A stretch of DNA of 64,000 nt, taken from NCBI GenBank assembly GCA_963930775.1, contig OZ005702.1, positions 2,294,001-2,358,000 of the forward strand. The letters are read 5' to 3'. Under the pieces are notes generated by a model, which saw only the letters and a list, made by a program, of their open reading frames with translations, made no database searches and had not been told where the DNA came from. Origin of the DNA: Cliona cf. orientalis. Lineage: Eukaryota > Porifera > Demospongiae > Clionaida > Clionaidae. This document shows, piece by piece, positions 1-64,000 of this stretch (its first letter is position 1; the number at the start of each line of letters is the position of its first letter). A program made the position numbers and the translations under genes.

Positions 1-400
1 GAGATAGAGGTGCACCTGGCTCAATCAAAGCTAGATGTATATACTGTAGTTTCTTTCCTATATTGTGTGTAGGCCAGTCTTGAATACTGCTAGGAAAGAT
101 GGGCACCTCATTGTAATTCTCTTTCAGAAAGTTAGCATATTTGCTGATACATTTTGGTATTGGTAAAACAGCAGTTGGGATTCCTGTCAAATAATGATTA
201 TTGTTGATTCAAATTTATATAGCTACCAACTTAATACTACGATGTTATTCACCCATTCGAGCATACGTAGAGCATGGAATATGCTACACAGATCACACAG
301 GAAAAGTTGTCTAACCCCAAGACATACCCGGTAATATTGTATCTGTCAGACTATTTAAGGTTAATATAGAATTTCTATTACTATAGTATACACATGGTGT

Positions 401-624
401 TACCTTAAGGACACTTTTGTTTGCGGGTACTAAGTTTAGTGAAATTAGTGATTTTCCCACTTTTCGCTAAAAATTGTACCCGCGAATATTAATTTTTTAA
501 ACGTTTTCGAATAAAACTTATAGAATGCTAATTTTGAAAAATCGCTAAAATGAGTACCCGCTAAACGCACTATTTCCGAAATCTGCTAAAATTTGTACCC
601 GCAAATAATCATAGCCCTAAGGTA
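401..624. mobile_element. MITE-like element with imperfect 30-bp terminal inverted repeats
   Basis: The left end (401-430, beginning TACCTTAAGG and ending TTTGCGGGTAC) and the reverse complement of the right end (595-624) agree at both edges of a 30-bp span. TA lies at both outer edges and may be the target duplication. The interior repeats short 'CGCTAAAA...GTACCCGC' blocks and has no coding potential. The rest of 1-950 shows nothing I can identify. Confidence 0.55.
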
Positions 625-2971
625 TCTATATTCACTGGGCTACTGGACTCATGACACCTTCAAAATAATATTAATAGAAATCGGGCTACAATGCAATGTG
701 GTATATAGGTAAAAATTATTTATCAGTAGCTACTATATTTTCAATCATCTAGCACCTGTTGTTTTATATAATAGGTATTTAGAATCGTCACTGCATGTGT
801 ATATCCCACAGTTACTAGTAAGTGATGATAGCTACCCAGATCCTAGATAACTAGTCTTCATCCAGTGTGGCATACCTAATATACTAACTAGCATAGTGAG
901 CCCGGTCTATACATGTACATGTATAAATCGCTTTATCCAGCCTATATATAGCGTACGCCGCCAATTATCGACCACCAAATGTACCGCGAGTAGAACTCCT
1001 TACCCGTAGGTCGTATGATCATGGAACTTGCACCAGCTGAAAGAGCATCCTTTACCCGTCCAAATGGTGCCTATACCACCACAACAGTCTTCGAGCGGTA
1101 CTTCGCGCAGTGGAGGTATCATTTGACCAATCATCGACCACGCGTACGTATTATCGACTTTACATATACTATCTATATATCATTTATCGACCACTGAGAA
1201 TATCTTTGCATTATTTTACGGTGTAGAAAATAAATTATACTTCTACGATCTATCCCACTGTGTCCTTTCATCGGATGATGCATTTGCTTGATTGGTAATG
1301 TTAAAAATTTATGCACTTTTTGTGTAGCGCCTGGCTGTAGAGCACGGGAAAAAATAAACCATCGAGTTAGGCCTCCAAACTTTCGCCTCTCGATCTCTGC
1401 ATGCTGTTAGTGCGATAATCATATTCATTGTGTAAGTAACGGTAAGTATTGTGCAGCGCGACCACATGGCAGGTCGAGGTCACGCCGGGTCAACTCGGCC
1501 CACGCCCCCAAATACAATACGGGGCATGCGCAGTTGGTATTTTGGGGTGGTCGATAATTGATATGTCCGAGGTCGATAATACGTACTGGTCGATAAGAAT
1601 CTCGTTATGTACAGACTTACTCATTGGTATTTAATCACAGGGTGTCCCCCAACCTGCCAAAGAGCATCAAGTTTAACCACTTTCGTATGGAATTCCACGC
1701 CCTTGCGCTCTGATAGTCTTTGTTCATAGAAATCATATGCGTAGCTATAGTTAATAAATTTATAGTCTCTAGGATTTTGTTAAGTAGACGGAGACGACTG
1801 GATGCTGTTTTGCCATCTCTGGAGCTTCAAGTCTTCCAGAAATCTCGACTCGATATGAAATCCATTAGGTGATGGAGGTAGGCAATTCTGTGTTTGTATT
1901 TCATCCACCCCCAACTTCTATCTTCACTAGGTTTATCGAAACCATGATAAAACTGAAAGGTGATTCAGCTGCTCAATATAGATATAGTTCTGCCTGGGCC
2001 AGGGTGCCAAATGTTGAAGCTTTTCACTACAGAGTCTGCTAGACTCCTCAAATATAGAGCCGGGAGACTAGGAGATTTCATATCTTACTGCGGCCAGCTG
2101 AGACAACATGGCTACAGTTATTAAAGTAAGATACGAAACCTCCTGAGCAAATAGTACCTTGGAGACAGCTCTGATAAAAAGATAGTTTATAGCTAATTTA
2201 AGGTACCATTAAATTGCGTGGGCGTGAGGTGGGGAATACGACACCTAAGCCACATCAAAGTCATAAGTGAGGTGCATGCTGTGTAACCACGCCCTTTTAA
2301 TTGCCCAGGTCTCAGGGGTGTGGCTGCTAGAGCCGGAAGTGTTCATTTAATATCCTCAATGGACCGGAAGCCGAGCCGGAAGGGAGGGGCCAGACCACGC
2401 CCAAAACAGCACCACCCTGTGCCTCAAGGACCACCATTCTCAATCAAGTGCCGACTTGCCACCGGATGTCCACCGGAAGCCCACAATCAATCCCAATTAA
2501 AACACACAGCTTCCTCAAGGCCAAAACACACACAAACACTTCAAGGCCGTTCTGCCACACCGCCCACACAAGAGCTCACCTCATTTCCTGTGTGGGCGGG
2601 GTAACAACACGTCATCACAACCACATCCGCTTCAAACCATCGTCAGCTTCCGTCCAGCCGTACGGTCCCCTCCATCGCACCGGCGTACAGTGCCTCATTA
2701 ACTGACATGGCCTCACCTTTGACCTCCTTCCACGCCCCCAAAGCCTCCTCGCGGGGTTCAAAGGTCACCACCGCTTCCGGGACACGCCCACCTATCGCCG
2801 AGGCCAAGTCCCAGGCGCCGATATCCAAGCACTGGCCTGTGAAGCCACGCCCAATCGGAAGCAATAAAACCTGCATTAACGCACACGCACACACTCCACA
2901 CAGTGCCAGGAACACGCCCACATGCTTAATTAGGCCCAATAAGCCTTTTTTTTTTTTTTTTTTTTCAAGCA

Positions 2972-4100
2972 GACCACACACTAAGCAGAAAAAAAATTTA
3001 TCCGAAAACCACCAGTTGAGCTGGATGCATAGTAGAACCATACAATGCAAGCAGGCAGCCTATAGTCTACATCGATTTTGACCGAAGTGGGTAATGGTTG
3101 TCACGTTGATGTGTGCGCGTGGCCCCGCCCCTCACATAGCGCGTGGGCGGAAAACATTGCAAATGCATGGCTTCCTATACAAACATATGGGATAACTTCA
3201 AAGGACCGTAACTTTAATTCTAAGGTGTGAATCAAAATTCCCCAAGATCAAATCCTTAGTTTTGACTCATTCTGCGTGCCCATATAAAAATTGTGGCATA
3301 ATATGCTTTATAGATCCCTAAGACTTTTCTTCTTCCCTATTCCTTTTTTCTTTTTTTCTACTTAGTGTGTAACAAGGGGACCACACACTAAGCAGAAAAA
3401 AAAATGGTTCGAAAACCCCCACACAGTCGAGCTGGATGCATAGTAGAGCCATACAATGCATGCAGGCATCTAAATAGCCATATATACAATGTATGTTTGG
3501 TAAAGGGTCGTCAACGTACCCCGCGCGTCCGTAATTTTTTTTATGGGCAAACATTGCAAGTGCATGGCTTCCTATGCAAACATATGGGAATACTCTAGAG
3601 GGTGTATATTTAATTTAAAGGCGTGAATCAAAAATCCAAAAAGATTAAACTTCTTATTTTGATCCATTCTGCGTGCCCATATCAAAATTATGGCCTGAAA
3701 TGTTTCCTAGTGCTCTAATCTTTTTTCGGTTCTTAGATCTTTTTTTTTTTCTACTTAGTGTGTAACAAGGGGACCACACACTAAGCAGAAAAAAAGATGG
3801 TCCGAAAAGCACCAAATAATCGAGCTGGATGCATAGTAGAGCCATACGATGCAAGTAGGCATCCAAATACCCATATATACAATGTTTGGTAAGGGTCGTC
3901 AACGTACCCCGCGCGCCCGTAATTTTTTTTATGGGCAAACATGGCTTCCTATACAAACATATGGGGATACTTCAAAGTGCCGTAACTTTAATTCTAAGGT
4001 GTGAATCAAAATTCCGCTTCCAAGAATTTTCCAGGTGTGAGCCATTCTGCGCGCTCATATGAATAATTTGTCATGAATGGCTTCCCAGAGTCTCAAACAT
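2972..4100. repeat. Three tandem ~390-bp units with inverted-repeat junctions
   Basis: Each unit begins with CCACACACTAAGCAGAAAA (about 2974, 3380 and 3773) and shares internal landmarks: GAGCTGGATGCATAGTAGA, then GCATGGCTTCCTAT, then AATTCTAAGGTGTGAATCAA. The first two units end in CTACTTAGTGTGTAAC (about 3359 and 3751), the inverse of the start, so the junctions 3350-3396 and 3742-3790 are short palindromes with a ~10-bp loop. The third unit is interrupted near 4100; its matching end, CTACTTAGTGTGTAA, reappears at about 5448-5462. This looks like tandemly inserted or amplified MITEs. Confidence 0.6.
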
Positions 4101-4354
4101 TATTTAATTAATTACATTACATTATTTTCTTTCTTTTTTTCAAGCTAAACCACAACCTAAGATAAAAGAATTTTATCAAGCAGTAATTAGCGGTATGTCA
4201 CCATTTCCTATCATAAATGTCTGCTACAATAGATCAGGTATGTGGTAAGGCAGAAAATCTCAAGTTGCAAACATTGATTACTATAATGTCACAAAACTAA
4301 TGCGTAACATATAATAATATTATTATCTGAGAGTGACTTTGGGCTTGTATATAT

Positions 4355-4558
4355 ATTATATGTAATCATCCCCTAGTCTAGATTCAATGTAAGGAGCATC
4401 GCCCATGGAATGTTGTTGGTGTATGTAGACTGCCTTCCCAGCATCACTGGCAGTGAAAAAAAAGATGGAAAAAAATTGGCCCCGGGTGGGATTCGAACCA
4501 GTGCACGCATTTGACACTGGTTGGCAGACACTGAGCTTAACCATTGCACCATCTGGAC
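4355..4558 (-). mobile_element. tRNA-derived SINE, copy 1
   Basis: On the minus strand a box A-like TGGTGCAATGG (complement of 4541-4551) is followed about 42 bp later by a perfect box B, GGTTCGAATCC (complement of 4489-4499), the RNA polymerase III promoter of a tRNA. The acceptor ends do not pair, so this is not a functional tRNA. It runs into a ~130-bp body with T-runs. A degenerate tRNA pseudogene is the alternative. Confidence 0.55.
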
Positions 4559-4959
4559 AGTAGTCATTTCCTTCATACTTTAGTGGTCAGAAACTACTAC
4601 GACTCGTATTTCAAAACTGAAAGTGAAAATCAAAAATCTGAGACGATTCAATTATTATTTTTGATCCACTCTACATGCTGATATAAAAATTATTGCACAA
4701 TACCTTTTCCTGTGCTTCGAATGAATTATTTACATTACATTACATTATATTATATTAATTACAAGCTAAACCACAACCTAAGATAAAAGAATTTTATCAA
4801 CCAGTAATTAGTTAATGGTATGTCACCAGTTCCTATCATATATGTCTGCTACAATAGGTCAGGTATGTGGTAAGGCAGAAAATCTCAACTTGCAAACATT
4901 GATTACTATACCCACTATAATGTCATAATACTAATGCACAACGTATATCTGGGGCTTGT

Positions 4960-5163
4960 ATATGTATGTAATCATCCCCCAGTCTAGATCCAACATAAGG
5001 AGCATTACCCATGGAATGTTATTTGTGTATGTAGACTGCCTTCCCAGCATCACTAGCAGTGAAAAAAAGATGGAAAAAAATTGGCCCCGGGTGGGATTCG
5101 AACCAGTGCACGCATTTGACACTGGTTGGCAGACACTGAGCTTAACCATTGCACCATCTGGAC
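4960..5163 (-). mobile_element. tRNA-derived SINE, copy 2
   Basis: Same structure as the copy about 605 bp to the left: box A complement at 5146-5156 and box B complement at 5094-5104. Flanking DNA is duplicated too, so this copy arose by tandem duplication and not by a second retroposition. Confidence 0.55.
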
Positions 5164-6088
5164 AGTAGTCATTTCCTGCATACTTTAGTGGTCAGAAACT
5201 ACTACGACTCGTATTTCAAAACTGAAAGTGAAAATCAAAAATCTGAGACAATTCAATTATTATTTTTGATCCACTCTACATGCTGATATAAAAATTATTG
5301 CACAATACCTTTTCCTGTGCTTCGAATGAATTATTTACATTACATTACATTACATTAATTACATTACATTACATGCTCACATATTCTTTTATCTTAGGTT
5401 GTAACATTACATTACACGCTCACATATTCTTTTATCTTAGGTTGTAACTACTTAGTGTGTAATTTTAAGTCGTTGCGGTTAATAGTTAAGAAAGAATGCT
5501 TTGATCTTGCTTTGATGTGGGCAATTACCGGTGTTTTCTTCAGGGGCCACTTCCGGTCGCTAATTACACGCACATAATCATCCCTGGCCGATTCTGGACA
5601 CGCCCACCTTCGACCAAAAGCACTCGTACGGCCTCTTCGGCCACGCCCCTTCACGATTCGCTAATTGAATTAGCCAATCCTCACGCTCACGCCCACGCAA
5701 TTTAATGGTACCTTAATATCATCAGGACTCAAAGCATGGTGTCCGAGCCACAGGACATCCTTGAGAGTGAAACAACTTACAAGAGAACTTCTGAAGAACC
5801 AGGGCGGCAACATACGGTGGCTAGCTACATGTAGCTATTTGAGTACTAGTACATGTAGGTGGACTGAGGCACACTTAGCCTCTGTCAGTGAGGATCAGGA
5901 CTCAAGAGCTCAGCTAAGGCAACTTTGCAAGGCTAGCTAGCTTATCGTGCAGTAGCTACTGACCTGTAACGATAAACATCCTTATGAATTTTATAGGGAC
6001 ATAATATTATTATTATTATGAGTTTTGTAGGGACAGAATATTATTATTCTTTTGTATAGAAAGCTATCAAGAGTGTGCGTCAGCGCAA

Positions 6089-6563
6089 GCGCAAGGGCAG
6101 AGGAGGTTGGACGTGACGCATATTTGCGCCATAGTCACATGACCTTGGTATGCAATTATGCTGCCACGCGTTCAAAAGAATGCCATTTGCGAGTGTAGCT
6201 GGTAGCTAAAATGTTTGCGTTTGTGAACTATGGCCAAATCTGAAGCTGAAACGGAGACAAATCGTGTAGATCTAGTGTTATAACGGCAAAAGAAGCTGAC
6301 TGCTATCGACAAATACTGTTTTTGATGTTGCCATTCTGAGGAACGAGTTTTCTCGATTTGCAAGAAGTGTGAGGGGTGGACGGGCGGGGTATGGCGCTGG
6401 ATCTTCTTTACTCATGGATTTCAACTTGCTTTCACATTTAAAACTGTCATCAAGGCTTTAGATCGTGACTTACATTTTGTACAGTGTTATATATGGGGCA
6501 ACACGCCCACTTTTTGTGCGCACGTGATCGTGTCCAACCTCCTCGGCCTCTGGCGCAAGGGCA
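6089..6563. mobile_element. Small TIR element flanked by 11-bp direct repeats
   Basis: GCGCAAGGGCA occurs at 6089-6099 and again at 6553-6563. Just inside are GAGGAGGTTGGAC (6100-6112) and its inverse GTCCAACCTCCTC (6530-6542). The right end carries a few extra bases before the direct repeat, so the TIR is imperfect. No gene is seen in it. Confidence 0.45.
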
Positions 6564-6689
6564 TGGAATTTCATACGAAAGGGGTTAAACTTGATGCTCC
6601 TTGGTGGGTTGGGGGAACCCCTGTGATTAAATACCAATGAGTAAGTCTGTACATAACGAGATTCGGTCGATAATTGGCGGCGTACGCTA

Positions 6690-7226
6690 GCTGAAATTAC
6701 TCAAGGTATAGCTATACAACACAGGTACGCATTCATCCTAAAGTTAATAGCTATTGCTACAGTAAGCCATATTGCTCATGCAGATACCCCCATGACTATA
6801 TCAGTCTGACTCAGATTTCCGATGGTAGTGCCTGATTGCTTATTAGTGATATTGATGACTTGAGTGTCAAGGTAGAGGAATCGGTTTGTTCGCCATCTGT
6901 TGTTGCTGTCATCAGCACCAAAACAGCCTGACCTGGAGATATATGAGAATGGCGATCAACCCATCAAACACGGCAAAAAAACTGGCTTGGCTTGGCTTAA
7001 AATCGAACGACACTGGCCACAAAGGCTAACTAGAGCTCTAGAGCACATATCCCGCATGTACATGGCGTAATCTATAGATTTACAGTACTTTTGTGTGCAT
7101 GGATATAATTTGGCCGAATTCGATTCTTTTGTCCATTTTTTGTGTATAATTTCTGTATATGCATGTACAGCGGACACATGAGTAGCTGTTGGATGTGCAA
7201 TCACTATAATTAATCAAATTCTATAG
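6690..7226. other. Gene-free stretch
   Basis: Between the transposon block and the Death-domain gene. No convincing coding exon, repeat or RNA was seen; the 82-codon minus-strand frame at 6956-7204 has no recognisable features. Confidence 0.4.
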
Positions 7227-7346
7227 CTAGTTTTCGTCCAAAGCTATCTCCATAGCATCGATTAATAAGTTTTTCATTGTTGGTGAGGTACGACCGCTCT
7301 TCACCTTAGTTAGCTGTTGTTTACAAGATTTTGTACTCGCATAGTC
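7227..7346 (-). CDS. Possible last exon of the Death-domain gene
   Basis: A minus-strand frame, open from upstream of 7346 and ending in TAG at 7227-7229, encodes a short tail with ...SPTMKNLLIDAMEIALDEN. The charged, amphipathic end looks protein-like and lies about 300 bp downstream of exon 2. I could not find an acceptor whose phase matches the phase-1 donor of that exon, so this may be chance. Confidence 0.2.
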   Translation of the reverse strand, partial: DYASTKSCKQQLTKVKSGRTSPTMKNLLIDAMEIALDEN

Positions 7347-7652
7347 AGCATGATGAATAATAATAATGATATTTCTTGCATCACATTATACTCTATATAA
7401 CATTCATAATAATATTATATTATTCATTATCCACCCCACGTAGCTTAAAAAAGCGTACAAGTTATGCTTATACTAACAGTCACATGAATTAAACTACTGT
7501 GAATATCTCCAGTAAATTCTGTGGATTCACATTAATTATAAATGATCGGCACATATACATTAGGAAAGTATAATGTATAAATGTTATTACGGTTAGCTAT
7601 CATAGCCAGTATATAGATAAACACCATGTACACATGATCATGCGTAACATAC

Positions 7653-8342
7653 CATATTTTGCACAAAGTGTGAGAGCAATCTCTCGCATCCCAACTGCCG
7701 AAAGGACTTTAGCAAGGTTTTCATAGGTTGGATTGCGTTCTGTACGAATCCAATGGACATACACATCACACATGCAATCGCTTGACTGAAAGGGTTTTCC
7801 TGCATGGTTAGCTTTGATTGTATTGAGCTTGCTGTCTTCGATACCCAACTCCAGTCCGATATCGTACCAAAGAGAGTAATCAATGCCAAGACTCGAGCTC
7901 ATTAAGTCACTCAAATCAGATTCTAGAAAAAATAGTAGCCAAGTGTATACCAGTAGTGATATTATAGGGGAAATGATTTAGTTAAGCATCTGTTTTCCGC
8001 ACCCACCCCCCCCCCCCCCGCGACCCCAGCAGGTATACCCTATAATAGCTATCATATTAAAAATAATAATATTATTATTATTATGATACTCTTGACAGAC
8101 ACGGTTTATGGTGAAAAGGCCTCACCTGAAATTGTGTAAACACTACGCCGGGTAGCAGTAGGAGGCTCTGGGCGGGGAAACTCCCCCTCAGCCGTCTGTG
8201 AAGCAAGACGGGATCCACGTTGCCGCTGAGACTCAGAGTGTCGTCCAGCCGTCGTAGTCGCATTCGTCAATAATACTGCTCTAACGACTACAGAGTGACT
8301 CAGGCCGAGACGGGGTCTACGAAGAAGGTGAGATCGAAACAT
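7653..8342 (-). CDS. Death-domain protein, two exons (8126-8342 and 7653-7922), incomplete at 3' end
   Basis: Exon 1 starts at ATG 8342, encodes about 72 Arg/Ser/Thr-rich residues (MFRSHLLRRPRLGLSH...), and ends at a CAG|GTGAGG donor after 8126. A ~203-bp intron follows, ending in TTTTTTCTAG at 7923. Exon 2 (7922-7653) encodes ~90 residues resembling a Death domain: YSLWYDIGLELGI, then a helix with DVYVHWIRTE, then TYENLAKVLSAVGM and an Ala/Leu-rich last helix. It ends at a GTATGT donor (7652-7647). Both flanking introns are phase 1, so this is a symmetrical, shufflable domain exon. Death domains are protein-interaction modules of apoptotic and innate immune signalling; the partner is unknown. 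Further exons are expected to the left but were not securely found. Confidence 0.6.
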
Positions 8343-8444
8343 AGTTGGCCGCTTTTTTCAATGATTTTTACTAATAGAACCATACGTACGTACGTACATA
8401 ATTCACATTGATGGGCGTGGACTGACCGAGTTCTGTCATTTCTA

Positions 8445-8454
8445 CGCATGCGCA
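8445..8454. promoter_or_regulatory. NRF-1-like palindrome upstream of the Death-domain gene
   Basis: CGCATGCGCA followed by ATTGCGCA lies about 100 bp upstream of the ATG at 8342. GCATGCGC palindromes are NRF-1-type sites common in TATA-less metazoan promoters. Assignment rests on motif and distance only. Confidence 0.4.
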
Positions 8455-8465
8455 ATTGCGCAAAG

Positions 8466-9685
8466 GGAGCACCAGATATTGTTCAAGCCTCTTCCTCAAG
8501 TGGTTTTAAACTTGCAACATTGAAAACTTGAGGGAGCCTGGGACGAGGCTAAATGATCCAACCACGACCTTTAAATAGGGACTAGTAAAAAAGGTAAGTT
8601 ACGTTCTGAACTAGTTCTAAGCCTAGATAATTTGGGCCAAATTGAAGTCCAATAACTTGAACAAGTCTTTGCTTGGTCACTTTATGGTTTATATTTGTAG
8701 TCTCACATGATATAGAGTCTGGCCACTTAAGATTCAGACCCTCAAGTATTGATGTACGTCTGACGAAAATTGTAGTCTAAATCTGTGCATTATGACAATG
8801 TACAAGATCACAAGGAGTGTGGTTTTAATAATTATTATGATTAATTGGCTATAGCCCTTGTGTTCCTTATCAAACAAAACCTTTAATTCCCACTGATTGT
8901 ATTTATTGAACCAGTTCACTAAAAAGTGTGAATGGTTATCAATTGTAACTGATGGCCATGGTTTATGCTGTTCACAGAAAGAGTTAGCTATTGCTTAATT
9001 TTGACTCAGATTGATTTGAATCAGTTCACCAATTAAAAGTGTGAAGGATTATCGGTGGTTTATGCTAGTCAAACATATAACTATTCACAGAAAGAATTAG
9101 CTATAGCTTAATATGCGCCGATAAGATTTGACTCGGATTATGATTGATGTTTGTAACTTGACTCTCAATATTATTATTGTTTAAATCGGGCTATTTTGGG
9201 AAGAGACATAGCTGCTATTCCCAAGCCCATTAACCTTACTATAACAACACGTTTGGTTGATCAATAATAATCAGTTAGGACAAATCATCAGAAAAGACCA
9301 TGAGGGATTTAATATGTTTCTATTTTACTTTTTGCCCTATTTTCAAATTCAAAGTGGATGTTGTAACTGTAAAGCTGGAGCTGCCTATGCATATCTCTTA
9401 CCTATACAATAATAATATAATTATTATAGCAATGATCATCTCCACGCTCCCCCAAAACATTAATTTTAGTGCTTTTACTTTTGGGGCATAGTCTCGCCAC
9501 AACATGTAATCCACATCTCATCATTAAATGTTGTACTACACATACATGGATTTATAGGTACAGCTGGATCGGTACATATTATTATCACCTTACGTATACA
9601 TTTTGATATTTAATGCTACCATTGATAGAAGGCTATTCAGATATACTATTATATACAGCCTTGCAACTATTTTTTGTGTCAAGAA
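8466..9685. other. Intergenic region upstream of gene A
   Basis: About 1.2 kb between the divergently transcribed Death-domain gene and gene A. AT-rich with short TAATAATTATTAT runs. A TTATATACA box near 9650 could be TATA-like but lies only ~35 bp before the ATG. No coding sequence is supported. Confidence 0.4.
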
Positions 9686-12600
9686 ATGGAGATTCTGTTG
9701 AAGATCATTCTACTTTTGCTTTTATTGTTTTCGATTGGTACCTGTGTGTTACCAACTGCTAGGGTGTATCATATTGTACCTCAAATCTCAGCATACAGAT
9801 GCCCAGTTGACTCTTGCTTGACTCTCTCCCAGTTCATTCAAAACTTCTCCACCAATGTTGCACTCAACACAACTCTAATCATTAGCGAGGGAAAACATGA
9901 TCTTTATCGATATGTACTCTCTGCATCAAATATTACTGCATTTGTCATGAAATCAGCAAACAATACCAATTACACCTCTAATCCAGTCATCACATGCACT
10001 GAACAAGCAAAATTTGAATTCACAAACATTAGCGTTCTTCACTTAAGTGGGTTGAAATTTGAAAGGTGTAATAACAGCACATTTCAGTTCATTCACAAAT
10101 TAACAATTGAAAAATCTACATTTACTAATAGCAAATCTCCCATTACATTAGCCAATAGTACAGCGACACTTATTGGAACGAAGTTTTATTTCAACTCAGG
10201 AAGCTATAATTCTGAACTATTGCAAAGATCATCTGATCATGATGTCCCAGATATACCTCCCAGAACTTCTCTAGGTGGAGCATTGATTGTAGCATGCAGT
10301 GTCATTGCAATTGAAAATTGTGACTTTGTGGGAAACACTGCAAACCTCGGTGGCGCCATCTACTCAAAGAGTAACAGCAGTATCAAAATAATGGACTCAA
10401 ACTTCACAGAAAACCATGCAAATGGATGCTCTAGTGTTTACTGTGCTGGAGGGGCCATTTTAATTGACGAAAGGGTGACAATGACTGTCAGCAACACCAT
10501 CTTTTACAACAATACCTCTGATATGGACGGTGGAGTGGCTAAAATAACGAATTCTACTCTTCTATTTTCACATAGCTCTATTCAAATGAATACTGCTAAC
10601 AACCATGGAGGAGCAGTGGCAGCATTTAGTAACAGCAACCTCACATTAATTAAATCCACCGATTTGTCCATTAACAAAGCTGCAAATGACGGAGGAGCTG
10701 TGTACTTGCATGAAAGCAATATAACCATCCATGATTGTAAAGTTTCAAATAACAGTGCAAAGCATAACGGAGGTGCAATACATGTAGCAGACTATAGCAG
10801 TATCCAAATGTATGACAGCTTACTGAGCAACAACGAAGCCCGAGAAGGAAAAGGAGGAGCACTCTATGGACGAAATTATAGCAACATGACTATTACCACT
10901 TGTGAGTTCAGCAACAATGCCGCCGAAGATGGTGGAGTTGCATGGATAATACTTCACTCTGCTCTCTATATCAGTGGTAGTATCTTTAGTGGCAATAATG
11001 CTAGCATCGATGGAGGAGTTGTATTCATTCGTAACAAGAGCATGATTTCCATTAGACATTGTGACTTCATCAATAACTGGGCAGATGATTATGGGGGAGC
11101 TGTGCGCGTCGAAAAAAGTACAGTGAACGTCAACAACTGCACTTTTTTTGGTAATAGGGCTGACTACGGAGGAGCATTAGAAGTGAACGATTGCTCTAAT
11201 GCTAGTATTTCTTCAAGTAATTTCAGCAAGAATAATGCCAAAAACAAAGGAGCTGCTATTCAGTTGTATGTAAACTGTGTAGCTGACATTAGCAATTGCA
11301 TTTTTAATTGGAGTGAAGCAGGTGATCAAGGGGGAGTTTACGGAAGAAGAAATTGTACGCTTTCGGTTAGGGATAGCTTATTCTATCACAATACTGCTGA
11401 GCATTCTGGAGCTGGAGTGTATATTGGGCATGATTCTACCATTCTGATAAATAATTGCACATTTTTGAATAGTACAGCAGATTTTGGTTCAGCAATAGTT
11501 GCTTATGTTAGATCTACTGCAATCATTACTAACAGTAATTTTACTCAAAATAGAGCAGTTCTTGAGGGTGGAGTACTTCACGCCTATAGAAACTGTTCTA
11601 TACAAATTCAAGGCAGTATTTTTACTTCAAACAAAGCAAGATCGGGAGGGGTATGTCTTGCACTATTGTATTGCAAATTCACATTCCAAAAGGACCTATT
11701 TTTCAACAATAGTGCTGACTTTGGTGGAGTACTAGGATTGCTTGTGAGGAATAACATTTCAATAACTGGAAGCATCTTTGCTCTCAACACTGCTACTCAG
11801 TCCGGGGGAGTAGTTTATGCTCAACATAGCAGAGTAGTAATTAATACACACTCAATTTTTAATCGAAGTAATGCAGATCTATTTGGTGGAGTTATTCATG
11901 CTACTGATAATTGCACTGTTATCATCAATGCGGCAAGTTTCAGTAACAATACAGCCGATGATGGTGGTGTACTATCTTTGCTAGACCACAGTATTGGCAT
12001 CATCGAAGATTCAAACTTCACCAGTAATCAGGCAAACGAGAGTGGCGGAGTAGTGTATTTGAATAAGGCTAAAGTGGGAATCTCTCACAGTACATTCAAT
12101 TTATCTAGTGCTTATAGGCATGGTGGTGTACTCTCAGCCTCTGCAGTGTCAGAAGTCAATATTACTGGATGCAACTTCAGCCACAATGCAGCTAAAGTGG
12201 GAGCAGCTCTCTCAATAGAAGAAAAGAGTACCCTGTGGTTCACATTTCATCAAGATCTCCATCAGCCTGCATGCTATGGTTCTGAGATCATTTGTAATAC
12301 CCTTAGTGCTGGAATTCTTATCTATAGTAACACAGCGTCCAGATCTGGAGGTGGAATTTATCTCAATGAAAGTAGCCTCTCTATTAGGACTGTTGAACTA
12401 AACATAAGCTGCAACAAAGCAAGGATATTTGGTGGTGGGATCCATGCTATCCATTCATCCATCAATGTTAAGAGCACTGTCACTTTTCTTAGTAATGAAG
12501 CTACATCTGGTGGTGCACTCAGTTTAAGGTACTCAAAGTTTTATGGAGGTGTATTGGATGAAGAATCTGATATGGTGCCAGTTTCTATGAACTTTATGTC

Positions 12601-15094
12601 AAATCGAGCAAATAATGGTGGGGCATTGTACATAGATCTAAACAAAAATGATGAAAATATTAATGCTGCGTGTTCTGGAAATTATTCTTCAATTAGCTAT
12701 AGTGGATGCTTCTTTCATCATGTGTCAGATGCTTTCACGATCAATTTTGACAAAAATTCTGCCAAGAATGAAGGTCAAAATCTATTTGGAGGATTGTTGG
12801 ACAGATGCGCAATTCCCAGTAACATTAATCAATCCCTACTGGAGCATAGTGGCATTGCTCACTTCAAAAGTATTAGCAACATTACCAGCTTAGATACAAT
12901 CAGCTCAAAGCCGGTTCGAGTCTGCATTTGTATAAACAGCACACGAAATTGCGATTTACGTACATATTCCATTCAAGTCAAAGAAAGAGGTAGCATACTG
13001 CTACAGCTGGCTGCTGTTGATCAGGTGTACAATGAAAAAACGGCTACAATTCTATTTGAATTTCACAATGAATCAGATGTGAAATTATCAGAGAACGAAG
13101 CTACTCAGACAATTAGTGCAGGCTGCACTAGTCTTGAATACCACATAAACGCTGTTCCTAGAGCACTACCCTATGAAGCCAAAATTTATGCTGATGGCCC
13201 ATGTGGTCATATTGGTATCTCAAAACTAACGGTCAGTATTCATGTATTTCCTTGCACATGTGTTCCTGGATTTGAGGTTGATGATAATAATAATGCATGT
13301 AAATGCAAATGTGATGAACAGCTCTTTGAGTACATAAAAGAATGTGATCTTGAAACAGAGTCAGTTATCAGGAAAGGAGTATTTTGGATCTCTACCACCA
13401 ACAAAAAGGATGGGAACTTTAGCTATTTGATCTTTCCTTACTGTCCAATGGGCTACTGCCACCCACCCAGCAAAAAAATTCCTGTAAATTTGAACGCAAG
13501 CCATGGTAATGGCTCAGATTCTCAGTGTACTGATAACCATGGTGGTATCTTGTGTGGAAAGTGTCAACAACATTACAGCTTGTCTCTCGGTAGTCTAAAA
13601 TGTATTCAATGTCATAATAAATGGCACGGAGAACTGATAGGGATTGTAATAGCTTCCTTTTTTGCTGGAATATTTCTCGTAGCCTTGATCTTGGTGCTTA
13701 ATCTCACCGTAGCTGTTGGAACATTGAATTCTGTAATCTTCTATGCTAACTTAATGTACTCTGCCAGGATTTTGACACAGTCACGGCTTAGTTTAGTGTT
13801 CATTTCATGGTTGAATCTTGAAATAGGATTTGATGTTTGTTTCTACAAAGGAATGGATGCATACGCCAAAACTTGGCTCCAGCTGGCATTTCCAGCATAC
13901 ATCATCTTCTTGGTCATAGCCATAATCTGGATCAGTTCCCGATCATCAACCTTCTCGAATCTGATTGGAAAGAGAAACCCGGTAGCAACTCTTGCTACCT
14001 TGATCCTTATATCATATTCTAGGTTTCTGCAAACCATAATCATCACACTTTCCTTCGTTAAATCAAACTGTAATGTCTTGCCATCCACAAGGTGGCTTTA
14101 TGATGCAAGTATTGTGTACTTTGGATGGAAACATGCTCTCCTATTTTTCACAGCAGTCATTATTCTCATCGTTGGCCTCCTTTATACTCTTCTCCTGTTC
14201 TCTTGGCAGTGGCTCCTTCACTGTCCAAGATCAAAAGTACTGAACTGGACTCGGAATCAAAAGCTTCACTCTTTCATTGACACCTACCATACTCCTCACA
14301 CAGCTAAGCATCGATACTGGACTGGTCTGCTTCTGCTAGCTCGAGTTATTCTCTACCTTATCTCTGCATTCAGTGCCAGTGTGTACGCTGATCCACACAT
14401 TCCACTCTTGGCAACCATCACTGTCATGTGCTGCCTGCTCCTGTTCAAGACAGTTATGATGATTAAAGTATACAGGAATTGGTTACTTAATGCAATGGAT
14501 TCATTTATGTGCTTTAACATTATCATCCCTGCCATTTTTACCTTGCATTCCTTCAACAACACAAGTATTCAAACCAAAGTGATCGACATATCTGTAGGAA
14601 TCACTGTGATCTTGCTTTGTTTCATTATTGCTTTCCATGTATACAGATATGGTAGTGTGAAGCTATACATCTTTTCTCAGAACACAAAATTTTGTCAGAG
14701 CATGACAAAATGGCTATCTTTTATTCATTCTCAAGAGAAGAGCTCAAGCAGTCCTTCTGATGGCAGACCTTTGGATGTTCTGGACAGTGTGAGACAAGAT
14801 GATCATGATGAAGCATATGATCAACATGAGGAGCCAACCAGCTCAGTGGTATCAATGATACATAGTGAGGAATCTCCATCGTCAGACTACTGTCTAAAGC
14901 TCAATGAAGCGGAGAATCAATCTGATATCAACAAAGTAAGTAGGCTCTGGCAGGAAAGAATAAAGGGTTCTACATGTGCAACTACACAGCAAGGATCAAA
15001 CAATACAAATGAAGTTGAATTGTCCTCTTACTTCTCTCCGGATGAAATCATGAGGAAACCACTTCTTGATGATGAATTTTCGTATAGCTACTAG
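9686..15094 (+). CDS. Gene A: Pmp-repeat multi-pass membrane protein, 1802 aa
   Basis: Single-exon frame from ATG 9686; the frame is open slightly further upstream but only from a TTG. Residues 1-22 form a signal peptide, followed by a head with VYHIVPQ and C..DSCLTLSQF. About residues 195-1030 carry ~30 repeats of the FxxNxAxxGGA type, as in chlamydial Pmp proteins, predicting a beta-helix. GCSSVYCAGGA near 250 is a small disulphide-loop insert. FGGLLDRC (~1035) opens a Cys-rich stalk (YADGPC, CKCKCD, LCGKCQ). From ~1316 come about nine hydrophobic segments, including CFYKGMDAYAKTWLQ and NPVATLATLILISY. A Ser/acidic tail of ~145 residues ends ...MRKPLLDDEF and a few residues. Rich in N-glycosylation sequons, so the repeats are probably extracellular. 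Likely a surface receptor or transporter-like protein; ligand unknown. Converges on B1. Confidence 0.9.
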   Translation: MEILLKIILLLLLLFSIGTCVLPTARVYHIVPQISAYRCPVDSCLTLSQFIQNFSTNVALNTTLIISEGKHDLYRYVLSASNITAFVMKSANNTNYTSNPVITCTEQAKFEFTNISVLHLSGLKFERCNNSTFQFIHKLTIEKSTFTNSKSPITLANSTATLIGTKFYFNSGSYNSELLQRSSDHDVPDIPPRTSLGGALIVACSVIAIENCDFVGNTANLGGAIYSKSNSSIKIMDSNFTENHANGCSSVYCAGGAILIDERVTMTVSNTIFYNNTSDMDGGVAKITNSTLLFSHSSIQMNTANNHGGAVAAFSNSNLTLIKSTDLSINKAANDGGAVYLHESNITIHDCKVSNNSAKHNGGAIHVADYSSIQMYDSLLSNNEAREGKGGALYGRNYSNMTITTCEFSNNAAEDGGVAWIILHSALYISGSIFSGNNASIDGGVVFIRNKSMISIRHCDFINNWADDYGGAVRVEKSTVNVNNCTFFGNRADYGGALEVNDCSNASISSSNFSKNNAKNKGAAIQLYVNCVADISNCIFNWSEAGDQGGVYGRRNCTLSVRDSLFYHNTAEHSGAGVYIGHDSTILINNCTFLNSTADFGSAIVAYVRSTAIITNSNFTQNRAVLEGGVLHAYRNCSIQIQGSIFTSNKARSGGVCLALLYCKFTFQKDLFFNNSADFGGVLGLLVRNNISITGSIFALNTATQSGGVVYAQHSRVVINTHSIFNRSNADLFGGVIHATDNCTVIINAASFSNNTADDGGVLSLLDHSIGIIEDSNFTSNQANESGGVVYLNKAKVGISHSTFNLSSAYRHGGVLSASAVSEVNITGCNFSHNAAKVGAALSIEEKSTLWFTFHQDLHQPACYGSEIICNTLSAGILIYSNTASRSGGGIYLNESSLSIRTVELNISCNKARIFGGGIHAIHSSINVKSTVTFLSNEATSGGALSLRYSKFYGGVLDEESDMVPVSMNFMSNRANNGGALYIDLNKNDENINAACSGNYSSISYSGCFFHHVSDAFTINFDKNSAKNEGQNLFGGLLDRCAIPSNINQSLLEHSGIAHFKSISNITSLDTISSKPVRVCICINSTRNCDLRTYSIQVKERGSILLQLAAVDQVYNEKTATILFEFHNESDVKLSENEATQTISAGCTSLEYHINAVPRALPYEAKIYADGPCGHIGISKLTVSIHVFPCTCVPGFEVDDNNNACKCKCDEQLFEYIKECDLETESVIRKGVFWISTTNKKDGNFSYLIFPYCPMGYCHPPSKKIPVNLNASHGNGSDSQCTDNHGGILCGKCQQHYSLSLGSLKCIQCHNKWHGELIGIVIASFFAGIFLVALILVLNLTVAVGTLNSVIFYANLMYSARILTQSRLSLVFISWLNLEIGFDVCFYKGMDAYAKTWLQLAFPAYIIFLVIAIIWISSRSSTFSNLIGKRNPVATLATLILISYSRFLQTIIITLSFVKSNCNVLPSTRWLYDASIVYFGWKHALLFFTAVIILIVGLLYTLLLFSWQWLLHCPRSKVLNWTRNQKLHSFIDTYHTPHTAKHRYWTGLLLLARVILYLISAFSASVYADPHIPLLATITVMCCLLLFKTVMMIKVYRNWLLNAMDSFMCFNIIIPAIFTLHSFNNTSIQTKVIDISVGITVILLCFIIAFHVYRYGSVKLYIFSQNTKFCQSMTKWLSFIHSQEKSSSSPSDGRPLDVLDSVRQDDHDEAYDQHEEPTSSVVSMIHSEESPSSDYCLKLNEAENQSDINKVSRLWQERIKGSTCATTQQGSNNTNEVELSSYFSPDEIMRKPLLDDEFSYSY

Positions 15095-15720
15095 CTTTAA
15101 GTATTTATCTATAGTCTGATTTTAATACAACAGTGATGAATATAGTCCTAGCTAGCTATAATATTATTGCATTTAACTGTTTGTTTTCTATAAGGTGATA
15201 GATAATGCTGTCAGTGCAAGTTCAGCCGTGGTATAATATTATTACAATAACGCAGCCCATCCTATTTACTTGGAGCTGGTGTTACGAAAATGTCACGTAA
15301 GCTATATAGTTCCCCCTCCCTTAATCTAAGGTTCTATATTATCTAGTGTATCATTTCATGTCCTTTCAGTGATCCGTTTAGTTGATGGGGAAATAGATTG
15401 ATTTATGTTTTTAACTCACTGATGCAGGATAAAATTCTGAGGCTTTGGTAGACATGTGATGTCATTAATTATTTTGTCTTTCACAACCATTATACAATTA
15501 TCAATAATATTATTGCGCATCCATGGTAGTGATACATATCATGTAATATTATTCCATAGCTAGTACTATAGTGCTGCAGCTTAATGTTCATATATACAGT
15601 AGTATAACGCAAAGCATCAATAAAATCATTGGATCTGTGAGTTTGTACTTAGCTAATCCATTATATTAGTCAGTACAAGGTAAAAGCAATCACTGTTTTC
15701 TGCTGGTAGTGAAGATTGAT
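15095..15720. other. Convergent spacer between genes A and B1
   Basis: 3' flanks of two convergent genes, copied at 48006-48840. AT-rich with TAGCTAGCTATAATATTATTG near 15150. No coding sequence is supported. The copy-2 version carries a reverse-transcriptase fragment that is absent here, so this is the empty site. Confidence 0.6.
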
Positions 15721-18700
15721 CTAGGGGATTTCAAGAACAGAGTGAGTCACTTTATGTTTAGTAGGTTGAACTGGAGCCAGGGGATGCTCATTCACCTCCT
15801 CTCCCAGCCGAGCCTGATTCTTTCCAACCAGCAAATACACATGATAGATAATTACTCCAACCAGAAGGATGAAGGTTATGATGGTAGAAATGTAGGCAAC
15901 AGCTGTCTGCTTCTTGACATCAGTTTTAAAGTCATACTGACTAAAAGCAGCGAATACAAGGAGATTGAAATAGAGCCCTGTCTCCAGCACGTCTACTATT
16001 GAATTTTTGTATGCCCTGAATCCAGATATTCCATTCAGAAAGAAGAGACCTCCAATTAAGATGATTGTTATCAAGAGAGAAGACTGAGGTTTGTTGGAGT
16101 AGGACGTAGCAATTGATGCAGTGATGTACAAGACCACCCTCACAAGCAGTAGCAAGCCAGTCCAGTAGCGATACTTACTGTTGTATGGAGCATGGTGGAC
16201 TGAGATAAAACCATTGAGCTTAGCGTTCCTTGTCCACTTGAACACCTTCCATATTGGAGCACGAACAAGCCACTGCCAGAGAAAGAGAAGAATTGTGTAG
16301 GGGACACCAATTAGAATAATCAATAGGGCTACGAGGCCAAGAGCTACATGCTTCCCTTGAAAGTATGGTACATTTCCATCAGGAAGCCACACAGTCTCTT
16401 GTGAGCCATTAGGATATTCAAGAATAGCAAAGGATAAAGCTGTGATAGTCACTGAGAGGAGTTTGGCATAAGATAGCAGGATTAATGTTGCTAGAGTTGC
16501 TAATGGGTCTCTCTTTCCAATTAGTCCAGCAAATCGACGGGAGTACTCGCTGACTATGATTACAATAATCACAAGAGAGATAATGTAGATGGGAAAAAAC
16601 AATTGAAGCCAAGTTTTGGTGTACGCATCAAGACCATCATAAAAGCAGACATCAATTCCTATGTCCAGATTAAGCCAAGCTACAAACACAGTGGGAAAGC
16701 TAGGCTCAGATGATGGAAAGAAGACGGCACTGTTAGCTGCTACGATGTTAGCGTAAAAGATGAAGCCATTGATCAGTCCAACAGCCACTGTCATGTTGAG
16801 GGCTAACAGTGCAGTCACCAACAAGAGTCCTGCTATGATGGCAGCTAGAAATATTACAACTAACACCGCAGGCCAGTGATTGTGACAAGATAAGCAATGT
16901 GAACTACCTAGAGAGAGGGTGAGGTGTCCTGACAACCTCCACACAAAACTCCACTGTGATTGTACGCACACTGCGTGTCTGCTCCATCAGGAAGGTTGAG
17001 ATTCATGCTGACATTTTCAGTTGGAGGTCGACAGTAGTCAAAAGGGCAGTTAAGATAAATGACATAACCAGGTGGGTCAGTGTCATTGATGTGAGTGATC
17101 CATGAGTTAGTGTCCACTCTTACAAGAGACTCAGTTGTCGAGTTGCAGTTAATGATATGGGGAGACAACTTTGAGTCACAATCGCATCGACATTCTGTAT
17201 TACTATCAACAGGCTGAAATCCAATTGGACAAGTGCAATCGATGAACTCTGTATACAAATGTTGTGTGGAAAGCGTGGAACTTCCACAAGGACCATTGGC
17301 AAAGAGGTTTATTGTTTCAGTGTTGTGAGGAGAGAACACATTGAATGTTATATTGGTACAGTTTATTCCTACAGTTTGAATTTGCTGTCCTTCACTAAAG
17401 CCACCATCTTGTGAAGATAGAGAGCTGGTAATATTTGCATCTACAGAATGATTGACTTGATCCACTGCAACAAGTGGTACAGTGAAAGCTTCTCCCTTCT
17501 TGACGTTGATGGTTGGTGGCTGGTAGCTGCAGTCTGGCTCACTCTCACTGTTACAAAAGCAAACTCGAACAGGCAGAGAGGATATGGTATCTAATGCTAT
17601 TACATTGGCAATGTCACCAAGGTAACTGACACCATTGTAGTGTGGTGGTATTTCTAATTGAGACTCATACACTTCAGCAAATGGACTTGGGTTACATCTG
17701 TCCAACAGTCCTCCAAAGACATTGGCTCCTTGCTCACTTGCAGTATTGCCAGAAAAGAGGATATTTATCAAAGTACGTACTTTAAAATCTTGACGAAGTC
17801 CAAGTGTTTGGATAAAGCATTCATTGTCAGGTGAGCAAGCACCAGCGTTGGTATTGTCTGCCACGTAGCTATATGGCTCCTCCATAGTTGGCATGGTTAT
17901 CTTGAAATAATATTACTGGTAGGTGCTCAGAACGACTAAATCTTGGTATTGGTTTTAGTACATACAATTTTGCATTATGTTCTAAATAAAGTCCGCTTCC
18001 ATTTTTTGCTGTGTTGTTGATGAATTGAAGAGTCCATGGTTCATATACAGCAACAGTTGAACTAGTGGCATGGATTCCTCCACCCCTCACTGCATTGTTT
18101 CCTGAAATGACACAGCTTCCCCTGACTTCAAGTTCACTTTGTTGGAGATAAATACTACCTCCACTACTGACTGTGGCTGTATTGTTGGCTACTGTTGTTT
18201 CACCATACATCATGATATTACTCTCGGTGGCTAACATTGCTCCGCCACGCCTTGCTCGGTTATTTGATAAAATGCTTACTCCAGTGAAGATCACGGTCGA
18301 TTGGAAGCTTGTGATTGCCCCTCCTTCTTCTCGAGCACCAGCTATTTCGTTCAATTGTTCTGCACAGTTCTCTAATCTTGTGTAGCCACTGAAAGTGAGG
18401 TTGCTGTTGAAAATGTAGAGCGATCCTGAATTACAGTCAAACGTATATACCATTAATAATATGTGTGGAGCCTTCTATAGTGAACATAATTCCTCCATAG
18501 CTGTTAGCTTTGTTGGCATTAATAGCTATTACATGCCGTCTCCATGAGTATACTGAACTTACCGATTAAACTTGTGTGATTGATCTTTGTGTAAGTACAT
18601 GTACCAAGCACATAATATCAGAACATTTGATCTAGTAAGCACATTACGTGCCTATTAGTTATTAAGCAATGCAAGGTAGGATTAATTTGGGCGTAACCTG

Positions 18701-18764
18701 GGTCATTGATGGCAGCTGGGTAACTTGACTGTATGACTGTAAGGTCAAGGTCACTGCGTTTGAG

Positions 18765-18910
18765 TACCAGCGTGGGAGTCCTGCCATTGAGGGCAGGTAC
18801 CAACTGGTGAGTGGGCTAGTACCAGCGTGGGAGTCCCAACCTGAGTCAGGTGCCAACTGGCAGCTAAGGCCAGCGTGGGAGTCCCGACCGTGAAGTTGAG
18901 TACCAACTGG
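18765..18910. repeat. Minisatellite, three ~50-bp units
   Basis: ACCAGCGTGGGAGTCC ... TACCAACTGG (or GCCAACTGG) occurs three times in a row within the 4.7-kb insert. No coding function seen. Confidence 0.65.
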
Positions 18911-19219
18911 AACTAGGACAGTGACATCCAGCGTTAGAAAACAAAGATATTGCTGGCGTGACCGATAAGTTACATGTGACATTCAGCCACCAATCAATTC
19001 CCCCCAAATTACCCCCAAATTAGTGCACGGAAGATACCAGATATTGTCCATGTGATATTGCCTTGCCTGCTAGGTGCAATGAGGTAGGTGATGCTGACAT
19101 GTATGCCAGATATTCTGCATTTAATCACCTGACATGGGCAAGTCTGTGAGGCAAGACCACAGCCTATGGCTATTGTGGTAATGATGTATAGTAGTGTATT
19201 TTGTAAGAGGTAGCTGCTA

Positions 19220-21115
19220 ATGTCTGAAGTTGATGCCAGCGGCAGAATTTAAGTACAATGTAGCAGTACAGTGTTGTAGTAGATACTGGGCTGCTGAGGT
19301 TTATACAGACTGTAAAATTTACATAGTGTATTGTGTTGGTATAGTGAATGCTCGGATTGACCTAACTGAGGTAAAGTGCACTGAAATGGATTATAAGTGA
19401 GGTTAATGCCAGTGGAAGAGTGTGCATACCATGTAGCAGTGTAGAAGAGCTCATTGTGGGTTATGGCTGCTGAGGTCACTGCCAGTGGCAGAGTGCAGAT
19501 ACACTGTAGCCGTGTAGCCGAGGAACTTGTGGGCTATGGCTTAGATCAATGCCAGAGGCAGGGTGTACGTGCACTGTAGCAGCGTAGCAGAGCAATTTGT
19601 GGGCTATGGCTGCCAAGGTCAATGCCAGAGGCAGGGTGCACATGTACTGTAGCGGCGTAGCAAAGCATCTAGAGGGCTATGGCTGCTCAGTAGGCGAGTG
19701 CACGTACCCTGTAGCAGCATAGTAGAGCAATTAGTGGGCTATGAGGTTATTACCAGTGGCGGAGTGCATGTACACGCCTGAAGACTGCAGTAGTGTAACA
19801 GGGCAGTTAGTTGGACTGTGGCTACTAACGTCTTTTTTTTTTTGCGGAATTAAAAGGGTATACTGGAGCCAGATAGCAGTGTGTTTAAATAGCTATGACT
19901 GCTGAGGTCTATGCCAGCGGCAGGGTTACATGCGTGAAGCTGTGCAGCAGTGAATTAAGGCTGATAAGGTTTATACCGGCATCAGTGTTAGATGAAGTGT
20001 ATACACTGTAATGATTTCACAATGCTATTAATGAGTTATGATCGCAATAGTTTATGCCAGCGGCAGCTTATAAATTGTTATATTTCTGAGTCAAGGCTTC
20101 CAGGGATTGTGCCAGTGGCAGAATTAATGTGCATATAGCAGCATAGTAGAGTGGTTTGTGAACTATGACTGCTGAAATTGATGCCAGTGGCAGAGTGCAC
20201 ATACAGTGTAGCAGCATGATAAACCAGTTAGTGGGATCTGGCTGTGCCGAGGTGTTGGGAGTTATCCGTTAGAATCCGCTCGAATTATAACTTACGAACG
20301 AAACGGCTTGTTGAACTGAATTTACTACACATCTAGAGGGCTATGCATGGCTGCTGAGGTCAGTGTCAGTAGGCGAGTGCACGTGCCCTGTAGCCGCATA
20401 GTAGAGCAATTAGGGGGCTATGAGGTTATTACCAGTGGCGGGGTGCATGTACACGCCTGTATACTGTAGACACTGTAGTAGTGTAACAGAGCAGTTAGTT
20501 GAACTGTGGCTACTAACATCTTTCTTTTTAGCGGAATTAAAAGGGTATACTGGAGCAAGACAGCAGTGTGCTTAAAGAGCTATGACTGCTGAGGTCAATG
20601 CCAGCGGCAGGGTTACATGTATGAAGCTGTGCAGCAGTGTAATTAGTGAATTAAGGCTGATGAGGTTTATGCTGGCATCAGAGTTAGAGGAAGTGTACAC
20701 TGTAATAATTTCGCAATGCTATTAATGAGTTATGATTGCAACCGTTTATGCCAGTGGCAGCTTATAAATTGTTGTATTTATGAGTCAAGGCTCCCAGGGG
20801 TTGTGCCAGTGGCAGAATTAACGTGCATATAGCAGCATAGTAGAGTGGTTTGTGAACTATGACTGCTGAAATTGATACCAGTGGCAGAGTGCGCATACAT
20901 TGTAGCAGCATGACAAACCAGTTAGTGGGATCTGGTTGTGCCGAGGTCAATGCCAGTAGCGGAGTGCACGTATGCTGTATGTACAATGTAGTGGCATAGC
21001 AGAGGAAATAGTGAGGGCCCTGGTAGCCATACCAGTGGTGGAGTCCAGATACGCTGCAGCAGCATCACAGAGCAATATGACTGCTAAAGTTTATGCTAGT
21101 GGCAGGTTAAATTAC
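19220..21115. repeat. Minisatellite with higher-order duplication
   Basis: Degenerate ~80-110-bp units built on TGCCAGTGGCAGAGTGCA, then TGTAGCAGCATAGTAGAGCA, then GTGGGCTATGGCTGCTGAGG. A larger block, 19666-20253, is repeated at 20330-20947, including non-repeat landmarks such as GCGGAATTAAAAGGGTATAC. The 76 bp between the blocks (20254-20329) are unique. This two-level organisation indicates recent unequal exchange. Confidence 0.7.
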
Positions 21116-23234
21116 ACTAGCAGTGTCAATAAGTGGACTATAGCAGCTGGGGGTTGTGATAGCAAAAGAGCTATAGCAATGCATGATTTACTGTGGTTTA
21201 CATCATACATGTATGTTAGCAGCAGCGTTAAACGTATTGTTACATATCAGTACTGCTGTTTTCCCTAGTTGTATATGTACCATCTTCTAACCAGAAATAC
21301 ATAGGTCCATGCATGATTACATGGAACAGGTAGTATGAAATACTGTTTGCTGAAACCTGTGTACATGTTGTTGATATTTTAAACGATCTATTAAAACTCA
21401 GTTAGTACTGATGGGTACATCATCGGACAATCGTGTCTGGTCTGTGTTGACAGATATATTAGTTTTTGGGCTCCCTAGAGGTATGGGAATGTATAATGAA
21501 CCAGTGCTAGCTGGTGAGAGTGAGACGCTTATAAGTAGTCTGGTGCTGTTGTAGCTTCGTAGCTCGGTAGGAACTGAGGGTCTGTCATAGAGTCATCTTA
21601 CTGTTATAGGAGTGGGAGTGCTCAGTGTAATTTTTGAGTAACGCTGTCTGCTTAATGTCAGACATTTATATTTATGAGGGTTCTGATTGTTTTGTGCGCA
21701 TGGGATGATGCTGACGAGAATCTATATAAGCAAATGTGTTAACAGCTAATATAACAGATCTAGACATGTCTTGAAGGCCGATCTAACATAAAATCAACTT
21801 CAGCATGTATGACCACATTGCATTGGGGCACATTATTGCATATGTGCAATGATGTTGGATAGATTGGATAACAGAGTGTGATTACCTTAATTGGAGCAGG
21901 TCACTGCATATGTAAGGAACGTAATTCAGAATCTGCAGAGCAGATCATAATGTGACCATATTAAAATGGAGCAGGATGTTGTGCAAAATACTGTGGACTG
22001 CAGCCCATGTGACCATGGTAAATGGAATAAATCACTGCATATGTGTGCAGTGATGTTACGTGTAAATATATAAGTCGAATCGAGGTAAAGTGGACAGCAT
22101 TTGTCTAAATGTGTCGTATTTAGCCCCCAAACCCAGTGTGCATACTGTGATTTGCATGCTAGGAAGTGGGGGGATCATGGGTGACACAAGATTGTTTGGC
22201 TCGAAACAATACATGTTAGGGAATACTCCATATTTCTACACAATTAAGAACCTTCGTGGTTGGAGGTCAAAGACTCTGCTTGATTGGCTATTTCAACATA
22301 AGGTTGATGTACACGCATGTCCTCCTGATGTTGTAAAATACAAGAACATGATAGTCTAAATTTAAAGTCTTGCGGATTCGGAATAGTTGTCCTCGGAATA
22401 GTTGTCCCTTACAAGTGGACATTTGATATTACAGAGTAACATGAACCCTCTGATTGAAGGTTTTGCATGTCCTATTGTGTAGTGCTGCAATCGGGTCTGT
22501 TTGACCAGATGGTAATTGGTGACTGGGAATTCTGTAGGACAGCGGGTTACATGGCCATGAGGAGTATAGACAGGCAGCGGAGGTGGAATTAAATTCCTTG
22601 TGGAACCGGGACTGTAGATGCTGGGAGCACTAAAAATAGATGGCTTCCCACCTGTGAACCCGAGGCACTGAGTCTGCGTTGTGCATGCTGCCTAAAGATA
22701 TGTACGTACCTGGTGCTGGCCAGGCTGTAGGTACAAAAAAAAAGGCATACGTATTCAGGTCTACAGTCAAGTTAGCCACTGCTTTGAATTTCAATCTAAA
22801 GTATCTGTCATGGCCATGCATGCCGCCAGCGGACATCATAAGTTAATGAACTCTAATGGTTAACTTACGGACCATTTGAGGAACAGAAAGGTACCGGTTG
22901 AATTGGTGATGTTGTAGTGTGTGTACTTGAACACCGTACCGCATTGTCATGTTGTAGTCCGGTTCAGCAAAGGTGGCTGTGACTGCATGGTCACTTCAAG
23001 TCGTGCACTTGCGTTGGCCGTTCGTGACTGTTCGATGGCAAGGCGATTCAAAGATTTTTCCACTGCGATGTTCTTCTTGCTTGCAGGAGTTGTTGCGCAG
23101 TTAAGTGTGCTTCATTTAGAATAGTTGTATACTAGTGTGACGTATGCGCATGTGCCATACGTCATGGGCAAACGTGCTCTTTACGTCGGCCTGATGCTAT
23201 TAATTATAGTTTATGCATGCATAAACATCGTTAA

Positions 23235-24090
23235 AAATTGGTGCCAATTATATTAAATGATGAAGTGCTGGCATATGCAACACCACCAATATCAGCGGCA
23301 CTGTTGTTGGTAAAAGCACTGCTAGTGATATTAAATGACGAATCAAAATATGTGAACATGACACCACCACGATTAGCATCGTTGTTAGTAAAAGTACTGC
23401 TGGTAATATTTAGTGAAGAATCAGATGTGGATATGACACCACCGGAATTAGCACTGTTGTCAGTAAAAGTACTGCTGGAAACAAATGATGATGAACCAAA
23501 TGTGAAGATGACACCACCAATATCAGCTGCATAGTTATCGGTAAAAGTACTGCTGGTAATATTAAATGATGAATCATAGTATGTGATGATGACACCACCA
23601 AAAGCTGCACTGTTATTAGTAAAATTACAGTTGGTAATAATAAATGAGGAATCAGATGTGCCTATGACACCACCATGATAAGCTGCATAATTATTAGTAA
23701 AAGTACTCCTGGTAATATTAAATGAAGAGTCAAAATATGTGGAAATGACACCACCAAGAGAAGCGTTGTTGTTTGTAAAAGTACTGCTGGTAATACTAAA
23801 TGACGAATCAGATGTGAACATAACACCACCATCGTAAGTTGCACAGTTGCTAACAAATATACTGCTGGTAATACTGAATGATGAAACAGATGTGTCCACG
23901 ACACCACCATAATAAACTGCACGGTTGTTAGTAAAAGTACTGCTGGTAATATTAAATGATGAATCAGATGTGGAGGATATGATACCACCATGGTTAGCTG
24001 TATTGTTAGTAAAAGTATTGGCGGTAATAATAAACGAGGAACCAGTGGTGTACATGACACCACCAAGACCTGCTCTGACACGATAAGCAG
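23235..24090 (-). repeat. Tandem coding repeat array in gene B1
   Basis: About twelve ~72-78-bp units encode SSFNITSSTFTNN.A..GGV. On the plus strand these read as GGTAATATTAAATGATGAATC and AAAAGTACTGCTG blocks. The units resemble one another much more than the repeats of genes A and C-F do, so this stretch was amplified or homogenised more recently. Confidence 0.75.
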
Positions 24091-25062
24091 CAGCTGCATT
24101 GTCACTAAAAGTGCTATCTGTGATAATGACGGAAGATTCATAATATGTCTCCATGACTCCACCATTAGCCTCGGCACTGTTGGCAGAAAAAGTTGTATTA
24201 CTGATACTGAGTGAGTTTCCATAATATGCTATCATCACCCCACCACGAATCATGGCTGCATTTTCGATAAAGTTGCAATTTTTGATGTTGACCGAGGACT
24301 CGGATGTGATCATGACTCCGCCCAAACTAGCTTCATTATAGCTAAAAGTGCTTCCAACAACATGGAGACTGCTATTGTGAGCAAACAGTGCTCCTCCTAT
24401 CGCAGCTCTATTGTCTGTGAATTTGCTGCTAACAATTGAAACGTTGCTGAAGGCTGCATACAATGCTCCACCAACTGTAAGCGATGGGTTTTGATTTAGA
24501 TAGTTCAATAGATCATCTTGATCATTTGGTGAGATATCATGAAGCAAAAATGTGCTAGCATGTACATTAGAAAGGAATAAATCATTTTCAATGCTGGCAT
24601 TGGACACTTCAGTCAGTACTAATGCTGTACCTCGAGTCTACCTTCCACGCCCTCAAAGATGGTATCTTCGATTATAAATTGCTCCACTTGGCTAACCCTG
24701 TTACCTCCACAGCCGATAAAATGCACATCCTTTATCATGACGAATGTTATCCCACTGATGTAGAGTCTTCCTGACTGACTGCTACACTCTACAAACACAG
24801 TTCCATTGCCTTCTATGATCTTTGTCATGGAGAAATTGCCTGCATGAGACAGAGAGAGCTCTCCATCAAGACTGTGATTTCCTGGCAGTAAAGAGATAGA
24901 TATGTCAGTTTCTTCAGTGAAATTAGCAGCAAAATCTGCTAGAGTAAGGCACGGATTTCCAGGACAGTGAACGTTTAGTGAGGGCGCGATGTTGTAGTGT
25001 ACCTGGCTGTCAGCATACACCAAGAGGAACAATAACAGATTGCAAAGGAATAAACAACTCAT

Positions 25063-27848
25063 TTTTAGCCACTAGCTAGTAGATGATTGAGTGAAAGCAC
25101 TGGTACTGGATAAGAATCTGTTTTCTCACGACAGTTTAGAAGCTAGCTAGCTACAATTAAGGTGTAAATCACAGGTAGTGTACACAGCTACAGGGTGCTT
25201 TCTCCACTCGCTGCAACTGATAATTCCAGTGGGAATATGTCTTTTATAAATTAATTCTCTAGACAGTTCAGAACCCCGTAGGATGAGAGAACACTACAAG
25301 TGCAAGGTGCAAAACATAGGTACAGTGCATGTCAATGGCGTAAGAAGATGTTTTGGAGTAGGGGGGCTGCATTCTGAGTACATTAGTTGACAAATAGCTA
25401 TTAAAAATTATTTTTACCATTTCCGAAGTTCAACTATGACACTCCAAATAAATGCCTGCTCATCCAAAACACTTGAGACCTTACACAAAATTAGCTACGT
25501 GTACAGAATCGAGGCTACATAATAATATATACCTAATATCCTAAAATACATGCAGAACTATTAAAAGTAGTATAAATCCTATTCATGTGTGCACTAGTAA
25601 AATTTCTGAGGCTGCAGCTAGTACAGACTGAAGCTCCCCACCCCTTCCCTAGCCCCGCTGGTTCTTAAGCTAGTGCTTGTACACAGTTATAAGGTGCTTT
25701 CCCCACTGGACCCCCACTGCAGCTGATAAGTCCAGTGGGAATCTGTTTCTAATTCTCTAGACAGTTCAGAAGCTAGCAGCTATAACCTGCAGGATGAAAG
25801 AACACTACAAGGTATGCATTCCTCCATTGGACCCCAGCAGCTGCACTTGACATGCCAAACTAATAAGTCTCATACTTGCTCCACATTGGTTCATTTTCCC
25901 CCTAATGTATACAGGATACCTACTATCCACTTAATAGTATTGCAAACTGCACAAGAACATACAAAGTCAATGAGCAGTGACACGAGCAAACCACCACAAT
26001 CATAAACCACTTTAAGAGGACAGCTATATAGGATTGGGGCCCTCTTCCTAATGATTATAGCTACACATTATCCATAATATAGTGGCAACTTGGGGAATTA
26101 TTTGCCCTGCAGGTTTAGCTAGTATACGTATGGCTGCAGTACTACAAAATTTAATATTAGTTAATGGCAATAATAATAACTATTATGTTGTAGTATGAGC
26201 CTGAGACAAGTACAGCATATGATTGAGGGTGAAGCCTGGGGTGAATAACCCGATAAACTATCTGAGGGCAAAGTTAGAGAGCAAGTTCAATGGTTCAGAA
26301 AGCAAGTTCAGTGGTTTATAGACTAAGGCTTTGCCCCTGGTTAAGTTGATAAAATTAATCATGCTAACTACCATAATAATATGGAATTCAGTCACGCACA
26401 TGATTGTCATGTGATCTCTGAAAAGCATCTGCTTGCATGTGATTGTCACAACTGTGTGTTCTTAGCTTACTAATAGCTACTCTTGATAGTTCTTGAGAGT
26501 ACGAACATATGAGAATTGTGAAAGAAATCATGATTTTGCACGCGGTAGAAGTCTAGCTACTTTCTGCATCTATATATATAATAATAATAATATTATTATT
26601 ATAGTAATAGTATCCCCATAATATTGATAATAATAATATAGTATCTTATGGGAATTACCAGCAGCAAAATAATTTTCAGTGAACTGCTTTCTACAAAGAT
26701 TATCATGTGGAACGTCTGGACAATACGGCACTGTACATGTAGACTAAAGAACTAATTGTGATACAATGTGATTGATACCAATTAAATCAGAGCTCTGAGA
26801 GTACATACCCCACACGCACTTACAATGCACATAATAATAATAATTGTGCATAGGTGACTGCTGAGCTCGAGCATGCGCAGTCGCATCAGCACTAGTAGAG
26901 TGGGTGTGGTCGACAAACCACAGGAATGCTGAACAGAAAATGCATGATTTGTAGGGATAATAAACCATAATTTTTCAGCAATTCGAAAGCAGTGGAAACC
27001 AGTATTTCACTGACATCTACCAATTTGCTGTGCTTACAGCATAATATATAATAGTTGCCCAGAATTTGAGATCTGACGATTTTCGTGCGGACGACCACAA
27101 GGGGTGTATCCAAATGTTAACTAAAACGTACTGATTGGCAGTCCTATAGAATGCTGTCATGCCCCTTCTCTGATCGGGAAGACACACATTTTATGCTTGC
27201 TTGCTCTAAATCAGATTAGACATTCATGTCAGGCAGGTGAAAATCTAACTATTATAATATAACAGTTACATGTACGTAGATTTTCATCTGTTAGTATTAT
27301 ATTATTATTGTAGTAGCTATTTTCAAGCTGGTCAGTTGGCACCTGAGTGTATTTTTGCTACTGAAAACTGTGACATGCAGATTTTTTTTATTCCTTTCCT
27401 GTATCTGTGCCATACTACATGTAAGTGACGATACACGTAGAGACTGATTAAATTCTAGATATCATAATACTAACAAAGCTGAAATCATACTCAAGATCTT
27501 ATAGCTACAAAATTCATCATGCTAAAGGTATGGCTAATGGCTACAGCTACGGTAAACAATATTGCTCAGCTCCTCCAGATTATACATATCTGAATAGTCA
27601 ATGGTATATCTCCTAAATTATTTCTTCCTGGCAAGGAGCTAGTGTATTAGCTAGTGTATTAGCTAGTGTATTAGCTAATAATCTTGAGTATCTGCATTCG
27701 GGATCATTTGGCAAGCATAGGACATGATATTGTACAACTAGTGCAGAGGAATGCTCACAGACCAGAGGATTTGTAAATACGCACAAAAAATTAAAGTAGG
27801 TAATTAGCTAATTATTTATTATTCAAAAGTGAATTGATATCAGTCAAG
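25063..27848. other. Upstream region of gene B1 (duplicated at 53516-56293)
   Basis: About 2.8 kb matching the copy-2 region with scattered small indels. A GAGCATGCGCAGTCGC NRF-1-like motif at 26869-26884 is kept in both copies but lies ~1.8 kb from the B start. AGCTAGTGTATT is tandemly tripled at 27637-27672, where copy 2 has one unit. The minus-strand frame 26258-26449 survives in both copies but has no protein-like features beyond the shared DNA. Confidence 0.5.
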
Positions 27849-28074
27849 CTACAGTTTTTCATCAAGCAGTGGCTTCCTGATACTATCACCCTGTGAAGTG
27901 TAACAAGATGACGCACTTTTCTTAGTATAGGATCTGATCGGTGCATGTGTACCAAAATCTTCACTTTCCTGCTGCTCTATATTCGCTTTATTAATTATTT
28001 GTACTTGATTCTCTCCTTCAGTAAGCTTTAAGCGATAGTCTGACAATGGAGATTCCTCACTATGAACCATTGAT
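27849..28074 (-). pseudogene. 3' remnant of a gene F copy
   Basis: Encodes ~73 residues nearly identical to the cytoplasmic end of gene F (MVHSEESPLSDY..., NIEQQESEDFGT, ...SIRKPLLDEKL). A small insertion near 27992 adds two residues. Upstream sequence ends abruptly at 28074 against a LINE tail, and the remaining ~1700 codons are missing. Confidence 0.85.
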
Positions 28075-28735
28075 TTTATTTATTTTATTTATTTTATTTT
28101 ATATTATTTCTGCATGACAACAGTGGATACATGAATTAGCAAAAGCTAGTACTAGCATATACCCATAATAATAATAATATATAAACCAATAAAATTATAA
28201 TAGTTACATTGATAAGATAAGTTGAACATGAAATTACTTACAAAATATAAGACTTTACGCTATTGTTAGAATTTAAGTATTATTTAGATGATATTTAAAG
28301 GATGATACAGATGGGGCAGATGACACACTTGCAGGAAGATGGTTCCAGTGATCAATAGCACTAGGAAAGAAGGATGCTTGAAACTGAGATGTTTTGGCAT
28401 GGATTGGCACTAGTGCTTGGTTATGGACTGATCTGCTGGAGTAAGGAAGGACTCGTCTTTGGATAGGAGCCTCAGGGAAAAAGGTGAAGTTATTAATGAT
28501 ATTGAAAATGTGGCATAACTTAAACTTCTGACGCCTTGATCGCAGGGTGGAGAGAAGTGTCATGGAAAGCAGTTCTTCATAATTTCGGTTCCAAGACTTT
28601 GTGCACACTTTTAATGCAAATTTTTGTACGTCCTCCAGAAGGTCGATGTCCTTTTTCAAGAAAGGATCCCAAGCATACCACTGAGCTGATTGGGTCCTGC
28701 TACTGCTGGCACTGAACAAGTTGGCTTGCTGGACT
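28075..28735 (-). mobile_element. 5'-truncated non-LTR retrotransposon (LINE) 3' end
   Basis: Minus-strand frame 28273-28719 encodes the C-terminal region of a non-LTR reverse transcriptase: WDPFLKKDIDLLEDVQKFAL near the start and FFPSAIDHWNHLPASV near the end, both typical of jockey/CR1-like elements. A 3' UTR and an AAATAAAATAAATAAAATA-type tail follow, ending at about 28075. The catalytic reverse-transcriptase core is missing, so the copy is dead. Its tail abuts the broken gene F remnant. Confidence 0.75.
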
Positions 28736-28762
28736 TAAATTTGCAAAAGCTTAAGTCTACTC

Positions 28763-29200
28763 CAAAGCTGATGTTGAAACTGGTATAATAATTCATAGCA
28801 TCAGATCTGGTCTAAGCTTAAAACATGGAGTATGTAACCAGGACATTCGCAAGACCTGGATTAAGTGCTTAAAAATTACTGTGATCGGTCACAAATCGCA
28901 CATTGCTAGTGTGATTTCCTCATCCAAAACCTCATCCGCCGGACAAAAGTCTCAGAGTTTGGAAGCTACTAGAAACACATCTGAGCTTTCAAGTCTACCT
29001 CATAAGGGAGATGAGTATATCCATCAGCTATCGAGAATGCATATGACAAGCAGCCTTATCAGAGTTCAATGGGTGGCAATGTTGCCATGGAGATGGTTCC
29101 AGCTGGAAATAGTGTTTGGGGTCGAGCGAGGGAGCCTGATTTGCAGCAAGTCAGCTATGCCGACAGTGATGAAGAGCATATTTACGATGATGCATGGTAA
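28763..29200 (+). pseudogene. Putative C-terminal exon with tyrosine-rich tail, frameshifted
   Basis: A plus-strand frame, open from about 28763, reads ...GVCNQDIRKTWIKCLK... and then a Ser/Thr-rich stretch ending HKGDEYIHQ near 29028. The other frame then continues with a protein-like tail (AYDKQPYQSSMGG, then VSYADSDEEHIYDDAW and TAA at 29198-29200). An AATAAA at 29237-29242 follows 37 bp after that stop. Tyrosines in acidic context look like a cytoplasmic signalling tail. The family is not recognised; a one-base indel or an unrecognised splice would explain the frame change. Confidence 0.35.
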
Positions 29201-29236
29201 TGATGATGGCAGACTGAGTGTATGAATATACCTGAC

Positions 29237-29242
29237 AATAAA
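29237..29242 (+). terminator. Possible polyadenylation signal
   Basis: AATAAA 37 bp after the TAA at 29200, the expected neighbourhood for the 3' end of the exon-like sequence to its left. Confidence 0.3.
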
Positions 29243-29458
29243 CACAGCTTGCAATAGTAAATAATTATTAATTAGCTATAGCCAGCTAGTTCTTAGATTA
29301 AACATACAATTCATATGTATAGAACTTATCATGAATGTAAATGAACAGCATAATGTCTATGCTTGCCACAAAAAAGCACAACAGTTTGAAAGAAAAAGAA
29401 ATAATATTATCTTCTATTATTAAACCTTTTCAAAGTTGAAATGTGAAACACTGACCTA

Positions 29459-32400
29459 TTATAAATCACTGTTCTCCACACTGAACATGGAAAATCCTTC
29501 TCTCTCACATTCAGTGCTGGAGCTTTTTATAGCCGCTGGCTTCTTTAATACTACTTCAGAAAACGTGACAGTCTGACAAGGAGCTCTGTACTGCACTTGT
29601 GGTTCAAGAAGAGGTGCACACAAGTCACGACTGAAATGGTTCTTGTACCATTGGGTGCCTTTAATCTTGTCAACTATGCAAAATTCCAGTGTGACATGGT
29701 GGACCATTGAGCATAATAAGATTGCTACCTGAATACTGATTGAAATATATGCAACAACAGCATGATCACCTCCTGCAATCTGAATATAGAACTTGAATGC
29801 AACAAAGGCAAGGATATTAAAGTATGTAGTAAACTCCAAGATATTCGATATTTGCCTTTTGTAAATGCTTATTCCTGAGTATGCATGGAGCAGTGAAATA
29901 CACCCAATGATCAGCAAAATTGCAAGCAGGTTGACACTTGGCTCACCAGACACATTTATAGCTGCAGTGAGATAGAGAATGACCCGTGCTAAGAGAAGTA
30001 GGCCTGTCCAGTAGCGATTTCTTGCCATGTAAGCAGCATGGTAAGCATCAATGAAAGAGGAGAGCTTCGTATTCTTTACCCAAAGGAAGGGTGCCTTATT
30101 CGAGAACTTCACCAACCACTGCCACGTAAAAAGCAAGAAGGTGTAGATGAATCCCAATACTACAATCATGACTGCTGCAATGAACAGAGGAATGTGTATT
30201 CCTTCGAGGTATGGGACGGAACCATCACTTAACCAAACGATTTTTGTGAATGAATCCTTTTCATCCAGAGGAGTATAGCGAAGAATAGCATAGGATAGTA
30301 TTCCTATAGTACTGTGCAGAAGCTTAGCATAAGAGAGAAGAATGAGTGTAGCAAGAGTAGCCACTGGGTTCTTTCGAGCAATAAGTTTAGCAAATCTCCT
30401 AGAGTAGTGGCTGGTAATTATTATTGCAATTACGATGATGATTATGTAAACTGGAAACACTATTTGCAGCCATGCCTTAGCGTACGCATTTAATCCCTTA
30501 AAATAGCATAGATCAAAGCCAATATCTAAATTTAACCAGGCAATGAGAGCATTATGGAAGGTTAGATGGTCAAATGGCATAAAGAATTGTCGATTTGTAG
30601 CTAGCACGTTGGCATAGAATATCGTTGCGTTGAGTGTTCCCATAGCAACCGTTAAATTTAATGTCAAAATCAGAGCTACAAAACATAGGCCAGCCAGAAA
30701 GACACCGATAGTGAATGCTACAGTTACTGCAGGCCAGAGATGTGGACACTCTATGCAGCGTGAGCTCCCAAGAGAGAGAGTGAGATTAGGCTGACAACTT
30801 CCACAGAGCACTCCAGTATGATCAAAAGCACACTGGGCATCAGGTTCACTTGAAATATTGAAATCAATGTACACGGGAGTGGTAGATGGATGGCAATTAT
30901 CAGATGGACAATGCCGATACGAAATAAATGCATGGGTAGTGCCATTTTGATGCATTGTCGTTATCCAGAAGTTCTTGCTTCTTCTCAAAAGAAATGTTTC
31001 AGAATCACAGTCTGAGTCTCTTATAAAGGGAAAAATTACTTTGAGAATATGATGACAACCACAGACACATCTATCGATGATTGCTGTAATAGGTTCAAAT
31101 CCAACTGGACAATAACAAGGAATAAATCTGATTTTGATTCGAAGTGATGAGATCCCTAAAGAACTACAAGGCCCTTCTGCATACAGGTATAGCTTATCGG
31201 AATAACGTAATGGAGATATTATTGAGAAGTTTAAGTCTGTACATGCAGCCTCAATGCGTTGAGCTTGCTGTCCATCTCCTAAGTGTCCTCTTCTACTGTA
31301 TAAGGAGCTACGAATGGTCGCAGGCACAGTGTAATTTAATTGGTCCACAGCAGCCAGTCTAAGTGTAAGGTTGCTACCTTTCCTGAAGTGTTTAACTTTG
31401 GGTGTGTAACTACAGTTAACTACATCACTACTAGGATTACAAATGCAAACTCTAACTGGATCTGAAGTTGTATCATTCATGATTGAATCAAAAGAGTTGG
31501 GTATGTTGGAATATCGGATGTTTTTTCCAAAAGCATTGACAGTGCATCTGTCTAGTAATCCTCCATACAACTTTGCACCAGATATGTTTGCAAAATTTTC
31601 CTTAAAAAGAAAGACATGTTTGATGTGAGGATAATTCTCTCTTGCTGTTATGGGCCTCAATATTTGAATGAAACATTCGGATTGTGAGGCTGCTGTGACT
31701 GATTGCACCTCACTACTAGCTATAGCACATGTACCAATGGTTGTATTATCGGCAACAAATATCGCTCCCCCAAAATTAGCACTGTTATCAATGTACTCTA
31801 CAGCTACAGCTTGCTTTGGTGCAGAGCGCCTTTTAACATAAAATTTTGAGCTTGCCTCCAAACATATACCACCACCAGAGTTGGCAGTATTATTCTTAAG
31901 TCGAATATGACTATTGTATCTGTTAATTATTATCACGATTGTTGAACTAATACAGTGAATACCACCTCCAAACTTGTTAGCTACGTTTCCACGTACAAGA
32001 ATGGGACCTTGAACATATAGCTCACTGTGGTATAGGTACATCCCACCTCCAGTGTCTACTGCTGTGTTATTGATAACGGTGAACCTTCCATTCCTATCAA
32101 GAATGATTCTGCTTGTAATGGAAAGCAATCCTCCACCATTAGTGGCTGAACTATCTGTTAATGCTACAGTTCCAGTGATTGCTACTCTACTTATGAATAG
32201 AGTTAAGTATCCACCTTCTAGTGTGTAGTCCTGCTTTACCTTCTTGAAGCGATTGTGTTGAGTAGAGTTCATTGATCCACTAATGGTGACATCACTGTCA
32301 AAGAAATATAGTGATCCGATGTTATCAATAAAAGTTAAATTCCCAGCAAAGTGTCCCCTAGTGTGGGCTGTTGCAATGGATCCATTGTTATTGATAATCA

Positions 32401-33685
32401 TGAGTGACCCATTACAAACAATATCCGATTCATACATATTTATTACTGCACTAAATTGAGCAGAATTGAGCTCAAATAATATTAGCCCAGTCAGCAATAT
32501 TGCACTGTTACCATGTAAGTACAGACTGCCTCCAATGATGTTTGCTGTGCTGTTATGAAATATTCCTGAATGGATGCAGATCTTTGCACGATCAGTGAAG
32601 AAAAGAGCTCCAGCGTGTTGCCCAGCTCGATTGTGACAAAACAAACTTTGCATAACTGTCATTGTACTGTTGGAAACGTATCCAACACCACCTATTTTAA
32701 GAGCTGCATTATTTAGAAAAGTGCTTCTGTAAATTATCACCACACTAAAGGTTCGCATTAGTAGCACCCCTCCATGCGAACCAACATTGAATTCAAAATT
32801 ACTTTGATCCAAATATAGGTTACAGCTGCTTTCGGAAAACATGACACCACCGTTGGAAGTGGCGGTATTTCTGGAGAAATTTGAACCAATACATGCAACA
32901 TTACTCCTTAAAAACAAATCCATATTACTGTCATTATTATGAGTCCAAGACTTCAAGTATTCATGAAGGGTTGAATTAATCTCGGTAGCTTCTGTAGCTT
33001 TTTGCTTGCAGTATAACACTCCACCTCTTCGTGCGCTGTTTCCTGCAAAAGAACTACTCTTTATCCAAATTTTACTATCCTGACAATAGAACACTCCACC
33101 ATAATGTGCACTATTGTTCACAAACACTGATTGGAATATGAAGACACTGCTGTTTGAAGAGTAAATTGCTCCACCATGCTGCCGCTTTGCAGGGTGGAAG
33201 GAGATGAAATGGCTCTTAGTGACTATCACAGTACTACTTGCAACTACCATAGCTTGACCACCATATAGTAATGGGCTAACTGCCAAGAATGTAGAATTTT
33301 CGATGATAAATTTATCCACTGATCTTATTTCCGTGTCCAAGCAGCCATTGAAAGTAATGCCTTGGATATGAACATAGGCAGTAAAATTAAACCGTAGTCT
33401 TACTGACGCTCCACAGTTGATTGACACAGGTGAGTATGATTTCAGTGAAAAGTTTTTGATATGTGTTATAGTAAAATCTGACACTAAACTGTGATTTCCT
33501 GGCCTCAAAATCAATGACATATTTAAATCAGTAACATTTGTGAGTACTTCAGACAGATTACTGATGTTTGGGTACCAGCCATTGTCTGATGATGGTGAGA
33601 TGTAGTATGTAGAGCTTTTGACTTGGATAATTACTGCCGATAGCAAAGAGAACAAACCTATCCATGGCCAACTACACACTGTCAT
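29459..33685 (-). CDS. Gene C: shorter Pmp-repeat multi-pass membrane protein, 1408 aa
   Basis: Start chosen at ATG 33685 because it opens directly into a signal peptide (MTVCSWPWIGLFSLLSAVII); the frame is open 27 codons further upstream. The head lacks the IVP/CLTL motif of the long genes. About residues 170-700 carry GGA/GGV repeats, including an unusual GAL/GGS stretch. YGGLLDRC (~708) starts the stalk, with CICNPSSD, CRCGC-like clusters and LCGSCQ. About nine membrane segments follow from ~980 (CYFKGLNAYAKAWLQ, NPVATLATLILLSY). The ~75-residue tail (KKPAAIKSSSTE, ending SMFSVENSDL) is unrelated to the tails of A, D, E and F. Intact, single-exon, with fewer repeats than its neighbours. 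The most divergent intact member, so probably an old branch. Head-to-tail with gene D. Confidence 0.88.
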   Translation of the reverse strand: MTVCSWPWIGLFSLLSAVIIQVKSSTYYISPSSDNGWYPNISNLSEVLTNVTDLNMSLILRPGNHSLVSDFTITHIKNFSLKSYSPVSINCGASVRLRFNFTAYVHIQGITFNGCLDTEIRSVDKFIIENSTFLAVSPLLYGGQAMVVASSTVIVTKSHFISFHPAKRQHGGAIYSSNSSVFIFQSVFVNNSAHYGGVFYCQDSKIWIKSSSFAGNSARRGGVLYCKQKATEATEINSTLHEYLKSWTHNNDSNMDLFLRSNVACIGSNFSRNTATSNGGVMFSESSCNLYLDQSNFEFNVGSHGGVLLMRTFSVVIIYRSTFLNNAALKIGGVGYVSNSTMTVMQSLFCHNRAGQHAGALFFTDRAKICIHSGIFHNSTANIIGGSLYLHGNSAILLTGLILFELNSAQFSAVINMYESDIVCNGSLMIINNNGSIATAHTRGHFAGNLTFIDNIGSLYFFDSDVTISGSMNSTQHNRFKKVKQDYTLEGGYLTLFISRVAITGTVALTDSSATNGGGLLSITSRIILDRNGRFTVINNTAVDTGGGMYLYHSELYVQGPILVRGNVANKFGGGIHCISSTIVIIINRYNSHIRLKNNTANSGGGICLEASSKFYVKRRSAPKQAVAVEYIDNSANFGGAIFVADNTTIGTCAIASSEVQSVTAASQSECFIQILRPITARENYPHIKHVFLFKENFANISGAKLYGGLLDRCTVNAFGKNIRYSNIPNSFDSIMNDTTSDPVRVCICNPSSDVVNCSYTPKVKHFRKGSNLTLRLAAVDQLNYTVPATIRSSLYSRRGHLGDGQQAQRIEAACTDLNFSIISPLRYSDKLYLYAEGPCSSLGISSLRIKIRFIPCYCPVGFEPITAIIDRCVCGCHHILKVIFPFIRDSDCDSETFLLRRSKNFWITTMHQNGTTHAFISYRHCPSDNCHPSTTPVYIDFNISSEPDAQCAFDHTGVLCGSCQPNLTLSLGSSRCIECPHLWPAVTVAFTIGVFLAGLCFVALILTLNLTVAMGTLNATIFYANVLATNRQFFMPFDHLTFHNALIAWLNLDIGFDLCYFKGLNAYAKAWLQIVFPVYIIIIVIAIIITSHYSRRFAKLIARKNPVATLATLILLSYAKLLHSTIGILSYAILRYTPLDEKDSFTKIVWLSDGSVPYLEGIHIPLFIAAVMIVVLGFIYTFLLFTWQWLVKFSNKAPFLWVKNTKLSSFIDAYHAAYMARNRYWTGLLLLARVILYLTAAINVSGEPSVNLLAILLIIGCISLLHAYSGISIYKRQISNILEFTTYFNILAFVAFKFYIQIAGGDHAVVAYISISIQVAILLCSMVHHVTLEFCIVDKIKGTQWYKNHFSRDLCAPLLEPQVQYRAPCQTVTFSEVVLKKPAAIKSSSTECEREGFSMFSVENSDL

Positions 33686-34369
33686 GTTTCTTTGTTTACA
33701 CAGACTTTTGATGAGGTACTGAATATAGCTATATAGAGTATTAGATTCGTGTATATCAATTATCAAACCGTCAGCGTTATGACTTTAATTAAAGCCTACT
33801 CACTATGATCGAGACTTATCATGTTGGTCACTATAAGCATATTATCTTGGGATGTCCTACAATCTACTATAAGAGGAATTCCCAAACTAAAATAAATAGA
33901 AGTTTATTATCATAGCTGCTTTCAGTGTTTTGCTAATATCGGACTGATACACTTTATTATAGTGCATAATGCTTGCTATCATGGGACACTTGTCAATGAA
34001 CACGAAAAGCTTGTTTGGGAGATGTTGTTATGGAAGAATTATGATTGTTGTACACACATGGTGATCTTGTGACTGAGGCTGAGCTGAGTGTATGCATATA
34101 CGCATGCACTGATAAAAAAGGGCATAGAAATAACGAGGCATGTTAGTAGCCTTTAAATTAGCATATACACTAAACAATAATCCGATATGCATCATTGATG
34201 TGTCACACTATCTAGGGTGGAGAATGCTCTGTAAATGTTAGGGGGCTCAGGCTTCAAAGATGTACTCACAAGAATCAACAATGGCAGTGCATATATTATA
34301 GGGGTGTCTGATAATATACAATCAAAAGTATGCATGAATAAAAATTTAAAAGCTTAATTGACTTTGACA
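33686..34369. other. Spacer between genes C and D
   Basis: About 680 bp between the 3' end of gene D and the start of gene C on the same strand; it must hold the gene C promoter. AT-rich; no recognisable element or coding sequence. Confidence 0.4.
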
Positions 34370-37300
34370 TCAGTATCTTTCTTTAAGCAAGGGTTTCTTG
34401 ATACTCTCATCCAGTGTAGTGTAACAAGGTGATGCACTTTTCTTAGTATTGTCACAAGTGGATCTGATTTGTTTACTTTTTCTTTCCTGCAGCTTTATAT
34501 CCCCCTTATTACTTTTCATTTGATAATCGGGTTGATTTTCCCTTTCACTGAGCTTTAAACAGTAATCCGATAATTGAGATTCCTCACTATGTATCAGTGA
34601 TACCACTGAACTAGTTGGCTCCTCATGTTGATCATAAACTTCATCATCTTGTCTCAGACTGTCAAGAACATCCAAAAGTCTGCCATCTGAAAGACTACTT
34701 GAGCTCTTTTCTTGAGACTGAATAGATGATAGCCATTTTGTCATGCTCTCACAAACTTTTATGTTCTGAGAAAAGGTGTATAGCTTCACATTACCATATC
34801 TGTATACATGGAAAGCAATAATGAAACAAAGCAAGATCACAGTGATTCCTACAGACATATCCATCACTTTGGTTTGAATACTTGTGTTGTTGAAGGAATG
34901 CAAGGTAAAAATGGCAGGGATGATAATGTTAAAGCACATAAATGAATCCATTGCATTAAGTAACCAATTCCTGTATACTTTAATCATCATAACTGTCTTG
35001 AACAGGAGCAGGCAGCACATGATAGTGATGGTTGCCAAGAGTGGAATGTGTGGGTCAGCGTACACACTGGCACTGAATGCAGAGATGAGGTAGAGAATAA
35101 CTCGAGCTAGCAGAAGCAGACCAGTCCAGTATCGATGCTTAGCCATGTGAGGAGTATGGTAGGTATCAATGAAAGAGTGAAGCTTTTGATTCCGACTCCA
35201 GTTCAGTACTTTTGATCTTGGACAGTGAAGGAGCCACTGCCAAGAGAACAGGAGAATAGTATAAAAGAGGCCAACAATGAGAATAATGACTGCTGTGAAA
35301 AATAGGAGAGCGTGTTTCCATCCAAAATACACAATGCTTGCATCATAAAGCCACCTTGTGGGTGGTGTGATGCTACCAGTAGATTTGACAAAGGAAAATG
35401 TGACGATAATTGTTTGCAGGAATTTAGCATAGGAGATAAGTATTAAGGTAGCAAGAGTTGCTACCGGGTTTCTCTTTCCAATCAGATTCGAGAAGGTTGA
35501 TGATCGGGAACTGATCCAGATTATGGCTATGACCAAGAAGATGATGTACGCTGGAAAAGCTAGTTGTAGCCAAGTTTTGGTGTATGTGTCCATTCCTTTA
35601 TAGAAGCAGACGTCAAAGCCTATGTCAAGATTCAACCAGGCAATGAACACTGAACTAAACTGTGACTGTGTCAAAATCCTGCCAGAGTACACTATGTTAG
35701 CATAAAAGATTACAGAATTCAATGTTCCAACAGCTACAGTGAGATTAAGCACCAAGATGAAGGCTACGAGGAATATTCCTGCAATAAAGGATGCTATGAT
35801 GATCCCTATAAGAGGTCCATACCACTTCTTATGGCATTTGATGCACTTTGAACTACCTAGAGACAGGCTGTAGTATGGTTGACATTTCCCACACAAAAGT
35901 CCTGCATGATTATTAGCACACTGAGAATCAGATCCATTGGCTTGACTTAAATTAACGAGAATCAGTTTATCAGGTGATTGGCAGTAGCCCATTGGGCAGT
36001 AGGGAAAGAACAGGTAGCTAAAATTCTTATGTGTGTCAGTGACAGTAATCCAGAATACTCCTTCTCTCTCAACTGAATCTTTATCAGGATCACATTTTTG
36101 CACATAGTGATAATTTAAGAGCTGTGGATCACACTGACACTTACATTCTTTGCCACTATTGTTATCAGTTAAGTAGACAAGTCCAATTGCACATTTACAT
36201 TGGAGTACCTTAACATTTACAGTTAGCTTTGATATACCTTTATCACTACATGGGCCATCTGCATAAACTGTGGCTTGATAAGGTGCTTCTCTGGGAGGGG
36301 CTGTGATGTGGTAGCTGATGTTTGAGCACACTGCACCAATAGTTTGAGTGGCTTGACTCACAGGTAGTTCATAGTCATCAATGCGGCTTTGAATTTCGGC
36401 TATTACCTTGTGGTGTACCTGATCAATGGCAACTAACTCGAGCAAAATTGTATCTCTATGTTTGACCTCAACCGTCTTTGATCGTAGAGTACAGTTAGGT
36501 TTATGGTTTTCACAGAAGCACACTCTAACAGGTTTTGAGCTGATTGTACCCAACTCTGTAACATTGCTGATACTTTCGAATCTAGCAACACCGATTGATT
36601 TCATCTGTGATTGATTTGCAATAAGTATACTATGCATGTTGGAAACTGTGCATCTATCCAATAAACCTCCAAATAGATCATCACCATTATACTTGGCACT
36701 ATTATTATCAAAATTAATTGTGAAATCTTCAGACACATTTTCAAAGAAGCACCCACTGATAGATTCCGAATTACATTCTCCAGAGCATACAGCAGTAATG
36801 TTTTCATCGTCGTCAAATTTCACATAAATTGCTCCTCCATTGTCAGCCACATTAAACTCAAAATTCATACTACTAGTTATAATACCTTCACATTTTACAT
36901 CATATAGCTTTGAGTTCCTCAAACTGAGTCCACCGCCACCAGATACAGCTTTATTATGGATAAAATGGACCACAATATGTTTTACCGTGATAGATGAATT
37001 GATAGCATGAATTCCACCACCAAATAATCCAGCTTCATTAGAATTTATAGTAGTGTTTACCCCAACATTTATATTACTTTCACGAAGATAGATCCCACCT
37101 CCATACAATGTTGCTATGTTCTTGTAGATCAAGATTTCATCGGCACCTATAATAGGCATTTCAGAATAACGAATACTGGGAATCAGAGTGAGATAATCTT
37201 GATAATTAATTAATGATAGGGTAGATCTTTCAATTATTGCCAGGGCTGCTCCGAACTTTGCTGTACCATTACTGAAGCAGCTTTGAGCAATATACACTCT

Positions 37301-39770
37301 AGAAACTGAAGATGCTGAGAGAATTCCTCCTCGCATAAATGCACTAGATGAATTAAATCTACTGGAATAAACCATTATTCTGGCATCATTTAAATAGGTA
37401 ATACCACCACTATTACTTGCATGGCTGTTCACAAAATCCGAGTATTGAATGAGTCCACTGCTGTTGTCTAGTAAAGACAACACACCACCATAAGCAGCTA
37501 TGCTGTTGTTAAATGTTACTGTGCTAATGATGATAGTGGTATTATCATTGGCATGAATAACTCCTCCAAATAGCCTAGCATTATTGAAGCTAAATTTTGC
37601 ACTCTTCTCGATCACAACTTTGCTTGTATGAGCGTAAACCACTCCACCAGATTGTGCTGAATTGTGAGTGAAGGTGCCTCCAGTGATGTTAAGGACACTC
37701 CCTTCGAGCAATCCCATCACACCACCAAAGTCTGCACTGCCTTTTATAACTTTATTATATTGGAATGAAAGCTTGCATTCCAGAATTACAAGACACACAC
37801 CTCCTGATCTGGCCTTATTTAAAGTAAAATTACTGCTTTGAACTATAATGCAACTATTTCTGTAAGCGTGAAGCACTCCACCCTCAATATCAGCTTTATT
37901 TTGATCAAAGACACTGTCAACAATAGTCGCATTAGATCTAATGTAGGCACGTACTGCTCCTCCAAAATCAGCTGAATTGTTTTGAAATGTGCAGTCTCTT
38001 ATACAAATACTAGAACCATGCCCTATGTATACTCCACCTCCTGAATATTCAGCAATACTGTTGTTTATGGAGGTATTACTAATGGAAATTGTACAATTTC
38101 TTCTTCCAAGCACAGCACCTCCTGAATCGTTTGCTCTATTCCAAGAAAAAGTGCTATTAGAAATGTTAGCTGTGCTGTTAACGTATACATGAACAGCAGC
38201 TCCATTATCTTTGACTATATTCTTTCTGAAGTTGCATGATCCAATACTTGCCACAGAGCCAAAGCTTATATCCAAGCCTCCTCCATATTGAGCAGTATTG
38301 CCATCTATGGCACAATCACTGATATTCATTGAACTGGATTTCTCTACGAACACAACTCCTCCAGAATAGTCAGCCCAATTCTCCCATAAAGCACTATGTT
38401 TTATGGAAATCATACTCTCTGTGTGTACATGTGCTACTCCTCCATCAGCAGAGGCCCTGTTATCGTAGCACCTGCTTTTGGCAATATTTAGAGCAGAATG
38501 AAGGCTTATCTGTACAACTCCCCCACTTTTAGCAGTGTTAGCATGAAATTCACACTTACTGGTACTCACGGTGGTATTGTTTGATCCATACAATACTCCT
38601 CCATTTCCTTCTGGAGCTGCATTGTACGTAAATGTACAATTATTCAGTGTGATATTGCTCCACTGTTTTCCATAGATAACTCCTCCATCACGTCTTACAT
38701 TGTTATTTGTAATATCACTATCAAAGATGATGATACTGCTTTGGTGCAAGTATACAGCTCCTCCATCAAGTTCAGCTTTATTATCATACAAAAAGGTATT
38801 GTTAAGTGAAATTTGACTATGCTTAAATGCCCCTATTGCTCCTCCATATTCATTGGCAGTGTTCCTGTAAGAACGGCAATGTGAAATCCAAAGGGTGGCA
38901 TTTACGATGACTGCCAATCCACCGTCAAAGTCTGAGGTATTATTTAAAAAGGTAGACTGGGTAATGGTCATTATACCTCTTTCTTGGACTAGAAAGGCCC
39001 CTCCTGCACAGTACCCACTAGAGCAACCTTTTGCTTGGTTATGGCTGAAGTTTGAATTTGTGATGATGATGCTACTATTTTGTTTTGAGAAGATAGCTCC
39101 TCCAAAATTTGCAGTATTTGCCTCAAAATCACAGTTTGTAATCAAAACAGTGCTGCAGATTATAGTCAATGCTCCACCAACAGAAACATTGCGTAAAAAC
39201 TGATCTGAGTGCTCCTTAAATTGTTTTAGTGCAAATTTTTGTTTATGGCTGCCTGAATTAGACAGAAAGTATACTCTAATCATGCTCATGTTACTGTTGA
39301 CTGTTGTTAGGGGAGACTTGCTATCAATGAAGATAGAATACTCTATGTCCAACTGGTGTATGAACTCAAACTTGTTACTATTACACCTTTCAAATCTTAC
39401 TCCCATAATGTGGACTTTACCAATGTTAGAGAATTTGAAGTTTCCAAATTTTGTACATGAAATAGTTGGAATTAAGGCTCGATCTATTGGTAATATCGTC
39501 TGATAGTGCAAACATGAAAAATTCAGCAACATTTGCTACTGAGATTTCAACATCAAGACTATGATTTTCTCCAGTTATTATCAGTGTTGTATTCGAATCA
39601 ACATAGTCTGTTAAGTTCTTAGCAAACAGAGAGAGAGTCAGGCATGAACTAACTGAGCATGCATATGAAGAGATTTGAGTGGGTACAATAGTGAATACTT
39701 TGCCAGACGTACATCCATAGTTCAAACATAGGAGAGATGCGAAGTAAAGAAATAAAGTCTGCACATGCAT
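34370..39770 (-). CDS. Gene D: Pmp-repeat membrane protein, ~1800 codons with one frameshift
   Basis: ATG 39770 opens a signal peptide (MHVQTLFLYFASLLCLNYG) and the conserved head (FTIVPTQ, C.VSSCLTLSLF). Near 39480-39510 the frame changes by one base; the second frame continues with PTISCTKFGNFKFSNIG, exactly where genes A and F have their ITCTE...F motif, and stays open to TAA 34370. Total span is a multiple of three plus one, consistent with one extra base. Repeats from ~200 to ~1035 with the GCSSGYCAGGA loop, FGGLLDRC, Cys-rich stalk, nine membrane segments from ~1315 and a Ser-rich tail ending SIKKPLLKERY. Closest to gene F. The frameshift may be a real lesion or a sequencing error; otherwise the gene looks functional. 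Confidence 0.8.
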
Positions 39771-42662
39771 GGTTACCTCGTCATTAAATGGTAGCTCCTA
39801 TTAACTTTGATGTTTAGTCAATATTACTGAAGGTAGCCACGTGGTGGCTATCACATGTACAACTAAACTTTGTATGCAGTTGCTAAATTCACGCAAGCTA
39901 CATCAACAATGTTACATGTATCTTGCTCTTGTAGATATTGTATTCCAGTTTCACAATTGCATGTATCTATAATAATTAAAAGTGCATAATTAGAGTTGGA
40001 TAGCGATACTAGCTTCAGGATAATTACTATATATAGATCCAATTCCAAAGGGAATGAGTATGTATCTATATCAATCCTGTATGTCATTGAGCCTCCATAA
40101 TAATTATATTCATAACGCCAGCTGATTGGCAGTTCAGGTTGTGTGATTCACTGCCAAAATTAATAGAGACTGGAGATTTTTTAATTAGCTTCGGTACCAT
40201 AATTATTGTGGTTGCTAACAAGCAGTATATAATATATGCAAATAGCCAGAATGATGCAATAAAAACATATCAATTTTAGGTACAGCTGGGTAAGGAAATA
40301 TGCACATGTACTGCCATAATTATATTATTACTTCATTTTGAAGGCATGTGCACTTTCAAAATCCCTGCATGCATGTGCCACTCAGTCTATAGTGCATGGG
40401 ACACAAACTCATGACTCGGGATCAAGAGTTCAACCATGATCCCTGGAAGATTTGAGGGGAGTCTTACAGTGATAATAGACTGTATATAATATTATTACGA
40501 TAAATTAATGTGGACAGCTGTAGCACCTGCATTAAATTAAGTCTCACTTTATTCCTAGGAGCTTGCAACTGGTATAGCACCACACTGGAAATATGAGTGT
40601 ATGCACGGGATTTGATCCCCACTTAAGTCCTGAGATTTTTTTCCATAATAGTGATGAAAATTTTTTAGGGCTTGTGATTCTTTGATGAGTTGGGCCAAAG
40701 GCTAGAACATTTAATTAGCCGAGTGCCACAGGTGACAGCTCAGCATCATCACCAGGGATCACAGTATTCTATAAGAGGTTATTTACCATGGATGTGCTTA
40801 TGCATGACATTATTCCCAAATCACCTCGCTATGATTAGGATACGCACAAGTTTTACACTTGGGAGTATCTGCATCTTATACATTCACGGGAAACATTGAA
40901 CATCATCTGATAGCTAACCTTCTATAGATAACACAGCCTATATACGTAGCAAAAATAGAAGGTTAGTAAACAGAGGCAGAGTGTATAAGTGTGATTATTA
41001 AATTTGCTTTTAGCACTGAGACAGTGGTTGTAACAATCATCAGATTCTGGGTATTATCACGAAGGGTGTATTATCATCCTGTATTCAGCTATACCCATGC
41101 AATGCATGCATCACCATCGTTTCATGCACACAACGCCTATATACAACTGTGATAGTCATGCATGTAGCTAGCCTAGCTATCAATCATGAATAATAGGCTA
41201 CTCTATGCATCCACAGACCCAAGTAGCTATTAGGCGAGTCTCATAAACTTGTACTGATCAGCTGTCTATATGAAATCAGCTCAGTGTTGCATTGTACAAA
41301 CTTGAAATTTGATTAGCTACGGGCTAAAGCTATATACAGCTATTAATAGTGACCATTTCAGCCATAGTGCTAGTTACACAGCTATTTGCAGTATAATATA
41401 ATAGTAAGTTATTAAAATTTACTTAATTGGACTTACTCTTAAAAATCAATACTTTGCAATCCGCGCATCAGTAGCTAGCTGCTATAGCTGTTAACTACCA
41501 TCTGAATGTTATGATACATAGCTACATGTACTAAGCTAATGTCCTCAAATAGGGCACACCAGTATTAACATTTCCTGTGCTAAAACCATTCTGCTTACCG
41601 GAGGTGCTCATGGTGCCTAAATTTAGAAAATATTAGTACAATAATAAGTATTATTATGTGTAATGATTACGATTGTACATGTCATCATAGGTAACTAAGC
41701 CACTCCTCCCTCCCTGCATCTTATTTGACATCCAAGTAGCTTAAGAGCTGAGAAAATTTGAGATCAAGGTATGTACCTAACTATATCTCTTATTGGTTGC
41801 ATAATTGAAATTGAGCATTCAATTAGAATGATGGAGCATGTACATGTAGCTATAGCTAGATGAGGATCCCATCAGTGCTACATAGTCTGCCTTGCTATAT
41901 AGTACTAGCTAGCTAATATAGTTTACCATTATACATAACTACTCGGTGCTTATGCAACATCATGCACTCTATAAGTTGAAGTGGGATTGAGTTATTAAAT
42001 ATTATAACTGTAGCTACTTGTGATTCATTTTATATAAATTGCGCGGATGGAGATATCAATCAGCTCATTATAATAGCTATTGGTTACATGCACGGTCTTC
42101 ACGTGATTAAAATTACTGCTGAACGATTATGTATTAAAGAGGCTGTGGAAAAAGGCTATACCCAGTACACCACAGTTTACTAATCTGCAATTCATGTTAG
42201 ATAAGCAGGTGTCTATAGAGAATTCTATTATAGCTAGAAGTTAGATAACACAACTTGCAAAAACAATCAATGACACTGTGTATTCAAAGCTATAATCTAT
42301 TCTTACATGTATAGCTATATTGCAGTCACTGCATGAGTTTCAGTTTGGGAATATCAAAATCAATACCCTATATTAGTACAGCTATGATAAAAGGTTCATG
42401 CTGATCTATGCAGAGATTTACAACAAGGGGTTGGCCAAAGGAATACAGTAACTACATAATTTTCTATTGAATAATAATAATAATAATATGAAGATACTGG
42501 CTTTGTTTTAGAACAGCAAATTATCATTATTATTGTGCTTCCACATTTGATCACCCAATACCCAGGAATAAGAATTTTTATTTCAAATCCACACAGACAC
42601 ATGCAAGTACAACTCGTGATCCGCCTTAACAAGTATTGTCACCAAATTCAAATCAAGTGACT
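39771..42662. other. Divergent intergenic region between genes D and E
   Basis: 2.9 kb containing the promoters of two divergently transcribed receptor genes. Very AT-rich with many TAGCTA and ATAATATTAT runs. No coding sequence, RNA gene or TIR element could be supported. The 69-78-codon frames at 40690 and 42396 have no recognisable features. Confidence 0.4.
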
Positions 42663-45600
42663 ATGATTCAGTTTTTGTTCAAATTACTGAGCCTGCTATT
42701 TTTCTTGTGTTCAAAATTTGACGCTGCGTATGCTTCTGGAAAAGTGTACAACATCGTACCCACTCAAATCCCACGACATGCATGCTTTGTTTATTCTTGT
42801 TTGACCCTCTCTCAATTCGCTCAGATATCCTCTGACGATATTGCATTAAATACAACACTGATCATTACTGGAGAAAGCCATAATCTTGAAGTTGGGATTA
42901 TGGTATCAAACGTTTTTGAGTTTTACATGCACGGTAACAGCCATAATCCAGTACCAGTTATCACTTGTAAAAAATCGGCAAATTTTACCTTCACTAACAT
43001 TAGTAATCTTCACTTAAATGGGGTGAAATTTGAGAGCTGTGATGGTAACAAATTCGAATCCATTGATCAATTAAATTTCGAAAACTGTACATTTCTGGAC
43101 AGCAAATCTCCCCTGATGATAAAAAATAGCAGTGTAAGTATGATTGGAACTAGATTTCTTTCAAACTTGGGCAACTACACATTGAATTTTAGGCAACTAT
43201 TGCAACATCATGATCAGTTCCTTACTGGTTCCGCTGGGGGAGCATTGGTTACATCAGGCAGCAATATCGATATTGAAAGTTGTTCCTTTATTGGAAACAC
43301 TGCAAGCTTTGGTGGTGCCATCTTTTCAGAATATGATAGTCGTATCACCATCAATAATTCTAACTTCAGCTATAATCATGCACGTGGTTGTGCTAGTGGG
43401 CACTGCTCTGGAGGGGCTATGCTCATTTATAATCGAAGCATAGTAGTAATAATCAGTAGTGTATTTCACAATAATAGTGCTGACTTTGACGGAGGAATGA
43501 TTACTGCTCTCAGTTCAACCCTTTTAGTTTTGAGAAGCAATATTTCAAATAACACTGCTTTCAAATATGGAGGAATAGTGGCTGCTTCTTATAACAGTAA
43601 TATTACATTTAAGTTCATCAATATGTATGGTAATCAAGCAGAAATTGGTGGTGGAGCTGTATTCTTACATGAAAGCAATGTCATATTTGATAATTGCATG
43701 ATTTGGAATAATAAAGTAAAGGGTGATGGAGGAGTCATCTACGATGCATATAATAGCATTATGAACATCAGCAACAGTACATTTTGTAAAAATAAAGCTC
43801 TGAGAAATGGAGGAGCGATATACGGAAAGAACAATAGCTGTGTGACTGTCAATAGCTGTAGGATTGATCGTAATTTTGCCAAAAATGGAGGATTTGTGAA
43901 AGTAGGTATCAACTCTACCGTACAATTTGTCAGTAGTAATTTTACCAACAATAAAGCCGATGAAAAAGGAGGAGTTGCAAATGCATATAACAAGAGTGTA
44001 ATTACCATTAAACACAGCAATATGACTAATAATTGGGTGGACGGCTATGGAGGAGCTGTAAGTGTGGTTAAAGAAAGCACACTAAACATCAGCTTTTCCA
44101 ATCTAGACGACAATAGAGCTGATTATGGAGGAGCCTTAGAAGTGAGCACTGGATCCATTGCAATTATTGCATTGAGCAATTTCAGGAGGAATGGAGCCAA
44201 GAACAGTGCTGCTGCTCTTCATGTGTTCAATAATAGCGTTGCTTTTATCAGACTCAGCAGCTTTAGTTGGAATGTAGCAATTGACTCAGGAGCAGCTGTA
44301 TATGGAAGAATTAACTGTAATATTTCCATTAGTGATAGTATAATTCACAACAGTAAGACGGAATTTTCTGGAAGCGGAATATATATTGGGGATGATTCTA
44401 TCATTCATATACAAAATTGCACCTTTTTGAACAACACAGCTGATTTTGGAGCAGCTGTACTTGCCTTTGTTAGAACTTCTGTTATTATTGTTGATAGTAA
44501 CTTCAATCAAAACAGAGCAGCTATAGAGGGTGGAGCACTTCATGCTTACAAGAATAGTTCCATCAGAGTTTGGAGCAGTAACTTTACTTCAAATAAAGCA
44601 GGATCTGGAGGAATATTGTTTGGGTTACTGGATTGTGAACTCACTTTCCAAAATAGTTTATTTCTTGACAACAGAGCTGATTTCGGTGGTGTGATGGGAT
44701 TGCTTGAACGGAGCATCATTAAAATCACTGGAGGCATCTTTACTCACAATTCAGCACAATCTGGGGGAGTGATTTATGCTCATCGTAGTAAAGTAGTGAT
44801 AGAAATGAATGCCACTTTTAAGTTTAACACTGCTGGGTTATTTGGTGGAGTTTTTCATGCCAGTGATGACAGTTTTATCACTATTAACGAAAGTACTTTT
44901 ATCAATAATGTTGCAGATAGTGGAGGTGTGTTGTCTTTGTTATACAGCAGCGAAGGATTTATAATACATTCAAACTTCATGAATAACCAAGCAATTGATA
45001 GTGGGGGCGTTGTCTATTTGAGCCAAGCCAGAGTTAATATCTCTGATAGTAGGCTTAGTTCGTCAAGTGCATTTATGCATGGAGGAGTTATCTCAGCATC
45101 ATCATCAGCTAGAGTCTACATTGCTGGAAGCAACTTCAGTAATGGCACAGCAAAAATGGGAGCAGTTCTGGCGATAATGGATAACTCTAAACTATCTTTC
45201 ACTTTACACAACTATGTTGACATTAAGGATGCTAAACTGCAAATTTATACATTATCAAAATTTAACAGTAACGACAAAATTCTAATCAAAAATAGCAGTG
45301 CACTGTGGTTTGGAGGTGGGATTTATCTTAGTAATAGTTGTCTCTATGTTGGGATAGAGACTGAACTAAGTTTCAATACTGCTGGATCTTATGGTGGTGG
45401 TATACATGCTGTCAATTCAACCATTCAAGTAAATCATACAATTAATTTTATTAGTAGTAAAGCTAGATCTGGTGGTGGATTCAGTTTGAGCAACTCAAAG
45501 CTCTATGATGTGACACACAATGGAGTAATGACTAATGTGAACTTTCTATCAAATCAAGCGAAGTATGGTGGGGCATTGTTCAATAATGATAAGGAAATTA

Positions 45601-48005
45601 CTGATCTGTGCCTTGAAGAACATTATGATGGATGCTTTTTTCAGAACGTATCTAGTGCCTTTATGATAAATTTTGATAAAAACAATGCCACTTTTGGTAA
45701 TGATTTGTATGGAGGATTATTGGATAGGTGTGGTGGTACCAGCGCTACAGTTACAAAATATGGCATTGCTCGCTTCATAAACATAAGCAATATTGCAACC
45801 ACAATTACTGTACAGTCAGTCAGCTCAAAACCTATTCAGGTTTGTCTTTGCGAGAATGGTGTACCAAATTGTAGCATGCGGAATCATTCTTTTCAAGTCA
45901 AAAACAGAAGTACTTTAATATTTCAATTGGCTGCACTAGATCAGATGAATCACATGATAACAGCAAAAGTTCGAATGCTTGTTAGTGATTTGAAGATAAC
46001 AGATGAACAAGCTACACAGGTAATCAATGCAAGCTGTTCTTATATCAGATACCATATCGTAAGTACAGTGCTAGCCCCTCCAATGGCAGTTCAGTATGAA
46101 GCTCAAATCTATGCAGATGGCCCATGCAGTTATAAAGGCCGCTCAAAGCTAATACTTAATATTGATGTAGCTCCATGCTCATGTACTCCTGGACTGAGAG
46201 TCGAAAATAACACAAACTGCAAATGCAATTGTGATCAACAGCTCTTAGAATATGGCTACATCAAAGAGTGTGATCCCAATACAGATTCAGTTATGAGAAA
46301 GGGAGTATTCTGGATCAGCATCATTGACACAGACAATGGTAATTTCAGCTATTTATTCTTTCCTTATTGTCCAGTGAATTATTGCCAATCATCAAGTAAA
46401 TCAATTCATGTAAAGTTAGGTCAAGCCAATGGATCAGATGCTCAGTGTGCTAATAATCATGCTGGACTTCTGTGTGGAAAATGTCAACCACACCACAGCC
46501 TATCTCTAGGTAGTTCAAAGTGCATCAAATGCCATAAGAAGTGGTATGGACAGCTTATTGGGATTATCATTGCTTCTTTTTTTGCTGGAATATTCCTCGT
46601 AGCCTTCATCTTGGTGCTTAATCTCACTGTAGCTGTTGGAACATTGAATTCTGTAATCTTTTATGCTAACATAGTGTACTCTGGCAGGATTTTGACACAG
46701 TCACAGTTTAGTTCAGTATTCATTGCCTGGTTGAATCTTGAAATAGGATTTGATGTTTGTTTCTACAAAGGAATGGATGCATACGCCAAAACTTGGCTCC
46801 AGCTGGCATTTCCAGCATACATCATCTTCTTGGTCATAGCCATAATATGGATCAGTTCCCGATCATCAACCTTCTCGAATCTGATTGGAAAGAGAAACCC
46901 GGTAGCAACTCTTGCTACCTTGATCCTTATCTCCTATGCTAAATTCTTGCAAACAATTATCACCACATTTTCCTTTGTCAAATCTACTGGTAGCATCACA
47001 CCACCCACAAGGTGGCTTTATGATGCAAGCATTGTGTATTTTGGATGGAAACATGCTCTCCTATTTTTCACAGCAGTCGTTATTCTCATTGTTGGCCTCT
47101 TCTACACCATTCTGCTATTCTCTTGGCAGTGGCTCCTTCACTGTCCAAGATCAAAAGTACTGAATTGGACTAGAAATCAAAAGCTTCACTCTTTCATTGA
47201 CACCTACCATACTCCTCACACAGCTAAGCATCGATACTGGACTGGTCTGCTTCTGCTAGCTCGAGTTATTCTCTACCTCATCTCTGCATTCAGTGCCAGT
47301 GTGTACGCTGACCCACACATTCCACTCTTGGCAACCATCACTGTCATGTGCTGCCTGCTCCTGTTCAAGACTGTTATGATGATTAAAGTATACAGGAATT
47401 GGTTACTTAATGCAACGGATTCATTTATGTACTTTAACATTATCATCCCTGCCATTTTCATCTTGCATTCCTTCAACAACACAAGTATTCAAATCAAAGT
47501 GATCGACATGTCTGTAGGAATCACTGTGATCTTGCTTTGTTTCATTATTTCTTTCCATGTATACAAATTTGGTAGTGTGAAGCTATACGGCTTTTCTCAG
47601 AACACAAAATTTTGTCAGAGCATGACAAGATGGCTGTCTTTTATTCATTCTCAAGAGAAGAGCTCAAGCAGTCCTTCAGATGGCAGACTTTTGGATGTTC
47701 TGGACAGCCTGAGACAAGATGATCACGATGAAGCATATGATCAACATGAGGAGCCAACCAGCTCAGTGGTATCAATGATACATAGTGAGGAATCTCCATC
47801 GTCAGACTACTGTCTAAAGCTCAATGAAGCGGAGAATCAATCTGATATCAACAAAGCAAGCAGGCTCTGGCAGGAAAGAATAAAGGGTTCTACATGTGCA
47901 AGTACACAGCAAGGATCAAACAATACAAATGAAGTTGAATTGTCCTCTTACTTCTCTCCAGATGAAATCATGAGGAAACCACTTCTTGATGATGAATTTT
48001 CGTAG
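42663..48005 (+). CDS. Gene E: Pmp-repeat multi-pass membrane protein, 1780 aa
   Basis: Start at ATG 42663 (the upstream extension begins with TTG). The signal peptide follows (MIQFLFKLLSLLFFLCS), then VYNIVPTQ and C.VYSCLTLSQF. Repeats span ~192-1015, with loop GCASGHCSGGA (43381-43410). Then YGGLLDRC, a stalk with CLCENGVPNC, YADGPC, CKCNCDQ and LCGKCQ, and membrane segments from ~1296. The tail of ~145 residues is almost identical to that of gene A (SSSSPSDGRLLDVLDSL, ...MRKPLLDDEFS). In the membrane region 46729-46930 matches gene A in all but one base by eye, but the next ~80 bp match genes D and F instead. Intact and single-exon; convergent on B2. Confidence 0.9.
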   Translation: MIQFLFKLLSLLFFLCSKFDAAYASGKVYNIVPTQIPRHACFVYSCLTLSQFAQISSDDIALNTTLIITGESHNLEVGIMVSNVFEFYMHGNSHNPVPVITCKKSANFTFTNISNLHLNGVKFESCDGNKFESIDQLNFENCTFLDSKSPLMIKNSSVSMIGTRFLSNLGNYTLNFRQLLQHHDQFLTGSAGGALVTSGSNIDIESCSFIGNTASFGGAIFSEYDSRITINNSNFSYNHARGCASGHCSGGAMLIYNRSIVVIISSVFHNNSADFDGGMITALSSTLLVLRSNISNNTAFKYGGIVAASYNSNITFKFINMYGNQAEIGGGAVFLHESNVIFDNCMIWNNKVKGDGGVIYDAYNSIMNISNSTFCKNKALRNGGAIYGKNNSCVTVNSCRIDRNFAKNGGFVKVGINSTVQFVSSNFTNNKADEKGGVANAYNKSVITIKHSNMTNNWVDGYGGAVSVVKESTLNISFSNLDDNRADYGGALEVSTGSIAIIALSNFRRNGAKNSAAALHVFNNSVAFIRLSSFSWNVAIDSGAAVYGRINCNISISDSIIHNSKTEFSGSGIYIGDDSIIHIQNCTFLNNTADFGAAVLAFVRTSVIIVDSNFNQNRAAIEGGALHAYKNSSIRVWSSNFTSNKAGSGGILFGLLDCELTFQNSLFLDNRADFGGVMGLLERSIIKITGGIFTHNSAQSGGVIYAHRSKVVIEMNATFKFNTAGLFGGVFHASDDSFITINESTFINNVADSGGVLSLLYSSEGFIIHSNFMNNQAIDSGGVVYLSQARVNISDSRLSSSSAFMHGGVISASSSARVYIAGSNFSNGTAKMGAVLAIMDNSKLSFTLHNYVDIKDAKLQIYTLSKFNSNDKILIKNSSALWFGGGIYLSNSCLYVGIETELSFNTAGSYGGGIHAVNSTIQVNHTINFISSKARSGGGFSLSNSKLYDVTHNGVMTNVNFLSNQAKYGGALFNNDKEITDLCLEEHYDGCFFQNVSSAFMINFDKNNATFGNDLYGGLLDRCGGTSATVTKYGIARFINISNIATTITVQSVSSKPIQVCLCENGVPNCSMRNHSFQVKNRSTLIFQLAALDQMNHMITAKVRMLVSDLKITDEQATQVINASCSYIRYHIVSTVLAPPMAVQYEAQIYADGPCSYKGRSKLILNIDVAPCSCTPGLRVENNTNCKCNCDQQLLEYGYIKECDPNTDSVMRKGVFWISIIDTDNGNFSYLFFPYCPVNYCQSSSKSIHVKLGQANGSDAQCANNHAGLLCGKCQPHHSLSLGSSKCIKCHKKWYGQLIGIIIASFFAGIFLVAFILVLNLTVAVGTLNSVIFYANIVYSGRILTQSQFSSVFIAWLNLEIGFDVCFYKGMDAYAKTWLQLAFPAYIIFLVIAIIWISSRSSTFSNLIGKRNPVATLATLILISYAKFLQTIITTFSFVKSTGSITPPTRWLYDASIVYFGWKHALLFFTAVVILIVGLFYTILLFSWQWLLHCPRSKVLNWTRNQKLHSFIDTYHTPHTAKHRYWTGLLLLARVILYLISAFSASVYADPHIPLLATITVMCCLLLFKTVMMIKVYRNWLLNATDSFMYFNIIIPAIFILHSFNNTSIQIKVIDMSVGITVILLCFIISFHVYKFGSVKLYGFSQNTKFCQSMTRWLSFIHSQEKSSSSPSDGRLLDVLDSLRQDDHDEAYDQHEEPTSSVVSMIHSEESPSSDYCLKLNEAENQSDINKASRLWQERIKGSTCASTQQGSNNTNEVELSSYFSPDEIMRKPLLDDEFS

Positions 48006-48188
48006 CTATTAGCTTTAAATATTTATCTATAGTCTGACTTGAATACAACAGTGATGAATATAGTCCTAGCTAGCTATAATATTATTGCATTTAACTGTTT
48101 GTTTTCTATAAGATGATAGATAATTAATGCTGTCAGTGCATGTTCAGTCATGGTATAATATTATAATAACGTAGTTCATCCTCTGTAT

Positions 48189-48446
48189 ATAATCTGTTAC
48201 TATTATTCCATACATGGATTGTAGTAAGTTTAAGATCTTAGTACTGACTCCCTTATCTGCAAGTTTATTCCAGAGTAGATTGTGTTTAACCGAGTCAAAA
48301 GCTTTGGCAAAGTCTACGAAGCAAGCATATAGCGGTTTGCGTCTCTTTTTAAATGCCTGTATTGCTGTTGAGAGTATAAAAATTGGATCTGTTGTCCTTC
48401 TTCCATCTCTGTATACTATTATCTGTTACTATAATCTGTTACTATT
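48189..48446 (-). mobile_element. Reverse-transcriptase fragment inserted in the copy-2 spacer
   Basis: On the minus strand this reads RDGRRTTDPIFIL, then YACFVDFAKAFDSVKHNLLW and ADKGVSTKIL, the diagnostic FVDFxKAFDSV region of a non-LTR reverse transcriptase. Only ~70 residues are present. ATAATCTGTTACTATT flanks it at 48189-48204 and 48431-48446. The copy-1 site (near 15261) lacks the fragment and also lacks this 16-mer, so the repeats are not a simple target duplication. Confidence 0.75.
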
Positions 48447-48840
48447 TACTTGGAGCTGGTGTTATGAAAACGTCATGTAAGCTATAATTATTTCCTCTCC
48501 CTCCCTTCAACTTAAGGTTCTATATCCAGTGTATTATTTTCACATCCTTTCAGTGATATTTAGTCGATGCATATGGGAAATAGATTCACTGATGCAGGTT
48601 CGAAATTCTGAGGTATTCATAGGCATGTGATGTCATTAATTATTTTGTCTTTCACAAATATACAATTATCAATAATATTTGGTAGCAATAGATATCATGT
48701 ACATATTCCATAGCTAAGTACTATATATAGTGCTGCAGCTTAACTGTTCATATTATAGTAGTATAACACAAAGCATCAAATTAAATCATGGGATCTTTGA
48801 GTTTGCTAATCCATTATATTAGTTGGTACACAAGTATTAC

Positions 48841-51800
48841 TTAAAAGCGATCACTGTTTTCTGCTGGTAGTGGAGAATGATCTTGAGCCTTGGGGATTTC
48901 AAGAACAGAGTGAGTCACTTTATGTTTAGTAGGTTGAACTGGAGCCAGGGGATACTCATTCGCCTCCTCTCCCAGCCGGGCCTGATCCTTTCCAACCAGC
49001 AAATACACATGATAGATAATTACTCCAACCAGAAGGATGAAGGTTATGGTGGTAGAGGTGTAGGCAACAGCTGTCTGCTTCTTGACATCAGTTTTAAAGT
49101 CATACTGACTAAAAGCAGCGAATACAAGGAGATTGAAATAGAGCCCTGTCTCCAGCACGTCTACTATTGAGTTTTTGTATGCCCTGAATCCAGATATTCC
49201 ATTCAGAAAGAAGAGGCCTCCAAGTAAGATGATTGTTATTAAGAGAGAAGACTGAGGTTTGTAGGAGTAGGACGTAGCAATTTATGCAGTTATGTACAAG
49301 ACCACCCTCACGAGCAGTAGCAAGCCAGTCCAGTAGCGATACTTACTGTTGTATGGAGCATGGTGGACTGAGATAAAACCATTGAGCTTAGCGTTCCTTG
49401 TCCACTTGAATACCTTCCACTTTGGAGCACGAACAAGCCACTGCCAGAGAAAGAGAAGAATTGTGTAGGGGACACCGATTAGAATAATCAATAGGGCTAT
49501 GAGGCCAAGAGCTACATGCTTCCCTTGAAAGTATGGTACATTTCCATCAGGAAGCCACACAGTCTCTCGTGAGCCATTAGGATATTCAAGGATAGCAAAG
49601 GATAAAGCTGTGATAGTCACTGAGAGGAGTTTGGCATAAGATAGCAGGATTAATGTTGCTAGAGTCGCTAATGGGTCTCTCTTTCCAATTAGTCCAGCAA
49701 ATCGACGGGAGTACTCACTGACTATGATTACAATAATCACAAGAGAGATAATATAGATGGGAAAAACCAGTTGAAGCCAAGTTTTGGTGTACACATCAAG
49801 ACCATCATAAAAGCAGACATCAATTCCTATGTCCAGATTAAGCCAAGCTACAAACACAGTGGGAAAGCTAGGCTCAGATGATGGAAAGAAAATGGCACTG
49901 TTAGCTGCTACGATATTAGCGTAAAAGATGAAGCCATTGATCAGTCCAACAGCCACTGTCATGTTGAGGACTAACACTGCAGTCACCAACAAGAGTCCTG
50001 CTATGATGGCAGCTAGAAATATTACAACTAGCACCGCAGGCCAGTGATTGTGACAAGATAAGCAATATGAACTACCTAGAGAGAGGGTGAGGTGTTCCTG
50101 ACAACCTCCACACAAAACTCCACTGTGATTGTATGCACACTGCGTGTCTGCTCCATCAGGAAGGTTGAGATTCATGCTGACATTTTCAGTTGGAGGTCGA
50201 CAGTAGTCAAAAGGGCAGTTAAGATAAATGACATAACCAGGTGGGTCAGTGTCATTGATGTGAGTGATCCATGAGTTAGTGTCCACTCTTACAAGAGACC
50301 CAGTTGTCGAGTTGCAGTTAGTGATATGGGGAGACAACTTTGAGTCGCAATCACATTGACACTCTGTATTACTATCAATAGGCTGAAATCCAATTGGACA
50401 AGTGCAATCGATGAACTCTGTATACAAATGTTGTGTGGAAAGCGTGGAACTTCCACAAGGACCATTGGCAAAGAGGTTTATTGTTTCAGAGTTGTGAGGA
50501 GAGAACACATTGAATGTTATATTGGTACAGTTTATTCCTACAGTTTGAGTTTGCTGTCCTTCACTAAAGCCACCATCTTGTGAAGATAGAGAGCTAATAA
50601 TGTTTGCATCTACAGAATGATTGACCTGATCCACTGCAACAAGTGGTACAGCAAAAGCTTCTCCCTTCTTGACTTTGATGGTTTGTGGCTGGTAGCTGCA
50701 GTCTGGCTCACTCTCACTGTTACAAAAGCAAACTCGAACAGGCAGAGAGGATATGGTATCTAATGCTGTTACATTGGCAATGTCACCAAGGTAACTGACA
50801 CCATTGTAGTGTGGTGGTATTTCTAATTGAGACTCATACACTTCAGCAAATGGACTTGGGTTACATCTGTCCAATAGTCCTCCAAAGACATTGGCTCCTT
50901 GCTCACTTGCGGCATTGCCAGAAAAGAGGATGTTTATCAAAGTACGTACTTTAAAATCTTGATGAAGTCCAAGTGTTTGGATAAAGCATTCATTGTCAGG
51001 TGAGCAAGCACCAGCGTTGGTATTGTCTGCCACGTATATGGCTCCTCCATAGTTGGCATGGTTATCTTGAAATAATATTACTGGTAGGTGCTCAGAACGA
51101 CTAAATCTTGGTATTGGTTTTAGTAGCTACATACAATTTTGCATTATGTTCTAAATAAAGTCCGCTTCCATTTTTTGCTGTGTTGTTGATGAATTAAGAG
51201 TCCATGGTTCATATACAGCAACAGTTGAACTAGTGGCATGGATTCCTCCACCCCTCACAGCATTGTTTCCTGAAATGACACAGCTTCCCCTGACTTCAAG
51301 TTCACTTTGTTGGAGATAAATACTACCTCCACTACTGACTGTGGCTGTATTGTTGGCTACTGTTGTTTCACCATACATCATGATTTTACTCTCGGTGGCT
51401 AACATTGCTCCGCCACGCCTTGCTCGGTTATTTGATAAAATGCTTACTCCAGTGAAGATCACGGTCGATTGGAAGCTTGTGATTGCCCCTCCTTCTTCTC
51501 GAGCACCAGCTGTTTCGTTCAATTGTTCTGCACAGTTCTCTAATCTTGTGTAGCCACTGAAAGTGAGGTTGCTGTTGAAAATGTAGAGCGATCCTGAATT
51601 ACAGTCAAACGTATATACCATTAATAATATGTGTGGAGCCTTCTATAGTGAACATAATTCCTCCATAGCTGTTAGCTTTGTTGGCATAAAAATTGGTGCC
51701 AATTATATTAAACGATGAAGTGCTGGCATATGCGACACCACCAATATCAGCTGCACTGTTGTTGATAAAAGAACTGCTAGTGATATTAAATGATGAATCA

Positions 51801-53515
51801 AAATATGCGAACATGACACCACCACGATTAGCATCGTTGTTAGTAAAAGTACTGGTGGTAATATTTAGTGAAGAATCAGATGTGGATATGACACCACCGG
51901 AATTAGCACTATTGTTAGTAAAAGCACTGCTGGAAACAAATGATGATGAACCAAATGTGAAGATGACACCACCAATATCAGCTGCATAGTTGTCGGTAAA
52001 AGTACTGCTGGTAATATTAAATGACGAATCATAGTAGCTATATGTGATGATGACACCACCAAAAGCTGCACTGTTGTTAGTAAAATTACTGTTGGTAATA
52101 ATAAATGAGGAATCAGATGTGCCTATGACACCACCATGATAAGCTGCATAATTATCTGTAAAAGTACTCCTGGTAATATTAAATGAAGAATCAAAATATG
52201 TGGACATGACACCACCAAGAGAAGCATTGTTGTTTGTAAAAGTACTACTGGTAATATTAAATGACGAATCAGATGTGAACATAACACCACCATCGTAAGT
52301 TGCACAGTTGCTAACAAATATACTGCTGGTAATACTGAACGATGAAACAGATGTGTCCACGATACCACCATAATAAACTGCATGGTTGTTAGTAAAAGTA
52401 CTGCTGGTAATATTAAATGATGAGTCAGATGTGGAGGATATGATACCACTACGGTTAGCTGTATTGTTAGTAAAAGTATTGGCAGTAATAATAAACGAGG
52501 AACCAGCGGTGTACATGACACCACCAAGACCTGCTCTGACACGATAAGCAGCAGCTGCATTGTCACTAAAAGTGCTATCTCTGACAATGACGGAAGATTC
52601 ATATGTCTCCATGACTCCACCATTAGCCCCAGCACTGTTGGCAGAAAAGGTTGTATTACTGATACTGAGTGAGTTTCCATAATATGCTATCATCACTCCA
52701 CCACGGATCATGGCTGCATTTTCGATAAAGTTGCAATTTTTTATGTTGACCGAGGACTCTGATGTGATCATGACTCCACCCAAACTAGCTTCATTATAGC
52801 TATAAGTGCTTCCAACAACATGGAGACTGCTATTGCGAGCAAATAGTGCTCCTCCTATCATAGCTCTATTGTTTGTGAATTTACTGCTAACAATTGAAAT
52901 GTTGCTGAAGGCTGCGTACAATGCTCCACCAACTGTAAGCGATGGGTTTTGATTTAGATAGTTCAATAGATCATCTTGATCATTTGGTGAGATATCATGA
53001 AGCAAAAATGTTCTAGCATGTACATTAGAAAGGAATAAACTATTTTCAATGCTAGCATCAGACACTTCAGTCAGTACTAATGCTGTACCTCTGCCTTCCA
53101 CGCCCTCAAAGACAGTGTCTTCGATTATAAATTGCTCCACTTGGCTAACCCTGTTAGCTCCACAGCCAATAAAATGCACATCCTTTATCATGACGAACGT
53201 TATCCCACTGATGTAGAGTCTTCCTGACTGACTGCCACACTCTACAAACACAGTTCCATTGCCTTCTATGATCTTTGTCATGGAGAAATTGCCTGCATGA
53301 GACAGAGAGAGCTCTTCATCAAGACTGTGATTTCCTGGCAGTAAAGAGATAGATATGTCAGTTTCTTCGGTGAAATTAGCAGCAAACTCTGCTAGAGTAA
53401 GGCAGGGATTTCCAGGACAGTGAACGTTTAGTGAGGGCGTGATGTTGTAGTGTACCTGGCTGTCAGCATACACCAAGAGGAACAATAACAGATTGCAAAG
53501 GAATAAACAACTCAT
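48841..53515 (-). pseudogene. Gene B2: decayed Pmp-repeat membrane protein
   Basis: ATG 53515 starts the same signal peptide and head as B1. The first frame is open through the tandem array to about 51605, where the frame changes at the same place as in B1. A 1-bp loss near 51196 and a GCTA insertion at 51126-51129 then cancel out. The frame continues through FGGLLDRC, the stalk and the membrane segments (CFYDGLDVYTKTWLQ) to a nonsense TAA at 49282-49284, where B1 has Ser. Beyond it the same frame runs to TAA 48841 with the full tail (...PLPAENSDRF). B1 and B2 together show what the intact gene looked like; neither is intact. It has the shortest tail class of the cluster. Confidence 0.75.
51692..52535 (-). 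repeat. Tandem coding repeat array in gene B2
   Basis: About twelve ~72-78-bp units encoding SSFNITSSTFTNN.A..GGV, collinear with the B1 array. One unit carries an extra GCTATA (52037-52042) that adds two residues without breaking frame. In B2 the array is uninterrupted at its 3' end. Confidence 0.75.
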
Positions 53516-56293
53516 TTTAGCCACTAGCTAGTAGATGATTGAGTGAAAGCACTGGTACTGGATAAGAATCTGTTTTCTCACGACAGTTTAGAAGCTAGCT
53601 AGCTACAATTAAGGTGTAAATCACAGGTAGTGTACACAGCTACAGGGTGCTTTCTCCACTAGCTGCAACTGACAATTCCAGTGAGAATATGTCTAAGTTT
53701 ATAAATTAATTCTCTAGACAGTTCAGAACCCCCAGGATGAGAGAGCACTACAAGTGCAAGGTGCATAACATAGGTACAGTGCATGTCAATGGCATAAGAA
53801 GATGTTTTGGAGTAGGGGGGCTGCATTCTGAGTACGTATACATTGGTTGACAAATAGCTATTAAAAATTATTTTTATCATTTCCGAAGTTCAACTGTGAC
53901 ACTCTAAATAAATCCAAAACACTTGAGACCTTACAGAAAATTAGCAACATGTACAGAATCGAGGCTACATGCATAATTGTAATAATATCCTAAAACACAT
54001 GTAGAATTATTAAAAGCAGTATAAATCCTATTCATGTGTGCACTAGTAAAATTTGAGGCTGCAGCTAGTACAGACTGAAGCTCCCCACCCCTTCCTCAGC
54101 CCCGCTGGTTCTTACGCTAGTGCTTGTACACAGTTATAAGGTGCTTTCCCCACTGGACCCCCACTGAAGCTGATAAGTCCAGTGGGAATCTGTTTCTAAT
54201 TCTCTAGACAGTTCAGAAGCTAGCAGCTATAACCTGCAGGATGAAAGAACACTACAAGGTATGCATTCCTCCATTGGACCCCAGCAGCTGCAGTTGACAT
54301 GAAACTAATAAGTCTCATACTTGCTCCACATTAGTTCATTTTTCCCCCTAATGTATACAGGATACCTACAAAGAAATAGCAATAGCTAATACTATCCACT
54401 TAATAGTATTGCAAACTGCACAAGAACATACAAAGTCAATGAGCAGTGACACGAGCAAACCACCATAATCATAAACCACATATTAGTTTAAGAGGAGCTA
54501 TATAGGATTGGGGCCCTCTTCCTTGAATGATTATAGCTATACATTATCCATAATATAGTGGCAACTTGGGGAATTATTTGCCCTGCAGGTTTAGCTAGTA
54601 TACGTATGGCTGCAGTACTACAAAATTTAATATTAGTTAATGGCAATAATAATAACTATTATGTTGTAGTACGAGCCTGAGACAAGTACAGCATATGATC
54701 GAGGGTGAAGCCTGGGGTGAATAACCCGATAAACTATCTGAGGGCAAAGTTAGAGAGCAAGTTCAATGGTTCAGAAAGCAAGTTCAGTGGTTTGTAGACT
54801 AAGGCTTTGCCCCTGGTTAAGTTGATAAAATTAATCATGCTAACTACCATAATAATATGGAATTCAGTCATGCACATGATTGTCATGTGATCTCTGAAAA
54901 ACATCTGCTTGCATGTGATTGTCACAACTGTGTGTTCTTAGCTTACTAATAGCTACTCTTGATAGTTCTTGAGAGTACGAACATATGAGAATTGTGAAAG
55001 AAATCATGATTTTGCACGCGGTAGAAGTCTAGCTACTTTCTGCATCTATATATATAATTATAATAATATTATTATTATAGTAATAGTATCCCCATAATAT
55101 TGATAATAATATAGTATCTTATGGGAATTATCAGCAGCAAAATAATTTTCAGTGAACTGCTTTCTACAAAGATTATCATGTGGAACGTCTGGACAATACG
55201 GCACTGTACAGACTAAAGAACTAATTGTGATACAATATGACTGATACCAATTAAATCAGAGCTCTGAGAGCACATACCCCACACGCACTTACAATGCGCA
55301 TAATAATAATAATTGTGCATAGGTGACCGCTGAGCTCGAGCATGCGCAGTCGCATCAGCACTAGTAGAGTGGGTGTGGTCGATAAACCACAGGAATGCTG
55401 AAACAGAAAATGCATGATTTGTAGGGCTAGTAAACCATAATTTTTCAGCAATTTGAAGCAGTGGAAACCAGTTTTTCACTAACATCTACCAATTCGTTGT
55501 GCTTACAGCATGTAGCTATAGTTGCCCAGAACTTGAGATCTAACAATTTTCGTGCGGACGACCATAAGGGGTGTATCCAAAATGTTAACTAAACCTGTAA
55601 TTTTGCACTGATTGGCAGTCCTAGAATGCTATCATGCCCCTTCTCTGATCGGGAAGACACACATATTATTATGCTTGCTTGCTCTAAATCAGATTAGACA
55701 TTCATGTCAGGCAGGTGAAAATCTACGTACATGTAGCTGTTATATTATTATAGTAGCTACTTTCAAGCTGGTCAGTTGGCACCTGAGTGTATCTTAGCTA
55801 TTGAAAACTGTGACATGCAGATTTTTTTTACTCCTTTCCTGTATTGGTGCCATACTACATGTAAGTGACAATACACATAGAGACTGATTAAATTCTAGAT
55901 AGCATAATACTAACAAAGCTGAAATCATACTCAAGATATAGCTACGGAATTCATTATGCTAAAGGTATAGCTAATGGTATAACAGCTACGGTAAACAACA
56001 TTGCTCAGCTCCTCCAGATTATACATAATATCTGAATACCCAATGGTATATCTCCTAGTAATTATTTCTTCCTGGCAAGGAGCTAGTGTATTAGCTAATA
56101 ATCTTGACTGTCAAGGTATGAATTTACTATCTGCATTCGGGGTCATTTGGCAAGCATAGGACATGATATTGTACAACTAGTGCAGAGGAATGCTCACAGA
56201 CCAGAGGATCGACTTGTAAATACGCACAAAAAATTAAAGTAGGTAATTAGCTAATTATTTAGTATTCAAAAGTGAATTGATATATCAGTCAAG
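53516..56293. other. Upstream region of B2 (duplicate of 25063-27848)
   Basis: About 2.8 kb separating B2 from gene F. Keeps the GAGCATGCGCAGTCGC motif (55338-55353). Small indels relative to copy 1 include a ~25-bp addition near 54370 containing AATAGCTAATAC. No coding sequence is supported. Confidence 0.5.
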
Positions 56294-59200
56294 CTACAGT
56301 TTTTCATCAAGCAGTGGCTTCCTGATACTATCACCCTGTGAAGTGTAACAAGATGATGCACTTTTCTTAGTATAGGATCTGATCGGTGCACATGTACCAA
56401 AATCTTCACTTTCCTGCTGCTCTATATTCGCCTTATTACTTTGTACTTGATTCTCTCCTTCAGTAAGCTTTAAGCAATAGTCTGACGATGGAGATTCCTC
56501 ACTATGAACCATTGATACCACTGAGCTGGTTGGCTCCTCACATTGATCATAAACTTCATCATCTTGTCTCAGACTATCCAGGACATCCAAAAGTCTGCCA
56601 TCTGAAGGACTACTTGAGCTCTTCTCTTGAGACTGAATAGATGATAGCCATTTTGTCATGCTCTCATAAACTTTAGTGTTCTGAGAAAAGGTGTATAGCT
56701 TCACACTACCATATCTGTATACATGGAAAGCAATAATGAAATAAAGCAAGATCACAGTGATTCCTACAGACATATCCATCACTTTGGTTTGAATACTTGT
56801 GTTGTTGAAGGAATGCAAGGTGAAAATGGCAGGGATGATAATGTTAAAGTACATAAATGAATCTATTGCATTAAGTAACCAATTCCTGTATACTTTAATC
56901 ATCATAACTGTCTTGAACAGGAGCAGGCAGCACATGACAGTGATGGTTGCCAAGAGTGGAATGTGTGGGTCAGCGTACACACTGGCACTGAATGCAGAGA
57001 TGAGGTAGAGAATAACTCGAGCTAGCAGAAGCAGACCAGTCCAGTATCGATGCTTAGCTGTGTGAGGAGTATGGTAGGTATCAATGAAAGAGTGAAGCTT
57101 TTGATTCCGAGTCCAGTTCAGTACTTTTGATCTTGGACAGTGAAGGAGCCACTGCCAAGAGAACAGGAGAATAGTATAAAGGAGGCCAACAATGAGAATG
57201 ACGACTGCTGTGAAGAATAGGAGAGCATGTTTCCATCCAAAATACACAATACTTGCATCATAAAGCCACCTTGTGGATGGTGTGATGCTACCAGTAGATT
57301 TGACAAAGGAAAATGTGACAATAATTGTTTGCAAGAATTTAGCATAGGAGATAAGTATTAAGGTAGCAAGAGTTGCTACCGGGTTTCTCTTTCCAATCAA
57401 ATTCGAGAAGGTTGATGATCGGGAACTGATCCAGATTATAGTGATGACCAAGAAGATTATGTATGCTGGAAAAGCTAGTTCTAGCCAAGTTTTGGTGTAT
57501 GTGTCCATTCCTTCATAGAAGCAGACATCAAAGCCTATGTCAAGATTCAACCAGGCAATGAATACTGAACTAAACTGTGACTGTGTCAAAATCCTACCAG
57601 AGTACACTATGTTAGCATAAAAGATTACAGAATTCAATGTTCCAACAGCTACAGTGAGATTAAGCACCAAGATGAAGGCTACGAGGAATATTCCAGCAAT
57701 AAAGGATGCTATGATGATCCCTATAAGGAGTCCATACCACTTCTTATGGCATTTGATGCACTTTGAACTACCTAGAGACAGGCTGTAGTGTGGTTGACAT
57801 TTCCCACACAAAAGTCCGGCATGATTATTAGCACACTGAGCATCTGATCCATTGGTTTGACTTAACTTAACGAGAATCAGTTTATCAGGTGATTGGCAGT
57901 AGCCCATTGGGCAGTAGGGAAAGAACAGGTAGCTAAAATTCTCGTGTGTGTCAGTGACAGTAATCCAGAATACTCCTTCTCTCTCAACTGAATTCTTATC
58001 GGGATCACATTTTTGCACATAGTTGTAGTTTAAGAGCTGTGGATCACACTGACACCTACATTCTTTGCCACTATTATTATCAGTTAAGTAGACAAGTCCA
58101 ATTGCACATTTACATTGCAGTACCTTAACATTTACAGCTAGCTTTGATATACCTTTATCACTACATGGGCCATCTGCATAAACTGTGGCTTGATAAGGTG
58201 CTTCTCTGGGATGGGCTGTAATGTGGTAGCTAATGTTTGAGCACACTGCACCAATAGTTTGAGTGGCTTGACTCACAGGTAGTTCATAGTCATCAATGCG
58301 GCTTTTAATTGTAGCTATTACCTTGTGGTTGACCTGATCAATGGCAACTAACTCGAGCAAAATTGTATCTCTATGTTTGACCTCAACAGCCTTTGATCGT
58401 AGAGTACAGTTAGGTTTATGGTTTTCACAGAAGCACACTCTAACAGGTTTTGAGCTGGTTGTATTCAACATGGTAACATTGCTGATGCTTTCGAATCTAG
58501 CAATACCAATTGATGTCATCTGGGATTGATTTGCAATAAGTATACTCTGCGTGTTGGAAACTGTGCATCTATCCAATAAACCTCCAAAGAGATCATCACC
58601 TGTATACTTGGCACGGTTTTTATCAAAGTTAATCGTGAAATCTTCAGACAAATTTTCAAAGAAGCACCCACTGGTAGAACATATAGCAGTAATATTTTCA
58701 TCGTCATCAAATTTCACATAAATTGCTCCTCCATTGTCAGCCACATTAAAAGCAAAATTCATACTAGTCACAATACCTTCACGCTTTATATCATATAGCT
58801 TTGAATTTGAGTTCCTCAAACTGAGTCCACCACCACCAGATACAGCTTTATTATGGACAAAATGGACCATATGTTTTACCGTGATAGATGAATTGATAGC
58901 ATGAATTCCACCACCAAATGATCCAGCTTTGTTAAAATTTATAGTAGTGTCTATCCCAATATGTATGCTACTTTCAAGAAGATAGATCCCACCTCCATGC
59001 AACATTGCTGTGTTATTACTGATCAAGATTTCATCAGCACCTATAATTGTTGAATTGGTACTTAATAGGTGACTTAGAGTCAGATTGAGATAATCTTGAT
59101 AAGGAATGAATGATAGGTTAGATTTTTCTATTAGTGTCAAAGCTGCTCCCAGTTTTGCTGTACCATAACTGAAGTTACTTCGAGCAATATAGACTCTAGA

Positions 59201-61666
59201 AGCAGACGATGCTGAGAGAATTCCTCCGCGTATACTAGCACAAGATGAATTAAATCTGCTAGAATGAACACTTAAGCTGGCATCGTTCAAATAGACAACA
59301 CCACCATTGCTGGTTGCCTGGCTGTTGACAAAATCTGAGTATTGAATGAATCCAATACTGCTGTCTAACAACGATAGGACGCCACCGAAATCAGCCGTGT
59401 TGTTGCGAAATGTTGCTGTACAAGTGGTAATGGTGGTATCACCATTAGCATGAATAACACCTCCAAAGAGCCTAGCACTATTGAAACTAAATGTTGTACT
59501 CTTCTTGACTACGACTTTGCTACTGTGAGCGTAAACCACTCCACCAGATTGTGCTGAATTGTGAGTGAAGGTTCCTCCAGTGATACTTACATTACTCCTT
59601 CCAATTAACCTTAGTACTCCACCAAAATCTGCACTATTGTTGGAAATCAAGGAGTTTTGGAAAGAGACCTTACACTCTATTGTTGCAACACATACTCCAC
59701 CTGATCGTGCTTTGTTCAAAGAAAAATTACCATTTTGAACTGATATGGAAGACTTTTTATAAGCATGGAGTGTTCCACCCTCAACAGTTACTTTATTCTC
59801 AACAAAGATGCTATTAATAATGGTTGCAATAGTTACAATAAAGACTTGTACAGCTCCTCCAAAGTCGGCTGTATTATTCAGAAATTGGCAGTTTTCTATG
59901 TGAGCATAGGAATACTTCCCTACAAACACTCCACCTCCAGAGAAGCCAGCTGTACAATTATCTACTAAGCTATCAACAATAGAAATATTACATTGCTTTC
60001 TTGCACTCACAGCTCCCCCAGAAATAGTTACGTTATTCCGAATAAAAGTACAATCACTGATGATGACCTCACTTTCTACATACACATGAATCGCAGCTCC
60101 ATTACTATTGGCTCTGTTTCCATTAAAGCTACATGATTTAACACTAGCGTTGGAGCACTCACTCACATCTATGGCTCCTCCATAGTCAGCTTCATTATTA
60201 TCAAGTTTGCAATTACTGATGTTCATCTTGCTGTGTTTTACTATCATCACTGCTCCTCCAGTATCACCATCTGCCAGATTGTTTCTAAAGGTACTGTTTT
60301 TAACAGAAATGGTACTGTTGTTACGTACATATGCAACTCCTCCTTCAGCACTAGCCAAACTCATGCTAAAATGGCTATTGATGATATGCAATGCAGAGTT
60401 AAGATCTATTTGTACAACCCCCCCATTTGAAGCAACATTATTAAGAAACTTAGAATAATTGCTGATAGTTACAGTGCTGCTATTATGTCCATATAATGCT
60501 CCACCATTGCCCTCCAGAGCACTATTATTCTCGAACGTGCTATTATTCACTTTGATTGCGCTATTATGCACTTCGTGGATAGCCCCTCCATCTCTCTTAG
60601 CATTGCTAAATAAGATGATACAACCACTGATGTTAACATTGCTTTCGTATAAGTACACAGCTCCTCCATTTTGATCAGCTTTATTGTTATTCAGTAAGGT
60701 TTCCTTAAGGGTGAGACTGCTATTGTTAAATGCTGCTATTGCTCCTCCATGTCTACCGGCAGTGTTCATGTAAATAAAGCTATGGAAAACCTGAAGGGTA
60801 GCATTAATAATGACTGCAATTCCACCATCATAATCTGAAGTATTGTTAAAAAAAGTGGTGTGGCTTATAATCATCATACTTCTTTCGCTGATATAAACAG
60901 CCCCTCCAGCGCATTTCCCACTAATGCAACCTTCTGCGTGGTTGTGTCTGAAGGTTGAATTGGTAACAGTGATACTACTATTGAATTCAACAAAGAGAGC
61001 TCCACCAAATTTGGCAGTATTCTCATCAAAGGTACAATTTTTGAAAATGAGAGTGCTGTATGTTACCATCAATGCTCCACCTTGGGTATTTTTGGAGGAT
61101 TCACCTGGGAAGTCAATAGAATGATGGTGGGAAGCATTAATTCCAAAATTGAAATGAAAGTTTGTTTCAAGTATACTTCCATTACCGTTATTTATTGCTA
61201 TAGGAGATTTAACGAATGACGAGTACTCAATATTTAAGTGCTGAATTAACTCAAACCTGCTACCATTACATTTCTCAAACTTTAAATTTTTGAATTGAAC
61301 ATTATCAATATTGATGAAGTTTAAGTTTCCAGATTCAGTACAAGTGATAATAGGATTAAAGGCACCATCTATTGATTGCATAATAAACTTGGAAACATTT
61401 GATACAGAGAGTCTAACATCAAGAATATTACGTTCTCCAGTAACCAGCAATGTGATATTTGTGGCAAGAGAGTGACGTGAGTTCCAATTCATGGCGAACT
61501 CAGAGAGAGTCATATTCAGGCAAGGACTTTCTTGGCACTTATATGGTAAGGTTTGAGAAGGTACGATATTATAGACCTCACCAGACACGTAATAGAATAA
61601 ACCATGCTTTGATAGTAATAGAGGTAAGAGAAGCATTGCCAAATGCAGTTTCAAGAAACATAGCAT
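56294..61666 (-). CDS. Gene F: Pmp-repeat multi-pass membrane protein, 1790 aa
   Basis: Start at ATG 61666 (two codons upstream is only a TTG). Signal peptide MLCFLKLHLAMLLLPLLLS, head with VYNIVPSQ and C.ESPCLNMTLSEF. Repeats ~195-1030 with loop GCISGKCAGGA (60901-60940), FGGLLDRC, and a stalk with FCENHKPNC, YADGPC, CRCQCDP and LCGKCQ. Nine membrane segments from ~1310 include CFYEGMDTYTKTWLE. The tail has SSSSPSDGRLLDVLDSL, EESPSSDYCLKL and ...SIRKPLLDEKL. Close to gene D over the C-terminal half of the repeats and the stalk, less so at the N terminus. Intact, single exon. Divergent from gene G. Confidence 0.9.
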   Translation of the reverse strand: MLCFLKLHLAMLLLPLLLSKHGLFYYVSGEVYNIVPSQTLPYKCQESPCLNMTLSEFAMNWNSRHSLATNITLLVTGERNILDVRLSVSNVSKFIMQSIDGAFNPIITCTESGNLNFINIDNVQFKNLKFEKCNGSRFELIQHLNIEYSSFVKSPIAINNGNGSILETNFHFNFGINASHHHSIDFPGESSKNTQGGALMVTYSTLIFKNCTFDENTAKFGGALFVEFNSSITVTNSTFRHNHAEGCISGKCAGGAVYISERSMMIISHTTFFNNTSDYDGGIAVIINATLQVFHSFIYMNTAGRHGGAIAAFNNSSLTLKETLLNNNKADQNGGAVYLYESNVNISGCIILFSNAKRDGGAIHEVHNSAIKVNNSTFENNSALEGNGGALYGHNSSTVTISNYSKFLNNVASNGGVVQIDLNSALHIINSHFSMSLASAEGGVAYVRNNSTISVKNSTFRNNLADGDTGGAVMIVKHSKMNISNCKLDNNEADYGGAIDVSECSNASVKSCSFNGNRANSNGAAIHVYVESEVIISDCTFIRNNVTISGGAVSARKQCNISIVDSLVDNCTAGFSGGGVFVGKYSYAHIENCQFLNNTADFGGAVQVFIVTIATIINSIFVENKVTVEGGTLHAYKKSSISVQNGNFSLNKARSGGVCVATIECKVSFQNSLISNNSADFGGVLRLIGRSNVSITGGTFTHNSAQSGGVVYAHSSKVVVKKSTTFSFNSARLFGGVIHANGDTTITTCTATFRNNTADFGGVLSLLDSSIGFIQYSDFVNSQATSNGGVVYLNDASLSVHSSRFNSSCASIRGGILSASSASRVYIARSNFSYGTAKLGAALTLIEKSNLSFIPYQDYLNLTLSHLLSTNSTIIGADEILISNNTAMLHGGGIYLLESSIHIGIDTTINFNKAGSFGGGIHAINSSITVKHMVHFVHNKAVSGGGGLSLRNSNSKLYDIKREGIVTSMNFAFNVADNGGAIYVKFDDDENITAICSTSGCFFENLSEDFTINFDKNRAKYTGDDLFGGLLDRCTVSNTQSILIANQSQMTSIGIARFESISNVTMLNTTSSKPVRVCFCENHKPNCTLRSKAVEVKHRDTILLELVAIDQVNHKVIATIKSRIDDYELPVSQATQTIGAVCSNISYHITAHPREAPYQATVYADGPCSDKGISKLAVNVKVLQCKCAIGLVYLTDNNSGKECRCQCDPQLLNYNYVQKCDPDKNSVEREGVFWITVTDTHENFSYLFFPYCPMGYCQSPDKLILVKLSQTNGSDAQCANNHAGLLCGKCQPHYSLSLGSSKCIKCHKKWYGLLIGIIIASFIAGIFLVAFILVLNLTVAVGTLNSVIFYANIVYSGRILTQSQFSSVFIAWLNLDIGFDVCFYEGMDTYTKTWLELAFPAYIIFLVITIIWISSRSSTFSNLIGKRNPVATLATLILISYAKFLQTIIVTFSFVKSTGSITPSTRWLYDASIVYFGWKHALLFFTAVVILIVGLLYTILLFSWQWLLHCPRSKVLNWTRNQKLHSFIDTYHTPHTAKHRYWTGLLLLARVILYLISAFSASVYADPHIPLLATITVMCCLLLFKTVMMIKVYRNWLLNAIDSFMYFNIIIPAIFTLHSFNNTSIQTKVMDMSVGITVILLYFIIAFHVYRYGSVKLYTFSQNTKVYESMTKWLSSIQSQEKSSSSPSDGRLLDVLDSLRQDDEVYDQCEEPTSSVVSMVHSEESPSSDYCLKLTEGENQVQSNKANIEQQESEDFGTCAPIRSYTKKSASSCYTSQGDSIRKPLLDEKL

Positions 61667-63124
61667 GATCAACTTATTAATTTCAAATTGATGTTATCAC
61701 CAAAAAATATCAGTCTGTGGATGATGGTGGTAATGACAAGTGTAACAGCTATTATTATAATGGATATAGATCTACGTGCCAGCAAGTGACGTAATATATT
61801 ATTATATATAAGCTTAGCTAATTGTGTTAGATACAGAGCTCGATATAAACTTACTTCAACTTGAAATGATCCCACTATATTGTACACACACCAAAATTTA
61901 AGTGAGCACTAATTGTTTAGCCTACTTAAAAAAGGACTGATGACAAAATTAATAGCACCATTAATTCCCAAAATTGAAAATGACATGATATTATATATCA
62001 GATACTTGATGAAAGTTGATAAGGTTTATATATACAAAGACAATACTTTTTATTCTCTGGTGATCAACAATCAACGTTAACACCATTCCCAAAGAAAAGG
62101 ATTTGAAAACAGAGCATTACAATTATTCATTTACTGGAAAGCCTTGACAATCAATAGTGAGGTCTCATACAAAGCCAAGCTGAAGGTACAATTCTCTATG
62201 GAAAACTATTTATCCAACGTGAATAGTCAATGAATAAACTGTTGTAGCTATAGGCCTTGGTTTTCTAAAGTTGATCCTTGTTAATACCATGTATAATGAT
62301 GATGACCTTTTATAAACAAACCACATACTAGACAAATAGCTTTCCATAGGATAAAGTTTTCCATAGGACAAATAGTTTTCCATAGAGAATATACCTTCAA
62401 CTTGGCTTTGTATGAGGCCAGGACTCACCGTTGATTGTCAAGGCTTTCCAGTAAATGATACCCTATGGATAAAAGTCAGGTCCTACTACTGTACTTGTGG
62501 ACAGCCGCTTAGATGGTGTGTTGATAGCTACCTTGGAAACTAAGGTAATTATATATTATAACTTAGCTATAAAATATTGTTAGTCGTGCAATTCATTCAT
62601 GTATTGCTATAAGTGGAGCCCACAGTGACATTCAGTATATTATATACATGTGCCATGGTTTGCTGAGAAATTAGCACTTCTCCATAGAGAGTTGGCATGA
62701 TTCTTTATAAAAAAATTAGCTTTGGCTGGATGATTTCATGGAGCTGCATGCTAATTCATTCTAATAGCTATCACTAGTCAGAACTATTTTTTTGTATGTA
62801 TGCATACTATAGATAGTCACTAAAGAAGTGCTGCATGTTTTCGTAGTTAATTTATTTGGGAACATTTTCGTTAATATTTCTATATAGCCATTTAAGTTGT
62901 ATCTCGTAAGGATGATTGCTATTGAGTTCTCATATAGGTATAATAATAATTATTAGGCATGCATACTGTAATACCATGCATAAGGATTACAAAATTTAAA
63001 TCTATACGCATATATAAAAATTAAATTAATAACCAGGGGTAAATTAGAGAGGACTCAGCGCTAGCATTATGGAATTGAACACTCCTAGGCCAGCTATAAT
63101 TAATTTTCATGATACACACGTGCA
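61667..63124. other. Divergent intergenic region between genes F and G
   Basis: 1.46 kb holding both promoters. AT-rich; contains one fold-back element (62128-62458). No coding sequence is supported; the 72-codon frame at 62210-62428 lies inside the fold-back element. Confidence 0.45.
62128..62458. mobile_element. Fold-back MITE with ~90-bp inverted arms
   Basis: TCATTTACTGGAAAGCCTTG at the left end is inverted at the right end (CAAGGCTTTCCAGTAAATGA). The arms remain complementary through TCATACAAAGCCAAG and TCTCTATGGAAAACTATTT, about 90 bp in all, with a ~120-bp loop. The loop contains extra TTTTCCATAGGA repeats. No target duplication was clear. Confidence 0.7.
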
Positions 63125-64000
63125 ATGCAGAATAATATCATGAAGTCAACTCCACAACCCGTGCAGACATCACTGAATTTCCCTTCACTTCTCATCTTTC
63201 TCTTACACATACTTCATGCTTCTGGCCATGGAAAGATATATAATATTGTGCCAACTCAAATCTCACCACATCCATGTCCAGTAGATAATTGTCTGACTCT
63301 TACTCAATTCACTGAAAATATCAGAAATTATAATTATACTCCCGCCTCAAAAATGATACTGTTCATTAGCGGAGAACACCATAACCTTAGCGTTGACTTT
63401 TCCATATCAAATGTTGCTGAATTTGTTATGCTATCAACAAATTACACTAGGTCTTACAATTTGAATACTATTACATGTACTGAATCTGCAAACTTTAATT
63501 TCATTAATATAAGGAGAGTTCATTTCAAAGGCATAAAATTCAGTAATTGCAGCAATAATAGGTTTGAATCAATACAAGAATTAGCTATTGAACACTCTAC
63601 ATTCGTCGATAGTACATCTCCCCTAACAATACTTAACAGTAACGCAAATGTGACTGAAACTCATTTATTTTCGAACTCTGGCAGCTTTAAACGAAACTTT
63701 AGACTGTTACAAGAATTACTAAAATATTTGGATCAACCTCTGGAAGCTTCTGTAGGTGGAGCAATGATTCTCTCACATAGCTTCGTTACTGTTGAACAAT
63801 GCAATCTTAGTGGAAATACTGCAAGCTTTGGTGGAGCTATCTTCTCAGAAAATACTACACTTTCAGTTTTACAGAGCAATATTTCAAATAATATTGCTAG
63901 AGAGAATGGTGGAGCAGTGGCTGTATCTTACAATAGTAGTGTTGTACTTTCTTTCACCTCTTTGTATAATAATCAAGCTAATAATGGAGGAGCTATGTAC
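63125..64000 (+). CDS. Gene G: 5' part of a Pmp-repeat membrane protein (runs off the window)
   Basis: ATG 63125 opens a frame with no stop for 292 codons to the window edge. A hydrophobic leader (SLLIFLLHILHASG) is followed by the family head (IYNIVPTQ, C.VDNCLTLTQF), the ITCTES..F motif, and then GGA repeats starting at about residue 212. After FGGAIFSEN it goes directly to TLSVLQSNISNN, skipping the GCxSxxCxGGA loop and about two repeats present in A, D, E and F. The rest lies outside the window. An in-frame ATG at 63140 is an alternative start. Transcribed away from gene F. Confidence 0.85.
   Translation, partial: MQNNIMKSTPQPVQTSLNFPSLLIFLLHILHASGHGKIYNIVPTQISPHPCPVDNCLTLTQFTENIRNYNYTPASKMILFISGEHHNLSVDFSISNVAEFVMLSTNYTRSYNLNTITCTESANFNFINIRRVHFKGIKFSNCSNNRFESIQELAIEHSTFVDSTSPLTILNSNANVTETHLFSNSGSFKRNFRLLQELLKYLDQPLEASVGGAMILSHSFVTVEQCNLSGNTASFGGAIFSENTTLSVLQSNISNNIARENGGAVAVSYNSSVVLSFTSLYNNQANNGGAMY

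Follow-up and report, generated by a model that had tools for sequence, protein, structure and literature searches.

The question raised by this locus was what a series of giant, intron-free genes combining a chlamydial type of repeat with a multi-pass membrane part could do in a sponge. The window, that is, the whole 64,000-nucleotide stretch of DNA analysed, was taken from the Cliona cf. orientalis assembly odCliOrie1.1. Eight copies of one giant receptor gene and one tail relic were found in it, as listed below.

9686..15094, plus strand: copy A, intact, with signal peptide, beta-helix head, cysteine stalk and tail; nine-pass module at 13637-14719.
15262..28074, unstranded: block sharing 93-94% identity with its duplicate at 48442-56516.
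15721..25065, minus strand: copy G, with several breaks; open pieces 24607-23231, 18453-17869, 17894-16908 and 16971-15721.
18523..23231, unstranded: 4.7-kb insert in copy G, missing from its twin F, where the joints overlap by 4 bases.
23280..24065, minus strand: ten 78-bp DNA repeats in copy G, encoding 26-aa rungs.
27870..28074, minus strand: ninth trace, a relic of a tail end, in the duplicated block that ends inside the tail of D.
29459..33685, minus strand: copy E, intact, of a distant subfamily; module at 29621-30718.
34370..39770, minus strand: copy B, complete apart from a break in frame near 39465-39500 that separates the signal peptide from the rest; module at 34727-35809.
42663..48005, plus strand: copy C, intact; module at 46557-47639.
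48442..56516, unstranded: twin of the duplicated block 15262-28074.
48844..53524, minus strand: copy F, with several breaks; open pieces 53524-51605, 51126-49285 and 49281-48844.
51734..52526, minus strand: ten 78-bp DNA repeats in copy F, encoding 26-aa rungs.
56294..61666, minus strand: copy D, intact; module at 56642-57724.
63125..64000, plus strand: copy H, start only, truncated by the window end.

Among the open reading frames of the window, copies A, C, D and E each ran from signal peptide to stop in one unbroken frame, B was near-intact, and F and G were broken. Eight full or partial intron-free copies, together with duplication and decay, had been claimed in a preliminary description of the locus, and these points were confirmed. 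The next plus-strand member past the window (C14:2360881) had a 1745-aa frame and was most likely the 3' part of copy H. The joints of the 4.7-kb insert looked as they do after the insertion of a mobile element. No Rfam family matched the window at the gathering threshold.

An intact copy began with a signal peptide, which was followed by a right-handed beta helix with rungs of about 26 aa, a cysteine-rich stalk, nine membrane helices and a cytoplasmic tail. The head was evaluated with Pfam in six window proteins (A-E and F1, the C-terminal half of F). PF02415 (Chlam_PMP) exceeded its cut-off of 20.6 bits in five of them (A 74.4, B 43.6, C 23.7, D 66.1 and E 22.2), and PF13229 (beta helix) was above cut-off in four (A-D), which bore out the proposed Pmp-type repeats; F1 had no match at all. 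The FxxNxAxxGGA repeat ascribed to the copies was recovered as exact FxxNxAxxGG[AV] two to eight times per head in A-E, and the H fragment had none. The stalks of B-E matched DUF7630 (PF24633) at 11.6-14.3 bits (cut-off 27), A and F1 were unmatched, and none of the six proteins passed. Across the genome, where 150 out of 812 candidates were scored, at least 32 places exceeded this cut-off, and 25 of these lay in open frames of 960 aa or more.

Support for the nine passes came from the helices of the model and the charges of the loops across 55 members, in agreement with the architecture first proposed. The structure model of the module, which was predicted from the 55-sequence alignment, reached a pLDDT of 82.4 and a pTM of 0.77, and it replaced a useless earlier model from six close copies (pLDDT 39.6). 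The inner loops were rich in K/R and the outer loops were acidic or neutral; contrary to the charge rule, the segment immediately outside the first helix was slightly K/R-rich (1.3 vs 0.2). The loop between the fourth and fifth helices carried a sequon in 19 of the 55 members, and polar and charged residues buried in the helices were conserved (e.g., R406 in 55/55). The motif CFYxGxxAYxKTWLQ had been described as common to the copies; it was exact in three of the seven copies reaching it (A, C and G), and the other four differed at one to three places.

No relative of the nine-pass module was found in Pfam or the PDB. The Foldseek search of the 55-sequence model against the PDB gave nothing at E <= 0.001, and the ABC exporters at the top of its results (E 0.068) were rejected as a fold match at a TM-score of about 0.1. 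Sequence searches of the PDB returned no match or, at E about 0.6, haem proteins matched by chance. A GPCR identity was also rejected according to the nine passes, the absence of 7tm from the 23 Pfam families matched at E <= 1 by the 55 members, and the same Foldseek result. No match at E <= 0.001 was obtained against a viral library, where the Megaviridae protein A0A5J6VI06 was a lead only (probability 0.99, E 0.054, TM-score 0.54 by target and 0.32 by query). No relative was confirmed in viral contigs by short peptide patterns, a type of scan that distant kin can escape.

Three motifs were shared by many of the cytoplasmic tails, namely [FL]LDx[ILV]D, PTxSVVE[LVM] and a C-terminal PLL. The PTxSVVE type occurred in 35 of 56 tails vs 0.9 in shuffles, was lacking in the other 21, and was found in 8 of the 15 subfamilies obtained by splitting at 60% identity. 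The LLDxxD motif was present in 30 of 56 tails (0.04 in shuffles). An ITIM-like reading was not claimed, with tyrosine within the PTxSVV motif in few tails (L005, L047 and L058).

The extent of the family was explored by pattern searches of the whole genome. The membrane-module pattern matched 705 places vs one for the reversed-pattern control, so that the family was not single-copy; a further pattern gave 490 vs 0, and a CFY-type pattern gave 61 vs 4. The total was estimated at about 850 copies, broken ones included. The number of annotated protein-coding genes in this sponge is 25,502, beside the 705 pattern matches. The local cluster of the preliminary description stood as to its eight copies; however, it was a single array within a family whose members occur on all 19 chromosome-size contigs. 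Among the 292 distinct loci from the protein search, 165 had a neighbour within 20 kb (about 15 under random placement), and adjacent pairs within this distance lay on the same strand in 105 cases and on opposite strands in 14. Hence, the copies are largely in tandem arrays of one strand. A headless sister group of about 580 aa retained the stalk and membrane part but had no beta helix (78 matched stretches, 40 of them nearly full and stop-free).

Divergence was distributed unevenly along the proteins. In all six pairs among A-D, the dS of the module was 0.08-0.23 vs 0.53-1.52 for the head, and the module dS was likewise lower in all four comparisons of A-D with L013. Near-uniform modules over diverged heads are the sequence pattern that gene conversion would give, and uniform modules were found in several arrays. 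The uniformity between A and C came partly from block duplication, and E shared no recent exchange with A-D. Gene conversion was not universal because the C13 array (L021-L026) had a module dS that was not below its head dS. Omega in the close pairs shown was about 0.36-0.75 for the heads and 0.13-0.36 (about 0.2) for the membrane module; the constraint was not uniform, being stronger in the module than in heads and tails. Positive selection on the rung faces was sought in pooled rung positions and not found. The dN/dS did not exceed 1 in any head segment of the pairs shown, nor at any of the pooled rung positions (maximum 0.91); hence, an arms race was not demonstrated. Values above 1 occurred only in some tails (60-100 codons) and in one near-changeless stalk comparison (L030-L033).

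On a modest balance of probability, the family would be a very large repertoire of sponge recognition receptors with one common signalling module. From the sequences and models, we infer surface location, glycosylation, binding, signalling and a role in recognition, and any part in allorecognition is presumed in the same way. In the proposed mechanism, an N-terminal cap and stacked, glycosylated right-handed beta-helix rungs would form a long outward binding arm, which a 14-cysteine stalk would join to the nine-pass module. An extra disulfide may perhaps tie the first outer loop to the stalk; the two candidate cysteines, C162 and C238, are each present in 55/55 modules. The arm would bind a particle, microbe, symbiont or neighbouring cell, and the signal would run via the stalk into the membrane module, the putative common signalling or gating part. 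The tail would bring in shared partners via its three motifs. Diversity would arise as genes duplicate in tandem or in blocks, as 26-aa rungs are gained and lost and as the heads diverge, with gene conversion and strong purifying selection holding the membrane module uniform.

A wider proposal is offered tentatively. The family could represent a new class of animal surface receptor with a cysteine stalk and a nine-pass core of unknown fold, either headless or armed with a beta helix, the roughly 850 armed variants in one sponge placing it, relative to genome size, among the largest animal receptor families; the membrane part would be kept uniform by gene conversion as the arms diversify, and the receptors would sort food, microbes, algal symbionts and self. 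A literature search for this architecture and for sponge receptor families found no description among mostly titles, the starts of abstracts and selected passages, with subscription papers poorly covered. Sponges filter microbes in vast numbers, harbour symbionts and reject foreign tissue, and the surface molecules behind these choices are a long-standing open question, for which the family supplies concrete, countable candidates. If the proposal is true, hundreds of sponge genes are one unstudied receptor type without a named membrane domain. The common core offers a structural target, the tail motifs may be used as bait for signalling partners, and the headless relatives separate core from head, which makes the module's own function testable.

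The copies may instead encode adhesion or capture glycoproteins. Food particles, mucus, matrix or neighbouring cells would then be held by the arms, the membrane part would serve chiefly as an anchor whose tail carries endocytic signals, and the many copies would give dose and breadth, with no self/non-self recognition. Pmp rungs are adhesive in chlamydiae, and the long heads were rich in sequons, which exceeded shuffles in 21 of 21 genes measured from a set of 25 (z 1.7 to 6.8). Moreover, tail ends of the PL[LIH] type (18 of 54 tails vs 1.7 in shuffles) could be sorting signals, and the head omega was never above 1. We nevertheless consider this reading unlikely: the module was the most constrained part and its buried charges were conserved, which exceeds the needs of an anchor, and the headless group exists.

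It is also rather improbable that the core is a distant TRP/Flc-like channel or transporter, with arm and stalk as a mechanical or chemical gate sensing flow, touch or solutes. Flc proteins have nine passes and an outside N-terminus, as does the module, and the charged and polar residues conserved within its helices would suit a channel. Weak matches to PF06011, the fungal TRP-like/Flc family, occurred at six places in the genome (best E 0.0045), three of them on headless relatives. However, none of the six was over the cut-off (the best, on a headless relative, had 22.5 bits vs 28.5), the family was unmatched in 55/55 headed modules at E <= 1 and in L059 by hmmscan at E <= 10, the ectodomain was unlike, and the PDB search by Foldseek also argues against this fold.

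Genomic drift or selfish expansion, in which intron-free genes prone to recombination spread with little function and the majority of copies are heading for decay, is very improbable. The broken copies, the block duplication and the mobile-element-like insert of the window are in its favour, as are 18 of 292 loci with a stop inside the match and 32 with frames below 600 aa. In contrast, 192 of the 292 loci had open frames of 1100 aa or longer with no stop inside the match, the membrane module was under the constraint described above, and cysteine columns and tail motifs were retained across subfamilies. Bacterial contamination of the assembly or recent transfer of Pmp adhesins, suggested by the head's match to a chlamydial family, was rejected as practically negligible in view of the members on every chromosome-size contig, the eukaryote type of secretion and membrane architecture, and the lack of any confirmed relative among 84,980 prokaryote species genomes (GTDB; membrane-module alignment, short peptide patterns that distant kin can escape).

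The recognition repertoire favoured here was compared with known systems. Chlamydial Pmp adhesins also have GGA(I/L)- and FxxN-type rungs in a right-handed beta helix and, like the sponge family, many paralogues; the sponge copies add the cysteine stalk, nine alpha-helical passes, N-glycosylation sequons and a cytoplasmic tail. The C-terminal beta-barrel autotransporter domain had no Pfam match in the six window proteins, where nine alpha helices are found. DUF7630 likewise adjoins the membrane as a stalk, but the entry is limited to that piece and gives no function. By analogy with multigene families of recognition receptors, many tandem paralogues, open and broken, were present, and diversifying selection on the ectodomain was not observed in the close pairs shown. 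The Alr allorecognition complex of Hydractinia also consists of clustered membrane proteins with variable ectodomains; Alr proteins are single-pass and Ig-like, whereas the sponge family is nine-pass and known here from one genome. Large, lineage-specific sponge NLR and SRCR sets are interpreted as recognition repertoires (PMC12909245, PMC10855680), with 126 bona fide NLRs and 230 NACHT-domain genes given for Dysidea avara (PMC12909245). These are similarly large receptor sets of one lineage; their domains are unrelated, and the Cliona family comprises about 850 copies, with broken ones counted, that share one membrane architecture and are encoded in single open frames.

The eight copies (A to H) of the giant intron-free family of putative receptors in the window differed in their state of preservation. 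Copies A, C, D and E each had one open frame of ~1410-1800 aa from signal peptide through stop, and copy B was complete save for one frame break just past the signal peptide. Copies F and G were broken, and copy H continued past the window end. F and G were twins, with the block 15262-28074 duplicating 48442-56516 at 93-94% identity, and two features were located in the block of G:

18523-23231: insert of 4.7 kb in G, with a 4-base overlap of its joints in F
27870-28074: orphan tail relic

The 4-base overlap at the joints of the insert was the pattern that a mobile element would leave. The tail relic was present because the duplicated block has its far end within the tail of D. The rungs of the beta-helix head were discernible in F and G as ten 78-bp DNA repeats (26 aa per rung); therefore, rung multiplication goes by DNA units. 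A member with 95% module identity to E and a 1405-aa frame lay ~7.4 kb left of the window (G000:C14:2285456-2286553, minus strand), hence the array reached past the window on the left side too. Diverged repeats at window 2944-5448 (a 393-bp unit in 2.2 copies and a 650-bp duplication at 88%) were probably mobile-element debris. The exon-like stretch 7660-7941 (-) resembled the Death domain PF00531 (E 0.0011) at 19.5 bits, under the cut-off of 22.6. The frame 2-205 (-), which we take to look like a sponge NLR exon, had a match in Pfam at chance level only. Judged from these two frames, a gene for a Death-domain receptor may flank the array.

The family was counted in one genome, searched as 216.8 Mb in 149 contigs, in which the window occupies positions 2294001-2358000 of contig 14. 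The assembly odCliOrie1.1 of the demosponge Cliona cf. orientalis has 217.17 Mb, 307 scaffolds and 25,502 protein-coding genes, according to its description (PMC12639293). Across the whole genome, the WLNL[DE]xG-type pattern occurred at 705 places (1 for the reversed control) and the RYWTGLLLL-type pattern at 490 (0 for the reversed control). On chromosome 1, the two patterns gave 75 and 71 places with 59 in common, that is, ~90 copies by capture-recapture. The family size was roughly ~850 copies (705 x 90/75), an estimate from a single chromosome and non-independent patterns that misses divergent copies and counts broken ones. Three protein searches with different members gave at least 113, 112 and 117 places, every E < 1e-75, which were the best 113, 112 and 117 of 1527, 1611 and 1591 first-look candidates; they merged into at least 292 distinct loci from contigs C1 to C19. 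Among the matches listed, 192 of 292 loci combined a frame of 1100 aa or more with a stop-free match; frames measured 600-1099 aa at 63 loci and below 600 aa at 32, and a stop fell within the match at 18. A neighbour within 20 kb was present for 165 of the 292 listed loci (~15 at random), and adjacent pairs within this distance had the same strand in 105 cases and opposite strands in 14. The member at G000:C5:9095859-9096950, partly covered by locus L014, had an open frame of 5471 aa enclosing its membrane module, far exceeding the others, and is possibly a fused or rung-amplified copy.

Approximately 297 kb of sequence was read at loci beyond the window (294,625 bases plus L059), and 55 modules and 56 tails served as the sample representing the whole family. 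The heads of A, B, C and D were far apart (dS 0.53-1.52), whereas their membrane modules had dS 0.08-0.23 and dN 0.02-0.04, lower than the heads in 6/6 pairs. Sliding identity climbed steeply where the membrane part begins, and for the B-D pair already inside the head. The low module dS, and not just dN, indicates recent sequence exchange beyond constraint alone; a share of the A-C likeness was attributable to block duplication. The same contrast was observed for locus L013 against A-D in 4/4 pairs (module dS 0.27-0.39, head dS 0.94-1.10) and for the L035-L037 pair; it was not found in the C13 array (L021-L026). E was saturated against A-D over its full length. Among the pairs listed, which were pre-filtered for shared words, omega was ~0.36-0.75 in heads (close pairs, head dS 0.08-0.35), 0.13-0.36 in membrane parts, mostly 0.2-0.6 in stalks and widely scattered in tails (0.1-2.4); the near-identical pair L030-L033 departed from these ranges, with hardly any changes behind its values. 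When nine disjoint pairs were pooled, head omega was 0.53, and omega at rung positions ran from 0 (glycine) to 0.91, with no position above 1. Hence, the head was relaxed or mildly diversified at exposed places, and its evolution was not clearly driven.

Two counting rules put the number of GG-type rung anchors at 26-32 for A-D and 11-14 for E; spacing in A-D was mostly 25-28 aa. N-glycosylation sequons were enriched in the heads of 21/21 genes measured (z 1.7 to 6.8 against composition shuffles), the test covering 21/25 genes since the text anchor left out 5 and A was measured later. Among the 55 modules, the stalk had 14 Cys columns and the first outer loop a single one, C238; in each, at least 96% of covering sequences held Cys. 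The AlphaFold2 model of stalk and membrane part was confident (pLDDT 82.4, pTM 0.77). Nine passes are predicted, with the N-terminus outside and the tail inside, consistently from the model's long helices and from the charges of the loops. With loop bounds taken from the model, the inner loops had mean K+R / D+E of 2.9/0.6, 6.4/1.0, 2.4/0.0 and 3.7/0.5, and the outer loops 0.4/3.5, 1.6/3.0, 0.0/0.8 and 1.4/1.7; a short segment ahead of helix one had 1.3/0.2, contrary to the charge rule. Nearly no loop separated helices one and two in the model. R406, N208 and N464 were present in 55/55 modules and E458 in 50/55.

The nine-pass module received no name from Pfam (55 members), the PDB sequence search or Foldseek at E <= 0.001 (PDB and viral library), and no published description of the architecture turned up in searches of an open-access collection. 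DUF7630 was matched by 19/55 members (best E 7.9e-5), other Pfam matches being weak and scattered. Two arrays (C16 6.77-6.88 Mb and C7 2.28-2.40 Mb), with stalks among the best DUF7630 matches, may be one or two further subfamilies. In the Foldseek viral library, the uncharacterised 284-aa Megaviridae protein A0A5J6VI06 resembled the membrane module at a probability of 0.99 and an E of 0.054, with a TM-score of 0.54 by target, a hint that the membrane core may occur beyond sponges.

The PF06011 (TRP) search of the genome gave six matches, all sub-threshold, three of which fell on short genes. One of these, L059 (~580 aa), combined a signal peptide with the Cys stalk and membrane part of the family, and the beta helix was absent from it. 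Its profile comparison with the 55 modules gave a probability of 98.7 across ~400 columns, against at most 0.3 for one reversed and ten window-shuffled controls; its membrane part alone gave 96.2. The L059 search of the genome gave at least 78 matched stretches (best 77 of 1822 candidates scored). By our own count, at least 40 of the 78 listed covered at least 500/567 residues without a stop; the remainder were broken or partial, some being neighbouring pieces of one gene. Tandem arrays of headless genes, mixing intact and broken copies, were located at C3 3.34-3.53 Mb, C15 5.34-5.45 Mb, and C5 8.66-8.73 and 10.40-10.45 Mb. The shared stalk and membrane part indicate that stalk plus nine-pass core is the unit; the beta-helix arm would have been either added to this core or lost from the headless genes.

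In the tails, [ST][VIT]V[EDSGN][LVMIP], usually PTxSVVE[LVM], occurred in 35/56 (0.9 in shuffles), [FL]LDx[ILV]D in 30/56 (0.04) and a terminal P[LFI][LIH] in 18/54 tails of at least 30 aa (1.7), counts that are not independent because the copies share descent, and flattered by the shuffle control because the motifs were set by eye on these very tails. The first motif occurred in 8/15 subfamilies (60% identity split), and the headless L059 ends RPLLNEY too. The tail motifs may be docking sites for common cytoplasmic partners.

On sequence grounds, the signal peptide, sequon-rich arm, disulfide-rich stalk, constrained polar core, tail motifs and hundreds of diverged tandem copies would fit best with a recognition or sensing repertoire, in which an allorecognition role is possible. 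A role in feeding or adhesion is a less likely alternative, with that of a gated channel close behind. The NLR set of Dysidea avara offers a sponge comparison for size, its bona fide NLRs numbering 126 and its NACHT genes 230 (PMC12909245); the present Cliona family, counted by patterns with broken copies included, is several times larger.
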